This document shows positions 1 through 64,000 of a DNA stretch of 64,000 nt, one piece after another. The DNA is from Henricia sp. BOLD:AAB3569 (Eukaryota > Echinodermata > Asteroidea > Spinulosida > Echinasteridae), in NCBI GenBank assembly GCA_037783545.1, contig JBBELK010000317.1, forward strand, positions 868,001 to 932,000, in the 5' to 3' direction. The notes beneath the pieces are model-generated. The model was given only the letters and a program-made list of their open reading frames with translations. It was not told the DNA's origin and ran no database searches. Position 1 is the stretch's first letter; each line of letters starts with the position of its first letter. The translations under genes were made by a program, and so were the position numbers.

Positions 1-235
1 TACATGGCCGTTGGCTGCTTTATGGAATGGATAAATTATTTTACCAAACATCAGTGGTTTTCTGACGATATCCTTGGAAATACCAGGGGGTAGTGTATGT
101 GGACTAGGAGTGCACATTTTCAGAATGCTTTCACATCCGAATTGGAGATGGTAATAGCATTGATGACAATAATCGTATACAAATACAACATGGTTTGATG
201 GGAAATAGAGAAAAGTAATGACCCTGAATTGTTGG
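1..235. repeat. dispersed repeat fragment, family shared with 15.6 kb
   Basis: The text around a 'gctttatggaat..ataaatta' core and the following 'atcagtggttttctgacgatat' reappears, diverged, at about 15640-15830 and in reverse orientation near 5925-6120, 36930-37100 and 44629-44710. This is seen directly as repeated sequence. No reading frame of interest. Probably a degraded non-autonomous transposon cut by the window edge. Confidence 0.5.
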
Positions 236-779
236 ATGATTGGGACTATCTCCCGAGGCGGAAGCCGAGGAAGATAGTCCTAATCATTTAACAGCGAGAG
301 ATCATTAGTTTTCATTATAACACGCCTCTTTCTGATTCTCAATCCTGACTGGCTTTAACGCAGTCACGTGAGGTTCACTAATTTAGGCTAGTGCATGAAA
401 TTTGCGCCAGCGTGAACTAGACATGCGTATCAAGTTTCAGGCGCGCGCGTTAAGACTTCACACGCGCGTTATTCCCTGCTAGTGTTTCTGACCGGTCACT
501 AGTCTCAAAAACTAGTGACCGGTTACTGCGCCCTATGGAGGTTGCTTGTTAATGTATTAAATTGAATTTCACCTGTACATGTGTGTATTTTTGCCTGAGG
601 CGTGTTATAAAACACATACGGACTGGCATAATTCGGTCTCTAGTGCACGTCTATGTGCCCCTCGTGACTGTGAGTGACCACAAGACGTTCGGCCTCGGGA
701 AATAGGACCCTCTTGTGGTCACTCACAGTCCCTCAGGGCCCATAGACGTGCACTAGTGACCTAATTGCCAGTCCATATG
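236..779. repeat. cluster of hairpins and inverted repeats
   Basis: Four inverted repeats lie in series. A 16-bp pair (236-251 with 272-287) is nearly perfect. A 14-bp pair TTATAACACGCCTC (315-328) matches its complement at 597-610. A perfect 13-bp hairpin ACCGGTCACTAGT (491-503) pairs with 511-523 across a 7-nt loop. Arms of about 65-70 bp (615-685 with 711-779) form a long imperfect hairpin. Most likely several nested foldback transposons; no coding capacity seen. Confidence 0.65.
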
Positions 780-1250
780 TACCGGTATATACTATTTTCC
801 CTCAAACTATGTTGTATTTGTTTTACTATATCTCATAAATATTCTTTCAGGCAGCCGCAGTATTTCATGAATCTGAACCTCCATTTTCTGATATCGCAAA
901 GCGAGCACCGCCCGGACGTCGGTTTGATTTCTGCTGCAATAGACTGGTACAATGTGCTCACCACTGATATCCACTGGTATGCACGTAAAACGCATGCATC
1001 GTTGGTACATTATTATAGAGATCACGACGAACTGGGACAAATCTAAGGCAGTGAGCCAAAGTGTGTGATAGTACATCAGCATCACGTGCGCATGCGAAAA
1101 TGCGTGGAAATAGTAAAAACTATCACGTAGCCGAGTTACTGGAATGGAACAATGAACTACAGCGAATATTTATGAGGTATAGTAATAGTGTCCATCATTC
1201 TTAAAGTTTGTAGTCCTTGGATGAACATGCACAAAGAAGTGTCATTTTTG

Positions 1251-1462
1251 AAGATCATTCTGGCTTGACAAAAACGCTGCTCACACTAGTAAAAATTTGC
1301 TTCGTTCGACGAAGATTATCGTTAGTTCATGAAGCATGCATACACATCCCACTTATCAAAGATCGAATAAAGTTCAGTAGTGTTTTGCTAACAAAGATTA
1401 AAATAAGCTCATTACGTTCAGAATTTGTTTTGTTTAACAAAGAGATTGTACTCACTCCAGAT
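1251..1462. repeat. degraded copy of the 4202-4875 MITE family
   Basis: Contains ACTAGTAAAAATTTGCTTCG and 'gttcgacgaagattatcgtta', which match the ends of the complete element at 4202-4875. Only partial similarity is visible. The overlapping 82-codon frame is judged a chance open frame in repeat DNA. Confidence 0.4.
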
Positions 1463-1517
1463 TAGCTTTATTGAATTAAGCAATCTTGTCATTGAATGTA
1501 CTTATTCAGCTTCAATG

Positions 1518-1813
1518 ACTATCTATCTATCTATCTATCTATGTCCCGTAGCTTGGAGGCCGTTGGGGCGACATGCTGATGGCTCTTGAAACACAAGATA
1601 GTGTCTCTGTCCATCATTGTCGTTGCAATGGGTGATAATGTTCCACTCAGTGGCACCCATCTTCTCTCTGAGAGAGGCAATTCATGGCAAAGTGCCTTGC
1701 CCAAGGGCACACGCACTACGGACACGGGCAGACCCGGATTCGAACCTACGACCTGCAGAACTAACCACGGTATTGAGTTCGAATCACTAGACCGCTCGGC
1801 CATGGTGCCCCAT
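1518..1813 (-). mobile_element. tRNA-derived SINE, (ATAG)n tail
   Basis: Read on the minus strand, the 5' end starts GGCACCATGGCCGAGCGGTC, a tRNA-Leu/Ser-like A box, followed by a B box GGTTCGAATCC. Downstream is a conserved body CCTTGGGCAAGGCACTTTGC and a 3' tail of ATAG repeats (plus-strand ctat repeats at 1520-1542). 'atgact' occurs on both sides (1514-1519, 1814-1819) and may be the target duplication. The same body recurs in the SINEs near 31.3, 39.9 and 50.7 kb. Confidence 0.75.
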
Positions 1814-1823
1814 ATGACTGAAG

Positions 1824-2442
1824 AGCCCTATTCATGTATTGAATTACACTCCTTTCGCAGTGGTTTCCGCGCCCCACTAGTTTGCCCGCTCCAACTACTG
1901 CTGAACTTGGCAGGGTTCTCTGCGTAGCCAATCAGCACACCGCTTACAAATCTTCAGGATTGTTGCACGGATAGCCAATCACAATCGGGTATCGCGACGC
2001 GCCTCTTACCGTCATGCATATGCATTATACTGCACTGAGCAACATGGCGGCCGGGACGACGAACTGTTAATGTTTTTCCATCTGATTTACCACCTTCTTA
2101 GGGATGTACAGTGATCATAAGGAGGGATTAGTGATGTCCGTGAAACAACTATTTACTGTGTAAAGCCTCACTTACATCAACCAGGGCGAAATAACACTGC
2201 AGACGACGCGACAGTGGGCAAAGCAACGTGCTGGGTGCACAGTGTTGACGTGGGCGCAGGCATGTTTACTGTGTCAGGTGACAGAATCTGGCCTATCATG
2301 GCAACTGTCATCCAGGCCTGGTCTTGGGTGAAGTCACGCACGCGCTTAGCAGAAAACCCTGACAAGTTCAGCAGTGGTTGGAGCGGACGAACTAGTGGGG
2401 TGCGGAAACCATTGCGAAAGGAGTGTAGTATTGAATAGGGCT
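1824..2442. mobile_element. MITE with ~100-bp terminal inverted repeats
   Basis: The sequence beginning AGCCCTATTCATG (1824) through about 1926 is repeated inverted at about 2345-2442, ending GAATAGGGCT. The internal ~400 bp encode nothing recognisable. No target duplication is clear. Open frames of 113 and 74 codons here are artefacts of the inverted arms. Confidence 0.7.
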
Positions 2443-2843
2443 GTGCCAATATTCGAATATTCGATCGAAAACTATTTCGAATAATGATTTTAGTATTTGA
2501 ATTTTTGAAAAGGTTCATGAGTGATGAGTTGCTCAGTAAAACTAGAGAGAAAAGGGATGTATTTTCGCAAGAGTTGTATTCTCAAAGTTGCTAAAACGAT
2601 GGTATATGGTTCAAATGTATGCAGCGGACTCAGTGCATTTCTAGATTGATCAAATTTAGTTACTGTATTAAAGATAGAAAACATGATTGGTATCTCGAAA
2701 ATAAGAAATGTTCACAGATTTACACAGAACTTACAAAATATTAACATGATGATGGTAGAAGACTTCACCTGAAATGTTTTTTTCTGAAGTGCTATAGTCT
2801 TTGAGAAATGAGTAAAACAGTTAATTTTCATCTCATGAGACGA

Positions 2844-3036
2844 AAACCAATTCGCTCTGGACCACTTCGCCCAAACACCACTTCGCCCAAAAACCACATC
2901 CTACACAGGCCGTGGTTCAGGGGGGAGTGGTTCAGGGGGGAGTGGTTCAGGGGGGAGTGGTTCAGGGGGAAGTGGTTCAGGGCAAAGTAGTTTAGGGCGA
3001 AGTGGTTCAGGGCGAAGTGATTTTTGGGCGAAGTGA
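2844..3036. repeat. 15-bp minisatellite in a hairpin
   Basis: About eight copies of a 15-bp unit (AGTGGTTCAGGGGGG and variants ending GGGCGA) run from about 2911 to 3035. Preceding text 'ccacttcgcccaaa' (2861-2890) is the complement of the last units, so the array can fold back. The 60-codon frame through it is repeat-driven. Confidence 0.75.
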
Positions 3037-3484
3037 CTGGAACGCTTTTTTTTTACTGTTTTCTCAAAATTTAGATGAAGTACGGAGCTGACTTTTACTC
3101 AGGTTTGTTTTAATCATGCATATCTTCAATCACACGGGGAGATAAAACTATTGGTAACGGTTTACCAATCATGTGTTCTACCTTTAAAATGTCCATTATT
3201 GTATAGAATAATTTGAAAATGTATACTTAAATTATGACTAAATCAGTGCAAAATCGAATATTCGATATGTGATCGAACATTTCGTTAGAATAGTAAATTA
3301 TTCGAATTGACTCAGCCTTAGTAACGAAAACTCTTCATCGAGCCTTCATCAAATGAAGTGATTTCCTTGATGTGAACATGGTTTTTGACTCCCGGAGTTG
3401 TGAGGACTGGCAGGGCCTTCTGATGGTCTTGACCACAATGTCAGTAGTGTCCATTGTTCTTAAAGTATGTAGTCCTTGCAAGTC

Positions 3485-6400
3485 TCATAAGAGCGTGTCT
3501 TCGTTCCGGAGGTATTCTCCAATGTCGGCCTGATGGAAAACGACTACCGTCATTGGGTCCGTATGTCGACACTCCTGTGTTGACTTGGCCGTGACTCCAA
3601 ACCCCTGAAAACATTGAAGAAAATTACAACCAAACTGTTATCGTTAAGGATAATGTATTTCATTTTTGTGAATGGATTTGTATCGTGGGTCAAGTTGAAG
3701 GTCAGAGTGTCTCTAGACCGGCAGCCGATTTCACGAAACATACGCAGTTGCTTAAGCCCACTTGTGCAACATTTTATTGCGTAAGTTGCGCAACATTCTT
3801 CCAAAGATATCACGCAGGCTATGGGGCTTGCGCCATTTGTTAAAAGTTGCGCATGCTGCGCAATGTTACGTGAAATCGACTGCAGGGTTGTAGTCGAGTC
3901 TATCACAAGTCCAGAGCCGATAAAATCACAAGTCCCGCAACAAGTCCAGTAACAAGTCCAGTAACAAGAAGCAAAGGATGAACACGCACAAAAGAATGCC
4001 TTTGTTGGAGTTCATTTGGATAGCTTGTGACTTGAATTAAGACCCAGTGACTTGTGAGGACTTGTGATGGACTCAACTACAACCCCAATGACATCTGTGC
4101 TGACATAGTGTGCGCATCACGTGATCGGCTTATTTATTCATGATTTTCAGCCATGTGAAGTTTGAGTTAAATTTTGTCTTTTGTCTTTTGTCTTTATCTT
4201 TGACCCCGTTCTCACTAGAGAAATCGCTTCGTTCGACGATGATTCAACGATGATTCGATGAAGAGTTTTCCTGATGTGAACGCATGCCTCTTCATTTGAC
4301 GATGATTAGAATCGCTTCATTCGATAAAGCAAACAGCTTCATTCGACTAAAGCGGGCCTCCCACTGTGCGATTTTGGCCACGAATTTCCTACGAATTGGT
4401 ACGATTACCAGAGACTGTCTACAGACTCTACACACAATCGTACTTAATCGTAGCTAATTTCATATGAAATTCGTGGCAAAAATCGCACAGTGGGAGGCCC
4501 GCTTAAGACATCACTTCATTCGATGAAGAAATCGCTTCATTCAATGAAGAAATCGCTTCATTCAATGAAGAAATCGCTTCATTCAATGAAGCAAATTATT
4601 AATGAGAACGCTCCCTTCGTTCGACAAAGCAATTTGGCAGGCCTGGTTGCACAAGCACGTTGTGTTTCAAGTGTCCAGCAATCGTTGTTTTTTGACGCGC
4701 CACTGGAAAACCACACAGCGCGTCTAGACGCACGACGTGCATGTACGACCTCCCACAGCTTTATTCGATCTTCGTTCGATCTTCGTCAAGTGATATGTGA
4801 ACGCACGCTTCATTAACTAACGATGATTAACTAATTTTCGTCGAACAAATCGATTTCTCTAGTAAGAACGGGGTCTAAGATCGCCTATTCCAAACTGCCA
4901 CATAAAAATCAAATTCAGTTCCTACCAGTGGAATATCTGCCATAGAGTAGACTACGACCCCTTGATACCGTACTGCGTTTTCCGTAATCCGTCCCAAACC
5001 GGACTTCATGATGTGGTTGCCATACAAGAAGGACTGCTCCGAACTCGGCTTGACCCAGACCTTGAACTAGATTGAACAAATGAATTGTTTTAAAAATGGA
5101 ATTAAGTACAGTCAAACCTGCTATTAAGGCCACCTTTTTAAAGAAGCCACCTGCCTAAAGTGGCCACATCTGTTCAGTCCTAAATCAGTTTGTACATAAT
5201 CAAATGGAGGTAGAACCTTGATTTTAGGCCCCCTGTCTAACGCGGCCAGTGGCCAGGGCACTAGGATCTCTTTGTGTACAATCCTATTGCAGTTAAACCT
5301 GGATAATCTGGCCATACACAGTAAATTGCCTCAATGAACCAAGCTACTGTGGGAAATTTTATGAGGAGCATACTGAACATTTCAACTTTTTTGAAGGAAC
5401 ATGTCCAGATCACATTGTTGACACTCCCACTTTTCCCATGGGTGTTGAGATTTTTATACCACATCATTTGGGATACAGTAAACTCAGGCTAAGTCGGCAC
5501 TCTTGGGACCCGAAAATTTGTGCCGAATTCTGCCGTAAGTAATCATTTTGCCGACTTGCACAATATTACATGAATGGCCTATACAGTGTATGGTTAATTG
5601 CAGCATGGAGGCTTCGATTTACCTTAGTTTAATCTCCTTGTTTTTGGGGTCGATTCGAGCAACGAAATCCTTAATTGATTTATATCAACATCGTGTTTTT
5701 ATGGACACGCTAAATATGCGCGCGCGTGAGCGAGCACGTGTGAAGTTCTACATGTAATGCATGTACATGTACATGCATCATGCGACGACCCCCTAAATAG
5801 AAAGTGCGCATGTGCGTACAGGGGAAACCACTTTTTGAGTGCACGCAATCTCATACATGGCCTGGCTGTAACATGATTTGCCGACTTGTACGATGTCGAC
5901 TTGGCCAGAGTTTACTGTATTTTTCTCATTACCATTGTCAAGTTTCGCACTCTCAATCCATATATTTTTGAGGATATCGTAAAAAAAACCACCAATGTTT
6001 TGTAAACTAATTTATGTGGTTCCATAAAGCAGTGCAGTATAACAACACCAATCTTTTTGCTTCCACATCCAAATTGGAGATTTCCTGTTTTCTTCCCATG
6101 AATAGCACTTTCAGGATGCATTTTACATGATTTTTAAGTTAAATCAAAATCCACTTTCTGCAAAAATCGGACAGGTGAAAAAATGCATGAGGTCACAATG
6201 CTGTTTCTTGACTAATTTTCATAAATGTACGGTAAATGATTTTGTTGTGTAAACCAACAACAAACAGTTTTTGTTTGCTTGGTTTATGAACTCCACACAC
6301 AGGTTAACCACAGCAGAGCCTTATACCTCAGTAACATTTGCTCTACAGCTAGGATACGGCGGCCGTAGCCCCCTGAAATCGAGAGATACCTGCGGCGGCC

Positions 6401-9400
6401 AGAGGATCTGCGGTGGCCTCAGGGTCGTATCCCTATCTTTTACAGGCCGTAGGGGTCGCCGTGGGATTATAGCGCGGAGTCATAACTTTTTTCATTTTTA
6501 GGTTCGCTGTAGCAATTAGACACGCCGTAGCCATGCCGTAGTGCGGTAGTCTGGCCGCACGGTCGCCGTATGGTCCCCCTGCGGCCGCCTTGCAGCTACC
6601 TTGCGTTTGCCTTAGTAGTTGTAAAAACCTACGGCTGCCGCAGGGACGCCATAAGGCGACCGTGCATCATCACTTCAAAGGCCGTACAGCAGCCGTAGGT
6701 TTTCTGTCTCCACAAATTCAAAATACGCCGTGCGGCTACCCTAACATATGTGACTGCTACAGTATGTGACCGTGAGAATGCTGCCGCGGCCCTATAATTG
6801 CTATTGGCCGTAGATATTTTAGACCCCACGGCCACCACGGCAAATGTGACTGAGGCATTAGACTGGATGTTAACCACCTACAAACTGCACTACACCAACC
6901 TTTGCATACGGAGCAAGGAAATCTAATGCTGTAATGCTGAGTTGGAACTTCATGGACTTGGTAAGCTTGCCGAAGCATGTTCCCATACTGATCAGCTGTT
7001 TATGACTCACGCTGGCTGCACGCTTCATAATATCATGGCTGTAGGGGAAAAAAAGAAACGGTGAATAACATATTAATTTTTCCATTTATATAGCGCCCAT
7101 TCACATTTAATACGTGTTTGATGAAGCTGTGTCTTCCACTTAAACATAGGTAGGTGGCGGCCAGAGACACAGGGGAATCCCCTTACTCTTCACTAAAGCA
7201 GCGTTTCCAGATCACATTTTTGTCGAATAGACGGAATCTTTAGGTCTTGGAACCAGACAAGGCCTACTGCGCCCACTAATAACGTCACAAAGGGCTTAGT
7301 GTGTCACATGCCTTTTGTCTGTTCGACAGACGACTAAAGCCTAGCGTACATCGACCTTGCGACTGGAAGCAACTAGTGGCAACTAGTGTTTCCGGCAACT
7401 GGGAGCAACTGGGAGCAACTGGGAGCAACTGGGAGCAACTGGGAGCAACTGGGAGCAACTGATCAGTTGCTCAAAAAGGTTGATGTACGCGCACTGAAAA
7501 AATCCCAGTTGCCACGAGTTGCTCATGTTTTACTTTCTGGCAACTAGTTGTACCCAGTTGCGGTCAGTTGCGTCGATATACACGTACTTGCTCGCGTGCA
7601 TCTCATCACGAGTGCGCACATCGACAGCACTCTGCACTTTACCGAGTTGCTGTGTAGATGTGGGCGCTCTGGAAATGTAGATATAGCTGGATGCTCCCAG
7701 TTGCAGCTAGTTGCGGAACTAATCAGTTTCTGTCGATGTGCGCGCTACGCACACATCGACAGCAACTGATCAGTTGAGTTGCTTCTAGTTGCAATGTCGA
7801 TGTACGCTAGGCTTAAGGAATCCAGCAGGACAATAAAATAGAGTGAGTAGCAAGCATTTTAATACATGTAGGCATTCACCAATTTAGACAAAAGATGTAC
7901 CATAGCTACCAGCTCACCTGACATAATAGATCCGCTCTTTGTGTAATCTAAAGCAATAAGCGCCATCTGGTCGGTCAATGAGAAGTCGTATATTCTCCCC
8001 AATACTGAAAATACAAAACAATAAACCATTGTGTAAGCTAAAACCAACTGCAATCAGCACAATTCTAGTATATCTCGCAACTCACAGTTCAATTAGCATT
8101 AGCATGTGGTAAACGTTGTTCTATCAATGAAAGTATGGTCCGAGTATCAGCCGATGGAGTTTAGAAAACTGTTTCGAAATGTCACCTTTTTTTCCCTCAA
8201 AATTGAAAACAGTTCTCTTCTAAACTATTACCTAATCCCTCCCCACTCTAAGTGGGTTGGCAGGTACTGGCCTTCCATTAATTCCTGGCCCAACAGTTCT
8301 CACCCTAGCCTTCTGGCAAGGCTTTATGGCTTTGGGGTTACATGTACATGTATATTGTTTGGTAAAATGTGGGATAAGTGAGCGTCTTTGTTATGCCTTC
8401 TGTCTTGCCATAAAGCCTTTTTCGAACTGGCTACTGCTACATTATTCATTACCTGCAAGTAGTTGACCCGAACGTGCAACGTCACAACATCATTACCCAC
8501 GCCCCACTCTACACGTAAACATTTTGAAAACAGATCGAAAACAAAATGTCAACCGAGCCAATGAGCGCTAGGTACTGTATCTGTTTTGCACGCGTGTGTG
8601 TGACGCAAGTCACCTACGTTCCCACCGACCAATCACATCGCCTGCGGCGTTGTGGACTCGTTCATTGTCAATGTATTTACTTCACTTACATTTAGTTCGA
8701 AAATACCCAGTTGAGCTCCATGTAAATGCGTTTAAATTTGACAAATTGTTTATTACATCCAAGTTTTATACGGAACAAATATAATTTCCATTTGATTAAA
8801 TTAATTTGCAGCGTTGTAGTCATGCAAATAAATTTGCTTAGCACAGGATTTGTTTGCTTTATTTTGCAAAAATGAATTGCCAGCCAAAATCGCAAGTGAT
8901 GTGTATTGAAAGGTATTCCGTTACCCTGGCGAAGAACATATGTTGGCGTATAAATTTAGCTTGTAAACCATTTTATAAAGCAAATAAATCCTGTGCTAGA
9001 CAAATTTTTGTGCTTAGCAGCGCCATGAAATTGACCCCTGCACGTGACTGGCTGATATTTGCTACCGAATTAGGTAGCGATTATAAAAAAAACATAACAA
9101 TTGCCTCACAGTTCGAAAAAGGCAAAGTGAATGAGACGCTTGGCGTGTGTAGACTCAAGTCACCAAATCGCCCAAATTCACGAGGCCTTGTCAAAAGGCT
9201 ATTTTCACCCTAAAAATGGCGATGGGGCAAAGTGGCGATTGGACGAAATGGTGATTGGGCGAATTGGCGAAAAAGGCCAAGACCGAAGGTCAAGGCTGAA
9301 ACTTTGCCCCATTGCCATTTTTAGGGTGAAAATAGCCTTTTGACAAGGCCTCGTGAATTTGGGCTATTTGGTGCCTTGAGTAGACAAATGGTAGAGTCTA

Positions 9401-10275
9401 CAGGGGAGTCAGGTTGGCGTAGCGGCTCTTTCCTTGCCTTCCACCAATGTGGCCCTGGTTCGAATCCCGTCCAGGTTCGAATCCCGTCCGGGTCAGTATG
9501 TGGATTGGGTTCTCAGTCCCTGCCTGATTCCGTGGGTTTTCCCCATACACGGTGGTGTGTGGGGCTTTCCTCCCACATCTAAAACTGAAAATTTCTTCCT
9601 GTTCCATAGTACTTCGTGGCCATGCTGAAGAACCTCCTAAGGCATGTAAGGTGGCTACAGGGCAACGACTTAAGTCGGCTGATCATCTCAGCAACCAGAT
9701 CCCCTTAGGGGATCATACGAAAGAAGAAGAAGTAGAGTCTACACACGCCGAGTGTCTCATTCACTTGGCCTTTTTCGATGGGGCAAAGTGGCGATTGGGC
9801 AAAGTGGCGATTGGGGGAAATGGCGATAGAGGCGAGCTGTACGGGGTTTTACGAACACAATGGAATTAGCATATCATTAAAAATTTGTGCAGTGGACTTT
9901 TGACATTTGTAGATTGGTTCCCGCTAGAGATGGCATTCCGCAATAACTTGAATAAGCGATAGGATTAGGTACCGGTCCATACTAGTAAGTATGTCAAAGG
10001 TCCGCTGTACCAAAAAAAACATGAATATGATAATTCCATTGTCTGGGGATTGTGTGCAAAAAACCCCAAACAGGTCTATTGGGCGAAATGGCGATTGTTA
10101 TGGGCGAAATGGAAAGGAAAGAAGGCGAAATGGAAAGGAAAGGGGGGCGAAGAAACACGAGAAATGAATGAACTTTTTATGAAGTGACAAACATGGTAAA
10201 ACGCGTCGAGTCTACTCACTATTTAGAAAGCTTCTCAAATACAATTTTGGTTTCCTCTTCTGTAAGTGGTCTCAT
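3485..10275 (-). CDS. NIP7: 60S ribosome biogenesis protein NIP7, five coding exons
   Basis: Coding exons, minus strand: 10275-10220, 8004-7918, 7038-6900, 5066-4926, 3604-3485. Lengths 56+87+139+141+120 give 543 nt, i.e. 180 residues and a TGA, the usual length of NIP7. All introns are GT-AG and all phases join. Diagnostic peptides: [10 protein letters not shown] at the start, then [99 protein letters not shown]. These match the eukaryotic NIP7 family: an N-terminal domain followed by a C-terminal PUA RNA-binding domain (roughly residues 95-170). Known role: nucleolar pre-rRNA processing and assembly of the large ribosomal subunit. The introns (2.2, 0.9, 1.8 and 1.3 kb) are filled with MITEs and a SINE listed separately. 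A 5-codon upstream frame overlaps the start. It is divergent from the gene at 12637. Confidence 0.97.
3885..4086. mobile_element. short foldback element rich in CAAGTCC/GGACTTG
   Basis: Starts GTTGTAGTCGAGTCTATCAC and ends with the near complement GATGGACTCAACTACAACC. The interior is a string of ACAAGTCC on one side and GACTTGTGA on the other. The same element, better preserved, occurs three times in the transporter array (35012-35252, 42972-43206, 53940-54186). Lies in NIP7 intron 4. Confidence 0.7.
4353..4502. mobile_element. 150-bp foldback MITE, TTAA-type site
   Basis: Arms start GCGGGCCTCCCACTGTGCGA and end with the exact complement at 4483-4502. The right flank is TTAA and the left is TAAA, consistent with a decayed TTAA duplication. 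Nested in the 4202-4875 element. Confidence 0.75.
4514..4590. repeat. 21-bp tandem array, palindromic unit
   Basis: About 3.5 copies of gaagaaatcgcttcattcaat. Each unit contains the palindrome CTTCATTCAATGAAG (one mismatch in the first unit). It produces a repeated MKKSLHS peptide in one frame, which is an artefact of the 21-bp period. Confidence 0.8.
5476..5917. mobile_element. Tc1/pogo-type MITE, TA duplication
   Basis: Left end TA-CAGTAAACTCAGGCTAAG (TA at 5474-5475) and right end complementary, ending CAGAGTTTACTG-TA (TA at 5918-5919). Subterminal AAGTCGGCA motifs are repeated. TIRs beginning CAGTAAA with a TA duplication are typical of Tc1/mariner/pogo-group MITEs. About 442 bp, in NIP7 intron 3. 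Similar single ends (CAGTCAAACCTG, CAGTTAAACCTG) at 5110 and 5286 look like fragments of a related element also seen at 11810-11970. Confidence 0.75.
6326..6856. mobile_element. MITE-like element saturated with GCCGTA/TACGGC motif
   Basis: Ends are CCTCAGTAACATTTGC (6326) and GCAAATGTGACTGAGGC (to 6856), inverted repeats with one mismatch. The interior is GC-rich against AT-rich flanks and carries many GCCGTA, CCGTAG and complementary TACGGC hexamers plus CGGCCGC palindromes. No reading frame is convincing. Lies in NIP7 intron 3 and ends 44 bp from exon 3, so it forms most of the splice-donor-proximal intron. Confidence 0.7.
7339..7811. mobile_element. MITE-like element saturated with CAACTG/CAGTTG motif
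   Basis: Terminal inverted repeats GCCTAGCGTACATCGAC (7339) and GTCGATGTACGCTAGGC (to 7811). The right flank is TTAA, the left CTAA/TAAA, consistent with a decayed TTAA duplication. The interior iterates CAACTAG, CAACTGGGAG and CAGTTGC throughout, including a 10-bp minisatellite (GGGAGCAACT, about six units, 7397-7457). In NIP7 intron 2. Confidence 0.75.
8005..9119. other. NIP7 intron 1, proximal half: no further gene seen
   Basis: AT-rich intronic sequence. The stretch 8690-9010 contains an inverted pair around 'gcacaggatttgtttgcttt' (about 8838) and 'aagcaaataaatcctgtgc' (about 8978), suggesting a small foldback. The 119-codon plus-strand frame at 8854 overlaps this and shows no recognisable motif; I do not call it. 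Confidence 0.5.
9120..9790. mobile_element. foldback element interrupted by a SINE
   Basis: Left arm 9122-9225 (GAATGAGACGCTTGGCGTGT, then GAGGCCTTGTCAAAAGGCTA) pairs with a right arm split in two, 9307-9392 and 9745-9780. The right arm was split by the SINE at 9403-9733. Between the arms are GGCGATTGG/GGGCGAAATGG repeats that recur to about 10135. In NIP7 intron 1. Confidence 0.8.
9403..9733 (+). mobile_element. tRNA-derived SINE with 11-bp target duplication
   Basis: Perfect target duplication TAGAGTCTACA at 9392-9402 and 9734-9744. The body starts near 'aggttggcgtagcggctc' (A box) with a B box GGTTCGAATCCCGTCC present twice in tandem, a ~250-bp unrelated body and a (GAA)n tail. A different SINE family from the CCTTGGGCAAGG type. 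It inserted into the right arm of the foldback element, so it is younger than that element. Confidence 0.9.
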
Positions 10276-10289
10276 TTCAACAGCTGCAT
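10272..10289 (-). promoter_or_regulatory. candidate NIP7 upstream ORF overlapping the start
   Basis: ATG CAG CTG TTG AAA TGA on the minus strand: five codons whose TGA overlaps the NIP7 ATG in the tetranucleotide ATGA. This geometry can permit reinitiation. It only matters if the transcript includes 10289, which the sequence alone does not prove. Confidence 0.4.
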
Positions 10290-12636
10290 CCACTAAGTTG
10301 TAGGCCTGCGTGAAAATTCTTAAAAAATTCAGTCAAAACAAACTCATCTGTGATTAGTGCAAGACACGTGCGTTATTTCAGCTGGTTAAATGACACACCA
10401 TGAAGACTTAATGAATATTCACATCTGTGACGACATACACATAATCACGCGCTATGGAAAATGCATATTCATATTTTATTACATCTACCAGTTGCTGTTT
10501 ATCTTCACAAAAGTTAGCAGAAAACATCCTCTTTCATAATCTAATTTTACTTTATACCATCATTATGCAAAATGTATCTTTTTCTTTAGGAAAATGAAGA
10601 AAAATATAAACTATATAGGAACGATAAGAATTAATTTAAATCTAAATACAATTTAATATAAAATCTATATTATCTATTTCTCTTATACAACTTATATTGT
10701 GAACGAGACTGTCTTCTGCTCCTAGCAACAAAAATACAGACAGACGGCTCGATCGATCGTGCATGACAGGTGCCGCACAGGTACGGTACAGGTGCACGGT
10801 CGGGTTTCATTTGATGTTTCCTTACACCAGCTTAAACCGTATCTATTTTGATGGGTATTAAAGTCAAAACTCTAAAACAAATTAAAAGCAGTGACTTGTT
10901 TTAAAATGAAACTGTGCATGCTCATACCAGAGACCAGCTAAACTAAACATGCTAAATCAAAATTTTTGAAGGAGATTTTAGATTTGTTTAGATTTTTCTA
11001 CAGAAAAGCAACATTTGCGACAAAAGGTCAAGTGGGCATGATGAGAAGTACAGTAGGCCTATGTCTTAAAATTAGATTATTTGTTGATTCCAGGCGGTAA
11101 TTTCTTTCAAATCTTTGTTCAATGTATACGAAAAAAAATACCTTTCCTTCCTCCCTCGTACGATGCCTACTTTCCGAGAAAATACAGTGGGAATTCTATT
11201 CAAGTTTCACCGTTTGTGTGCAACACTTCATGCATCTTCCGCTATGTGTTTACCAGTTTATTTAAGGGTTGAAGTGTCAATTGTTGTTGTTTGTACGTGA
11301 ACTTTTAAAATGCTTTGCTCAACAAATGCCGTACAGAGTGCCATAGTGTGGCATTTGTCACGCTACGCACATTAAACGTTCATGTACAGGTAACAGCCGT
11401 TGACACTTCAATCCTTCCACGGCGCAACGCGAGTACCATAGGTACGTTATAATTTGGATGTTGGTAAAACGAGGAACGGTGGAACAGAACGCGGAACGGT
11501 GGAACGGTGGATCATGGAGGAAAAACTGGGTGATGGGAAGGTTTTCTTAATAATAGAAACACAAAAACATTTTCAGCCAGTTCTAACCTTGTTTTACTAG
11601 TTTTAGGACACAAGGACAAGGTCAAGTACAAAATTCATGGTCAGGCACTAATATTATTGTCATGTTTCTGTCACTAGACTCATCTGAAGTCGGGTTTTTC
11701 CTGAAATTCGAGCAGTGGAGAGCTGAGCTGGGCTGGGATGAGAGAAAGCTGGAAGAGGGGAGACAAACAGTAAAGACTGTAGATTAAAGAGGTTAATTAA
11801 TTTTTATCTTGAACCTTGATAAACAGGCCGCCTGCTTATAGTGGCCACCCGTCTTTGGTCCCAAATGCCATGTGAATGATGCTTAAGGGACTTCTATAAA
11901 GAGGCCACCTGTTTATAGTGGCTAGTTTTTTACGGTTCGAGGGTGGCCACTATACAAGTTTCACTGTACTAACTGTAAGGCTAAGGAAAGTTGGTGTTAC
12001 ATGCATGTTTCGTGGATTTTTCGGCCGCATTTGGGATGCCAAAATCCCAAAACAATTCATTTTGTATTTTGTAGAAAATAAAAAACGTTTTCAAGACGTT
12101 AAATCACCTCAACTTATTTAAATATCTTGATCCTTAAATAAATCTGCCATAAACAACTGGAAAATGGTGAAAGATATTTCAATAAACACGAACTAGTGTA
12201 TATATTTGATCAGGGTTGTGTTTTAACACAATATTGCAGGATGGTATAAATATAAAACTGTTGATGAAATAGTTATAAGTTGTAAATGATAAAATGCTGC
12301 AAAATAATGAATAATGAAATAGTTGTCTCATTATGGCTTGGCAAAAATGTTACGGGAAATGTTACGTGTGGGTTCCTGTGCTAGTACTAGAATGTAGGTT
12401 CGATTCCGGGCCGCGACGGGTTGTGGCACCTGTGCCCTTGAGCAAGGCACTCAACCACACTTGCTCCCATTCCTGTAATTGGCGGTCCCTCCGCTGTTGG
12501 ATGTGGTGAATAAATAAATAAATAACATTGACTTTCATTAGCCTAATATGGTTAAGTGATTTCTGTCAATTTTCCTTAAAAATTGATGACTAAAAACACT
12601 ATTTTTATGCATCTTTGTAGAAAATTTGTTGCAAGG
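10276..12636. promoter_or_regulatory. divergent intergenic region, NIP7 / 507-aa gene
   Basis: Separates two genes read outwards, so it must hold both promoters, or one bidirectional one. No TATA box or CpG-rich segment stands out. About 10580-10700 is very AT-rich. 10975-11125 resembles part of 26600-26940. 11810-11970 is a repeat carrying GGCCACCC/GTGGCCAC ends like the one at 5110. 12397-12525 is a 5'-truncated SINE. An acceptor-like TTTTCACGCAG on the minus strand just upstream of the NIP7 start suggests a non-coding NIP7 first exon farther up. Confidence 0.45.
12380..12526 (+). mobile_element. 5'-truncated tRNA-derived SINE
   Basis: B box GGTTCGATTCCGGG near 12398, then the body GCCCTTGAGCAAGGCACTCA and CACACTTGCTCCC, ending in an (AATA)n tail at 12508-12526. 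The body matches the 34.2-kb SINE family. The A box is absent. Confidence 0.65.
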
Positions 12637-15600
12637 ATGTCTGTAAAAGTGTGCGTACATCCCATAATGAGAGACCCCTCAAACATACTTTACTATGGCA
12701 ACCAACCTGGAACAGTCGGCAAAGGTACAAAGTCGTCCTCTTCGCTCATTTCTGCTACGATGGCCGCCATCTCCAAACAAAATGCCTCGATCATCTGCCA
12801 ACCTGTGGTTCCGCACACAACAGATACAACCTCAGAAAGCCACGCCTGCACTCTACCGGAAATACTAAAAAGCCCTAGTTCTTTGGATACACCATTCCTC
12901 TTACAAATGAAGAAAGTTACCCAAAGACGCACGGAGGACAGTATCACCACGAACATCCCAAAAAATAGCACGTTCCCTAACTTCCGAGCTCTGCAGAGGT
13001 TGGCTCTTAGTGCGAAAACGAGAGCATCTCACGCGAATCAGATAATAAGACAAAGTAGCTTTGATTATCCACCAAGTCTTCTACAAGGCGAGTAAAAAAA
13101 ACACTCTTTTTGTTTTATAATTTTTTATATTGAAAACTTGAATCGATTTTGACTATGCAGTCATGTTGATATTATTACTGTCTAGGGCCAATTTCATTGC
13201 GCTGTTTAGCAGCCGATTTTGTGCCAACGGAGGCTCCGGCTATTTCATGGAGACCCATAACCTTAAGCATTGCTGAACGTTTGCTAGCTTCAGGGCACCA
13301 TGCGATAAATATGCACATGACTATTGTCATCACTCACTTGAGTAGGTCATTAGCGCGGTCTAGTTCCACCCACAAATCTACAGAGTAGCACGGACCAAGT
13401 AACCATGTGAATATGACTGCATATTCGAATGTATATTCGAATGTATATCGAGTAACCAAAAAAAGCAAATTTTTCTCCACCAAAGTTTTATGCGGTAATG
13501 CACAATAAAGCTGTTATGTGAATATTTCGAAGACAGCTTAATTAGAAAAGAAATTCTCAAATTTTGATTAAACTGTAAATTAGCTTATTTTTGTTGCTTT
13601 GATATATTTCAGTTTTGGACAAAAAAATAGGAAATAAAAACAGCATTTATTTTCTGATTCACCCTGCAGAAGATGTCAGTTGTAGTCAACCACCAGATTA
13701 TTATAGCCAAACGGCAGCACTGCAAGATTCAAATAATGACGTGAGGAGTTTCCAAGACAACATGGAAGGTCTGAGGAGTGCAAGTGGAGTTGAAATTCCC
13801 ACTGGTTTTAGTTCGTTGAAGAGTCTCCCTGGGAATAGACTTGAGGACGCAGATAAAAGGGAGGGTATCTTGCATAGCGAGATGCTAAATTTGTATCCTA
13901 CAGGTATGAAATTGATTCGTTACCTAGCTACATGTAATTATGACAGGAACCTGTAATGTCAGGAATAAAAACAAATTAACTGGGACTTTCCTTGCTGTCA
14001 GCAGAACCTTTAAGGAACTTTTTGTTGTGTGCTTCGCGATCCACATTTTATTTCAGAGTGCCCTCAATTGATTTAGTGATTTTGCGAAGCAAACTTGTGC
14101 AAGTCTAGTCGCCACGCAAGTGCCATGACATAAAGCGCATGTATGTACTGTGCCGCTCGGCGAGCAGACCGAGACTGCAACGAGTAGCGAAGCAGACGTG
14201 TACAAGTGTAATCCCTAAAGCAAGCGGCATCTTTGCCTGCATCGTAAACTGGCAACGGTCGTGCGTTGCATGTGGTGTGTGACGCGTGCACGTGTGTAGT
14301 GCGCGGCTAGAGCGATGCGGCAAGCAGTGGGCAACTAACTGATTTTACCCTCCGCTTTCGCTTCAATTTTTAAAAATATTATCCACATTTGTACTTGTAA
14401 GGTAAATATTTAAAACAAACTGGTTCTTGTGATATCGCCCTAAAGTTTTTTTAAATTGCAATTTGCACGATGGTGATCCGGACACGCTCCTTTTAAAGTG
14501 CTTGTATTATTGAGGGACTGTTTATGGCTGAGCACTGGAATCACGTTTGTTGGAAAGTTTAGCCATAATATTTGGTGTTTGGTTCCAGTTCTTGATAAAA
14601 CAAGAAAAAAAATATAACAATACCTTTGTTTAATTCCTAACAGATCATTCTATTCCATCAAAAGCCCCGAAGAGAAAATCAACCAAGAAAAGGAAAAAGA
14701 AAACGCGAGCAAAGTCCAGAGGTCAGCATCCCAAGAAATCTTCGCAAGATTCCAAGCAAAGCAAGCTAAACTCACTCGACAACAAGACACTTGAAGACAC
14801 TTCTCTGGGCTCTTTACTTCGCGCTCTTCCTGTGGTTGTAGAACCTAAAAAGATTGAAATCTACAGCTCTCGATACGGAAAATGCAACTCGGACATTACA
14901 AATGTTCGTCTAACGGACATGAACGTCATTAATAGGGACCCACGGCTGAAATTAGCAAGGAAAAATTTGTCTCAGGGAAATTTGGCAAGCAATCCGAAAA
15001 CCCCAAACTGCGATATGGATATAGGAGTGACAACAATTTCACCGACAATTCTTGGAGCTAGTGGCCCTGTTGTTCAGCAGCAGCAATACAGGGTCGACGT
15101 GGCTCGTACCACCAGAGTTTTTTTGTCGGAGAAACAGTCTGGTACCCTAAAGGAATGTGGCTTAATTTTGCCTTGTGCTCCGCCAGGTACCCCGACTCCT
15201 CAGATGCTGCAGAAGTACCAATATGTGCCCTCTATGATGGATTTAAGAGTAAGAATAAAACTTAATCAAATTTGGGATGAGATAAAAATTATATGGATAA
15301 TGGACCTTATTGAGATTCGAACCCGAGACCTCTGACTCACCAGACAGATGCTCTACCAGCTGAGCTACAAGTCAGAGGTTTAAACTTCGAATCCTGATAA
15401 GGTTCATATGATTTTTCACTCGTCCCAAGATTGATTGTTTCAATGGTGATTAGGCACAACACCAAATGTGTTCGTTGCTTAAAGGAGTTGTTCAGATTTT
15501 TCCCGAAAATGAATTTCGCTCTAACCTAACAATCATATAAAATACCTCCCAAGTCCCAAAATACTATCCATGGGAAGAAAACATGAAATTTGCAATCTCT

Positions 15601-17017
15601 AATTTGGATGTGGAAGCAAAAAGGTTGGTGTAATCACTGCACTGCTTTATGGAATCGGATAAATTAGTTTACAAAAATCAGTGGTTTTTTTAACGATATT
15701 TTTGAAAACATACATGTACGAATTGAGAGTGTGAAATTTTACAATGGTAATAGTAAGAAAATATGACATGATATGGTATCAAAATTCTCAACACCCTTGG
15801 GAAAAATGAGGGCTCAACAGTGCGATCTGGGCCCAATTTCATAGAGCTGCTTAAAGGGCCTGTGACATGCTAAACAACTTTGTGCCTAAGCTTTGCTTCA
15901 TAATGACGGATTACTTGTTCAGCAAGACATACTATTGTTCGTTTGGATGTAAAATCAATAAAAGGTGGCCTTTTTAAACTTTGAAGATTTCATTGCAATA
16001 AATCACAGACAGAGGGCGCTGTTTTTGAGTGCATCACATAAGGAAGACAGAAGGGAAAAGTTAAGAAAAAACATAAGACTTCAAGTTGGACTTGTGGCAA
16101 ATTGCTGCAGTTTCTACCCCCAGTTTTGTCATGGCTTACAGCAGGCAACATGTAAAACAAACTCAAACAGCCATGGATTACAAAAGTTTCAGGAAAATTG
16201 GGAAAAAAGTGGAATCTTTTGTGCACAGTTGAATGTGATTTTCCTGTGTTTGCCTCTTGTGACATCGTGACCTTGGTCATGAATATGCATATTTTCATTA
16301 GCATAACAACTAAAAACCTTTGTTTTAACCCCCAAAGCAAGCTCCAAATAGGATTTTTATGACTTTAACTGAGTAGAGTGGTTTTAAAGCATAGATTTCA
16401 GTGATAAAAATCCTAAATAAGGGGCCCTTTAAGCGCTAGCTGAAAACGTGTGCTTACTGTAGCAGAAAAGTTGTGCTAACGTTAAGCGCGCGCTTGGAAA
16501 CCGCCATTGTTGCGTCACTATCTTAAGCAAAATGCGGTTAAGGCAGGTTTTCAGTTGCTTACCGTTAACGATGTCTATGAAATAGCCTGACGCTCGGTTA
16601 ACGGAAAATGGGCTGTTAAACAGTTCTATGAAATTGGGCCCTGGGTATCTCCTTTAATAAAGTTGACACTGAACCACTTGTTTGCAGCAAACATTTGGCA
16701 ATGAAAACAAACTTAAAAGGTAGTGTTAATTTTGTTTTTCTTTTTTCTGTGGCATAAATATTTTTATAAATTATCATTCGCAGAGCCAGAGAGCTTTTCG
16801 TGATCGCCTAGTGGGTTTGGAGCAGAAAGCTAAAAAGAAACAGCAACAACAGAGGGAGGAGGCAAAGAAAACTGAACAGCAGCTCCAGAGAGACCAGATG
16901 GTTGCTTGGAAACAGCGTCAGAGGCTGGAAATATACGCTCTTAACAAACTCATGACCGAATTTGAGGAGGGAAACTTCCTAGAATGCATGGAAATGATAA
17001 GGGGAAAGACCCCATGA
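12637..17017 (+). CDS. unrecognised 507-aa coiled-coil protein, four coding exons
   Basis: Coding exons 12637-13087, 13670-13903, 14644-15248, 16784-17017 (451+234+605+234 = 1524 nt). Intron phases 1, 1, 0 join without a stop. The first donor reads CAAG|GCGAGT, i.e. a GC-AG intron; it is the only good donor at the exon end that gives the required phase, but CAAAG|GTACAA near 12724 is an in-phase alternative. The ATG at 12637 has A at -3; the frame is open upstream to an acceptor-like TTTGTAG at 12620, so the true start could lie earlier. Protein: Ser/Thr-rich N-terminal 230 residues, a strongly basic tract (about residues 234-256, PKRKSTKKRKKKTRAK, possible nuclear signal), and a C-terminal helical segment (about 431-490) rich in K, Q, E with heptad-like spacing. 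AATAAA follows the stop by a few bases. I do not recognise the family and assign no function. Confidence 0.75.
15294..15417 (-). repeat. tRNA-like sequence inside a foldback
   Basis: On the minus strand GTAGCTCAGCTGGTAGAGCA is a canonical tRNA D-arm/A box, followed by GGGTTCGAATC (T-arm/B box). The 5' side does not form a tRNA acceptor stem. Instead it is a near complement of the 3' half: ATAAGGT, GTTCGAAT and GTCAGAGGT recur inverted. So this is a tRNA-derived hairpin, not a functional tRNA gene; the anticodon stem does not close cleanly. In intron 3 of the 507-aa gene. Confidence 0.65.
15560..15828. repeat. dispersed repeat, copy of the family at 1-235
   Basis: Same order of blocks as elsewhere: 'tggatgtggaagcaaaaagg', 'ctgctttatggaat', 'ataaattagtttacaaaa', 'gaattgagagtg', 'atgatatggtatcaaaat', 'ctcaacacccttggg'. 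Copies at 5400-5470 with 5925-6120, at 36930-37100 and at 44629-44710 share these blocks. Internal to intron 3. Confidence 0.6.
15829..16642. mobile_element. outer palindromic MITE, GGGCCCAATTTCATAGAG ends
   Basis: Ends GGGCCCAATTTCATAGAGCT and complementary CTATGAAATTGGGCCC. CTG(G) on both sides may be the target duplication. It is split by the TTAA-flanked element at 15855-16428; joining the halves restores a GCTTAAGCGCTAGC palindrome. Related to the elements at 24168-24409 and 57160-57404. In intron 3 of the 507-aa gene. Confidence 0.8.
15855..16428. mobile_element. nested TTAA-flanked MITE, 574 bp
   Basis: Flanked by TTAA at 15851-15854 and 16429-16432. Ends AGGGCCTGTGACATG and (complement of the right end) AGGGCCCCTTATTT share the first six to seven bases. 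TTAA duplication is characteristic of piggyBac- and Kolobok-type elements. The 101-codon frame at 15965 lies inside and looks non-coding. Confidence 0.75.
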
Positions 17018-17390
17018 TGTTGAAAATAAAATTAATAATGGTTGAAAACATTATCATTCTACGGAGGCCCTCATTCCCTGCTGAGTTGGCCCCCGGTGCA
17101 CCTACAAGATACATTGGTGTGACTTTCTTCATTTCCCATCCCAGTGGAGCCAAGTTGTTTTTGACTACGTCCACATTTCCCAAACCCGGCCACATTTCTC
17201 AACATTTCAGTGGAAGTTCTTTCATCACAAACTAATGGTAAATGAGCAATGGATGATCATTTGTATAGTTGCATAATGCTGTGGCTTACACTGTTTGGGG
17301 GAATTTTGAGTTTTTAAAAAATGGTTTTGCATAATAATAATAATAATAATAATAATATTGATTAGATTTGTAAGAACTCTGGATGCGGCA
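17018..17390. other. 3' flank of the 507-aa gene and (AAT)n microsatellite
   Basis: Probable 3' UTR with AATAAA about 10 bases after the stop; the 83-codon plus frame at 16984 is out of frame with the gene. A pure (TAA)n run occupies about 17333-17357. Confidence 0.5.
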
Positions 17391-17663
17391 ATAGGGCGAC
17401 AATTCGGGAAGCCTTTCCCCGGGAACCACCGAAATTTCGGCAAGAACCACTCAAAATGACACCTTATTTTTCTTTACCCAAAGCTTCCAAAAATGGTTTC
17501 AGACCTAAGAGAAACGGTTCTAGACCTAATAAAAATGGTTCTCGATTTAAAAAAAAAATGGTTTTTGACCTAAAAAAAATGGTTTTTAAACTCAAAAATA
17601 TTAGGGCGACGTTGAGCGTGTCGCCCTAATATAGCGTTTTAAAAACACAAATTGTCGCCCTAT
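17391..17663. mobile_element. MITE with ATAGGGCGACAATT ends, copy 1
   Basis: Ends ATAGGGCGACAATTCGGG and AAATTGTCGCCCTAT are inverted repeats; an internal TTAGGGCGAC/GTCGCCCTAA pair forms a second hairpin. A second copy lies at 18431-18715, with similar text ('ctctg.atgc.gc') outside the left end, so the repeat unit or its target is shared. Confidence 0.8.
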
Positions 17664-18105
17664 CCTAGCCTGGCAAACAGAGTTTTTTGTATAGCGCACA
17701 TATCCACCCTGCAGGGTGCTCAAGGCGCTGTTACCATTATTACCACTGCCATCAGGGAATCACCAGAACCATTTCGCTTCAACTACTTTTGGCTGCTGGT
17801 CAGGCGCACAACCCTATCAGCAGTTAGATTGTGGCATTCCCCTTAACAGCTTCCCATATATCGCTTGGGTTGCATGTAACACTAATAGGGAAAAACTTTC
17901 TCGCCTTCATATAATGACTCCACTCACCACTTGCACGGTCACGTTTAAAACGAGGCTTTCCGGGCATGCGTCATATTTTACAATGGACAAAAGTCAACGT
18001 CACAGCAACCGACATGGTAACGACGCGAGGGAGTCATTGTTCATGCAAGGAAATAGCCTCGCTGTTTTGCCAATATGGCGGTTCCCTGCAAGTGGTAAAT
18101 ACAGA

Positions 18106-18300
18106 AGTATAAATAAATGTACACCACTACCATCATCACCCAAAATGGTAAACATACATGCCCGTACCATTGCAAGGTGTACAAGCTATGTTTTTAAGTT
18201 CTGCATGCAGTGAGGAATTCCACAAAATCAAGACTTTAGTAAAGACTGTTACAAAAATGGTGTAAGCACACCAGTTTAACACTTGGTTGCATACAGTTGC
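18106..18300. mobile_element. partial Tc1-type MITE (same family as 31903-32348)
   Basis: From 'gaagtataaataaatgtacaccactaccat' to 'cacttggttgcatacagttgc' this matches one arm of the intron-2 MITE at 31903-32139. Its left terminus is degenerate, and a right-end-like GACTTCAACTGTA sits at about 18740, after a SINE piece and another MITE. Confidence 0.7.
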
Positions 18301-18390
18301 TTGGGTTTCCTCACGCTTTCGAGTGATAGTGCAATGAGCACTATTGAGGAATCCTTGGTATGAATACCAGAAAGAAATAATAAAAATAAT
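18300..18390 (+). mobile_element. 3' fragment of the 34.2-kb SINE family
   Basis: GGGTTTCCTCACGCTTTCGA through GGAATCCTTGGTATGAATAC matches the 3' end of the SINEs at 34243-34593 and 53205-53555. The 5' portion is missing. It abuts the MITE fragment at 18300. Confidence 0.75.
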
Positions 18391-18430
18391 ATTAATAATA
18401 ATACTAATTTAAACTACTCTGAATGCCGCA

Positions 18431-18715
18431 ATAGGGCGACATTTCGGGAAGACTCTCCCCGGGGACCACCGACATTTCGGCAAGAGTCACTCAAAATGAC
18501 ACATTATTTTTTTTACCCAAAGCTTCCAAAATGGTTCCAGACCAAAGAGAAACAACTCTAGTCCTAATAAAAATGGTTCTCGACCTTAAAAAAAATGGTT
18601 TTTGACCTTAAAAAAATGATTTTTTAACACAAAAATATTAGGGCGACACCAAAATGTCGCCCTATTGAGAATGTCGCCCTAATATAGCTTTTTTACACAC
18701 AAATTGTCGCCCTAT
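18431..18715. mobile_element. MITE with ATAGGGCGAC ends, copy 2
   Basis: Second copy of the element at 17391-17663, same orientation and layout, with a further internal GTCGCCCTAT / GTCGCCCTAA hairpin. Roughly 80-85% similar by eye. Confidence 0.8.
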
Positions 18716-18749
18716 CCTAGCATTCATAGTAATTTTTGACTTCAACTGT

Positions 18750-20465
18750 ACATGCATGTACACTTTCTGAGGCCAACTTCATTTTTGGACGGCAATCCCT
18801 GAAATGGTATGAGGCTCAGGCTGGTATACATATGTAATAAATAAACCAATACCCAACGGAGTAACGTAATTGGCGACGTTGGCCTTTGAAATTTGAAGAA
18901 GAAAAAGGACTGATAAGGTATGTGACGTGCCTCTTAATTCCATAAACATCAAGGTGATACACATTAAAATTGAATAGAGCACTTGCACAGGCGGCCATGA
19001 TAGGGTCCAGTGACAAATACAGTGTGTCGTGCATAGGCACCTTGCCGATGTTGTCACGTCATTTAAATGTGAAAACCTGCCTCCTGTCATGGCCGCCAGT
19101 GCAGAATCTCTAGGATCTTAAAAGTGCTTCTGAATCTTAATTGCTTTATAACAAGGACATTGTAGCATATCATATGCACTGCGCCTTTTGCATTTGTCAC
19201 TGCAGCCGTTGTGCAGTGAGTTAAAAGTAGATCATGAAAAATTAATTAGAAAGATTAATAAAACCATTAATTTCGACACTAATATCCTGAGTACTGTATT
19301 ATAATTTGATCAAGTTTATTGAAAGAGCCTCCTAAATAAATGTGGCATTCCACACTGACCACCCGCGTCGGTACGTGGTAGGCACTGATGTCGATCTACC
19401 AAAATGACATATTCATAACATGAATATTCAACAGTGAATATTTAGAGTTCGGCGTGCGCGCGCACCCACTGTCACGAGGTCCATAGCGGCGCAGCGTTCG
19501 CCTTTTCGTGCGGTCAAAATAGCAAAATGTCATAATTTCGTGATTAGATAACTAAGAAAACTCGTACAAGATCCAATAGAATTTGTGTACGCGCCTCGCA
19601 CGGAGTTCGATGGGATCATGTACATAATAGACTGCCGAAGTGAATACGTCATATTTGGTTAGTTGCCTAGGCAATGCATAGGCATAGGAGACGGGGAGCA
19701 AGGGGCCTGGTTCCCCCACTTTCAAAAGTGTGGGGGGGGGGGGCGGTGTGCAAAAGATGTCAATTTTCCACCCCACTCCCCAACCCCCACTTTTTTTGCC
19801 TCCCATATATTATGTAATTCATATTTTGTCGGAAAAATTATAGTACTGTCGGCAAAAATAAAAACGTTAATGAAACTAATATAACACCGCTGATAAAACG
19901 CCACGACAATGGCAATGCTATTACATTATACTACATACGCGTATGCATCCATACAAGCGCGCACCGCCCCCAGCTAGCAGCAAACGCCCCTTCCCCTGTG
20001 CCTTTGCAATATGGTACTTTTTCGACGGCGATGATGTTTAGAGCCAATCACCATGGCACATACGTCACACTATGGCTGTCTATTATACACAACAACGTTC
20101 AGACATTGTGGAAAAAACGGAAAAACTGTACCGCATTAGGTTATGCAAATTCACAGACGTCATGGAATTGATCTAGACTGGTTCCCGTCCACATATTCCA
20201 CACAGGAGAATATAAGGACAGGTAAAGGGCGCTTCATCTTGATCTGTAATTGGTCGTCTTTGCGCGTGCGCATTGTATTTGTTATATTTAAAAATTGGCT
20301 AAGTCCTTTGCTTTAGGCAATGTACTTTATTTACATAATTGGATATGTTCGACACGCACGGCCAAGTTACAAATGTCAATGCAAAATCTGCGCACTTACT
20401 AAAACAACAAAAATAATAATAACCACGTGACGGGCAGAATTCTGCCCGTCATGGCTGCCCTTTAC
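18750..20465. other. no gene supported
   Basis: AT-rich sequence with a poly-G/poly-C interruption at 19731-19745. Minus-strand frames of 103 and 74 codons at 18779-19090 overlap each other and carry no family motif I know; one contains a plausible short exon-like stretch (LDPIMAACASALFNF) but lacks good splice sites. Nothing else noted. Confidence 0.4.
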
Positions 20466-20466
20466 C

Positions 20467-20755
20467 GATCCCTATATTCTCGCAATAAGCGAACCGATCT
20501 ATAGGGTCACAGGCGCGGATCCAGAGGGGGGAGGGGGGTGGGGGGGGGGGGGGGGGGGTGGTCAAAACCCCCTGCTCCGACACAAACAAATATAATGTAA
20601 TGCATTTTTTTGCGTGTCCGTCTGTCCGAAACAAGCAGACAAAAAAATATGATAGGTAAAACCCCCTCCTGGAAAAATTCCTGGATCCGCCCCTGACCTG
20701 GGATCGGAACCTATATTCTCGCAATAAGCGAACCAATCTATAGGGATCGGGAACC
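20467..20755. repeat. MITE with GGATCCAG ends and poly-G, between 40-bp direct repeats
   Basis: CAGGCGCGGATCCAG (20511) and CTGGATCCGCCCCTG (to about 20695) are inverted ends. A G-rich run (about 20525-20560) follows the left end. The pair is bracketed by direct repeats of CCTATATTCTCGCAATAAGC plus ~20 bp (20470-20508 and 20709-20745). Confidence 0.65.
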
Positions 20756-20857
20756 AATCTATGCATATCAAGTGCGATGTCATTTTGGTGGTTCGACAGA
20801 AGTGCTTTAAACCCATGCAACTAGTCCATGGTCGACCATACACAGTACATGTACTTT

Positions 20858-20984
20858 CTTCCTCCATACTTCCGTCAGAAAATTCATTTCTTTTCTATTT
20901 ATACCTCATGTGAGACGAGAAAAGGACAAAAACAGGTCAAATTTTTCCAATGGTGAACAGTGGCTAGGTCGTTGTGTGAACCTT
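20858..20984. repeat. 127-bp direct repeat, copy 1
   Basis: CTTTCTTCCTCCATACTTCC through GGCTAGGTCGTTGTGTGAAC is repeated almost exactly at 21617-21743, 760 bp downstream. Part of a rearranged retroelement-rich block. Confidence 0.85.
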
Positions 20985-21269
20985 GCTGTTCGATTTATTT
21001 TAAACTCCGCTAATCAGCTTGATTAGGATCAAATGATATGCACAAATGTAATATCCTTCAAATGTGGTTGAAAACAATAATTATACACGTCTGGTGTAAG
21101 CCGTATTAAAGGCCCATTGATTTAGAGGCTATCAAACTAGCATCTGAACCAAGTTTGACGTATGAATTACGAGCTGTAAACAAAATAAAAAAGTTCACAG
21201 TATCCAAGTCTCGACAATAAAGTGTCGAAGTTCAATAATTATCACCGTGCTAAACATCGGTCAGAATCA

Positions 21270-22855
21270 ATCAAGCCGAAAGAGAAAACTGAAACTGTCG
21301 GAACTGAAACTGAATTCGGGTCGAGTGTCGGACCAGCACTGTGTGCTGGCGCTCGGTGGCCACGAAAAACCCCCAGCCATTGGAGGAAACGTGGGTGCAT
21401 CCAGGGCACTCGACAGGGGTGCACTCCCCCGGTCCGAATTCCGATTGAAGTGGGGAAATGGGGTGGGCGGGATTGTACAGCAACGTTGACACGATTGACC
21501 GAGAGTGAGCTACTGAAGCGAACGTGGCGTTTATATAGCCAGTTGTTATGTAATTCTATTGTGTTCAGTGTGAATACACTGGCACCTGTCGTTCTAAAAC
21601 GAAAAGAAATTCCACTTTCTTCCTCCATACTTCCGTCAGAAAATTCATTTCTTTTCTATTTATACCTCATGTGAGACGAGAAAAGGACAAAAACAGGTCA
21701 AATTTTTCCAATGGTGAACAGTGGCTAGGTCGTTGTGTGAACATTGCTGTAGTCTATAGAAAGTCGCAAAAGAAAGGGCAAAGGGGAAACAAAAAACAAC
21801 AAAGGTAAAAAGGTATTAAATAACAAATTACGATTGCCAGTTCCGGTGTGGAAAGATCAACAATTAAGCATTGTGAGATTAAACTTTGAACGATGTGCTC
21901 GATGCCAAATATTGGACGGACAAAAAATCCGCTGTCCCTCAAATCGAATTCGATACCAAACGATCGAATAAAATGTGTTATAAACTCAGTGCCATACGAC
22001 TGGGTATACGCAAATGTGTATGCCGCCTCAAATAGACGTTTATTGGCCTTCGGTGCACGCGGAACGCGGAAAAAACAACAAAGGTAAAAAAGCTATTAAA
22101 TAACAAATTACGATTGCCAGTTCCGGTGTGGAAAGATCAACAATTAAGCATTGTGAGATTAAACTTTGAACGATGTGCTCGATGCCAAAATTGGACGGAC
22201 AAAAAATCCGCTGTCCCTCAAATCGAATTCGATACCAAACGATCGAATAAAATGTGTTATAAACTCAGTGCCATACGACTGGGTGGACGCAAATGTCTAT
22301 GCCGCCTCAATTAGACGTTTCTGCGATGTACTCTTTCACAACTCCCAAGCCGAGATCAGAACGGTCAGCAAGTCGTATGAGCTTTTGACGTTCCTTGATG
22401 GACTTCACGGCGGCGTTCCAGTCGGTCTTGGCCGAGTCGATGTCAAGGCTGTCAATGTTCTGAATGGCCGACTCGACAAGCGAAAGAAGCTTCTCGCAGT
22501 GCTTGTGCTGCTGTTGATGCCGTCGCGTTTGAACGCCGGAACGTCTGATAAGCGTTGCTTCTTGCAAGCTGATTCGACCTTGAAGTATAATGACTGGATA
22601 GGCCTGGATAGCGTTCAGTATCTGATCACTGCTGCTACCGGACTCCGAACCGCCGACGCCCGGTTCGAGGGACGTGTTCGATGTGGTGCGTGAAGACGTG
22701 TGTAGAATAGGATTGTACAGCAACGTTGACACGATTGACCGAGAGTGAGCTACTGAAGCGAACGTGGCGTTTATATAGCCAGTTGTTATGTAATTCTATT
22801 GTGTTCAGTGTGAATACACTGGCACCTGTCGTTCTAAAACGAAAAGAAATTCCAC
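21270..22855 (-). mobile_element. rearranged minus-strand retroelement debris
   Basis: Two direct repeats dominate: 21469-21615 with 22710-22855, and 21792-22018 with 22072-22300, both nearly identical. On the minus strand the first pair contains a TATA-like CTATATAAACG about 50 nt before the GTCAACGTTGCTGTACAATC junction, i.e. a terminal-repeat/leader layout. One copy leads into the 22307-22732 frame, the other into an unrelated open stretch (21271-21492). Interpreted as pieces of an LTR- or DIRS-like element; the class is not certain. Confidence 0.55.
22307..22732 (-). pseudogene. gag-like N-terminal fragment of a retroelement
   Basis: A 141-codon minus-strand frame without an ATG at its start. 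It includes a predicted helical segment HCEKLLSLVESAIQNIDSLD and then SIKERQKLIRLADRSDLGLG followed by VKEY. The 'KRQKLI.LADRSE.GW..V.EY' pattern is one I associate with the first ORF of some invertebrate retroelements, possibly DIRS-like; this is recollection, not a search result. It lies directly downstream of the TATA-containing direct repeat, which supports a retroelement reading. Confidence 0.45.
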
Positions 22856-23098
22856 ATACTGCTGCATGCACTCTGTGTGGTCATGGAGGTACCTCCATAT
22901 GGTGTGGTGCAGGTTTGTTTACACCAGACAGCTAACCATGCCGTTTTACAATCGCAGTGCTCACCAATGTCAAGTACATGTATTTTGCTAATAATCAAGA
23001 TTATTAATCCCTGAACATTCTCAAAGAGCACAATTTGGTAAGCAGCATTTCTGCATATTATTTTTTCTTTCTTTTTTTTCTACATGTTTATTAGGGTG

Positions 23099-23303
23099 TG
23101 GTTGAAACCCGGAGGTCGGAGGTAACCCGGAGGTAGAATTGTTTGTGACCGTGTAGTACATGCTACAACCTACCTCCGGCTTGTAATTTTAATACCACGT
23201 AGCTCCGGAGCCACCGTCAACGCACCAACTACACGTTAGCAAACAAGTCTACCTCCGGGTACCTTTGGGTACCTCCGACCACCTCCGACCTCCGGGTTTT
23301 ATA
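23099..23303. mobile_element. 205-bp foldback rich in ACCTCCGG
   Basis: Begins AACCCGGAGGTCGGAGGTAA and ends ACCTCCGACCTCCGGGTTTT. ACCTCCGG/CCGGAGGT is repeated at least eight times across the element and is rare outside it. No target duplication assigned. Confidence 0.7.
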
Positions 23304-23329
23304 AATTTCCGTTTATTAGCTGTTTCGGT

Positions 23330-25400
23330 AGGGCCGAAACTGCTCTTGTTTTCGTTCGATTTTTTTTTATTATTCTTGGTACTCCTGTCCTTGAAAAACC
23401 CCATAGACAATAAACGCGACCTTTTTCGAAAGAGTGTACACACTTCTGCACATCGGATTCCAGTCAAACTTTGCAGACACTGTCGCGTGATTTCACAGTC
23501 ACGTGTCCTGGTGTCGGATTACAGGCAGTCAAAAATCGGTGATTTTCATGTTCAAAATTATGTAAAAAAATCAACTGTTTGAGATATAAAAACAGTTTCT
23601 GCGGGGATGACCTTATTTCATAGAGTCTACATTCCGTACACTGACAATGACCTTGGGCCGCGCTTCCTTTTGGTCGAAAACGAGGCTGGCTCGCCATTTA
23701 AAAATGGTGGTAGGTATTGGAATTGAGTCTTCTTTGTTAGTCTCAGGACCCCTTGGGCATTCAGAAAATACCAAAAGCTAATTCGTCACACAAAACGGCG
23801 CCCTCTAGCGACGAGTTAGAAAATGGCCAAAACGTATTTCGAACAGATGTCTGTTTCCAAATTGGAGCAGGTGTTCACTGAAGGTTGGTAAACACATGTA
23901 TACCTTCACAATTTTGATGACGTCACCAGGTGTCAAATTACACTTATTCATTCTTCAAACTGCTATTTCTGGAGAACGAAAAGGCCGATGAAGGTCAAAG
24001 TTTGTGTTTTAGGTTTGTTTTGACTTGGTCTAATGTATATTATCAGCAAAATGTTGTGACGTTACGATGACGTCATCAGATAAGTGAGTTTGTAAAGCAC
24101 ATTTGCCAAGGTCGTTCACTTCCTGTATGAGTTATATAACCTTGAAACTTAGAAGGTTCCTAGACCAGGGGCCAATTTCATAGAGGTGTTTAAGCACCAA
24201 AAATTGCTTAAGCACAAAAAACTCTTGCTCAGTAGAGTATGTTACCAGTGAAATCCTCATGTGATAGAAATAGTATATGACCAGTTTTAGAGGACTGTTT
24301 CATTACCATGACAATCACATGAAATTTTTGCTGGTAACCTCATTTTATCAAGTAAGGTTTTTCATGCTTAAGCAATTTTTCATGCTTAAGCAGCTCTATG
24401 AAATCAGCCATGACGTACCAAGTTACATTAGTATGACGTCATTTGTTGATTTTTTATGATTTTTTTAAATATTGCACCATATACACACATTGCAGTTTTT
24501 TTGTCATATCTGAACTTGACGAAATCCCATAGACAATGCACGTGTTTTTCTAAGAGGCATTTCACACACTTCTGTTCATCTGATTCCAGTCAAACTTGCC
24601 TAATAGTTAGTACATACCCTGAAGATGTGCCATCATTGCGTGGATTTAGGGTCACGTGACCAGGTGTCTGATTACAGCTAGTCGAAAATCGGTAATTTTA
24701 ATATTAAAAAATCCGTAAATAAATCAACCGTTTCAGATAAAAACAAAATTTCTTGGGGTTTGACCTTAATTCATTGAGTACTACATTTCGTTTTCATACA
24801 TTGACCTTGAACCTCTCTTCCTTTTGGTCGAAAACGAGGCTGGATCGCCATTTAAAAATGGTGGTAGGTATTGGAATGGAGTCTTCTTTGTTAGTCTCAG
24901 GACCCGTCACACAAAACAGTGCCCTCTAACGACGAGTTGAAAAATTGCCAAAACGTATTTTGAACAGATGTCTGTGCCGAAAATTTTGCAAATTGGCACA
25001 AAATTGGTGCAGGTGTTCACTGAGGGTCAGTAAACGTGTGTACCTTCAAAGTTTTGATAACGTCAACAGGTGTCAAATTACACTCAGTTGAACATTCATT
25101 CTTCAAACAGCTATATCTACAGAACGAAAAGGCCGATCAAGGTCAAATTTTCTGTTTTATGTTTATTGTGACATAGTCTAATGTATATTTTCAGCAAAAT
25201 GTTGTAATGTCAGATGACGTCATAAAACGAGAGTTTTTAAAGCATATAATAGCCATAGTCGTTTACGTCCGCCATGGGTCAAATGACCTTGAAACTTGGT
25301 GGGTACATAGACCTGGTCATTAACATATGACATGCCAAGCCACATTAGTGTGATATCATTTGTTGATTTGTTATGATTTTTTTTTTAATGTTGACACTAA
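23330..25400. repeat. tandem duplication, two ~1.0-kb units
   Basis: Unit 1 (about 23330-24470) and unit 2 (about 24470-25400) share ordered blocks such as CATAGACAAT, GATTCCAGTCAAACTT, GGTCGAAAACGAGGCTGG, CCATTTAAAAATGGTGGTAG, TTGTTAGTCTCAGGACCC and TTTGTTGATTT. They are diverged by point changes and small indels. Unit 1 has an extra MITE (24168-24409); unit 2 shows the empty site near 25313. No coding frame persists through both units. Confidence 0.85.
24168..24409. mobile_element. palindromic MITE, GGCCAATTTCATAGAGGTGT family
   Basis: Ends GGGCCAATTTCATAGAGGTG and CAGCTCTATGAAATCAGCC, with TGCTTAAGCA-like motifs repeated inside. It is the reverse-orientation relative of 57160-57404. The sister unit (near 25313) reads straight across, giving a natural empty site. 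Confidence 0.85.
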
Positions 25401-26590
25401 TACATGTATATAATGCTTTGGCATGCATGCTTGTACGTAATGTGCAAAATGCAGCTGCATTATGTAATACAGCTGCATTTTGCACACATACGTAGGCCAA
25501 CATGTACATACAGTATATACATTTTGCTGTACATATATTTGAGTTAGCGAAAATAGGTGCTAATGAGTTTATATACTATCCCTGTACAGTTTTATTTATT
25601 TGTATGCTTACCACATATGACTACAACAAAATCCAAATAGCAGCAATGAGTCATGGAAGGTACGACCTAACGGAAAGCAAAATTCCCGCGTACCAAAAGA
25701 GCAAATCTTGTGGTTTGCGCTTTCTTTATGACAGCAGGATGACTTGAAATAATAACGCAGTAATAACGAAGACGTGTATTTCTTTGGCAAACTGAGATGT
25801 AAGTTGTATTTTGAATGAAACTTTTTCAATTTCTTTAGGCAATTTTTACGTTATATCGCACGAACGAGAATATTTTGGTGATAGGTTACTTTTTTATTTG
25901 TATAGTAACACCAACTTTTGTATTTTAAATACCGTATCCATATGTATAACCTGGAATTTATAGAGGGTATACATGTAGACAGTTTCATGAACAGTTTTAA
26001 TTTTATTTAGCTGAAAACCAGATATTAAAGGCAAGGCTCGTCATCAATGCGCGCCCGCCAAATTCGTGCTCGAAACACGCAGCTCCATGCCTTTGCTATG
26101 GAGCTGCGTATTGCGTGGCACACATTTGGCGGGCGCGCATTGCTGACGAGCCTGTGCCTTTAGGTAAAAATGACCGAAACAGCGTGTTTGTTTATTACAA
26201 ACACCAGATTTCTAGTTATGTTTATTTTGTTTGAACAATAAGCTTGGAGACAAAAAATCTGCTTGAAATTCTGAATGCAGTTTTAACCCAACAAAAAGCA
26301 ACATGCAAATTGAGTTTCAAAAGCACTTTATTTCTCAAGCATTTGTACACATGCTCACTGTTTTTATGACATATCGCTGTTTTTTTTATGGGGGGAGGGC
26401 ACGTGCTCCCCCTCCCCCACTAATTTCCAGTGATTTTTACGTCACCCTGTGTGTGATCAAGGTTACTGGGTCTACACTAAAACCAGTGAACTGTTTTAGT
26501 GTAGACAAAACTGGCGTTTCAGATATACCAATTACCATGGTAACCGACGTCCCACTTTAGTATAGAGATACAAGCCTTTTTGTTTACTTT
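25400..26590. other. no gene supported; one foldback inside
   Basis: AT-rich. 25438-25490 contains repeated TGCAGCTGCATT palindromes. 26026-26162 is listed separately. 26440-26580 matches part of the TTAA-MITE upstream of the second and third transporter genes, including a perfect 13-bp hairpin GTCTACACTAAAA at 26470-26482 with its complement at 26494-26506. Confidence 0.5.
26026..26162. mobile_element. 137-bp near-perfect foldback
   Basis: Arms start TAAAGGCAAGGCTCGTCATC and end in the near complement with TGACGAGCCTGTGCCTTTA. GCGCGCCCGCCAAAT pairs with ATTTGGCGGGCGCGC, and CGCAGCTCCAT with ATGGAGCTGCG at the centre. GC-rich relative to flanks. Confidence 0.8.
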
Positions 26591-26599
26591 CTTGGTACC

Positions 26600-26900
26600 A
26601 AGAAAATTACCTCCTGGAATCAACAGATAATGTAATTTTAAGATATACTTTCCATATACGCTTTTGTCGCAAATGTTGCTTTTCTGTAGAAAAATCACAT
26701 TTTCTCCTTGCACAAGATAACCCTCTGTTGTCGCGCTTACGCACAGACCATGCACTCGCCGCGTCATTTTTGTGCATTACTTTATGCAGTAATTTTATCA
26801 TTTATTTATCTCAGAAATGCAACATTTGCGACAGAAGTGCAAGTGGGAAGTATATCTTAGAATTTTATGATCTGTCGATTCCAGGAAGTAATTTCCTTAA
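26600..26900. repeat. foldback repeat upstream of transporter copy 1
   Basis: 'cctggaatcaacagataatg' with 'gcgacaaatgttgcttttctg'-type text (26612-26695, reverse sense) is complementary to 26812-26886 ('cagaaatgcaacatttgcga' to 'tctgtcgattccagg'). A single arm occurs at about 10985-11125. Confidence 0.6.
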
Positions 26901-27044
26901 AATCTTTGTTCAATGTATACGAAAAAAATACCGTATTTTCGCCCCAAAGTATTTAAAGGTTTTTTTTACAACCAACGTTGGGTGAAAGGTTGGCAAAATT
27001 TACCCATTATTGTTTACAGTGCACATTTCCTAACCGAATAGGTT

Positions 27045-30000
27045 ATGAAAACCACTCGGCGGAGATTGAGTGTTGACCATGAAATGGACAGCGTGTCGAA
27101 ACCAGTCAGGAGCTGGACATCCGGGGGTGCCTGGACCATCGTGGTCGTCATCTCATGTCACTTAATCTTTACACTCACTGGCATTCCACTTCAAATCGGC
27201 AACATCTTCTATTTGAATTGGAGGAATGAATTTAAGAGTAATTCTAGGGAAACTGCGGCCGTTCAGAGCGTTTGCTCAGCTACTGCTAATATCAGCGGTA
27301 AGTTTAGAATTAAAGCCCCATGTTTTGTCTTAACAGGTAGTTCTTAAATTTCTTACACAGCGAATTCTATGTCTGCCAACATCGCAATGCGCATTTAAAC
27401 TCGTTACCAGGAACTGTATAAACATTAATATACATATTAGGCAGGTAACGCTTTTGGCAACCAAGCCAGAAACACGTACAGGGTGAATCCCCTTCCTTTG
27501 CAGATGAATGCTCTCGGCAGTATACACAACACACCGACCTACGGCTTCACATGTATACACAACACACCGACCTACGGCTTCACATGCCATTCTGAGAATG
27601 GGGCAATATACCGATCCAGTAAGCCCCGCCACGTAGAAACGCGTTTGGCAACTTCAACGTTAAGGCCCTGTCACACCTTGACGTTTTAGCCAGCGTATGC
27701 TGACGTATGAAAATTTCTCTAAAACGCTGGCATACGCTGAACTGTCGATGTTTTTTTCAATTTTGAGCGTATACAAAGCGTATTCATAACGAGTTGGACG
27801 TATACATACCGTAGTAGTAACTTACATAGAACGTTTCCATAACGTTTAGATAACTTATAGGGCCTACCAACGAATAGGCCTACCAACGAATGCTTAGCGT
27901 GTTGCCGGCGTTCACAACTTATGCCCAACGACAGTCTAACTTATGCACAGCGCGCGGAGCGTATCGCCGACGATCACGTGTCGTAGCCTATAAAAGACTG
28001 CCGTTCGACGATTTAAATCATAACCGCACTAGACCATGGAGTCCGAGGAGTATACTGACGGGTTCCTTCTGTGAAGCCCATTCCAATACGCCATTATATG
28101 GTAGCTATTACATGTAGTTAGAAACACGTTTAGTAAGTTCTGTGGTCGTCCGGAACACGTCAAAACGTCTACATACGTTAATATGCGTTGGAGATAAGTT
28201 TGACATAGGTTCAAAGCACGTTACTCATAGGTTAGAAATAAGTTTTGGGTACGGTAGACATTATCTCGACGTATGTCGACTTATGATTAACTTACAAGTA
28301 ACGTGTGTGAACGTGTGTCAACGATCGTATTTCTATACCTACAACTTATGCGGGACTTATGAGCCACACGCTGGCATACGCCGAAAATTGTTGTGCATGC
28401 ACAGAATTGTTCGACGACCTCGCCTTACTACGACGTATACCAGCGTGTTTCAGCGTGCTCTTAACTTATACAGAACTTACCCATAACTTATTCGACGTAC
28501 GCCAGCGTATTCGCCAAATTTTTCATACGTCAGCATACACTGGCTAAAACGTGAATGTGTGACAAGGCCTTTAGACTTGATGTCAAGTCGGTAACTAGAC
28601 TGGTTAGTTCGTAAACCGCAGCAGCGTAGTCGCGAATGGACTGGGAACAAGTCTAGTAGTTTTGAGAAACCTGTCTGTCACTTTGTACACGGGCTATGGA
28701 GTTTGCTACTAGAATTGGACGTAGAGATCTGATTGGTCGAGACACGGGGCTTTATTAATATTCATGAAACATTTTCAAACAAATTTGCTTGTGAATTATA
28801 TTTCCTCAAGTAGTGGACCTATCAATATCCATTACTCCTGAATTACAATGAGAAATAATCATAGTAATAATTCGACCTTTCCGTTGGCCCAAGTTTTGGT
28901 TAAGAAATCAATTCAAAAATCGTAGCCGACAATTCTCTCTATTGTTGTGGGGGAGATTTTTTGTATACATGTATATTTTTTATTGTACACTTAATGTACG
29001 CAGTATGCTCGTGACTTAAAGAAGACGTTTCGCTAAAAGTTAAACGCAGTTATTCTGATTAAATATACATGTATTGCAAAAATGGTCTTACTGCATATTC
29101 ATTTAAACACCCCCTGGTAAAAAGTGGACGCTATACCAAACCGTAGTGCGGTGCGTGATTACCGTGATTGGTTTCTGCTATGGCAACAGCGTCAACACGC
29201 TAATATTGTCGCTCAATCAGGTTTCTCAAGTCGGTAATACGGGTCGAAACTCAAAATACACTGGTCAATAGAAAATAAGACTCAAGAAATCCTTGTGTTA
29301 TGTCTGTGTTATGTGTACGTTATTATTGATCCTTGACCATAATTACTGGGTATGTTTTGTTTGTCACGCTTCATTGGTTCCTTCTCAACAGACTCAAGAG
29401 CGGGAGCCTGTATAAAATCACTGTTCACATGCAGTGTTAGGTCAGTGCTGCAAAACATGAAAATGCTTTTGACAGTGAAATTTTTGATGGGATTTTCCTT
29501 TGTGGTGTGTGAGATTGGTGTTAGGGTGCATCTGAATAAAGTTCAGTGTGCGAGAGCATATGTCAGATGATCCAGGATGGCAGAACTCAGCGTAATGCTG
29601 CCACAGAGTTTAGCATTTTGAGATGCAGTCAAAGCTGCATCAGGAACGTTTGGAGACGATTCCAGGAGACCCAAGCTTACCGTAGACGACATGGTTCTGG
29701 TCGACCAAGGGCCACAACTGCTGTGGATGACCGATATTTGACACTTTCGGTAGTCTGCAAAACCCATTCCAGAGTGCAAGAAGGATCCAGAATGAGTTTA
29801 GACAAGCCACTCGCATCACTATCAGCACCCAAACTGTACGGAACAGACTAAGGGAAGTTGGCCTTCACTCTCGTGTACCACGTGTTGTCCCAAGAATGAC
29901 AGCTGAACACAGAAGACGTCGCCTTGAGTGGGCCAGGACACACTCTCGTTGGAATGTTGCACAGTGGTCCAACGTTCTGTTTACGGATCAGTCCCGTTTT

Positions 30001-33000
30001 ACTGTTGATCATGCTGATGGAGGTTAACGTGTGTGGAGAGGTGTAGGACAACGGTACAACCCTCAATTTACAGTTGCTGTTAACCGGTGGGGTGGTGGTA
30101 CCGTAATGGTGTGGGCAGGAATTTCCGTAACTGAGCGAACTGATTTGCACATCGTCCAAGGCAACATGAACGCGCTTTATTATCGTGACAATGTTCTTCA
30201 GGCCATTGTGCTGATGGTTAGAAACCGTGTGGGTGACGGATTCCTTCTCATGGATGATAACGCTCGTCCACACAGAGCCAGAATCGTTACAACCTTCCTG
30301 GAGGACAACAATATCCAGCGGATAGAGTGGCCAGCGATGTCTCCTGACCTTAATCCCATAGAGAACATTTGGGCAGTGTTGGGGACAAGGGTCAGAAATC
30401 GGAAACCCGCAGTAATGAACGTTGAAACCCTCACAGCAGCTCTCCAGGAGGAATGGAACAACATTCCTCAGGTGGTGATCCAGAACACCGTTGTTTCGAT
30501 GCGGAGACGTTGTCTGGAGTGTGTAAACCTGAGAGGTGCATTTACCCATTATTAATGAACAATGTGAGTCGTTATTTCTTCCAATAAAGCTGTTTTTCAA
30601 GAAAACGAATCTTCTGTTTTGTTGCATGCGAACAGTGATTTTATACAGGCTGAAGCGTGACAAACAAAACATACCCAGTAATTATGGTCAATGATCAATA
30701 ATAACGTACACATAACACAGACATTTCTTTTTCTCACTGGGGTTAAACATTTTGACAAGGATTTCTTGAGTCTTATTTTCTTTTGACCAGTGTATATTGC
30801 ACATAAAAACAGTTGTCGATCGTGTGCAGTAAAATGGCGTTAGCGACGGACAAAACACGACCGTATTACCGAATTGATTTCAAGTCTACTTGAACGTGCG
30901 CACAATGTTTGAATCACCAAAATACCACGTGATCACCATTGTCCTTCAAAATGATTGGTTGTTGGACATTTTGGGGGCGGGACTTAAACGTTTCTGGATC
31001 GGTATATTGGAGTTAAAAGTGCCTTGCTCAAGGGTGAAAGTACTCAGGCAAGTAAGGTACATGAGCATCCTGAGATGAAAGCACCTCAGGGTGTTTCCAC
31101 CGGCAGTTTGCAATTCTGTGACCTAAACCACTCAGCCACAGCAAGTAGTCAAAGAGGCAACACGGTAGTCCCTGATTCTGCCAGTCACTGCCTTGAGTAG
31201 TTTCGAACCCCAGCGCTTCAATCTGCAGTTTGCGATTCAGTGACCTAAACCACTCGGCCACAATACATGTATATTCTAAAAGGTGCCCTGATCTTGTCAG
31301 AGATGCCAGGCTAAATAAGCCTATATATATACTGTGGCTGAGCGGTTTGGTGCATCTTTCCCGGGATCTGTTTAATCCTACAGGTTGTAGGTTCGAATCT
31401 AGGTGGTGCCGTGGTGCGTGTGGCCTTGGGCAAGGCACTTTGCCATAAGTTGTCCCTCTCCGTCCAGAAGCAAATGGGTAGTGAATGTGTTATGTGTTAG
31501 ATTAGCTCATAAGCACCTAAAAGGCAGCCTTACGATAAGAACAATTTATCATAAATGTACTGTTGATGAAACAAGCGTGGGTGCTCTAATGCATACCACT
31601 TTGGCCACCTTACATTAAACTTTGAGGAAGGCCCTGCTGGTGAAGAATAACATGTTGGGTGATAGGGTGGTCTCAACCATCCCCGTTCTCTTCCAATGCA
31701 CTGTATAGCACAATAGAGATTTTGTCACTAATTTCAATTTTACTTAAAATGTTCAGGTCTCATCGGCGGAGTTTTGGTGAAACGGTACAGCTGCAGGTGT
31801 GTGGGAATGATAGGAGTGACACTGACGTGCCTGGGTCTATTTTGCAGTTCCTTTGTTGTGGACATCTTTCAGCTATACGTTACAGCGTTCATAATGGGTA
31901 TACAGTTGAAGTCTGAAGTATAAATACGTGTACACCACTACCATCATCACCCAAAATGGTTAACAGGACTAACCGAACCATTGTAAGGTGTGCAAGCTAT
32001 GTTTTAAGTACTGCATGCACGTGAGGAATTCCACAAAATCAAGAATTTAGTCAAGACTGTTACAAAAATGGTGTAAGCACACCAGTTTTAGCACTTGGTT
32101 GCATACAGTTGTATTTATACTTCCGACTTCAACTGTATATAGTCTGTGTTAAAACTGGTGTGCCTAAACTTGCGTTGTCACCATATTTGTAACAGTCTTT
32201 ACTAAAGTCGTGATTTTGTGGAATTCCTCAAGTGCTTGCAGTACTTAAACATAGCTTGCACACCTTGCAATGGTTCGGATAGTCATGTTTATCATTTTGG
32301 GTGATGATGGTAGTGGTATAGATGTATGTAAACGTCCGACTTCAACTGTACATGTGAAGAGTAATTAGTTTTTCTCGGACAAAGAAGACTCTATTATGTC
32401 TTGCGTTATAGAACAGTTCAACTGGCCCCCTGAATTGGTTCTATAGAGTCCAAACTACTGGAAGGGCACCAGACTAATACTTTGCGTTCCAATCCTTGTC
32501 TTCAGGGCGAGATTTGGAACGCCTCTAGCAACTTTTCAATCAGCCGACTGATTAATTATAAAGAGGCCTAAATGAACCGTTCTGACACGTCTATAATATA
32601 GGAGTGCACAACATCACGTGTGTCGTACTTCGATACCGATTGGCTCTTTCCCTAGAATACTAAAACCAACTCCTAGTATAGCTGCCAGCCCTCCTGGATT
32701 TTGCAACAGACCTCCTACAAAATGATTGATACCATGACTCCTGACACAGATAAGTTTATAGATGTGTCTTAAGTCAGGAAATAAGAATACATGTACTTTC
32801 TATATGTCTTCTTTAAAATCCGGAAAAGCTGGCAGCTGAGCAGTATCCATTTATGTTGGTATTCACACTACTCATAATGGTCATGCGTGGAGGTAAAACT
32901 TTAAAGAGCACACATGCATGCTTTTACAAAAGGCCACACAAATTCAACTTGCCGATTATTAAACTGTCATTATAGCGCTTTTCAAGTGAGCAAGGGTAGG

Positions 33001-35597
33001 CGGATATTTGAAAACCTGATATCCAGAGAGCACAATAACAAATGCATACAGAATTGGTAGAATAACGGCTGGGAATTAGCTTTTGGGTGGGAGCGGCGTT
33101 ATAATGAGAGCTATTTACTGAAGATCGTGTTTTGTCTCTCCCACAGGTATCGGAGCTGGAATTGTATTCAACGCCGTCCTCGTAGCAGTTATCGTTTATT
33201 TCAAGAAGGGATACAAGATTGCCAATGGGATTGCGTCTTCTGGAATTGGCACAGGGTCTCTGGCGGTGCCACCTCTGGTTCTACATCTCATGGAGCGCTA
33301 CGGCTGGAGGGGAGCCATCCTCATCAGCTCCGCAATCATGGCAAACACCTTCGCTCTGTTTGCGGTTTTCAGGACTCCTCGGCGTTTTAGTAAGCTGAAC
33401 AAGACAACATCTGCCTCGGTTGGTGATGATACAGAGGCCGGTCTGCAGTTGACAAATTTGATCCCAGATACATTGGGTGACAACTCTGGAGTTTGTGACG
33501 AGTATGATTCTTTGGAGGAAGGACGACGTGTTCGTGACCAGCCCGTTCTCGGCAGTCACGACGATATTGATTCAGTTCACTCTCTTTCCCACAAGAGCTT
33601 CCCAACATCCACAAGATTGATTCTTGCATTGCAAAGGTTGGCGTCAATTCTTGGGTTGACGGTCTTCCTCAGGAGTTATCGTTTTGCTCTTCTTTGTCTA
33701 TTCGCGATTCAGTTCGGTGTTGTGTACTACGGACCAGTAGTTTTCTTTATCTCACGTGCTCAGGACATCGGTACAGCGCCTTCTGTCGCCGCGCTTTTGC
33801 TCAGTATTTACGGCACAGGCAATTGCCTCGGTCGTCTTGTAAACGGATTTTTAATCAGTTGGCGATTGTCTTCAGAGTGTGTTGGCTCAATCTCTTTGGT
33901 TGTGGCTTGTGGCTCATTGCTGACCATGAACATAGATGGCTACGGCTTCTTAGTGGCTTCGTCTTTTCTCTACGGGTTTTCGATTGGCGTCATGGTGGGA
34001 ATAACCGTAATTCTGACCAAGCAATATGTGGGCGTGGTGCAATTCCCTGTCTGTATCGGTTTGTACAATACTGGCGTTGGAATCGGAGCTTTTCTTGGAC
34101 CTGTTATATCAGGTAATACTCCTGCATACTGTTGACACCAATTGATGCAAATGATCACTTCCATTTCACTCAACACAAATTCTGTGGTATAGTGGTATAA
34201 CTAGTCTTGCCCGGAGTAAGATGACGGGTGGTGGCTTCATTGTGTGGTACCGCGGCCGAGTGGTTTGGGTCATTGACTCGCAGTCATAGGTGAAAACTCG
34301 GAGTTGCGAGTTCGAACCTCTCCCCCGACTGCGGCACATGTGCCCTTGAGCATGGCACTTAACCACACTTGCTCCATCCTTCGGAAGGGATGCAAAGCCG
34401 TTGGTCCAGTGTGTTAGGTAACGGTAACGCACTTTAAAGATCCCATGGCATTCTTTCGTGAAGAGCAAGGGGATTCCCCGGTGTCTCTGGACGTTTCTAA
34501 TTCTTCATGGGTTTCCTAACGCTTGCGAGTGACAGTGCAATGGGCACTTTTTAAGGAATCCTTGGTATGAATACCAGAAAGAAATAATAATGGATAATTT
34601 CCAGCATATGCAGCCCGATATGTCACAGAGGGTAACCTTTTCCCAAAGAAAGTTTAAAGGAATTCCTTTTAAGTTTTAAGGGGAGTGTGTTGAGGTATAG
34701 GGGCAGGAGGGGGAGTCCCTTTGTCACATATCGTGCTGCATGGGTATCCATTCCGTTGCTTATTGGTCGGTGGTGTTATCCTGTTACACATCACAAAGTT
34801 GGACGGCACCAACAGATTTCCATAGAACTATGTCTATCCGCACGTACATGTAAGCTGTCTCAGGTCAAGGAACAATCATGCAGTGGCGCACCCAAGGGTC
34901 GGGGTCCTGGGAGTAGCTTGAGCCCCCGCCCCCAAGAGGTTTTAATTTTGTTTCTCTATTTTCTGAAATAAAAGGGCAATGGGCAATCAGTGTTTGACAG
35001 GCATATGGAGCAGGGATGTAGTCGAGTCAATCACAAGTCCTCACAAGCCTTAACGAGTCCACCACAAGTTCCTGGGTCTTAATTCAAGTCAAAAGCTATT
35101 CAAATGAACTCCGACAAAGGCATTCTTTTGTGCATTTTCATCCCTTGCTTCTTGTTACTGGACTTGTGACGGATTTGCGGGGGACTTGTCACGGACTTGT
35201 GATTTTATCGGCTCTGGACTTGTGATAGACTTGTAATGGACTCGACTACCCTGCTGTGGATATCGGCATTGACGACGTCGTCGTAGGATGGCCACAGCAG
35301 AACGCTTGGATTTAACACTATAAGTATGCATCATGGGACAAGTTGTGTCAGCTTGTGCGCCACTGTCCACAAGCTTAATGTAGTTAGATAAAGGCAAATA
35401 ACATTTTCGATAACATTAATTTTAAATTTTTTTTTTGGTTTTCCCCCACAGGGTGGCTCTATGACGCCTCACAAGATTACAGACTGATCTTCTACGTGTG
35501 TGCCGGAATCTGTCTCATCTGCGCAGTCCAAGTGATCCTGATGCCCCAGTTGAAACGATTAGAGCCAGGAATGAACCTCGAACCATCAGAAAGATAG
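27045..35597 (+). CDS. SLC16/monocarboxylate transporter-like protein, array copy 1
   Basis: Coding exons 27045-27297, 31757-31897, 33147-34112, 35452-35597 (253+141+966+146 nt, all introns phase 1, GT-AG) give 501 residues. Family evidence: SGGAWTIVVV at the start of TM1 (family norm DGGWGW), LIGGVLVKRYSCR after TM2, YFKKGYKIANGIASSGIGTG in TM5, a ~90-residue acidic cytosolic loop (about 207-295) between TM6 and TM7, GTGNCLGRLVNG in TM8, and GGWLYDASQDY before TM12. In TM8 the Arg corresponding to the catalytic Arg of MCT1 is kept (about R361), while the neighbouring Asp is Asn (about N357), as in several non-lactate SLC16 members, so the substrate cannot be inferred. Expected in the plasma membrane. 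The ATG is followed closely after an acceptor-like TTTACAG (27019), so a non-coding 5' exon is likely. Intron 1 is enlarged to 4.5 kb by a MITE and a Tc1 element. Confidence 0.93.
27664..28567. mobile_element. ~900-bp MITE-like element saturated with ACGTATGC/CTTATG motif
   Basis: Ends GGCCCTGTCACACCTTGACG and complementary ...CGTGAATGTGTGACAAGGCC. The left flank is TTAA and the right TTTA, consistent with a decayed TTAA duplication. The whole interior repeats CAGCGTATGC, ACGTATAC, AACTTAT and complements. Frames of 75 and 114 codons inside it are motif-driven. In intron 1 of transporter copy 1 only. Confidence 0.8.
28571..29256. other. intron 1 of transporter copy 1: nothing recognised
   Basis: AT-rich, no convincing frame or repeat with a clear boundary. 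Not present in the shorter intron 1 of copies 2 and 3, so it arrived with, or belongs to, transposon-derived DNA unique to copy 1. Confidence 0.4.
29259..30792 (+). mobile_element. Tc1-like transposon, 1.53 kb, long TIRs
   Basis: TA at 29257-29258 and 30793-30794 bracket ends CACTGGTCAATAGAAAATAA and (complement of right end) CACTGGTCAAAAGAAAATAA. The inverted repeats extend about 165-190 bp: 'gacaaggatttcttgagtc' and 'gggtatgttttgtttgtcac' are found in both. The left arm has ~30 extra bases after CACGCTTCA. Present only in transporter copy 1. Confidence 0.93.
29546..30555 (+). pseudogene. Tc1 transposase, DD34E, frameshifted
   Basis: Order of parts: helix-turn-helix segment (MIQDGRTQRNAATEF...SQSCIRNVWRRFQETQ), the GRPR-like linker (HGSGRPRATTAVDDRYL), then after a frameshift near 29755 the catalytic domain with VLFTDQSRF (first Asp), LMDDNARPHRAR (second Asp) and SPDLNPIENIW (Glu). 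Exactly 34 residues separate the second Asp from the Glu, the DD34E spacing of Tc1. An in-frame TAA at 30025-30027 also breaks it. It therefore cannot make an active enzyme as it stands. Confidence 0.93.
31120..31262 (-). mobile_element. tRNA-Leu/Ser-like SINE, minus strand
   Basis: Minus strand reads TGTGGCCGAGTGGTTTAGGT (A box) then GGGTTCGAAACT (B box), followed by a second A-box-like TGTGGCTGAGTGGTTTAGG at about 31122-31142. Orthologous copies sit at 39650-39793 and 50508-50647 in the other transporter introns, so insertion predates the gene duplications. Confidence 0.7.
31332..31600 (+). mobile_element. tRNA-derived SINE, plus strand
   Basis: CTGTGGCTGAGCGGTTTGG (A box) and GGTTCGAATCTAGG (B box, about 31390) precede the body CCTTGGGCAAGGCACTTTGC shared with the 1518-1813 SINE. 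The 3' limit is approximate. Orthologues: about 39859-40135 and 50715-50995. Confidence 0.75.
31903..32348. mobile_element. Tc1-type palindromic MITE at transporter intron 2 donor
   Basis: TA at 31901-31902 and 32349-32350. Left end CAGTTGAAGTCTGAAGTATA; right end (complement) CAGTTGAAGTCGGACGTTTA. Copies 2 and 3 read GGGTATACATGAAGAG straight across, the exact empty site. The element is one ~235-bp unit (itself bounded by inverted CAGTTGAAGTC ends, to 32139) followed by an inverted copy of that unit. It starts five bases into the intron. The first six intron bases GTATAC are unchanged because the element begins with C. Confidence 0.93.
32351..33146. other. rest of transporter copy 1 intron 2
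   Basis: Matches 40436-41207 and 51290-52106 in copies 2 and 3 with small indels. No reading frame or named repeat seen. The acceptor reads TCTCCCACAG. Confidence 0.6.
34243..34593 (+). mobile_element. full-length tRNA-derived SINE in intron 3, copy 1
   Basis: GGCCGAGTGGTTTGGGTC (A box) and GCGAGTTCGAACCTC (B box), then GTGCCCTTGAGCATGGCACT, GTTGGTCCAGTGTGTTAGGT, GGGGATTCCCCGGTGTCTCT, and a 3' end GGAATCCTTGGTATGAATAC followed by CAGAAAGAAATAATAA. Orthologues at 42209-42540 (5' deleted) and 53205-53555. Confidence 0.85.
35012..35252. mobile_element. CAAGTCC/GGACTTG foldback, intron 3, copy 1
   Basis: CAGGGATGTAGTCGAGTCAA at the left pairs with GACTCGACTACCCTG at the right. The interior has tandem ACAAGTCC then GGACTTGTGA motifs. 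Present at the equivalent place in all three transporter genes, so older than the array. Confidence 0.8.
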
Positions 35598-35776
35598 CCA
35601 CGCGCTTTCACCGTAAAAACTGTATTGTCTGGTAAATTAGGAACTAACAAAATTTGAGAGATTATATTTCAACTTTTCAAGCAAAAACGTAAGAGGAATC
35701 AAAATCAGAGAAATTGTATTTATGTGTGTGTTTATTTAGCTTTTTAGCTTAGTAAATGAGAAAAATATAAAACGAC

Positions 35777-36155
35777 CAGTCTGATGATACGCAGATATAC
35801 GTGTTTGTCAAACCTCCCGATCGTGACAGTGCCATCGATCGCCTCACAAAGTGTGTCAACGCTATTCGGACGTGGATGACTGAAAACAAACAAAACGGAG
35901 TTGCTCCACGTGCGCTCGAGGTTCGCTAAACATGTGCCTGGTGTCGGCATTACCGTTGGCAACTCGGACATTGTTTCTTCTTAAGATGTTCGAAATCGTG
36001 GAGTTATTCTGGACAATAGTCTCACATCGATGCTGTCATGGTAATGCCTGGCTGTATTTTTAACCTTTTAATCTTGGTTTGTATGCACTTTGTATTTTTA
36101 GTGATGTTAAGTGCATTGAGGCCGTAGCTATATAAGTTCGAGGTAATAACATTTA
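35777..36155 (+). pseudogene. CR1/L2-like reverse transcriptase fragment, internally deleted (copy 1)
   Basis: Starts at SDDTQIYVFVKPPD, the YADD-type catalytic box of a non-LTR reverse transcriptase, then continues IDRLTKCVNAIRTWM. The adjacent bases GACAATAGTCTCACATCGAT run directly into ATGGTAATGCCTGGCTG, skipping about 850 bp that are retained in copy 3 (54715-55990). Plus strand, 5'-truncated. Sits in the 3' flank, about 180 bp after the stop codon. Confidence 0.75.
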
Positions 36156-36567
36156 ATTTTACTCAGTGATTTTAATCCCGTGATTTATATTTATACATTC
36201 CCTATTAAATTTATAAAAGCCTCGATGGTGCTACATGGAGTATATTATTCTTATAGTTTATTTTTTGTCTGTTTATTGGACGTCGATTTGCAGACCGAAG
36301 GCCGAACTGCATAAAACCTAAAGTGTTTTCCATCTAAACATCGAGATCTGAGACACTGAGTAGTCCTCTTACTCTTCATGAATAACATAATGTTTTGGGA
36401 TCCTTTAAATGTGTTACACAATCAACGGCTTGACTTCCTATTAAAGGATGGAGCAGTTGTGCTAAGAGTGCCTTGCAAGGGTACTTGGTACACTACTGCC
36501 GATCTCGCAACACCACGTTTTCAGCTGAATGTTGCGAGTCAACGGACTCTTGCATATACATTTTACG

Positions 36568-36753
36568 GTCTAACTTTGTTTGGTTCCTGTACGTGCGCGC
36601 CGTCGACATTGCACCGTGTGGACAGGGAACTAGTTTATGTGCAGCTGGGTGCCTTTTGTTACATACAGCTGGCACATAAACTAGTTCCCTGTCCACACGG
36701 TGCAATGTCGACCGCGCGCACGTACACGAACCAAGCAACGTAATTAGACCGCC
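36568..36753. repeat. long hairpin, ~80-bp arms
   Basis: Left arm GTGCGCGCCGTCGACATTGC ... GGGAACTAGTTTATGTGC (36568-36645) pairs almost perfectly with 36663-36753, around an 18-nt loop. Copy 2's flank (44570-44610) keeps only one short arm end, so the hairpin was gained here or lost there. A frame of 121 codons crosses it and is an artefact. Confidence 0.8.
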
Positions 36754-36779
36754 TTTCACAGAGACTAACATTTACGTTA

Positions 36780-37768
36780 TGTTCGGTTCGTCCATTGATC
36801 GACGTTTGTAACCAAGTCGCTCTTTAGTCGTTCTGACTGACTGCCAGTCGATCTTTCGATTCGCAGTGAATCCAATCGCTTCAAATCTTTCATTAGAACT
36901 TCGGCCGTACTTAAAGGATCGTGACCATTTTTACCGCCCGCTTTTTCCCATGGATTTTTGAAATTTTGATACCATATCATGTGTCACATTTTTCTTATTA
37001 CAATTCTGAAATTTCGCGCTCTCAATCCGTATATTTTCTGGGATATCGTAAAAAATCCAACGAAGTTTAGTAAACTAATTTATCTGGTTACGTAAAGCAG
37101 TGCAGTAATAATGTTTGCTGATGTTTTTCTGTGTTACTACATTTGCAAACAGAAGCAAACGTCTGGAATACAATCATGTGATCACTATTGGCTGGCTCTA
37201 ATCACATGACCTGAAACTGGTTCCTGATTGGTTCAGACATAAAACATGAGCGAACAAATGTTTGCCAATAGCAGCATGTTCAAACACGAGCAAACACAGT
37301 TTGGTGCAGTTTGCTGTTGTTTGCTAATGTTTTATGTGCCGTCCACACCTGCAAACGTTTCTGAAAAACATTTTTATAAACTTGAAGTTTGGTCATGTTT
37401 TATGTGAAATGTTTGCCAGTGTGGACGAGTACGCGCAGACTGATAACCGATTGTTCCCATTATAATTATTGCATGTAACAGTGTCATAGTCCAACTATTG
37501 TTTGTTCATGCAAACTGCTATATTTTCTTAATCTCGGTATATAGGGCGGCCGGTACAACACAGACTAGGTGACATCATTCATAGTGGTGGACTGGCAGAG
37601 TTTTGGAGACTGGGCAACTGCTGTATATCTAGTACAACTACAAGGAGTGAGCTAACCCTGGAATGATTTTATAACCTTAAAGGAATATAGTGTATGCTAT
37701 ATATGCAAGCATCCAGTGAAATAAGGACTGCCGGTGCAAGGGTATAATAAATTGTGACTATACACCTG
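36780..37768. other. spacer between transporter copies 1 and 2
   Basis: Includes the dispersed repeat at about 36930-37100 and a GTTTGCnn/GCAAAC-rich stretch (37105-37440) with motifs like CATGTTTTATGTG iterated. The string GCAGCATGTTCAAACACGAG (37271-37290) is the intact target of the 3.25-kb insertion seen between copies 2 and 3. No gene. Confidence 0.55.
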
Positions 37769-37872
37769 GGGCGCGTTTAATAGCGCAATACGTATGCATA
37801 CCGACAATACGGTGAAGGTATATACGAAAATACCCGTACCAGCGTACGTATTGTGCTATTGAACGCGCCCCT
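37769..37872. mobile_element. 104-bp foldback, GGGGCGCGTT ends
   Basis: GGGGCGCGTTTAATAGCGCA pairs with the complementary TGTGCTATTGAACGCGCCCC. TACGTAT motifs fill the centre. The orthologous copy upstream of the third gene is at about 48622-48724. Confidence 0.8.
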
Positions 37873-38264
37873 GCGTGGCCACTCCATTTTTCCTTAGTGC
37901 AACCTGGACAAGATGAAATGCGAAATGTTGTTGTTGTTGTTGTATTTTTGTATGGCATATTCGGCAACTAAGGCCCTTTATGCCATCAACTATACAGTTT
38001 TAGCTTTAACTATACTATATTATCAACTTGAGATGACGAAGAAGGAGTTGCAGTTTTAGAAGTGGGAGGAAAACCCCCAGAGAAATGCCCCAGGGGAAAA
38101 CCCACGCGGTCAAGTAGGGACTGAATGCGAAATGGACACAGAGTCTGCCTTTTTATAGTCGAGTTTATTTACAAAGGTATTTTCTTTTGATTGTGTAGGG
38201 TATAGGCCTATTCAAGGCTTGGGTACTGATAACCAACGACAGCAAAATCGGAAAATAAAATTAA

Positions 38265-38710
38265 AGTTGCACTGTCCGTGTTTGCGTAAAGGGATTTAAA
38301 AAAAATTTTACACTAGCGAACGAAATTAGAAAGCTTACATGTCCCTGTAATGAAACAAACAAAATAATAATAAAAACTTAAAATTCCGACGTCGGGAATA
38401 GACTACTAACTTGAAAACGTCACCCTGTGTGTGATCAAGGTTACTGGGTCTACACTAAAACCAGTGAACTGTTTTAGTGTAGACAAAACTGGCGTTTCAA
38501 ATTACCAACGAATGTTTAGACCCAATTACCATGGTAACCGACGTCACACTTTAGTATTGAGATACAAGCCTTATCTTGAAAGGATGGATTTTTACGTTCT
38601 TGGTACCAAATGAAATGTGATAGTTTTTTATATATTCTAGAAAAATAGCAATTTTACTTTAACAAATACAATTTGACGCTCAAATCGGCATAAAATCGGA
38701 CAGTGCAACT
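38265..38710. mobile_element. TTAA-flanked MITE upstream of transporter copy 2
   Basis: TTAA at 38261-38264 and 38711-38714. Ends AGTTGCACTGTCCG and complement. Inside, a perfect 13-bp hairpin (38448-38460 with 38472-38484). Ends about 135 bp before the ATG. Same element at 49118-49563 before copy 3; partial copies at 26440-26580 and 56913-57090. Confidence 0.85.
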
Positions 38711-38846
38711 TTAAGTAACGACAAAGATAAAGTTGTATTTTCGCCCCAAAGTATTTAAAGGTTTGTTTTACAACTAACGTTGGGTGAAAAGTTGGCAAAA
38801 TTTACCCATTATTGTTTACAGTGCACATTTCCTAACCGAATAGGTT

Positions 38847-41800
38847 ATGAAAACCACTCGGCGGAAATTGAGTGTTGACCATGAAACGGACAGCGTGTCG
38901 AAACCAGTCGGGAGCTGGACATCCGGGGGTGTCTGGACCATCGTGGTCGTCATCTCATGTCACTTAATCTGTACACTCATTGGCATTCCACTTCAAAGCG
39001 GCAACATCTTCTATTTGAATTGGAGGAATGAATTTAAGAGTAATTCCAGGGAAACTGCGACCGTTCAGAGCGTTTGCTCAGCTACTGCTAATATCGGCGG
39101 TAAGTTTAGAATTAAAGCCTCATGTTTTGTCTTAACGGGTAGTTCTTAAATTTCTTATACAGCGCATTCTATGTCTGCCAACATCGCAATGCGCATTGAG
39201 ACCAGGAACTGTCTAAACATTAAAGGTACACACCGGCCTACTGTTTACATGATTTAGTGATATAGCAGCATTGACAATACTTTTTTGATGGTCGTTGTGA
39301 AAAAAGATCATCAAAATATCCCCTAATTTACTAAAGAAGTGCAAAATTAACAAAAACGGTTAAAAGACGGGTTATACGCTTACCAGCCGTTGCAACTACG
39401 CGCGAGCCTCACGACTTTGTCACAAACGATTCGCTCTTCTCCTGCTGCTCAGGATATCTCAAATTTTCTGCTCACGATTTCACTGGACAGCCCGGACGAC
39501 CGAATATGAATTTCCGTTTTCTTTTGAGGAGTTGGCATCATGTTTTTTCTTCACGAACGTACACCGGAGCAATACGCTCGTGATGTGTGTGTGTGCACTC
39601 AGGCTATTTGCCGTGCTGCGCGGGGCAAATATCCGACACTCCACATATCTGACATAAACCACTCAGCCACAGCTAGTAGTCCAAGAGGCAACACGGTAGT
39701 CCCTGATTCTGTCAGTCACTGCCTTGAGTGGTTTCGAACCCTAGCGCTTCAATCTGCAGTTTGCGATTCAGTGACCTAAACCACTCGGCCACAGTACATG
39801 TATATTCTAAAAGGTGCCCTGATCTTGTCAGAGATGCCAGGCTAAATAAGCCTATATACTGTGGTTGACCGGTCTGGTGCATCTTTCGCGGGATCTGTTT
39901 GATCGTACAGGTTTTAGGTTCGAATCTAGGTGGTGCCGTGGTGCGTGTGGCCTTGGGCAAGGCACTTTGCCATAAATTGTCCCTCTCCGTCCAGAAGCAA
40001 ATGGGTAGTGAATGTGTTATGTGTTAGATTAGCTCATAAGCACCTAAAAGGCAGCCTTACGATAAGAACAATTTATCATCAATGTACTGTTAATGAAACA
40101 AGCGTGGGTGCTCTAATGCATACCACTTTGGCCACCTGACATTAAACTTTGACGAAGGCTCTGCTGGTGAAGAATAACATGTTGGGTGATAGGGTATAGT
40201 CTCAACCATCCCCGTTCTCTTCCAATGCACTGTATAGCACAATAGAGATTTTGTCACTATAATTGTAATTTTACTTAAAATGTTCAGGTCTCATCGGCGG
40301 AGTTTTGGTGAAACGGTACAGCTGCAGGTGTGTGGGAATGATAGGAGTGACACTGACGTGCCTGGGTCTATTTTGCAGTTCCTTTGTTGTGGACATCTTT
40401 CAGCTATACGTTACAGCGTTCATAATGGGTATACATGAAGAGTAATTATTTGTTTTTCCTGGAAAAAAGAAGACTCTATTATGTCTTGCGTTATAGAACA
40501 GTTCAACCGGCCCCCTGAATTGGTTCTATAGAGTCCAAACTGCTGATTGGAAGGGTACTGGACTGATACTTTGCGTTCCAATCCTTGTCTTCAGAGCGAG
40601 ATTTGGAACGCCACTTGCAACTTTTCAATTATCCGACTGATTAATTATAAAGAGGCCTGAATGAACCGTTCTATAGGAGTGCACAACATCACGTGTGTCG
40701 TACTTCGATACCGATTGGCTCTTTCCATATAATGCTAAAACCAACTCCTAGTATAGAGATGCCGGTCCTCCCGGAATTTGTAACAGACCTTTTACAAAAT
40801 TATTGATATCATGACTCCTGACACAGATAAATTTATAGATGTGTCTAAAGTCAGGAGATCAGCCTACTTTCCATGTGTCTTCTTTAAAATCCGGGAAAGC
40901 TGGCAGCTCTGCAGTATCTATTTATTTTGGTATTCACACAACTCATCGCGTTAATGCATGGTGGTAAAACTTTAAAAAGCACACGTGCTTTAACAAAATG
41001 CACACGAGGTCATTGTAGCGCTTTTCAAGGGAGCAAAGATAGGCGGATATTTAAAAACCTGATATCCAGAGAGCACAATAACAAATGCATACAGAATTGG
41101 TAGAATAACGGCTGGGAATTAGCTTTATATCAGAAAAAGCCTTTGGGTGGGAGCGGCGTTATAATGAGAGCTACTTTACTGAAAATCGTTTTTTGTCTCT
41201 CCCACAGGTTTCGGAGTTGGAATTGTATCCAACGCCGTCTTCGTAGCAGTTATTGTTTATTTCAAGAAGGGATACAAGATTGCCAATGGGATTGCGTCTT
41301 CTGGAATTGGTACAGGGTCTCTGGCGGTGCCACCTCTGGTTCTACATCTCATGAAGCGCTACGGCTGGAGGGGAGCCATCCTCATCAGCTCCGCAATCAT
41401 GGCAAACACCTTCGCCTTGTTTGCGGTTTTCAGGACTCCTCGGCGTTTCAATAAGCTGAACAAGACAAAATCTGCCTCGGCTGGTGATGATACAGAGGCC
41501 GGTCTGCAGTTGAAAAATTTGATCCGAGATACATTGGGTGACAACTCTGGAGTTTGTGACGAGTATGATTCTTTGGAGGAGGGACGACGTGTTCGTGACC
41601 AGCCCGTTCTCGGCAGTCACGACGATATTGATTCAGTTCACTCTCTTTCCCACAAGAGCTTCCCAACATCCACAAGATTGGTTCTTGCATTGCAAAGGTT
41701 GGCGTCAATTCTTGGGTTGACGGTCTTCCTCAGGAGTTATCGTTTTGCTCTTCTCTGTCTATTCGCGATTCAGTTGGGTGTTGTGTACTACGGACCAGTA

Positions 41801-43556
41801 GTTTTCTTTATCTCACGTGCTCAGGACATCGGTACAGCGCCTTCTGTCGCCGCGCTTTTGCTCAGTATTTACGGCACAGGCAATTGCCTCGGTCGTCTTG
41901 TCAACGGATTTTTAATTAGTTGGCGATTGTCTTCCGAGTGTGTTGGCTCAATTTCTTTGGTTGTGGCTTGTGGCTCATTGCTGACCATGAACATAGATGG
42001 CTACGGCTTCTTAGTGGCTTCGTCTTTTCTCTACGGGTTTTCGATTGGCATCATGGTGGGAATAACCTTAATTCTGACCAGGCAATATGTGGGCGTGGTG
42101 CAATTCCCTGTCTGTACCGGTTTGTACCATACTGGGTTTGGAATTGGAGCTTTTCTTGGACCTGTTATATCAGGTAATACTCCTGCATACTGTTGACACC
42201 AATTTATGTGGTTTGGGTCCTTGACTCGCAGTCATAGGTGAACACTCGGGGTTGCGGGTTCGAACCTCTCCCCGACTGTGGCACATGTGCCCTTGAGCAT
42301 GGCACTCAACCACACTTGCTCCATCCTTCGGAAGGGATGTAAAGCCGTTGGTCCAGTGTGTTGGGTAAGGGTAACGCACTTTAAAGATCACACGGCATTC
42401 TTTCGTGAAGAGCAAGGGGATTCCCCGGTGTCTCTGGACGTTTGTAATTATTCATGGGTTTCCTAACGCTTGCGAGTGACAGTGCAATGGACACTTTTTA
42501 AGGAGTCCTTGGTATGAATACCAGAAAGAAATAATGAATAATAAAAAAGAGTTGCAATTTCCAGCATATGCAGCACGATATGTGACAGAGGGTACCCTTG
42601 TCCCAAAGAAATTTTAAAGGAATTCCTTTTAAGTTTTAATGGGAGTGTGTTGAGGTATAGGGGCAGGAGGGGAGTCCCTTTGTCACATATCGTGCTGGGT
42701 ATCCATTCCGTTGCTTATTGGTCGGTGGTGTTATCCTGTTACACATCACAAAGTTGGACGGCACCAACAGATTTCCATCGAACTATGTCTATCCGCACGT
42801 ACATGTAAGCTGTCTCAGGTCAATGAACAATCATGCAGTGGCGCACCCAAGAGTCGGGGGGTCATGGGGTAGCTTGAGCCCCAATCCCCAAGATGTTTTA
42901 ATTGTTTCCCTCTATTTTCTGAAATAAAAAGCACAATGGGCAATCAGTGTTTGACAGGGATATGGAGCAGGGTTGTAGTCGAGTCCATCACAAGTCCTCA
43001 CAAGCCTTAACGAGTCCACCACAAGTTCATGGGTCTTAATTCAAGTCACAAGCTATTCAAATGAACTCCGACAAAGGCATTCTTTTGTGCGTGTTCATCC
43101 CTTGCTTCTTGTTACTGGACTTGTGACGGATTTGCGGGGGACTTGTCACGGACTTGTGATTTTATCGGCTCTGGACTTGTGATAGACTTGTAATGGACTC
43201 GACTACCCTGCTATGGATATCGGCATTGACGACGTCATCGTAGGATGGCCACAACAAAACGCTTGGATTTAACACTATAAGTATGCATCATGGGACAAGT
43301 TGTGTCAGCTTGTGCGCCACTGTCCACAAGCTTAATGTAGTTAGATAAAGGCAAATAACATTTTCAATAACATTTAATTTTTAATAATTTGTTTTTCTTT
43401 TCCCCTACAGGGTGGCTCTATGACGCATCACAAAATTACAGACTGATCTTCTACGTGTGTGCCGGAATCTGTCTCATCTGCGCAGTCCAAGTGATCCTGA
43501 TGCCCCAGTTGAAACGATTAGAGCCAGGAATGAACCTCGAACCATCAGAAAGATAG
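38847..43556 (+). CDS. SLC16/monocarboxylate transporter-like protein, array copy 2
   Basis: Coding exons 38847-39099, 40288-40428, 41208-42173, 43411-43556, with the same lengths, phases and 501-residue product as copy 1. Intron 1 is 1.2 kb because the MITE and Tc1 of copy 1 are absent. It is the most distinct copy in exon 3: GFGVGIVSNAVFVAV instead of GIGAGIVFNAVLVAV, LKNLIRD instead of LTNLIPD in the cytosolic loop, and GIMVGITLILTRQ with CTGLYHTGFGIGAF near TM10-TM11. TM8 keeps the Arg and the Asn. In exon 1 it resembles copy 3 (IGIPLQSG, ETATVQS). No disabling change is seen, so it is probably functional; a shift in substrate is possible but not shown. Confidence 0.92.
42209..42540 (+). 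mobile_element. SINE in intron 3, copy 2, promoter deleted
   Basis: Orthologue of the 34243-34593 SINE. About 100 bp are missing between 'ccaatttatgtggt' and 'ttgggtcc', removing the A box. The sister copies have GTGGT on both sides of the missing part, so the deletion fits a short-homology mechanism. Confidence 0.8.
42970..43208. mobile_element. CAAGTCC/GGACTTG foldback, intron 3, copy 2
   Basis: Orthologue of 35012-35252: CAGGGTTGTAGTCGAGTCCA to GGACTCGACTACCCTG. Confidence 0.8.
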
Positions 43557-43735
43557 CCACGCGCTTTTACCGTAAAAACTGTATTGTCTGGTAAATTAGG
43601 AACTAACAAAATTTGAGAGATTATATTTCAACTTTTCAAGCAAAAACGTAAGAGGAATCAAAATCAGAGAAATTGTATTTATGTGTGTGTTTATTTAGCT
43701 TTTTAGCTTAGTAAATGAGAAAAATATAAAACGAT

Positions 43736-44125
43736 CAGTCTGATGATACGCAGATATACGTGTTTGTCAAACCTCCCGATCGTGACAGTGCCATCGATCG
43801 CCTCACAAAGTGTGTCAACGCTATTCGGACGTGGATGACTGAAAACAAACTCATGCAAAACGACTCGAAAACGGAGTTGCTCCAGGTGCGCTCGAGGTTC
43901 GCTAAACATGTGCCTGGTGTAGGCATTACCGTTGGCAACTCGGACATTGTTTCTTCTTAAGATGTTCGAAATCGTGGAGTTATTCTGGACAATAGTCTCA
44001 CATCGATGCTGTCATGGTAATGCCTGGCTGTATTTTTAACCTTTTTAATCTTGGTTTGTATGCACTTTGTATTTTTAGTGATGTTAAGCGCATTGAGGCC
44101 GTAGCTATATAAGTTCGAGGTAATA
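43736..44125 (+). pseudogene. CR1/L2-like reverse transcriptase fragment, internally deleted (copy 2)
   Basis: Same fragment as at 35777-36155 with the same internal deletion junction (CACATCGATGCTGTC|ATGGTAATGCC). It keeps 15 bp more (NKLMQNDSKTELLQ) that copy 1 lost. The shared junction means copies 1 and 2 have a common ancestor for this flank that copy 3 does not share. Confidence 0.75.
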
Positions 44126-44894
44126 ACATTTAATTTTACTCAGTGATTTTAATCCCGTGATTTATATTTATACATTCCCTATTAAATTTATAAAAGCCTC
44201 GATGGTGCTACATGGAGTATATTATTCTTATAGTTTATTTTTTGTCTGTTTATTGGACGTCGATTTGCAGACCGAAGGCCGAACTGCATAAAACCTAAAG
44301 TGTTTTCCATCTAAACATCGAGATCTGAGACACTGAGTAGTCCTCTTACTCTTCATGAATAAAATAATGTTTTGGGATCCTTTAAATGTGTTACACAACA
44401 ACGGCTTTACTTCCCATTAAAGGATGGATCAGTTGTGCTCAGAGTGCCTTGCAAGGGTACTTGGTACACTACTGCCGATCTCGCAACACGTTTTCAGCTG
44501 AATGTTGCGAGTCAACGGACCCTTGCATACATTGTACTTTAATTTACATACATTTACGTAGTCTTTGTGAAAGACGGTCTAACGTTGCTTGGTTCCTGTA
44601 CGTGCGCATCAGGTGTCATAAATTTCGCGCTCTCAATCCGTATATTTTCTGGGATATCGTAAAAAATCCAACGAAGTTTAGTAAACTAATTTATCTGGTT
44701 ACGTAAAGCAGTGCAGTAATAATGTTTGCTGATGTTTTTCTGTGTTACTACATTTGCAAACAGAAGCAAACGTCTGGAATACAATCATGTGATCACTATT
44801 GGCTGGCTCTAATCACATGACCTGAAACTGGTTCCTGATTGGTTCAGACATAAAACATGAGCGAATAAATGTTTGCCAAAAGCAGCATGTTCAA

Positions 44895-47800
44895 TAGTCT
44901 TTCGGAAAGACTGCCTTTTTGCGCGCAATACACGATGTACATAGACTATTCATCATTGGCCGCCAGAGGGCGCACCTGAAATACAGTCGAAAAGACAGTC
45001 TTTCATATTCCGTATAAATCGCTCGCAAAATACCGAGCGAATTCCTGGCATACCTTTGCGTGACACGTTGAAATGCGTGACGTCATCTAATTTCCATAAT
45101 TCACAACAGCTCTGGTCTGTCTGGTACCCAGAGTACACACTGGACAGGACAGTGCATACAAATGTCGCTGCTTTTCCAGTCGCTGATCGATCGATCGATC
45201 AGCAGTCAGCAGGCAAACATGATATGAGGCAAACACGTTGTCCACGGACAAAGCTATCTTGCGCGTTGCACTCAGTGGCTCGCCGGTACCGTCGTCCGGG
45301 CCTTACCGCTTGCCGGCCTGCGTTGCTCGTATACGGTCGGGTTAGACCCGTGAACGGGTCTACGGTCGGTTGTGATGATTGGGCGGCCAGTGAAGACGAA
45401 GCATTTCGTTCCAAGTTGATAATCGAAAAGTTCAAAGGCTATCAAAGACTGGCATTTAGAGATTTTCTTAGGGCATGTTCTGCTTGGTCACGATTTTTTT
45501 TCATCGCTTACGCGTGGAGGAATAAAACGACTGGCATTGTTTTCTTCTCCTCTATACTATGGCATGCTTTTCATATTATTGGCTTCGGTAAAAAAAAAAG
45601 TGCTAAACGATTTCAGAGAAGTTATCCACTACTATTTTTCCCTAAAATGACTTGCAAGCATCAGTTAGTTTAGATATGATAGAAAATTTAGGAGTGAATT
45701 AATCTGAGTGAAGAACCACCCACTTTCTTAAAAAGTACTACTAGTAATTTCACTCACTATCACATGCTTTGTACACAATGTTTGAAGTATTATAAATTGT
45801 TGGGCAGATTTTTAAAAATTTCAAAATGCCCTTATTAAATTTTTGTAAGCTTAATGTTGAAAGGAGTCTCTCAAAGCCACATGGTTTTACAAAAGTAATT
45901 GTACATTTTCTAAAGTCAAATATGACCCATTTGATTTTCATTTAGGCCAACAACAAATAAGGCAAATTTTTGTGACCCAAGGATCGACCTTTTACGGGCC
46001 TATTTAAAACAATACTTTTTTTCTGATTCTTCGTGCATGTTTTTGTTTTTACAGCAAGCAGAATTGCAGAAGATTAATTAGAGCAACTTGCTTGCATAAG
46101 CCTCCGAAAATATACTGGAATAACGTTTAATGGAACAAATTTAAATTTGATGTTTATTAGTTTACTAAATGTTTAAAATGTCACCCTTTTCAGTGCTCTG
46201 AGGAGAATGCTTTGAGAAGGCCCATTAATTTTGTGGATATGAAGCTGTTTTTACGAATTCCAGGGAACAACAGCATACTACTTTGTAGATAGGACAGAAG
46301 CCCTTGAAGGAAATTTGCACAGTTTGGTTAACTTTAAAAAAAATGGAAATGTTTGTCAACATTGTCTGATTCATTAGTTCAATATTTGACTTCAAGTGCA
46401 GAAATAATTTGAATTTTTAGGTTGAATTCCATATCCGACCACTATAAACCTCTTTATTTTATATTAAATGAAAAATAAACAATGCATGTTAGAACAAGTT
46501 TGATGATAAAAATGAGAAATAAAATTATGACATGTCTGATTTTAGGCCCCCAGCCTGGATTTCCATTGTTATAAAACCATGTAAAATTTTAGTTTAGTTG
46601 TAAAAACCATGGTGTAAAAACTAAGAAAGAGACATTTTCATGATTTTTAAATTTTTTTCCCACTGCTGTCCAACATTGTCTAAGGAAATGTTCGTCAACA
46701 TTGTCTGATTCATTAGTTCAATATTTCACTTCAAGTGCAGAAATAATTTAAATTTTTAGGTTGAATTCCATATCCGACCACTATAAACCTCTTTATTTTA
46801 TATTAAATGAAAAATAAACAATGCATGTTAGAACAAGTCTGATGATAAAAATGAGAAATAAAATTATGACATGTCTGATTTTAGGCCCCCAGCCTGGATT
46901 TCCATTGTTATAAAACCATGTAAAATTTTAGTTTAGTTGTAAGAACCATGGTGTAAAAACTAAGAGAGAGAAATTTTCATGATTTTTAAATTTTTTCCCA
47001 CTGCTGTCCAACATTGTCCAAGGAAATGTTCGTCAACATTGTCTGATTCATTAGTTCAATATTTCACTTCAAGTGCAGAAATAATTAGAATTTTTAGGTT
47101 GAATTCCATATCCGACCACTTATAAACGTCTTTATTCTGTAAATGAAAAATAAACAATGCATGTTAGAACAAGTTTGATGATAAAAATGAGAAATAAAAT
47201 TATGACATGTCTGATTTTAGGCCCCCAACCTGGATTTCCATTGTTATAAAACCATGTAAAATTTTAGTTTAGTTGTAAAAACCATGGTGTAAAAACTAAG
47301 AGAGGAATTTTCATGATTTTTTAATTTTTTCCCACTGCTGTCCAACATTGTCCAAGGAAATGTTCGTCAACATTGTCTGATTCATTAGTTCAATATTTCA
47401 CTTCAAGTGCAGAAATAATTTAAATTTTTAGGTTGAATTCCATATCCGACCACTATAAACGTCTTTATTTTGTATTAAATGAAAAATAAACAATGCATGT
47501 TAGAACAAGTTTGATGATAAAAATGAGAAATAAAATTATGACATGTCTGATTTTAGGCCCCCAGCCTGGATTTCCATTGTTATAAAACCATGTAAAATTT
47601 TAGTTTAGTTGTAAAAACCATGGTGTAAAAACTAAGAGAGAGAAATTTTCATGATTTTTAGATTTTTTCCCACTGTTGTCCAACATTGTTCAATGTTTTG
47701 GCCATGGCATTGGGTCTTAATCTACACGGACAGGCACCCCCGGCCGGGGACAGGAAGTCACCGGGCTGGGCTGGGCGCGCACTCGTACCGAGAAATGCCG

Positions 47801-48144
47801 CTTCTCGGCAGGCAATGCACCACGGTCACTGCACGAAAACGGCCCGATATCATTTTCGCGCGGCACGGTGAATCACTAGCACTGCACACGTACAAAATGT
47901 ACACGGCAAGTTACCATCCCACATGACCTAATTATGGAGGCATCGCTTTCTCTTCTACGCAGGCGCCCATAATTTTTGACCTTGCTGTTTAATTATTCAT
48001 GTGCTTCCATTAAGGTTATCGAACTTTTTTCTTACGGAGTAATCAAGACCGAGTTTTCGAGTTCACGTTGTAAGTGTAGGTACGCCCTCTGGCGGCTAAA
48101 ATGAACAATGTGGGGATCGCGAACTCGGTCTTGCATCAAGACTA
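44895..48144. mobile_element. 3.25-kb DNA transposon with 9-bp duplication, no transposase seen
   Basis: CATGTTCAA occurs at 44886-44894 and 48145-48153; the homologous spacer between copies 1 and 2 has it once (37274-37282). Ends are TAGTCTT and AAGACTA, with sparse further inverted similarity for about 85 bp. Each end can form a hairpin of about 90-100 nt (GGAAAGACTG with CAGTCTTTC at the left, CAAGACCGAG with CTCGGTCTTG at the right). A 9-bp duplication fits Mutator-like elements, but this is only one clue. The 205-codon frame at 45056 shows no transposase motif. Contains the 338-bp tandem array. Confidence 0.85.
46345..47691. repeat. 338-bp tandem repeat, four units
   Basis: Units begin GGAAATGTTYGTCAACATTG at 46345, 46684, 47022 and 47356 (periods 339, 338, 334) and are highly similar throughout. 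AT-rich, each with GCCCCCARCCTGGATTTCC. Later units are closer to each other than to the first. Lies wholly inside the 44895-48144 element. Confidence 0.92.
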
Positions 48145-49117
48145 CATGTTCAAACACGAGCAAACACAGTTTGCCGTCCACACCTGCAAGCGTTTCTGAA
48201 AAACATTTTTAAAAACTTGAAGTTTGGTCATGGTTTGCCAGTGTGGACGATGCTTTAAGTACGCGCAGACTGATAACCGATTGTTCCCATTATAATTAAT
48301 GCATGTAACAGTGTCATAGTCCAACTATTGTTTGCTCAAACTGCTATATTTTCTTAATCTCGGTATATAGGGCTGGTACAACACAAACTAGCTGACATCA
48401 TTTATAGTGGTGGATTATTCAGAATCTTTATTGGTGTGGTTGACTGGCAGAGTTTTGGAGAATGGGCAACTGCTGTATATATAGTACAACTACAAGGAGT
48501 GAGCTGAAACCCTGGGATGATCTCTATAACCTGAAAGGAATATAGTGTATGATATATGCAAGCATCCAGTGAAATAAGGACTGTCGGTGCAAGGGTATAA
48601 TAAATTGTGACTATACACCTGGGGCGCGTTCAATAGCGTAGTACGTATGCATACCGACGATACGGTGAAGGTATACGAAAATACCCATATACCAGCGTGC
48701 GTATTGTGCTATTGAACGCGCCCCTGCGTGGCCACTCCATTTTTTCCTGAGTGCAACCTGGACAAGATGAAATGCGAAATGTTGTTGTTGTTGTTGTATA
48801 TTTTATGGCATCTTCGGCAACTAAGGCCCTTTATGCCATCAACTATACGGTTTTAGCTTTAACTATACTATATTATCAACTTGAGATGACGAAGAAGGAG
48901 TTGCAGTTTTAGAAGTGGGAGGAAAACCCCCAGAGAAATGCCCCAGGGTAAAACCCACGCGGTCAAGTAGGGACTGAATGCGAAATGGACACAGAGTCTG
49001 CCTTTTTATAGTCGAGTTTATTTACAAAGGTATTTTCTTTTGATTGTGTAGGGTATAGGCCTATTCAAGGCTTGGGTACTGATAACCAACGACAGCAAAA
49101 TCGGAAAATAAAATTAA
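48145..49117. other. spacer upstream of transporter copy 3
   Basis: Homologous to 37274-38264 upstream of copy 2, with small deletions (for example of 'gtgcagtttgctgttg'). Contains the foldback at about 48622-48724. No gene. Confidence 0.7.
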
Positions 49118-49563
49118 AGTTGCACTGTCCGTGTTTGCGTAAAGGGATTTAAAAAATAATTTACACTAGCGAACGAAATTAGAAAGCTTACATGTCCCTG
49201 TAATGAAACAAACAAAATAATAATAAAAACTTAAAATTCCGACGTCGGGAATAGACTACTAACTTGAAAACGTCACCCTGTGTGTGATCAAGGTTACTGG
49301 GTCTACACTAAAACCAGTGAACTGTTTTAGTGTAGACAAAACTGGCGTTTCAGATTACCAGCGAATGTTTAGACCCAATTACCATGGTAACCGACGTCAC
49401 ACTTTAGTATAGAGATACAAGCCTTATCTTGAAAGGATGTATTTTTACGTTCTTGGTACCAAATGAAATGTGATAGCTTTTTATATATTCTAGAAAAATA
49501 GCAATTTTACTTTAACAAATAAAATTTGACGCTCAAACCGGCCTAAAATCGGACAGTGCAACT
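49118..49563. mobile_element. TTAA-flanked MITE upstream of transporter copy 3
   Basis: Orthologue of 38265-38710: TTAA at 49114-49117 and 49564-49567, same ends, same 13-bp hairpin (49301-49313 with 49324-49336). Confidence 0.85.
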
Positions 49564-49701
49564 TTAAGTAACGACAAAGATAAAGTTGTATTTTCGCCCC
49601 AACGTATTTAAAGGTTTTTTTTTTACAACCAACGTTGGGTGAAAAGTTGGCAAAATTAACCCATTATTGTTTACAGTGCACATTTCCTAACCGAATAGGT
49701 T

Positions 49702-52700
49702 ATGAAAACCACTCGGCGGAGATTGAGTGTTGACCATGAAACGGACAGCGTGTCGAAACCAGTCAAGAGCTTAACATCCGGGGGTGCCTGGACCATCGTG
49801 GTCGTCATCTCATGTCACTTAATCTGTACACTCATTGGCATTCCACTTCAAAGCGGCAACATCTTCTATTTGAATTGGAGGAATGAATTTAAGAGTAATT
49901 CCAGGGAAACTGCGACCGTTCAGAGCGCTTGCTCAGCTACTGCTAATATCGGCGGTAAGTTTAGAATTAAAGCCCCATGTTTTGTCTTAACAGGTAGTTC
50001 TTAAATTTCTTATACAGCGCATTCTATGTCTGCCAACATCGCAATGCGCATTGAGACCAGGAACTGTCTGAACATTAAAGGTACACACCGGCCTACTGTT
50101 TACATGATTTAGTGATATAGCAGCATTGACAATACTTTTTTGATGGTCGTTATCAAAAAAGATCATCAAAATATCCCCTAATTTACTAAAGAAGTGCAAA
50201 ATTAACAAAAACGGTTAAAAGACGGGTTATACGCTTACCAGCCGTTGCAACTACGCGCGAGCCTCACGACTTTGTCACAAACGATTCGCTCTTCTCCTGC
50301 TGCTCAGGATATCTCAAATTTTCTGCTCACGATTTCACTGGACAGCCCGGACGACCGAATATGAATTTCCGTTTTCTTTTGAGGAGTTGGCATCATGTTT
50401 TTTTCTTCACGAACGTACACCGGAGCAATACGCCCGTGATGTGTGTGTGTGCACTCAGGCTATTTGCCGTGCTGCGCGGGGCAAATATCCGACACTCCAC
50501 ATATCTGACATAAACCACTCAGCCACAGCTAGTAGTCCAAGAGGCAACACGGTAGTCCCTGATTCTGCCAGTCACTGCCTTGAGTGGTTTCGAACCCTAG
50601 CGCTTCAATCTGCAGTTTGCGATTCAGTGACCTAAACCATTCGGCCACAGTACATGTATATTCTAAAAGGTGCCCTGATCTTGTCAGAGATGCCAGGCTA
50701 AATAAGCCTATATACTGTGGTTGACCGGTCTGGTGCATCTTTCGCGGGATCTGTTTGATCGTACACGTTTTAGGTACGAATCTAGGTGGTGCCGTGGTGC
50801 TAGTGGCCTTGGGCAAGGCACTTTGCCATAAATTGTCCCTCTCCGTCCAGAAGCAAATAGGTAGTGAATGTGTTATGTGTTAGATTAGCTCATAAGCACC
50901 TAAAAGGCAGCCTTACGATAAGAACAATGTATCATAAATGTACTGTTGATGAAACAAGCGTGGGTGCTCTAATGCATACCACTTTGGCCACCTTATATTA
51001 AACTTTGACGAAGGCCCTGCTGGTGAAGAATAACATGTTGGGTGATAGGGTAGTCTCAACCATCCCCGTTCTCTTCCAATGCACTGTATAGCACAACATA
51101 TATTTTGTCAATAATTTTAATTTTACTTGAAATGTCACCAGGTCTCATCGGCGGAGTTTTGGTGAAACGGTACAGCTGCAGGTGTGTGGGAATGATAGGA
51201 GTGACACTGACGTGCCTGGGTCTATTTTGCAGTTTCTTTGTTGTGGACATCTTTCAGCTATACGTTACAGCGTTCATAATGGGTATACATGAAGAGTAAT
51301 TATTTGTTTTTCCCGGAAAAAGAAGACTCTATCACGTCTTGCGTTATAGAACAGTTCAACCGGCCCCCTGAATTGGTTCTATAGAGTCCAAACTGCTGAT
51401 TGGAAGGGTACTAGACTAATGCTTTGCGTTCCAATCCTTGTCTTCAGAGCGAGATTTGGAACGCCACTAGAAACTTTTAAATCAGCCGACTGATTAATTA
51501 TAAAGAGGCTTGAATGAACCGTTCTGACACGTCTATATAGGAGTGCACAACATCACGTGTGTCGTACTTCGATACCGATTGGCTCTTTCCATAGAATGCT
51601 AAACCAACTCCTAGTATAGAGATGCCAGTCCTCTCGGAATTTGCAACAGACCTTTTGCAAAATTATTGATATCATGACTCCTGACACAGATAAATTTATA
51701 GATGTGTCTAAAGTCAGGAGATCAGCCTACTTTCCATGTGTCTTCTTTAAAATCCGGGAAAGTTGGCAGCTCTGCTGTATCCATTTATTTGGGTATTCAC
51801 ACTACTCATTGCGTTCATGCATGGTGGTAAAACTTTAAAAAGCACACGTATACGTGCACTATGCTTTAACAAAAGGCACACGAGTTTAACTTGCCGCTTA
51901 TTAAACTGTCATTGTAGCGCTTTTCAAGTGAGCAAAGGTAGGCGGATATTTAAAAACCTGATATCCAGAGAGCACAATAACAAATGCATACAGAATTGGT
52001 AGAATAACGGCTAGGAATTAGCTTTATATCAGGAAAAGCTTTTTGGTGGGGGCGGCGTTATAATGAGAGCTACTTTACTGAAGATCGTATTTTGTCTCTC
52101 CCACAGGTATTGGAGTTGGAATTGTATCCAACGCCGCCCTCGTAGCAGTTATCGTTTATTTCAAGAAGGGATTCAAGATTGCCAATGGGATTGCGTCTTC
52201 TGGAATTGGCACAGGCTCTCTGGCGGTGCCACCTCTGGTTCTACATCTCATGGAGCGCTACGGCTGGAGGGGAGCCATCCTCATCAGCTCCGCAATCATG
52301 GCAAACACCTTCGCTCTGTTTGCGGTTTTCAGGACTCCTCGGCGTTTCAGTAAGCTGAACAAGACAAAATCTGCCTCGGTTGGTGATGATACAGAGGCCG
52401 GTCTGCAGTTGACAAATTTGATCCCAGATACATTGGGTGACAACTCTGGAGTTTGTGACGAGTATGATTCTTTGGAGGAAGGACGACGTGTTCGTGACCA
52501 GCCCGTTCTCGGCAGTCACGACGATATTGATTCAGTTCACTCTCTTTCCCACAAGAGCTTCCCAACATCCACAAGATTGGTTCTTGCATTGCAAAGGTTG
52601 GCGTCAATTCTTGGGTTGACGGTCTTCCTAAGGAGTTATCGTTTTGCTCTCCTCTGTCTATTTGCGATTCAGTTTGGTTTTGTGTACTACGGACCAGTAG

Positions 52701-54535
52701 TTTTCTTTATCTCACGTGCTCAGGACATCGGTACAGCGCCTTCTGTCGCCGCGCTTTTGCTCAGTATTTACGGCACAGGCAATTGCCTCGGTCGTCTTGT
52801 AAACGGATTTTTAATCAGTTGGCGACTGTCTTCCGAGTGTGTTGGCTCAATCTCTTTGGTTGTGGCTTGCGGCTCATTGCTGACCATGAACATAGATGGC
52901 TACGGCTTCTTAGTGGCTTCGTCTTTTCTCTACGGGTTTTCGATTGGCGTCATGGTGGGAATAACCGTAATTCTGACCAAGCAATATGTGGGCGTGGTTC
53001 AATTCCCTGTCTGTATCGGTTTGTACAATACTGGCGTTGGAATCGGAGCTTTTCTTGGACCTGTTATATCAGGTAATACTCCTGCATACTGTTGACACCA
53101 ATATATGCAAATGTAACTTCCATTTCACTCAACACAAATTATGTGGTATAGTGGTATAACTAGTCTTGCCCGGAGTAAGATGACGGGTGGTGGCTTCATT
53201 GTGGGGTACCACGGCCGAGTGGTTTGGGTCATTGACTCGCAGTCATAGGTGAAAACTCGGGGTTGCGAGTTCGAACCTCTCCCCCGACTGCGGCACATGT
53301 GCCCTTGAGCATGGCACTTAACCACACTTGCTCCATCCTTCGGAAGGGATGCAAAGCCGTTGGTCCAGTGTGTTAGGTAACGGTAACGCACTTTAAAGAT
53401 CCCATGGCATTCTTTCGTGAAGAGCAAGGGGATTCCCCGGTGTCTCTGGACGATTCTAATTCTTCATGGGTTTCCTAACGCTTGCGAGTGACAGTGCAAT
53501 GGGCACTTTTTAAGGAATCCTTGGTATGAATACCAGAAAGAAATAATAATGAATAATAAAAAGAGTTGCAATTTCCAGCATATGCAGCACGATATGTCAC
53601 AGAGGGTACCCTTTTCCCAAAGAAAGTTTAAAGGAATTCCTTTTAAGTTTTAAGGGGGTGTGTTGAGGTATAGGGGCAGGAGGGGGTATCTATTCCGTTG
53701 CTTATTGGTCGGTGGTGTTATCCTGTTACACCATGACACAAAGTTGGACGGCACCAACAGATTTCCATCGAACTATGTCTATCCGCACGTACATGTAAGC
53801 TGTCTCAGGTGGCGCACCCAAGGGGTGGGGGTCTTGGGGTAGCTTGAGCCCCCGCCTCCAAGAGGTTTAATTTGTTTCTCTATTTTTTGAAATAAAAAGC
53901 ACAATGGGCAATCAGTATTTGACAGGGATATGGAGCAGGGTTGTAGTTGAGTCCATCACAATTCCTCACAAGCCTTAACGAGTACACCACAAGTTCCTGG
54001 GTCTTAATTCAAGTCACAAGCTATTCAAATGAACTCCGACAAAGGCATTCTTTTGTGCGTCTTCATCCCTTGCTTCTTGTTACTGGACTTAAGACGGATT
54101 TGCGGTGGACTTGTCACGGACTTGTGATTTTATCGGCTCTGGACTTGTGATGGACTTGTGATAGACTTGTAATGGACTCGACTACCGCATGCTGTGGATA
54201 TCGGCATTGACGACGTCATCGTAGGATGGCCACAACAGAACACTTGGATTTAACACTATAAGTATGCATCATGGGACAAGTTGTGTCAGCTTGTGCGCCA
54301 CTGTCCACAAGCTTAATGTAGTTAGATAAAGGCAAATAACATTTTCGATAACATTAATTTTTAATAATGTTTTTGGTTTTCCCCCACAGGGTGGCTCTAT
54401 GACGCCTCACAAGATTACAGACTGATCTTCTACGTGTGTGCCGGAATCTGTCTCATCTGCGCAGTCCAAGTGATCCTGATGCCCCAGTTGAAACGATTAG
54501 AGCCAGGAATGAACCTCGAACTATCAGAAAGATAG
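49702..54535 (+). CDS. SLC16/monocarboxylate transporter-like protein, array copy 3
   Basis: Coding exons 49702-49954, 51142-51282, 52107-53072, 54390-54535; again 253, 141, 966 and 146 nt, phase 1, 501 residues. Differences from copy 1 in exon 3 are few (GVGIVSNAALVAV, KGFKIAN, NKTKSAS, RLVLAL, QFGFVYY). In exon 2 it has CSFFVVD where copies 1 and 2 have CSSFVVD. The last exon reads NLELSER instead of NLEPSER. The N-terminus has PVKSLTSGGAW. Intron 2's acceptor lies in TGTCACCAG rather than ATGTTCAG. All family motifs and the TM8 Arg/Asn pair are intact. Confidence 0.92.
53205..53555 (+). mobile_element. full-length tRNA-derived SINE in intron 3, copy 3
   Basis: Orthologue of 34243-34593 with A and B boxes intact (GGCCGAGTGGTTTGGGTC, GCGAGTTCGAACCTC) and the same 3' end. 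Confidence 0.85.
53938..54188. mobile_element. CAAGTCC/GGACTTG foldback, intron 3, copy 3
   Basis: Orthologue of 35012-35252. It carries one extra GGACTTGTGATGGACTTGTG unit, showing the iterated motif changes in number between copies. Confidence 0.8.
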
Positions 54536-54714
54536 CCACGCGCTTTCACCGTAAAAACTGTATTGTCTGGTAAATTAGGAACTAACAAAATTTGAGAGAT
54601 TATATTTCAACTTTTCAAGCAAAAACGTAAGAGGAATTAAAATCAGAGAAATTGTATTTATATGTGTGTTTATTTAGCTTTTTAGCTTAGTAAATGAGAA
54701 AAATATAAAACGAT

Positions 54715-55990
54715 CAGTCCGATGATACGCATATATACGTGTTTGTCAAGCCTCCCGATCGTGACAGTGCCATCGATTGCCTCACAAAGTGTGTCAACGC
54801 TATTCGAACGTGGATGACTTAAAACAAACTCTTGCTAAACGACTCGAAAACGGAGTTGCTCCACGTGCGCTCGAGGTTCGCTAAACGTGTGCCTGGTGTC
54901 GGCATTACCGTTGGCAACTCGGACATTGTTTCTTCTTAAGATGTTCGAAATCGTTGAGTTATTCTGGACAATAGTCTTACCATGTCTGCACACATCGATG
55001 CTGTCTGTAGAAATGCAATTCAAAGAATGAGAAAGCTTAGACGCTACCTGGACATCGAAATACACAAGCACAACACCCAAGACATTGGCTTCAATATCTG
55101 GCACTCCCTATTATCCAACCAGACCGATGGGTCACCTATACCCTAGGTCCTCCACCCACGACAGCCACTGCCACAGTGTCATGCACCAGTGAGCACACTG
55201 GTGCCAACCACAGTATTAGGATCCTAGCACAATCACGCCTCCTCCAAGGGCGGTCGGGTTGGCGAAGACGAACAGAGCACACATATGAGATTCACATGGT
55301 GCTACCGTAAACCCATACACACGTTGATTTCCACCATGCATAGCCTTAAGTTTTACCTACCTGGACATTCAAAATTGTACACGCCTTTGTTACCTCGAGG
55401 ATTGACAACTGTAACAGCATTCTCTACGGGCTACCTGCAAAGGAACTCAGAGGGTCCAGAATACGGCCGCAAGAGTTGTCGGTCTGAACCGCAAGCATGA
55501 CCATATAACTCCGGTGATGCAGCGCCTCCACTGGTAACCGGTTCGTAAAAGAATAGAATACAAGATCATGCTGCTAACTTACAAAGCACTGAACAGCCGA
55601 GCACCTACGTATATCACAGAGCTCATTAAAAGCTACCAACCCCCTTTGGCACTGAGGTCAGCATCTCAACATCTACTCTGTATACGGGAGGAGCTTTTCG
55701 GTGTCGGCACCGCGCCTATTATGGAATAGTCTGCCACCTGCCGTCCGTAGCTCACAGACATTAGTGCAATTTAAGTCTCCCGTTAAGACTCAATAATTGT
55801 TTAATGATGTTTAGGTCAAATTGCATCTGTATCACAAGGGTCAATTTTTTGAACTAGGTGAACATATTTTATTTTCATGGTAATGCCTGGCTGTATTATT
55901 AACTTTTTAATCTTGGTTTTTACGCACTTTGTATTGTTGACGATGTTAAGCGCATTGAGGCCGTAGCTACATGCGCTATAAGTTCGGGGT
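54715..55990 (+). pseudogene. CR1/L2-like non-LTR retrotransposon 3' part, longest copy
   Basis: Begins at SDDTHIYVFVKPPD, continues through AHIDAVCRNAIQRMRKLRRY, and after frameshifts carries the typical C-terminal block of CR1/L2-clade ORF2: NSILYGLPAKELRG-like, HITPVMQRLHWLPVRKRIEY, KIMLLTYKALNSRAPTYITE, LIKSYQPPLALRSASQ and PRLWNSLPPAVRSSQTLVQF. Several stops and frameshifts make it non-functional. Copies 1 and 2 of the array hold the same insertion minus an internal ~850 bp. Confidence 0.85.
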
Positions 55991-55999
55991 TATGAAATT

Positions 56000-56460
56000 T
56001 TATTTTACGTAGTGATTTTAATTTCGTGATTTATATTTATACTTTCCCTAGTTAATTTTTTGTCTGTTTATTGGACGTCGATTTGCAGACCGAAGGCTGA
56101 ATTGCATAAAACCTAAAGTGTGGTCCATCTAAACATCGAGATCTGAGACACCGGCGAGTAGTCTTCTTACTCTTCATCAATGAAGAGCGTGATTCAAATC
56201 TGGTAAACACTGGATGAAGATTTCAAAATTTCTTAAAATAATCAAAATATTACCTCGATCTGTAAAGAAATGTCCATATTTTACAATCATATTACACAAA
56301 TTAACAGAATAAATTTAACTAGATAGTGCATGTATAGTAATAGGGCCAACGTACTCTGTTGATTTTTTTTCAGAAATATGCTATAATTTAGATTAAAGTA
56401 AAAAGATAGCGTGACGTAATGCATGTAAATACAAAAAAACAACCTGGTAAATCTGTTATG
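56000..56460. other. spacer after the transporter array
   Basis: 56040-56175 still matches the 3' flank of copies 1 and 2 (GACGTCGATTTGCAGACCGA). After about 56200 the array homology stops and AT-rich sequence duplicated at 62750 begins. No gene. Confidence 0.55.
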
Positions 56461-56461
56461 A

Positions 56462-56690
56462 ACACTACTCACAATAAGTTAGGGATATTATCGGGTGTAT
56501 GCAGATATTTTGTTGAGGGTATGCAGTAGGTATTCCGCTTGGATGATTTTGTAAATGATTAGACAGTTGTATATGTATCTGCATGACAGAAACATCTTGT
56601 CACAGGAATAGGTGAAAACAGTCACCGGGAAGAACATCAAAAATTGACAACATACCAATATCCCTAACTTAGTGCGAGTAGTGTAAGTTA
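56462..56690. mobile_element. MITE with CACTACTCACAATAAGTTAG ends
   Basis: CACTACTCACAATAAGTTAG plus GGATATT at the left is complementary to AATATCCCTAACTTAGTGCG plus AGTAGTG at the right. The copy in the right duplicate is at about 62908-63135. The 81-codon minus-strand frame within is not considered a gene. Confidence 0.75.
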
Positions 56691-57159
56691 TTAACGAAAG
56701 TATTACGCCATCTGCGTGATCAGACAAGTACAATTCGTGTAGGCCTACAGGTAATTTTCGGCGTTATAAATTTGTAAAAAAATGACATTAACATTAAATT
56801 CCACCACACACGGGATGTCGTTGATTTGCCTTTGTTTATATACATAAATATTGTTTAGTAATATTTAGGCCTACGCCTCTCTGAAACTTTTCTGAAACTG
56901 AAACTCTTTAAAGATGGACTGTCCGTGTTTGGGTGAAAGGATTAAAAATTAATTTACACAAGCGAACGAATTTAGAAAGCTTACGTGTCTCTGTAACGAA
57001 AAAATTTCCCACGTCAGGAATTGGAGATACAAGACTTTTTCTTAAAACGGGCTTTATTGTGATTGGCTTACCGGCGACCAATCACAAAAATATTAATGGT
57101 AATGAATATTCATGACTTGGGTTGGTTGAGGGTTTAACCAACTGTTGGGATGTTCACCT

Positions 57160-57404
57160 GAGGCCAATTTCATAGAGCTGCTTAAGCATGAAAAATTGCT
57201 TAAGCATGAAAAACTTTGCTTGAAAAAACTAGGTTACCAGCAAAAATTTGATGTGATTGTCATGGTAATGAAACAGTCCTCTAACACTGGTCATACACCA
57301 TTTCTATCACGTGAAAATTTCACTGGTAACATTCTCTACTGAGCAAGAGTTTTTTGTACTTAAGCAATTTTTTGTGCTTAAACACCTCTATGAAATTGGC
57401 CCCT
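57160..57404. mobile_element. palindromic MITE, GGCCAATTTCATAGAGCTGC family
   Basis: GGCCAATTTCATAGAGCTGC and complementary CCTCTATGAAATTGGCC ends, TGCTTAAGCATGAAAAA repeats inside. The right duplicate reads from 'gatgttcacgt' to 'cctggtaataca' without it (about 63590-63607), so CCTG is the probable target duplication. Reverse-orientation relative of 24168-24409. Confidence 0.88.
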
Positions 57405-57879
57405 GGTAATACATGGTTGCTCAAAATTGTAACCAAGTTGGGTAAAATTGTTAACCAACGTTCTGAGAGTGACAGGAAAGACCCGACAGCAATTGTAACA
57501 TACACCACATGTAAACTGGTACCCAACCGTGGGAGAAATTGCCAACTGAAGGTGTTTTTTTTAAAATCGTTTGCGAACCATTTTGTTTCACCATTCATTG
57601 AACACAGAAACCATGCATGGATTTTGAAGGTTTCTCTGAAGTATTATTGCATCTATGTGGCTTAAATTAACTGATTCTTCTTTTTGTTTCTGTTTTCGAA
57701 AGTTTTAAAAAAAGAATGGGCTAAAAAAGTAAAACAAGGATACTGACAATTCAGATATACATATAACATGAAAGAAGGAACAGAAACAAAGTACAGTTTT
57801 GCTTATCTACTCGCTGAATATATAAACTTATTAACACATTATAAGGAGGAAGTAATACAAAAAGAAAGTATATACATGT

Positions 57880-59160
57880 ACATGTTGTTCTGATTATAGT
57901 CCGGGAGCTCATGATGATTTGTTCATCATCACGAGTACAAAAGGTCTGAGGCGTGGAATCAATAGGTGGGGCAAATGTGACCTCCGAATGGCATTTCTTA
58001 AGTTGCAGATCCTGTACCTAAGGGGGAGGGGGAGGCCCCCTTTTGACCCCAAAATTACCTTTATTAGCATATAGTCGAGTACATCAATCAATCCTTCACC
58101 AAACTATCTTCTGATGAACCCTAATTAATGATCGGCATTTCTTAAGTTGCAACTCCTGTACTTAGTATTGTTACGGCTGAACTTTAAGTAGAAATTTTAT
58201 TACGTAATAGTTGTGTGCATTGTCAATTGTGCTCCATCCTGGTATGCTGGTATGAATGCACGGGTTTTACTGTGCGTGCCTGACCGTGCATGCCCGAACG
58301 GGTTTCTTTTGTTAATACATTCTTTTAACAGATGTATTTATTATTTGCTTAGTTGGTTTTGGTTTAAGGTTTTCTATACAAGGGCGTTGTTTCTACTGCA
58401 TGCTCTGGGTTCTCGATTAGTCCAAGCTGGGTTTGGGATGCTGAGTGGTGTCTCTGCCGACTATGCTACCGTGATGTGTCTACCGCGATGTGTCTACCGA
58501 GGCCGTGTTGTGTTGTGCTGGTCACTTGATGTTTTTACCCGGCGGTTGACGCCGCACTCCCCTTCTCCTGTGCTTGGGCTGGTCGGGATCCAGGGCAGTA
58601 CTACAATATTCATACCGGTATGTAATGTTTAGTATATTTTTGCTTGCCCGCTTTATTTTGCTTATTTAATCTTTGTTTTTGGTTTGTTGTTAATTGCTTA
58701 TATTTTTGTTGAAGCCGTTAATCTTTGCATAAATCGATAACCAATTGCATGTTGCCTTTCAATCAATGCATGCTGCCATTAATGCTAAAATTAACTGCTT
58801 TGCTCGTTTAAGTGTAATAATTTGTGCTTGTATATTTAATATGGTTTGTGGTGAAATTAAAGTAAAATGTAATCGTTACATATACATTCCGGGTTTTACT
58901 CGTCTTTTGTCAACTGCTGTCAATTTCTTTTGCCGTACGTGTGGGTTGCGTGTTACACATTATTTTGGGGTCAGCACGCGTACGTAACAGTATGCTTAAC
59001 AAAGCCCTTAATTAGCGGTTTAATTAACATATCGAGTACATCAACCAAACCAACGCTAACAAATTGCCTGGAGAGTCCTGGGTAATGAATGACCTTTCTT
59101 AAGTGTCAATTAAACACATCTAAGGTAACTCAATTAAACACATATAAGGCAACTCATCCA
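57880..59160. other. no gene supported
   Basis: A 139-codon plus frame (58213-58632) and an 80-codon frame (58745-58987) have no recognisable motif, and composition changes to T/G-rich. Since a reverse-transcriptase fragment follows at 59180, this may be the 5' part of a decayed retroelement. Uncertain. Confidence 0.35.
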
Positions 59161-59184
59161 AATGATTTTCCAGTTCGCTTGTTA

Positions 59185-59400
59185 AAAAAGTTTGCCTATG
59201 AAATGTCGGAGCCATTAACTCACATTTTTAATTCGTGTCTGAAACTTGGCTGTTTTTGAACAGTTTGGAAAAACGTTTCTGTTTGTCCTGTGCCAAAGGT
59301 GACTGGTGCCATTAGTTTTGCCAAATTGCGACCTATATCCATAACACCGATCATATGGCAAGAATGTTTAAAGGATTTTTAGCAGATTGGATTACGAGTG
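59185..59400 (+). pseudogene. non-LTR reverse transcriptase N-terminal fragment
   Basis: Plus frame reads KFAYEMSEPLTHIFNSCLKL, stop, then VWKNVSVCPVPKVTGAISFA and KLRPISITPI, then another stop. 'PL.HIFN.SL..G.FP..WK...V.PVPK' followed by LRPIS-TP is the fingers region of non-LTR reverse transcriptases. Two stops and flanking decay make it a relic. Confidence 0.8.
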
Positions 59401-59949
59401 ATATTACACAAAAACCATGCATGGATTTTTAAAGTTTTCTGAAGTATTATTGCGTCTATGTGGCTTAAATTGCTACTTAACTGATTATTCTTTAGTTACG
59501 TAATGATTTTGTTCCTATTTTCAAAGGTTTTCCAATCATGTCTGTAATTACCAATATGGGCTAGAAAAGTAAAACAAGGATACTGACAAATAATATATAC
59601 ATGAAACAAGGAACAGAAACAAAATACAGTTTTGCTTATCTACTCGCTGAATAAATTAACTCGTTAAAATAAATATTATTATATCAAGGATATACACGTT
59701 CAGAATGAGGTGATTATGTCCTCTCTCCAACTCTGGTACAGAAAACGTAGAATCGTTAGTTAACTGGGAAAAAACCCAGCATTCTTTTCACATAATGAGG
59801 AAGTGATACAAATAGAAAGTACATGTACACGTAGTTCTGATTTATATAGGCCAGATAGGAAGAGGCAGTTTTATTTGTTGTGTATATACTTGAAACGTGC
59901 GGTGTGTTGAACGCTCTTGATAAACAAAATTCCACATTTGTTTTTAGAA

Positions 59950-61449
59950 ATGGCGATCATTTCTGCACTTAAACAACACTTGCTTATTAGTATAATGTGC
60001 GTTTTAGTCAAAGCGGACCTTTTCACCGAGAATCCGATGGATCTGACCGTGACTGTCGGAGCTGAAGCACATTTCTGGTGCTTCACTGAACAGCCTATCG
60101 GCTGCCAAGGAATGAACTGGATTTTCTCTAACTCCATGGACAAAGGCGATCCGCTCAACATCATTGGAACGTGCCAAACTTCAACTTTAGGCGATCCTTC
60201 ATCGCAACATAGGTTCTCCATTACGTTTGAACACGGTCGATACGGTTTACATATAGCGAACGTTAGCTATGGAGACACTGGGCGATATGCGTGCTTGGTC
60301 GTTCGTCAGGCAGAGGGAGACCATCGTACTCTCAGGGAGTATTCGGGTATCGGCATTTTACGAGTCACAACGCCCTTGCCTCAACCTCAGTGCACACTCA
60401 TACCCGAAGTTGCTGCGGTACACGATGAGGTATCTCTCAAATGTCTCGTCCCAGAGGGAGGGCACGAATCTGTTAGACTTACATGGCTCTTTGGACGATC
60501 AAGTCGAAGTTCGCCTAACATAGATCCCGGGTTGAGCTTCACAGAAAGGCACATCTTGCTCGAAGAAGACAATTACCAACGGTTTACATGCATCGCGGGT
60601 CCCGATCAACACAGCGGACCCAACTGCACTTTAGTACCTTTGCAGATCCCCATGACCGTAACTCTCCGTTTTGTATCATCCAGCCCAGTAGACAGCCAAA
60701 ATGAGACAACAGCGACATTCGTCTGCGATTCAGAGGCTGTGCCGCCAGCTACCGATTACAGATGGACTGCTGAGGAGCAAGATCCTGCTGCAAACAATTG
60801 GATGTCTCTAGACACAATTAATCGGACACTAATATACTCTGACAGAACCCTTGTTATTTCGCTTGTGGGCAACACCCAGAGGAGAATACGAGTCTCCTGC
60901 ACAGCTTCTAACGACATTGGCTTGACCAATACGAGCGATCCTATTTTCCTAATCCAGTGCAGCACCGGATCTTTAGATACCAATGTGGACATGTGTCACG
61001 ATCTCCTCCCGCTTACCACAGCGACTGCAACTAATACAACCAAAAACAGCGATGGTAAGCAATCATCAAACGACGAACTCATCATTATAATCGGAGTTGT
61101 TTTAGCCATTTTCGCGCTGATCATTTTGGTGTTCATTTTCTGCTTATTAGTCGGCAGAAACAGAAGATCAAAGAATGCAAAGAAACAGTTATCGGAGACT
61201 CATCCTTTGCCAGGCGTGACTTTCAATTCCCATGAATATGAGGTTAATTTAGGGATCCATTCTGCAGCAAACGAGTTGACGATCGCGTCCAACACAGACA
61301 TAGCTTTACCTCAAGCGTCTGTCGGGTATGAGTCGGTCGGCTACCAAGAGTCTGTGAAATTGACTCGACTTCACCCGAACACCCGAACGGGAGATATACC
61401 CGAATTGGCACCCGAGGAGGCGTATCAGAGGTGGACCCGGCCTCATTAA
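59950..61449 (+). CDS. type I membrane receptor with three Ig domains, single coding exon
   Basis: 499 residues from the ATG at 59950; the frame extends 11 codons upstream but without ATG. An acceptor-like TTTGTTTTTAG ends at 59947, so a 5' UTR intron is likely and translation starts just inside this exon. Signal peptide about 1-22. Ig1: C44, W57, C115 in DTGRYAC. Ig2: C165, W near 179, C214. Ig3: C259, W near 272, C317. Six or so N-glycosylation sequons (N104, N225, N251, N291, N327, N362). A Thr-rich stalk, a transmembrane segment about 377-401, a basic stop-transfer RNRRSKNAKK, and a ~90-residue tail. The tail has VGYESV (458-463), which fits the ITIM consensus V-x-Y-x-x-V. Coding all three Ig domains in one exon is unusual, because metazoan Ig domains are usually split by phase-1 introns. 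Role inferred: adhesion or immune-type recognition at the cell surface. The closest family is not identified. Confidence 0.88.
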   Translation: MAIISALKQHLLISIMCVLVKADLFTENPMDLTVTVGAEAHFWCFTEQPIGCQGMNWIFSNSMDKGDPLNIIGTCQTSTLGDPSSQHRFSITFEHGRYGLHIANVSYGDTGRYACLVVRQAEGDHRTLREYSGIGILRVTTPLPQPQCTLIPEVAAVHDEVSLKCLVPEGGHESVRLTWLFGRSSRSSPNIDPGLSFTERHILLEEDNYQRFTCIAGPDQHSGPNCTLVPLQIPMTVTLRFVSSSPVDSQNETTATFVCDSEAVPPATDYRWTAEEQDPAANNWMSLDTINRTLIYSDRTLVISLVGNTQRRIRVSCTASNDIGLTNTSDPIFLIQCSTGSLDTNVDMCHDLLPLTTATATNTTKNSDGKQSSNDELIIIIGVVLAIFALIILVFIFCLLVGRNRRSKNAKKQLSETHPLPGVTFNSHEYEVNLGIHSAANELTIASNTDIALPQASVGYESVGYQESVKLTRLHPNTRTGDIPELAPEEAYQRWTRPH

Positions 61450-61644
61450 AATACTAGAATACAATGGAATTCAGGGGGTGGATCCGCCACTGCGTATGTT
61501 GATGTTGATCAAAAATCAGCCTCACCAGTGATGGAATCCCAACCGGTTCAAAGCGACTCTTTAATGTATGCTTTAGCTGGCGAGGAATCGGCGCATGGCA
61601 ACAGACGACCAACGGACCACTCCACTGCATGGGTCTTTCCACAG
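61450..61644 (+). pseudogene. in-frame 65-codon extension of the Ig receptor tail
   Basis: After the TAA at 61447-61449 the same frame stays open for 65 codons to a TAA at 61645. It reads like more tail: AYVDVDQKSASPVMES, then SLMYALAGEE. Either the stop is a recent truncation, the stop is read through, or this is a 3' UTR of chance openness. The right end runs into the palindromic element at 61631. Confidence 0.4.
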
Positions 61645-62065
61645 TAATGGGGTGCATTTCCGTGCATGCAAGATCTTAGGTCCAAGTTCACTTCAGATAT
61701 CTTAATTTTAACTTTAAATTATCCAGCTAAACCGAGGAAATAACTTTTACCCCAAGAAGTAAGAAAAATAGTCCTACAACATACATTTAAGAAAACCGTG
61801 TGTACAAATTTTCCCTTATACGTATGTAACAAAGACAGAAAACAAGTCACAATTGGTCTGTCCATGTTACATAAGTATAAGGGGAAATCTGTACACGAGC
61901 TTTTCAGAAACTTGATGTTTTGATAGCATTTCGTACCTTTTGGGGCAAACGTTATCTCCTGAGAACAGTACAAGGACATTTCTTTACGTTTGAGATAAAC
62001 TGAAGATATCTGAAAGGAATCACTCACTTATTTTTCAAATGTACCTTGTTACTGTGGAAAGACCC
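61631..62065. mobile_element. 435-bp long foldback element
   Basis: GGGTCTTTCCACAGTAA (61631) pairs exactly with TTACTGTGGAAAGACCC (to 62065). Inner segments also pair: CTTCAGATATCTT near 61692 with AGATATCTGAAAGG near 62005, and GTACAAATTTTCCCTTATAC near 61803 with its complement near 61873-61893. The centre is about 61850. It interrupts Tyr-rich receptor-tail-like coding sequence. Confidence 0.85.
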
Positions 62066-62398
62066 ACATACGAATCAGTCGGGGATCAACCAGCCTCACC
62101 CCAAACATATGAATCGGTAGATAGAAACATACCACCACATCCTTCAGAAATAACATCAGGAACTGCTGTGAAAAGATTTCGTGGAAAGCAGACAGGATAA
62201 ATCTAAAGTACTTTACGCGAAGCCGGATAAATCTGCATTCCCTTCTAGCAAGGAAAAACGGCTCAAAGACAAATCATGACGAAAAGGCGCCTATACCAGT
62301 TTACGCATTGCCCGATATAACGAACGTATCGTTAAAAATGCAAAATACCAGACCGACGTGGACAACAACGAACCAGATTATACACTACCCGTTATAAA
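62066..62398 (+). pseudogene. decayed Tyr-rich receptor tail sequence
   Basis: One plus frame reads PTYESVGDQPASPQTYESVD and ends ..VKRFRGKQTG-stop (about 62200). Other frames continue with PIPVYALPDITNV and DNNEPDYTLPVIN-stop. The YESV and SP motifs resemble the tail of the upstream Ig gene (ASVGYESV). Frames shift several times, so it is a relic of a longer or alternative tail, or of a related gene. Confidence 0.45.
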
Positions 62399-62759
62399 CT
62401 AACATTATTTTGGTGTCATTTAGAATTTTAGATACATGTAGTATACTAAGATAGCTTGTACATAAGGCTTTTTCTTGAACAAAGGCCGTTTTAAAAGCTA
62501 CTATTAAATTGAGGGAAAGCTTTTTAGGTCTGGAGCAACATTTTTGTGGTATCCTGTCAAAATAAGCATTTTACGAGCAAAATACAAGCAAAAAAGTTGA
62601 GATTTTGACATTCCATTAGAATCAAGGATTAGTTTAATAATAATACATTGCGTGTAGCACTTTACACTGTCGTCGCGCTGTGGTTTTGTATGCACTGTTT
62701 TTTTCGATATTAGAGAAAAAGAAACATTATTCTAGATTATAAAACAAAAATAACTGAAT

Positions 62760-64000
62760 AATTAACTAGTTGTGCATGTATAGTAATAGGGCCAATGTAC
62801 TTTACATCATGTTGAATTTTCAGGAATATGATAATTTAGATTACAGTAAAAAGATAGCGTGACGTAATGCATGTAAATAAAACATAAACCTATTAAATCT
62901 GTTATGCACACTACTCACAATAAGTTAGGGATATTATCGGGTGTATGCAGATATTTTGTTGAGGGTATGCAGTAGGTATTCCGCTTGGATGATTTTGTAA
63001 ATGATTAGACAGTTGTATATGTATCTGCATGACAGAAACATCTTGTCACAGGAATAGGTGAAAACAGTGACTAGGAAGAAAATCAAAAATTGACAACATA
63101 CCAATATCCCTAACTTAGTGCGAGTAGTGTAAGTTATTAACGAAAGTGTTACGCCATCTGCGTGATCAGACGAGTACAAGTACTATTCGTATACAGGTAA
63201 TTTTCGGCGTTATAAGTTTGTAAAAAAATGACATGAACATTAAATTCCACCACACACGGGATGTCGTTGATTTGGCTTTGTTAATATACATAAATATTGT
63301 TTAGTAATATATAGGCCTACGCCTCTCTGAAACTTTTCTGAAACTGAAACTCTTTAAAGTTGGACTGTCCGTGTTTGGGTGAAAGGATTAAAAAATTAAT
63401 TTACTCAAGCGAACGAATTTAGAAAGCTTACCTGTAACGAAAAATGTTCCCACATCAGGAATTGGAGATACAAGACTTTTTCTTAAAACGGGCTTTATTG
63501 TGATTGGCTTACCGGCGACCAATCAGACAAATATTAATGGTAATGAATATTCATGACTTGGGTTGGTTGAGGGTTTAACCAACTGTTGGGATGTTCACGT
63601 CCTGGTAATACATGGTTGGTCAAAATTTTAACCAAGTTGGATAACATTTTTAATCAACGTTCTGAGAGTGACAGGAAAGACCCGACAGCAATTGTAACAT
63701 ACACCACATGTAAACTGGTACCCAACCGTGGGAGAAATTGCCAACTTAAGGTGTTTTTTTTAATCGTTTGCGAACCATTTTTTTCACCATTCATTGAAAA
63801 CAGAAACCATGCATGGATATTTAAGGTTTCGCTGAAGTATTATTGCATCTATGTGGCTTAAATTAACTGATTCTTCTTTTTGTTTCTCTTTTCGAAAGTT
63901 TTAAAAAAAGAATGGGCTAAAAAAGTAAAACAAGGATACTGACAATTCAGATATACATATAACATGAAAGAAGGAACAGAAACAAAGTACAGTTTTGCTT
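62760..64000. repeat. segmental duplication, right copy (runs off the window)
   Basis: Matches 56325-57830 at high identity, without the 57160-57404 MITE. Because the left copy lies about 2.1 kb upstream of the Ig gene, the right copy may lead to another Ig-receptor gene beyond the window end. Confidence 0.88.

Follow-up and report, generated by a model that had tools for sequence, protein, structure and literature searches.

The three tandem genes described here form a real, well-supported mosaic and are a case of ordinary concerted evolution. A single set of relative branch lengths fails for the three copies, and exchange between them is supported as the best reading because the change of nearest relative is also seen in introns and flanks. 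Throughout the text the window denotes the whole stretch of DNA that was analysed (64,000 nt), and the copies are numbered 1 to 3 along its + strand.

Gene array and encoded protein

The + strand of the window carries three direct repeats of a four-exon gene. The copies and their exons are as follows.

27045-35597, + strand: copy 1 gene, open 501-aa frame
27045..27297, + strand: copy 1 exon 1 (open frame, GT donor, alignment)
31757..31897, + strand: copy 1 exon 2 (frame and splice-site check)
33147..34112, + strand: copy 1 exon 3 (frame and splice-site check; MFS_1 match)
35452..35597, + strand: copy 1 exon 4 including stop (frame and splice-site check)
38847-43556, + strand: copy 2 gene, open 501-aa frame
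38847..39099, + strand: copy 2 exon 1 (frame and splice-site check)
40288..40428, + strand: copy 2 exon 2 (frame and splice-site check)
41208..42173, + strand: copy 2 exon 3 (frame and splice-site check)
43411..43556, + strand: copy 2 exon 4 including stop (frame and splice-site check)
49702-54535, + strand: copy 3 gene, open 501-aa frame
49702..49954, + strand: copy 3 exon 1 (frame and splice-site check)
51142..51282, + strand: copy 3 exon 2 (frame and splice-site check)
52107..53072, + strand: copy 3 exon 3 (frame and splice-site check)
54390..54535, + strand: copy 3 exon 4 including stop (frame and splice-site check)

An earlier reading made from the sequence alone, hereafter the sequence-only reading, had described three intact tandem copies with equal exon lengths and open frames, and this description is correct. 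Exons of 253, 141, 966 and 146 bp (1506 bp and 501 aa in total) occur in all three copies with the same phases, all nine introns have GT-AG splice sites and the same TAG ends each frame after 501 codons. Searching the window with the copy-1 protein (tblastn, E up to 0.01) gave 12 matches, namely the four exons of each of the three copies. Elsewhere in the window Rfam reported a borderline tRNA at 15302-15373; ARAGORN found no tRNA.

The product of each copy is predicted to be a divergent SLC16-like MFS transporter, its function being read from sequence similarity. The MFS_1 profile matched copies 1, 2 and 3 with E-values of 4.5e-42, 1.8e-40 and 2.6e-42. Against the PDB (E up to 0.001) copy 1 had 13 matches; 12 of them were MCT1, MCT2, MCT8 or MCT10 and the remaining one was a bacterial L-lactate transporter (6g9x, known as SfMCT). 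The SLC16-like label of the sequence-only reading is thus borne out by both sets of matches. Members of the MCT family have the motifs [D/E]GG[W/F][G/A]W in the first helix and YFxK in the fifth. By eye, the first helix of our copies reads SGGAW or SGGVW, which differs from the strict motif, and the fifth helix reads YFKKGYKIANG (YFKKGFKIANG in copy 3), which is similar to it.

Copy 1 resembles the SLC16 family (MCT1, MCT2, MCT8, MCT10) in being an MFS protein that aligns collinearly in the PDB alignments, with an Arg opposite MCT1 Arg313. It differs from the family in two ways: its score for TIGR00892 (monocarboxylate transporter) is far under the curated cut-off (146.5 compared to 586.1 bits), and Leu and Asn stand at the places of MCT1 Lys38 and Asp309. 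By this score and by the combination of Lys38, Asp309 and Arg313, copy 1 does not classify as an MCT1-type proton-coupled monocarboxylate transporter. For MCT1 mutants PMC9982067 reports that D309N showed no lactate transport at the pH tested and that K38M required acidic pH. With both Lys38 and Asp309 replaced, transport without proton coupling becomes likelier for the copy-1 protein, and judging from these replacements a role of the SLC16-like copies as proton-coupled lactate carriers is unlikely.

Test for a single history

We aligned five trusted homologous blocks after discarding a whole-unit MAFFT alignment, in which the 3.7-kb block in intron 1 of copy 1 had put the 5' part of that copy out of place. 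The blocks are homologous in all three copies and contain 5144 ungapped columns. The three-way counts omit the non-homologous part of intron 1 (27429-31118 in copy 1, 39224-39649 in copy 2), short edges between the blocks and flanks present in two copies only. Each variable site was labelled by the odd copy, which gave 113 sites for copy 1, 97 for copy 2 and 105 for copy 3, with 4 sites showing three bases excluded. Sites with the same label within 5 bp were collapsed, resulting in 255 substitutions. Breakpoints were tested with our own segmentation test and with a 3SEQ-like permutation test. Under the null, a single history, the odd-copy labels are mixed along the sequence at any local rate.

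Alignment of the units followed by a breakpoint test, as the sequence-only reading had proposed, showed the three copies to be heterogeneous. For the 255 collapsed sites the gain with three segments was 33.7, whereas the highest value among 300 permutations was 17.0, and all 300 permutations were beaten at each of two to six segments. Simulated single-history data sets (n = 300), in which rate variation was shared and mutations were clustered, reached at most 15.0. Restricted to noncoding sites, the three-segment gain was 27.8 compared to a maximum of 21.4 in 1000 permutations, and the gains for two, three and four segments were each reached by 0 of 1000. Without the last block the noncoding three-segment gain was 19.5 compared to 18.1, and the gains for two, three and four segments were reached by 1, 0 and 2 of 1000 permutations. 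As the switch of the nearest copy is seen at noncoding sites, we ruled out selection on the protein as the only cause of the mosaic.

Copy-1 changes clustered at 32650-32970 supply part of the 5' signal. When this cluster and the last block were both removed, the three-segment result stayed (0 of 300), but four of six 3SEQ-like runs became weaker, with p-values of 0.025-0.27. Clusters in the alignment were rejected as the source of the signal, since the three-segment result survived both this removal and the 5-bp collapsing.

The sequence-only reading had also claimed that no single branching order explains the copies. A single history is indeed rejected (0 of 1000 noncoding permutations), but three sequences have only one unrooted tree, so it is the homogeneity of site patterns that is rejected and not a topology.

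Zones along the unit

The segmentation divides the unit into the following zones, given in copy-1 coordinates with the numbers of collapsed sites at which copies 1, 2 and 3 are odd.

26439..33010, no strand: 5' zone, copies 2 and 3 closest (61/27/28)
33011..34680, no strand: central zone, copies 1 and 3 closest (12/41/16), clearest in noncoding 34272-34680
34681-35597, no strand: even zone (11/13/16)
35598..36383, no strand: 3' zone (3' UTR and flank), copies 1 and 2 closest (2/3/25), with two common gaps relative to copy 3

The zone limits were fixed after the segmentation had been seen, so the p-values for zones, including the chi-square p of 3e-14 for the four-zone table, are descriptive. 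Noncoding divergence between copies 2 and 3 is 3.4% in the 5' zone compared to 5.2% elsewhere. In copy-2 coordinates the two differ by 0.4-3.2% between 38110 and 39859 but by 8.4% at 37607-37858, and hence the 5' side is not young throughout. Copies 1 and 2 differ at 5 of 776 noncoding positions (0.6%) in the 3' zone and at 167 of 2962 (5.6%) elsewhere (Fisher p = 6.6e-12). Between 34.7 and 35.6 kb the three pairs are equally distant, with noncoding divergences of 4.7-5.0%.

In the central zone copies 1 and 3 differ at 15 of 703 noncoding positions (2.1%) compared to 184 of 3087 (6.0%) elsewhere (Fisher p = 9e-6); copies 1 and 2 are 4.9% apart there and copies 2 and 3 are 4.8% apart. The nearest pair thus switches in noncoding sequence together with a local drop in divergence, the pattern by which gene conversion is recognised. 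Within intron 3 the noncoding stretch 34272-34680 shows copies 1, 2 and 3 odd at 4, 18 and 1 sites. It overlaps the following element.

34245..34600, + strand: SINE-like repeat, present in intron 3 of each copy (alignment); about 105 bp are missing at its head in copy 2

Comparing three short pieces of this repeat with other copies in the window polarised five sites. At two sites, both in one piece, the window copy at 12422-12467 agrees with copy 2 and copies 1 and 3 share the derived base. At three sites in another piece copy 2 is derived, one of them lying at a ragged alignment edge, and the third piece gave none. Conversion is, from these patterns, best placed in the 5' half of intron 3; it likely reached into the 3' third of exon 3, and its presence in exon 3 before that third is uncertain.

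Coding sequence and selection

The residues quoted in the sequence-only reading are correct. In exon 1 they pair copies 2 and 3, with IGIPLQSG and ETATVQS compared to TGIPLQIG and ETAAVQS in copy 1. In exon 3 copies 1 and 3 have LTNLIPD and GVMVGITVILTKQ, and copy 2 has LKNLIRD and GIMVGITLILTRQ. The pairing of copies 1 and 3 claimed for exon 3 comes, however, mainly from replacements in copy 2 and not from silent sites. Copy 2 accounts for 13 replacement and 10 synonymous changes in this exon, copy 1 for 4 and 3 and copy 3 for 3 and 8, with one three-way site; the silent sites (3/10/8) show no grouping of copies 1 and 3. Across the 3' third of exon 3 copy 2 is odd at 11 of 15 sites. Altered or relaxed selection in copy 2 may contribute in part to the exon 3 pattern. 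The site patterns of exons 1 and 3 differ with p = 0.029, and segmentation of the coding sites alone was not significant (the gains with two, three and four segments were reached by 69, 184 and 117 of 1000 permutations). Of the evidence for the mosaic, the residues quoted form the weaker share, and the exon argument by itself is weak.

Selection had been thought probable from the open frames, and this is borne out, though only modestly: constraint on the three genes is weak but present. Pairwise dN/dS is 0.60 for copies 1 and 2, 0.41 for copies 1 and 3 and 0.41 for copies 2 and 3 (Fisher p = 0.107, 0.02 and 0.005), and dN/dS over the tree is ∼0.45, based on 23 synonymous and 32 replacement changes assignable to one copy. 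The excess of silent changes has a binomial p of 0.004, or 0.035 after correction for transitions and transversions. Variable columns make up 60 of 1506 in coding compared to 259 of 3638 in noncoding sequence (p = 1.4e-5). The 1506 coding bp show no length changes, whereas the aligned blocks contain 48 gap runs; at the noncoding rate simple arithmetic gives ∼20 gap runs for the coding part. Exon 1 has 12 replacement and 2 synonymous changes, numbers too small for interpretation.

Junctions, flanks and inserted elements

The junctions between the copies and the insertions discussed below are as follows.

36384..38416, no strand: junction of copies 1 and 2, pieces of which match junction 2/3
44364..49269, no strand: junction of copies 2 and 3, with pieces common to junction 1/2 and differing by insertions
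44895..48144, no strand: insertion of 3.25 kb within junction 2/3, with the 9-bp repeat CATGTTCAA on either side
29252..30799, + strand: Tc1-type element in intron 1 of copy 1 only (DDE_3 match, inverted ends)
31903..32348, no strand: 446-bp inverted-repeat element at TA in intron 2 of copy 1 only (repeat and sequence comparison)

Four pieces of the junctions pair with each other: 36384-36566 with 44364-44537, 37009-37283 with 44620-44894, 37275-37303 with 48145-48173 and 37337-38416 with 48172-49269. The 3.25-kb insertion contains four copies of a ∼339-bp repeat, and its empty site is found at 37271-37305 beside copy 1. Similarity begins at 26439 upstream of copy 1 and ends at ∼56184 downstream of copy 3. 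This arrangement, in which the junctions are homologous and each outer flank belongs to one end copy alone, is what triplication by unequal crossing-over leaves behind.

Relative to copy 3, copies 1 and 2 have common gaps of 13 bp (54978-54990 in copy 3) and 871 bp (55006-55876). The sequence-only reading had described a shared deletion of ∼850 bp inside a retrotransposon relic. The common gap stands; that it is a deletion, and that the surrounding sequence is a relic, is less direct. A reading frame in the flank of copy 3 runs on across the gap region, which suggests that both gaps are deletions in a retrotransposon relic rather than insertions in copy 3. With Pfam, one piece of the putative relic matched RVT_1 below threshold (E = 0.063) and the adjoining piece had no match.

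Origin of the mosaic

We consider it likely that unequal crossing-over took the array from two to three copies, with a chimeric copy 2, and that at least one conversion tract between copies 1 and 3 followed. A two-copy array would most likely have gained its third member by unequal (non-allelic homologous) crossing-over, in which the right-hand copy would have supplied the 5' part of copy 2 and the left-hand copy the 3' part. One or more later conversion tracts would then have homogenised copies 1 and 3 across the 5' half of intron 3 and probably into exon 3. We infer the order of these events, as well as any direction of conversion. One crossing-over predicts the groupings of copies 2 and 3 at the 5' end and of copies 1 and 2 at the 3' end, and the common 13- and 871-bp gaps of copies 1 and 2 fit the same event. 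The closeness of copies 1 and 3 in the centre is not the product of a single crossover and points to conversion. Gene conversion or unequal crossing-over had been named as likely by the sequence-only reading, and the noncoding switch of the nearest copy supports this. The equal distances between 34.7 and 35.6 kb speak against our explanation, as they are not expected from one young crossover. The share of the 5' signal held by the copy-1 cluster, the three copy-2-derived repeat sites, the silent sites of exon 3 and the 8.4% between copies 2 and 3 at 37607-37858 also count against it.

The equal distances between 34.7 and 35.6 kb suit repeated conversion among three old copies ∼5% apart, where each pair would have been homogenised over one stretch and copy 2 would be no chimera. 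The star-like divergence of 4.7-5.0% and the presence of a low-divergence stretch in each pair are consistent with it. However, the low stretches of copies 2 and 3 and of copies 1 and 2 lie near the outer ends of the unit and run into the common junctions, as crossing-over predicts, and we regard this account as conceivable but unlikely. Our confidences in the two overlap because repeated conversion includes the conversion step of the preferred explanation. One or two unequal crossing-over events without any conversion would also fit the outer zones, and the closeness of copies 1 and 3 in the centre would then reflect a faster copy 2. Copy 2 does hold 13 of the 20 assignable replacements in exon 3 and is derived at three of the five polarised repeat sites, with silent changes of 3, 10 and 8 in copies 1, 2 and 3. 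But a faster copy 2 leaves the distance between copies 1 and 3 unchanged, so the lowered central value of 2.1% is not sufficiently explained by it; together with the 4/18/1 pattern at 34272-34680 and the two sites at which copies 1 and 3 are derived, this makes crossing-over alone quite improbable.

The array could also be an artefact, in which the alleles of a highly heterozygous animal were set in tandem during assembly. Some stretches are only 0.4-1% different, which is within the range of allelic variation. We nevertheless think this very unlikely: the window contains no Ns, divergence reaches 13-16% in intron windows, the junctions differ by the 3.25-kb insertion with its flanking target-site repeat, and the Tc1-type and inverted-repeat insertions are private to copy 1. 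Finally, ongoing exchange shaped by selection might reshuffle the copy-specific amino-acid sets of exons 1 and 3, that is, the first membrane segment (copy 1 compared to copies 2 and 3) and the stretch of copy 2 for which the end of exon 3 codes. Exon reshuffling between copies would then generate combinatorial transporter variants, an idea that seems to us hardly credible here.

Comparison with known systems

Our literature search found no paper joining monocarboxylate transporter, SLC16, tandem and gene conversion. For the razor clam Sinonovacula constricta, a mollusc, PMC11939762 describes MCT gene clusters and ascribes them in part to tandem duplication, and our array resembles these in being a tandem expansion of MCT-like genes. 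The mosaic opens no new mechanism. It is of use as a compact case in which position separates crossing-over (outer zones and junctions) from conversion (inner tract), and as a caution that such arrays give orthology calls and dN/dS values that depend on the exon.

Tandem gene copies undergo concerted evolution through unequal crossing-over and gene conversion. The array described here resembles other such genes in the switching of the nearest relative along the unit, in the pieces common to its junctions and in the involvement of noncoding sequence. The only oddity is that every pair is closest in one zone although the array consists of just three copies.

Repeats and other features of the window

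A dispersed repeat occurs in the window at 56298-57804 and 62747-64000, with an identity of 93-96%. Within the first of these, a 98-bp piece (56908-57004) is similar to 38261-38358 in the 5' flank of copy 2, the second of the three tandem SLC16-like genes, so this flank may consist of a repeat and not of old downstream sequence. A further repeat pair, 24164-24409 and 57162-57407, lies in opposite orientation and is 93% complementary. This repeat is partly palindromic, because the two members also match in direct orientation at ∼74%.

Intron 1 of copy 1 contains an element of ∼0.9 kb (27662-28571) with inverted ends of 55 nt. The Rfam tRNA match at 15302-15373 (minus strand) was borderline, with 29.4 bits against a cut-off of 29; ARAGORN reported no tRNA there, and the match is possibly a tRNA-derived repeat. 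Local duplications with identities of 97-100% were observed in the region 20853-22855:

20853-20989 with 21614-21750, duplication pair
21470-21615 with 22710-22855, duplication pair
21791-22041 with 22070-22320, duplication pair

A single unbroken open reading frame of 510 aa (59917-61449, plus strand) encodes Ig domains, matching Ig_3, I-set, V-set and Ig_2.
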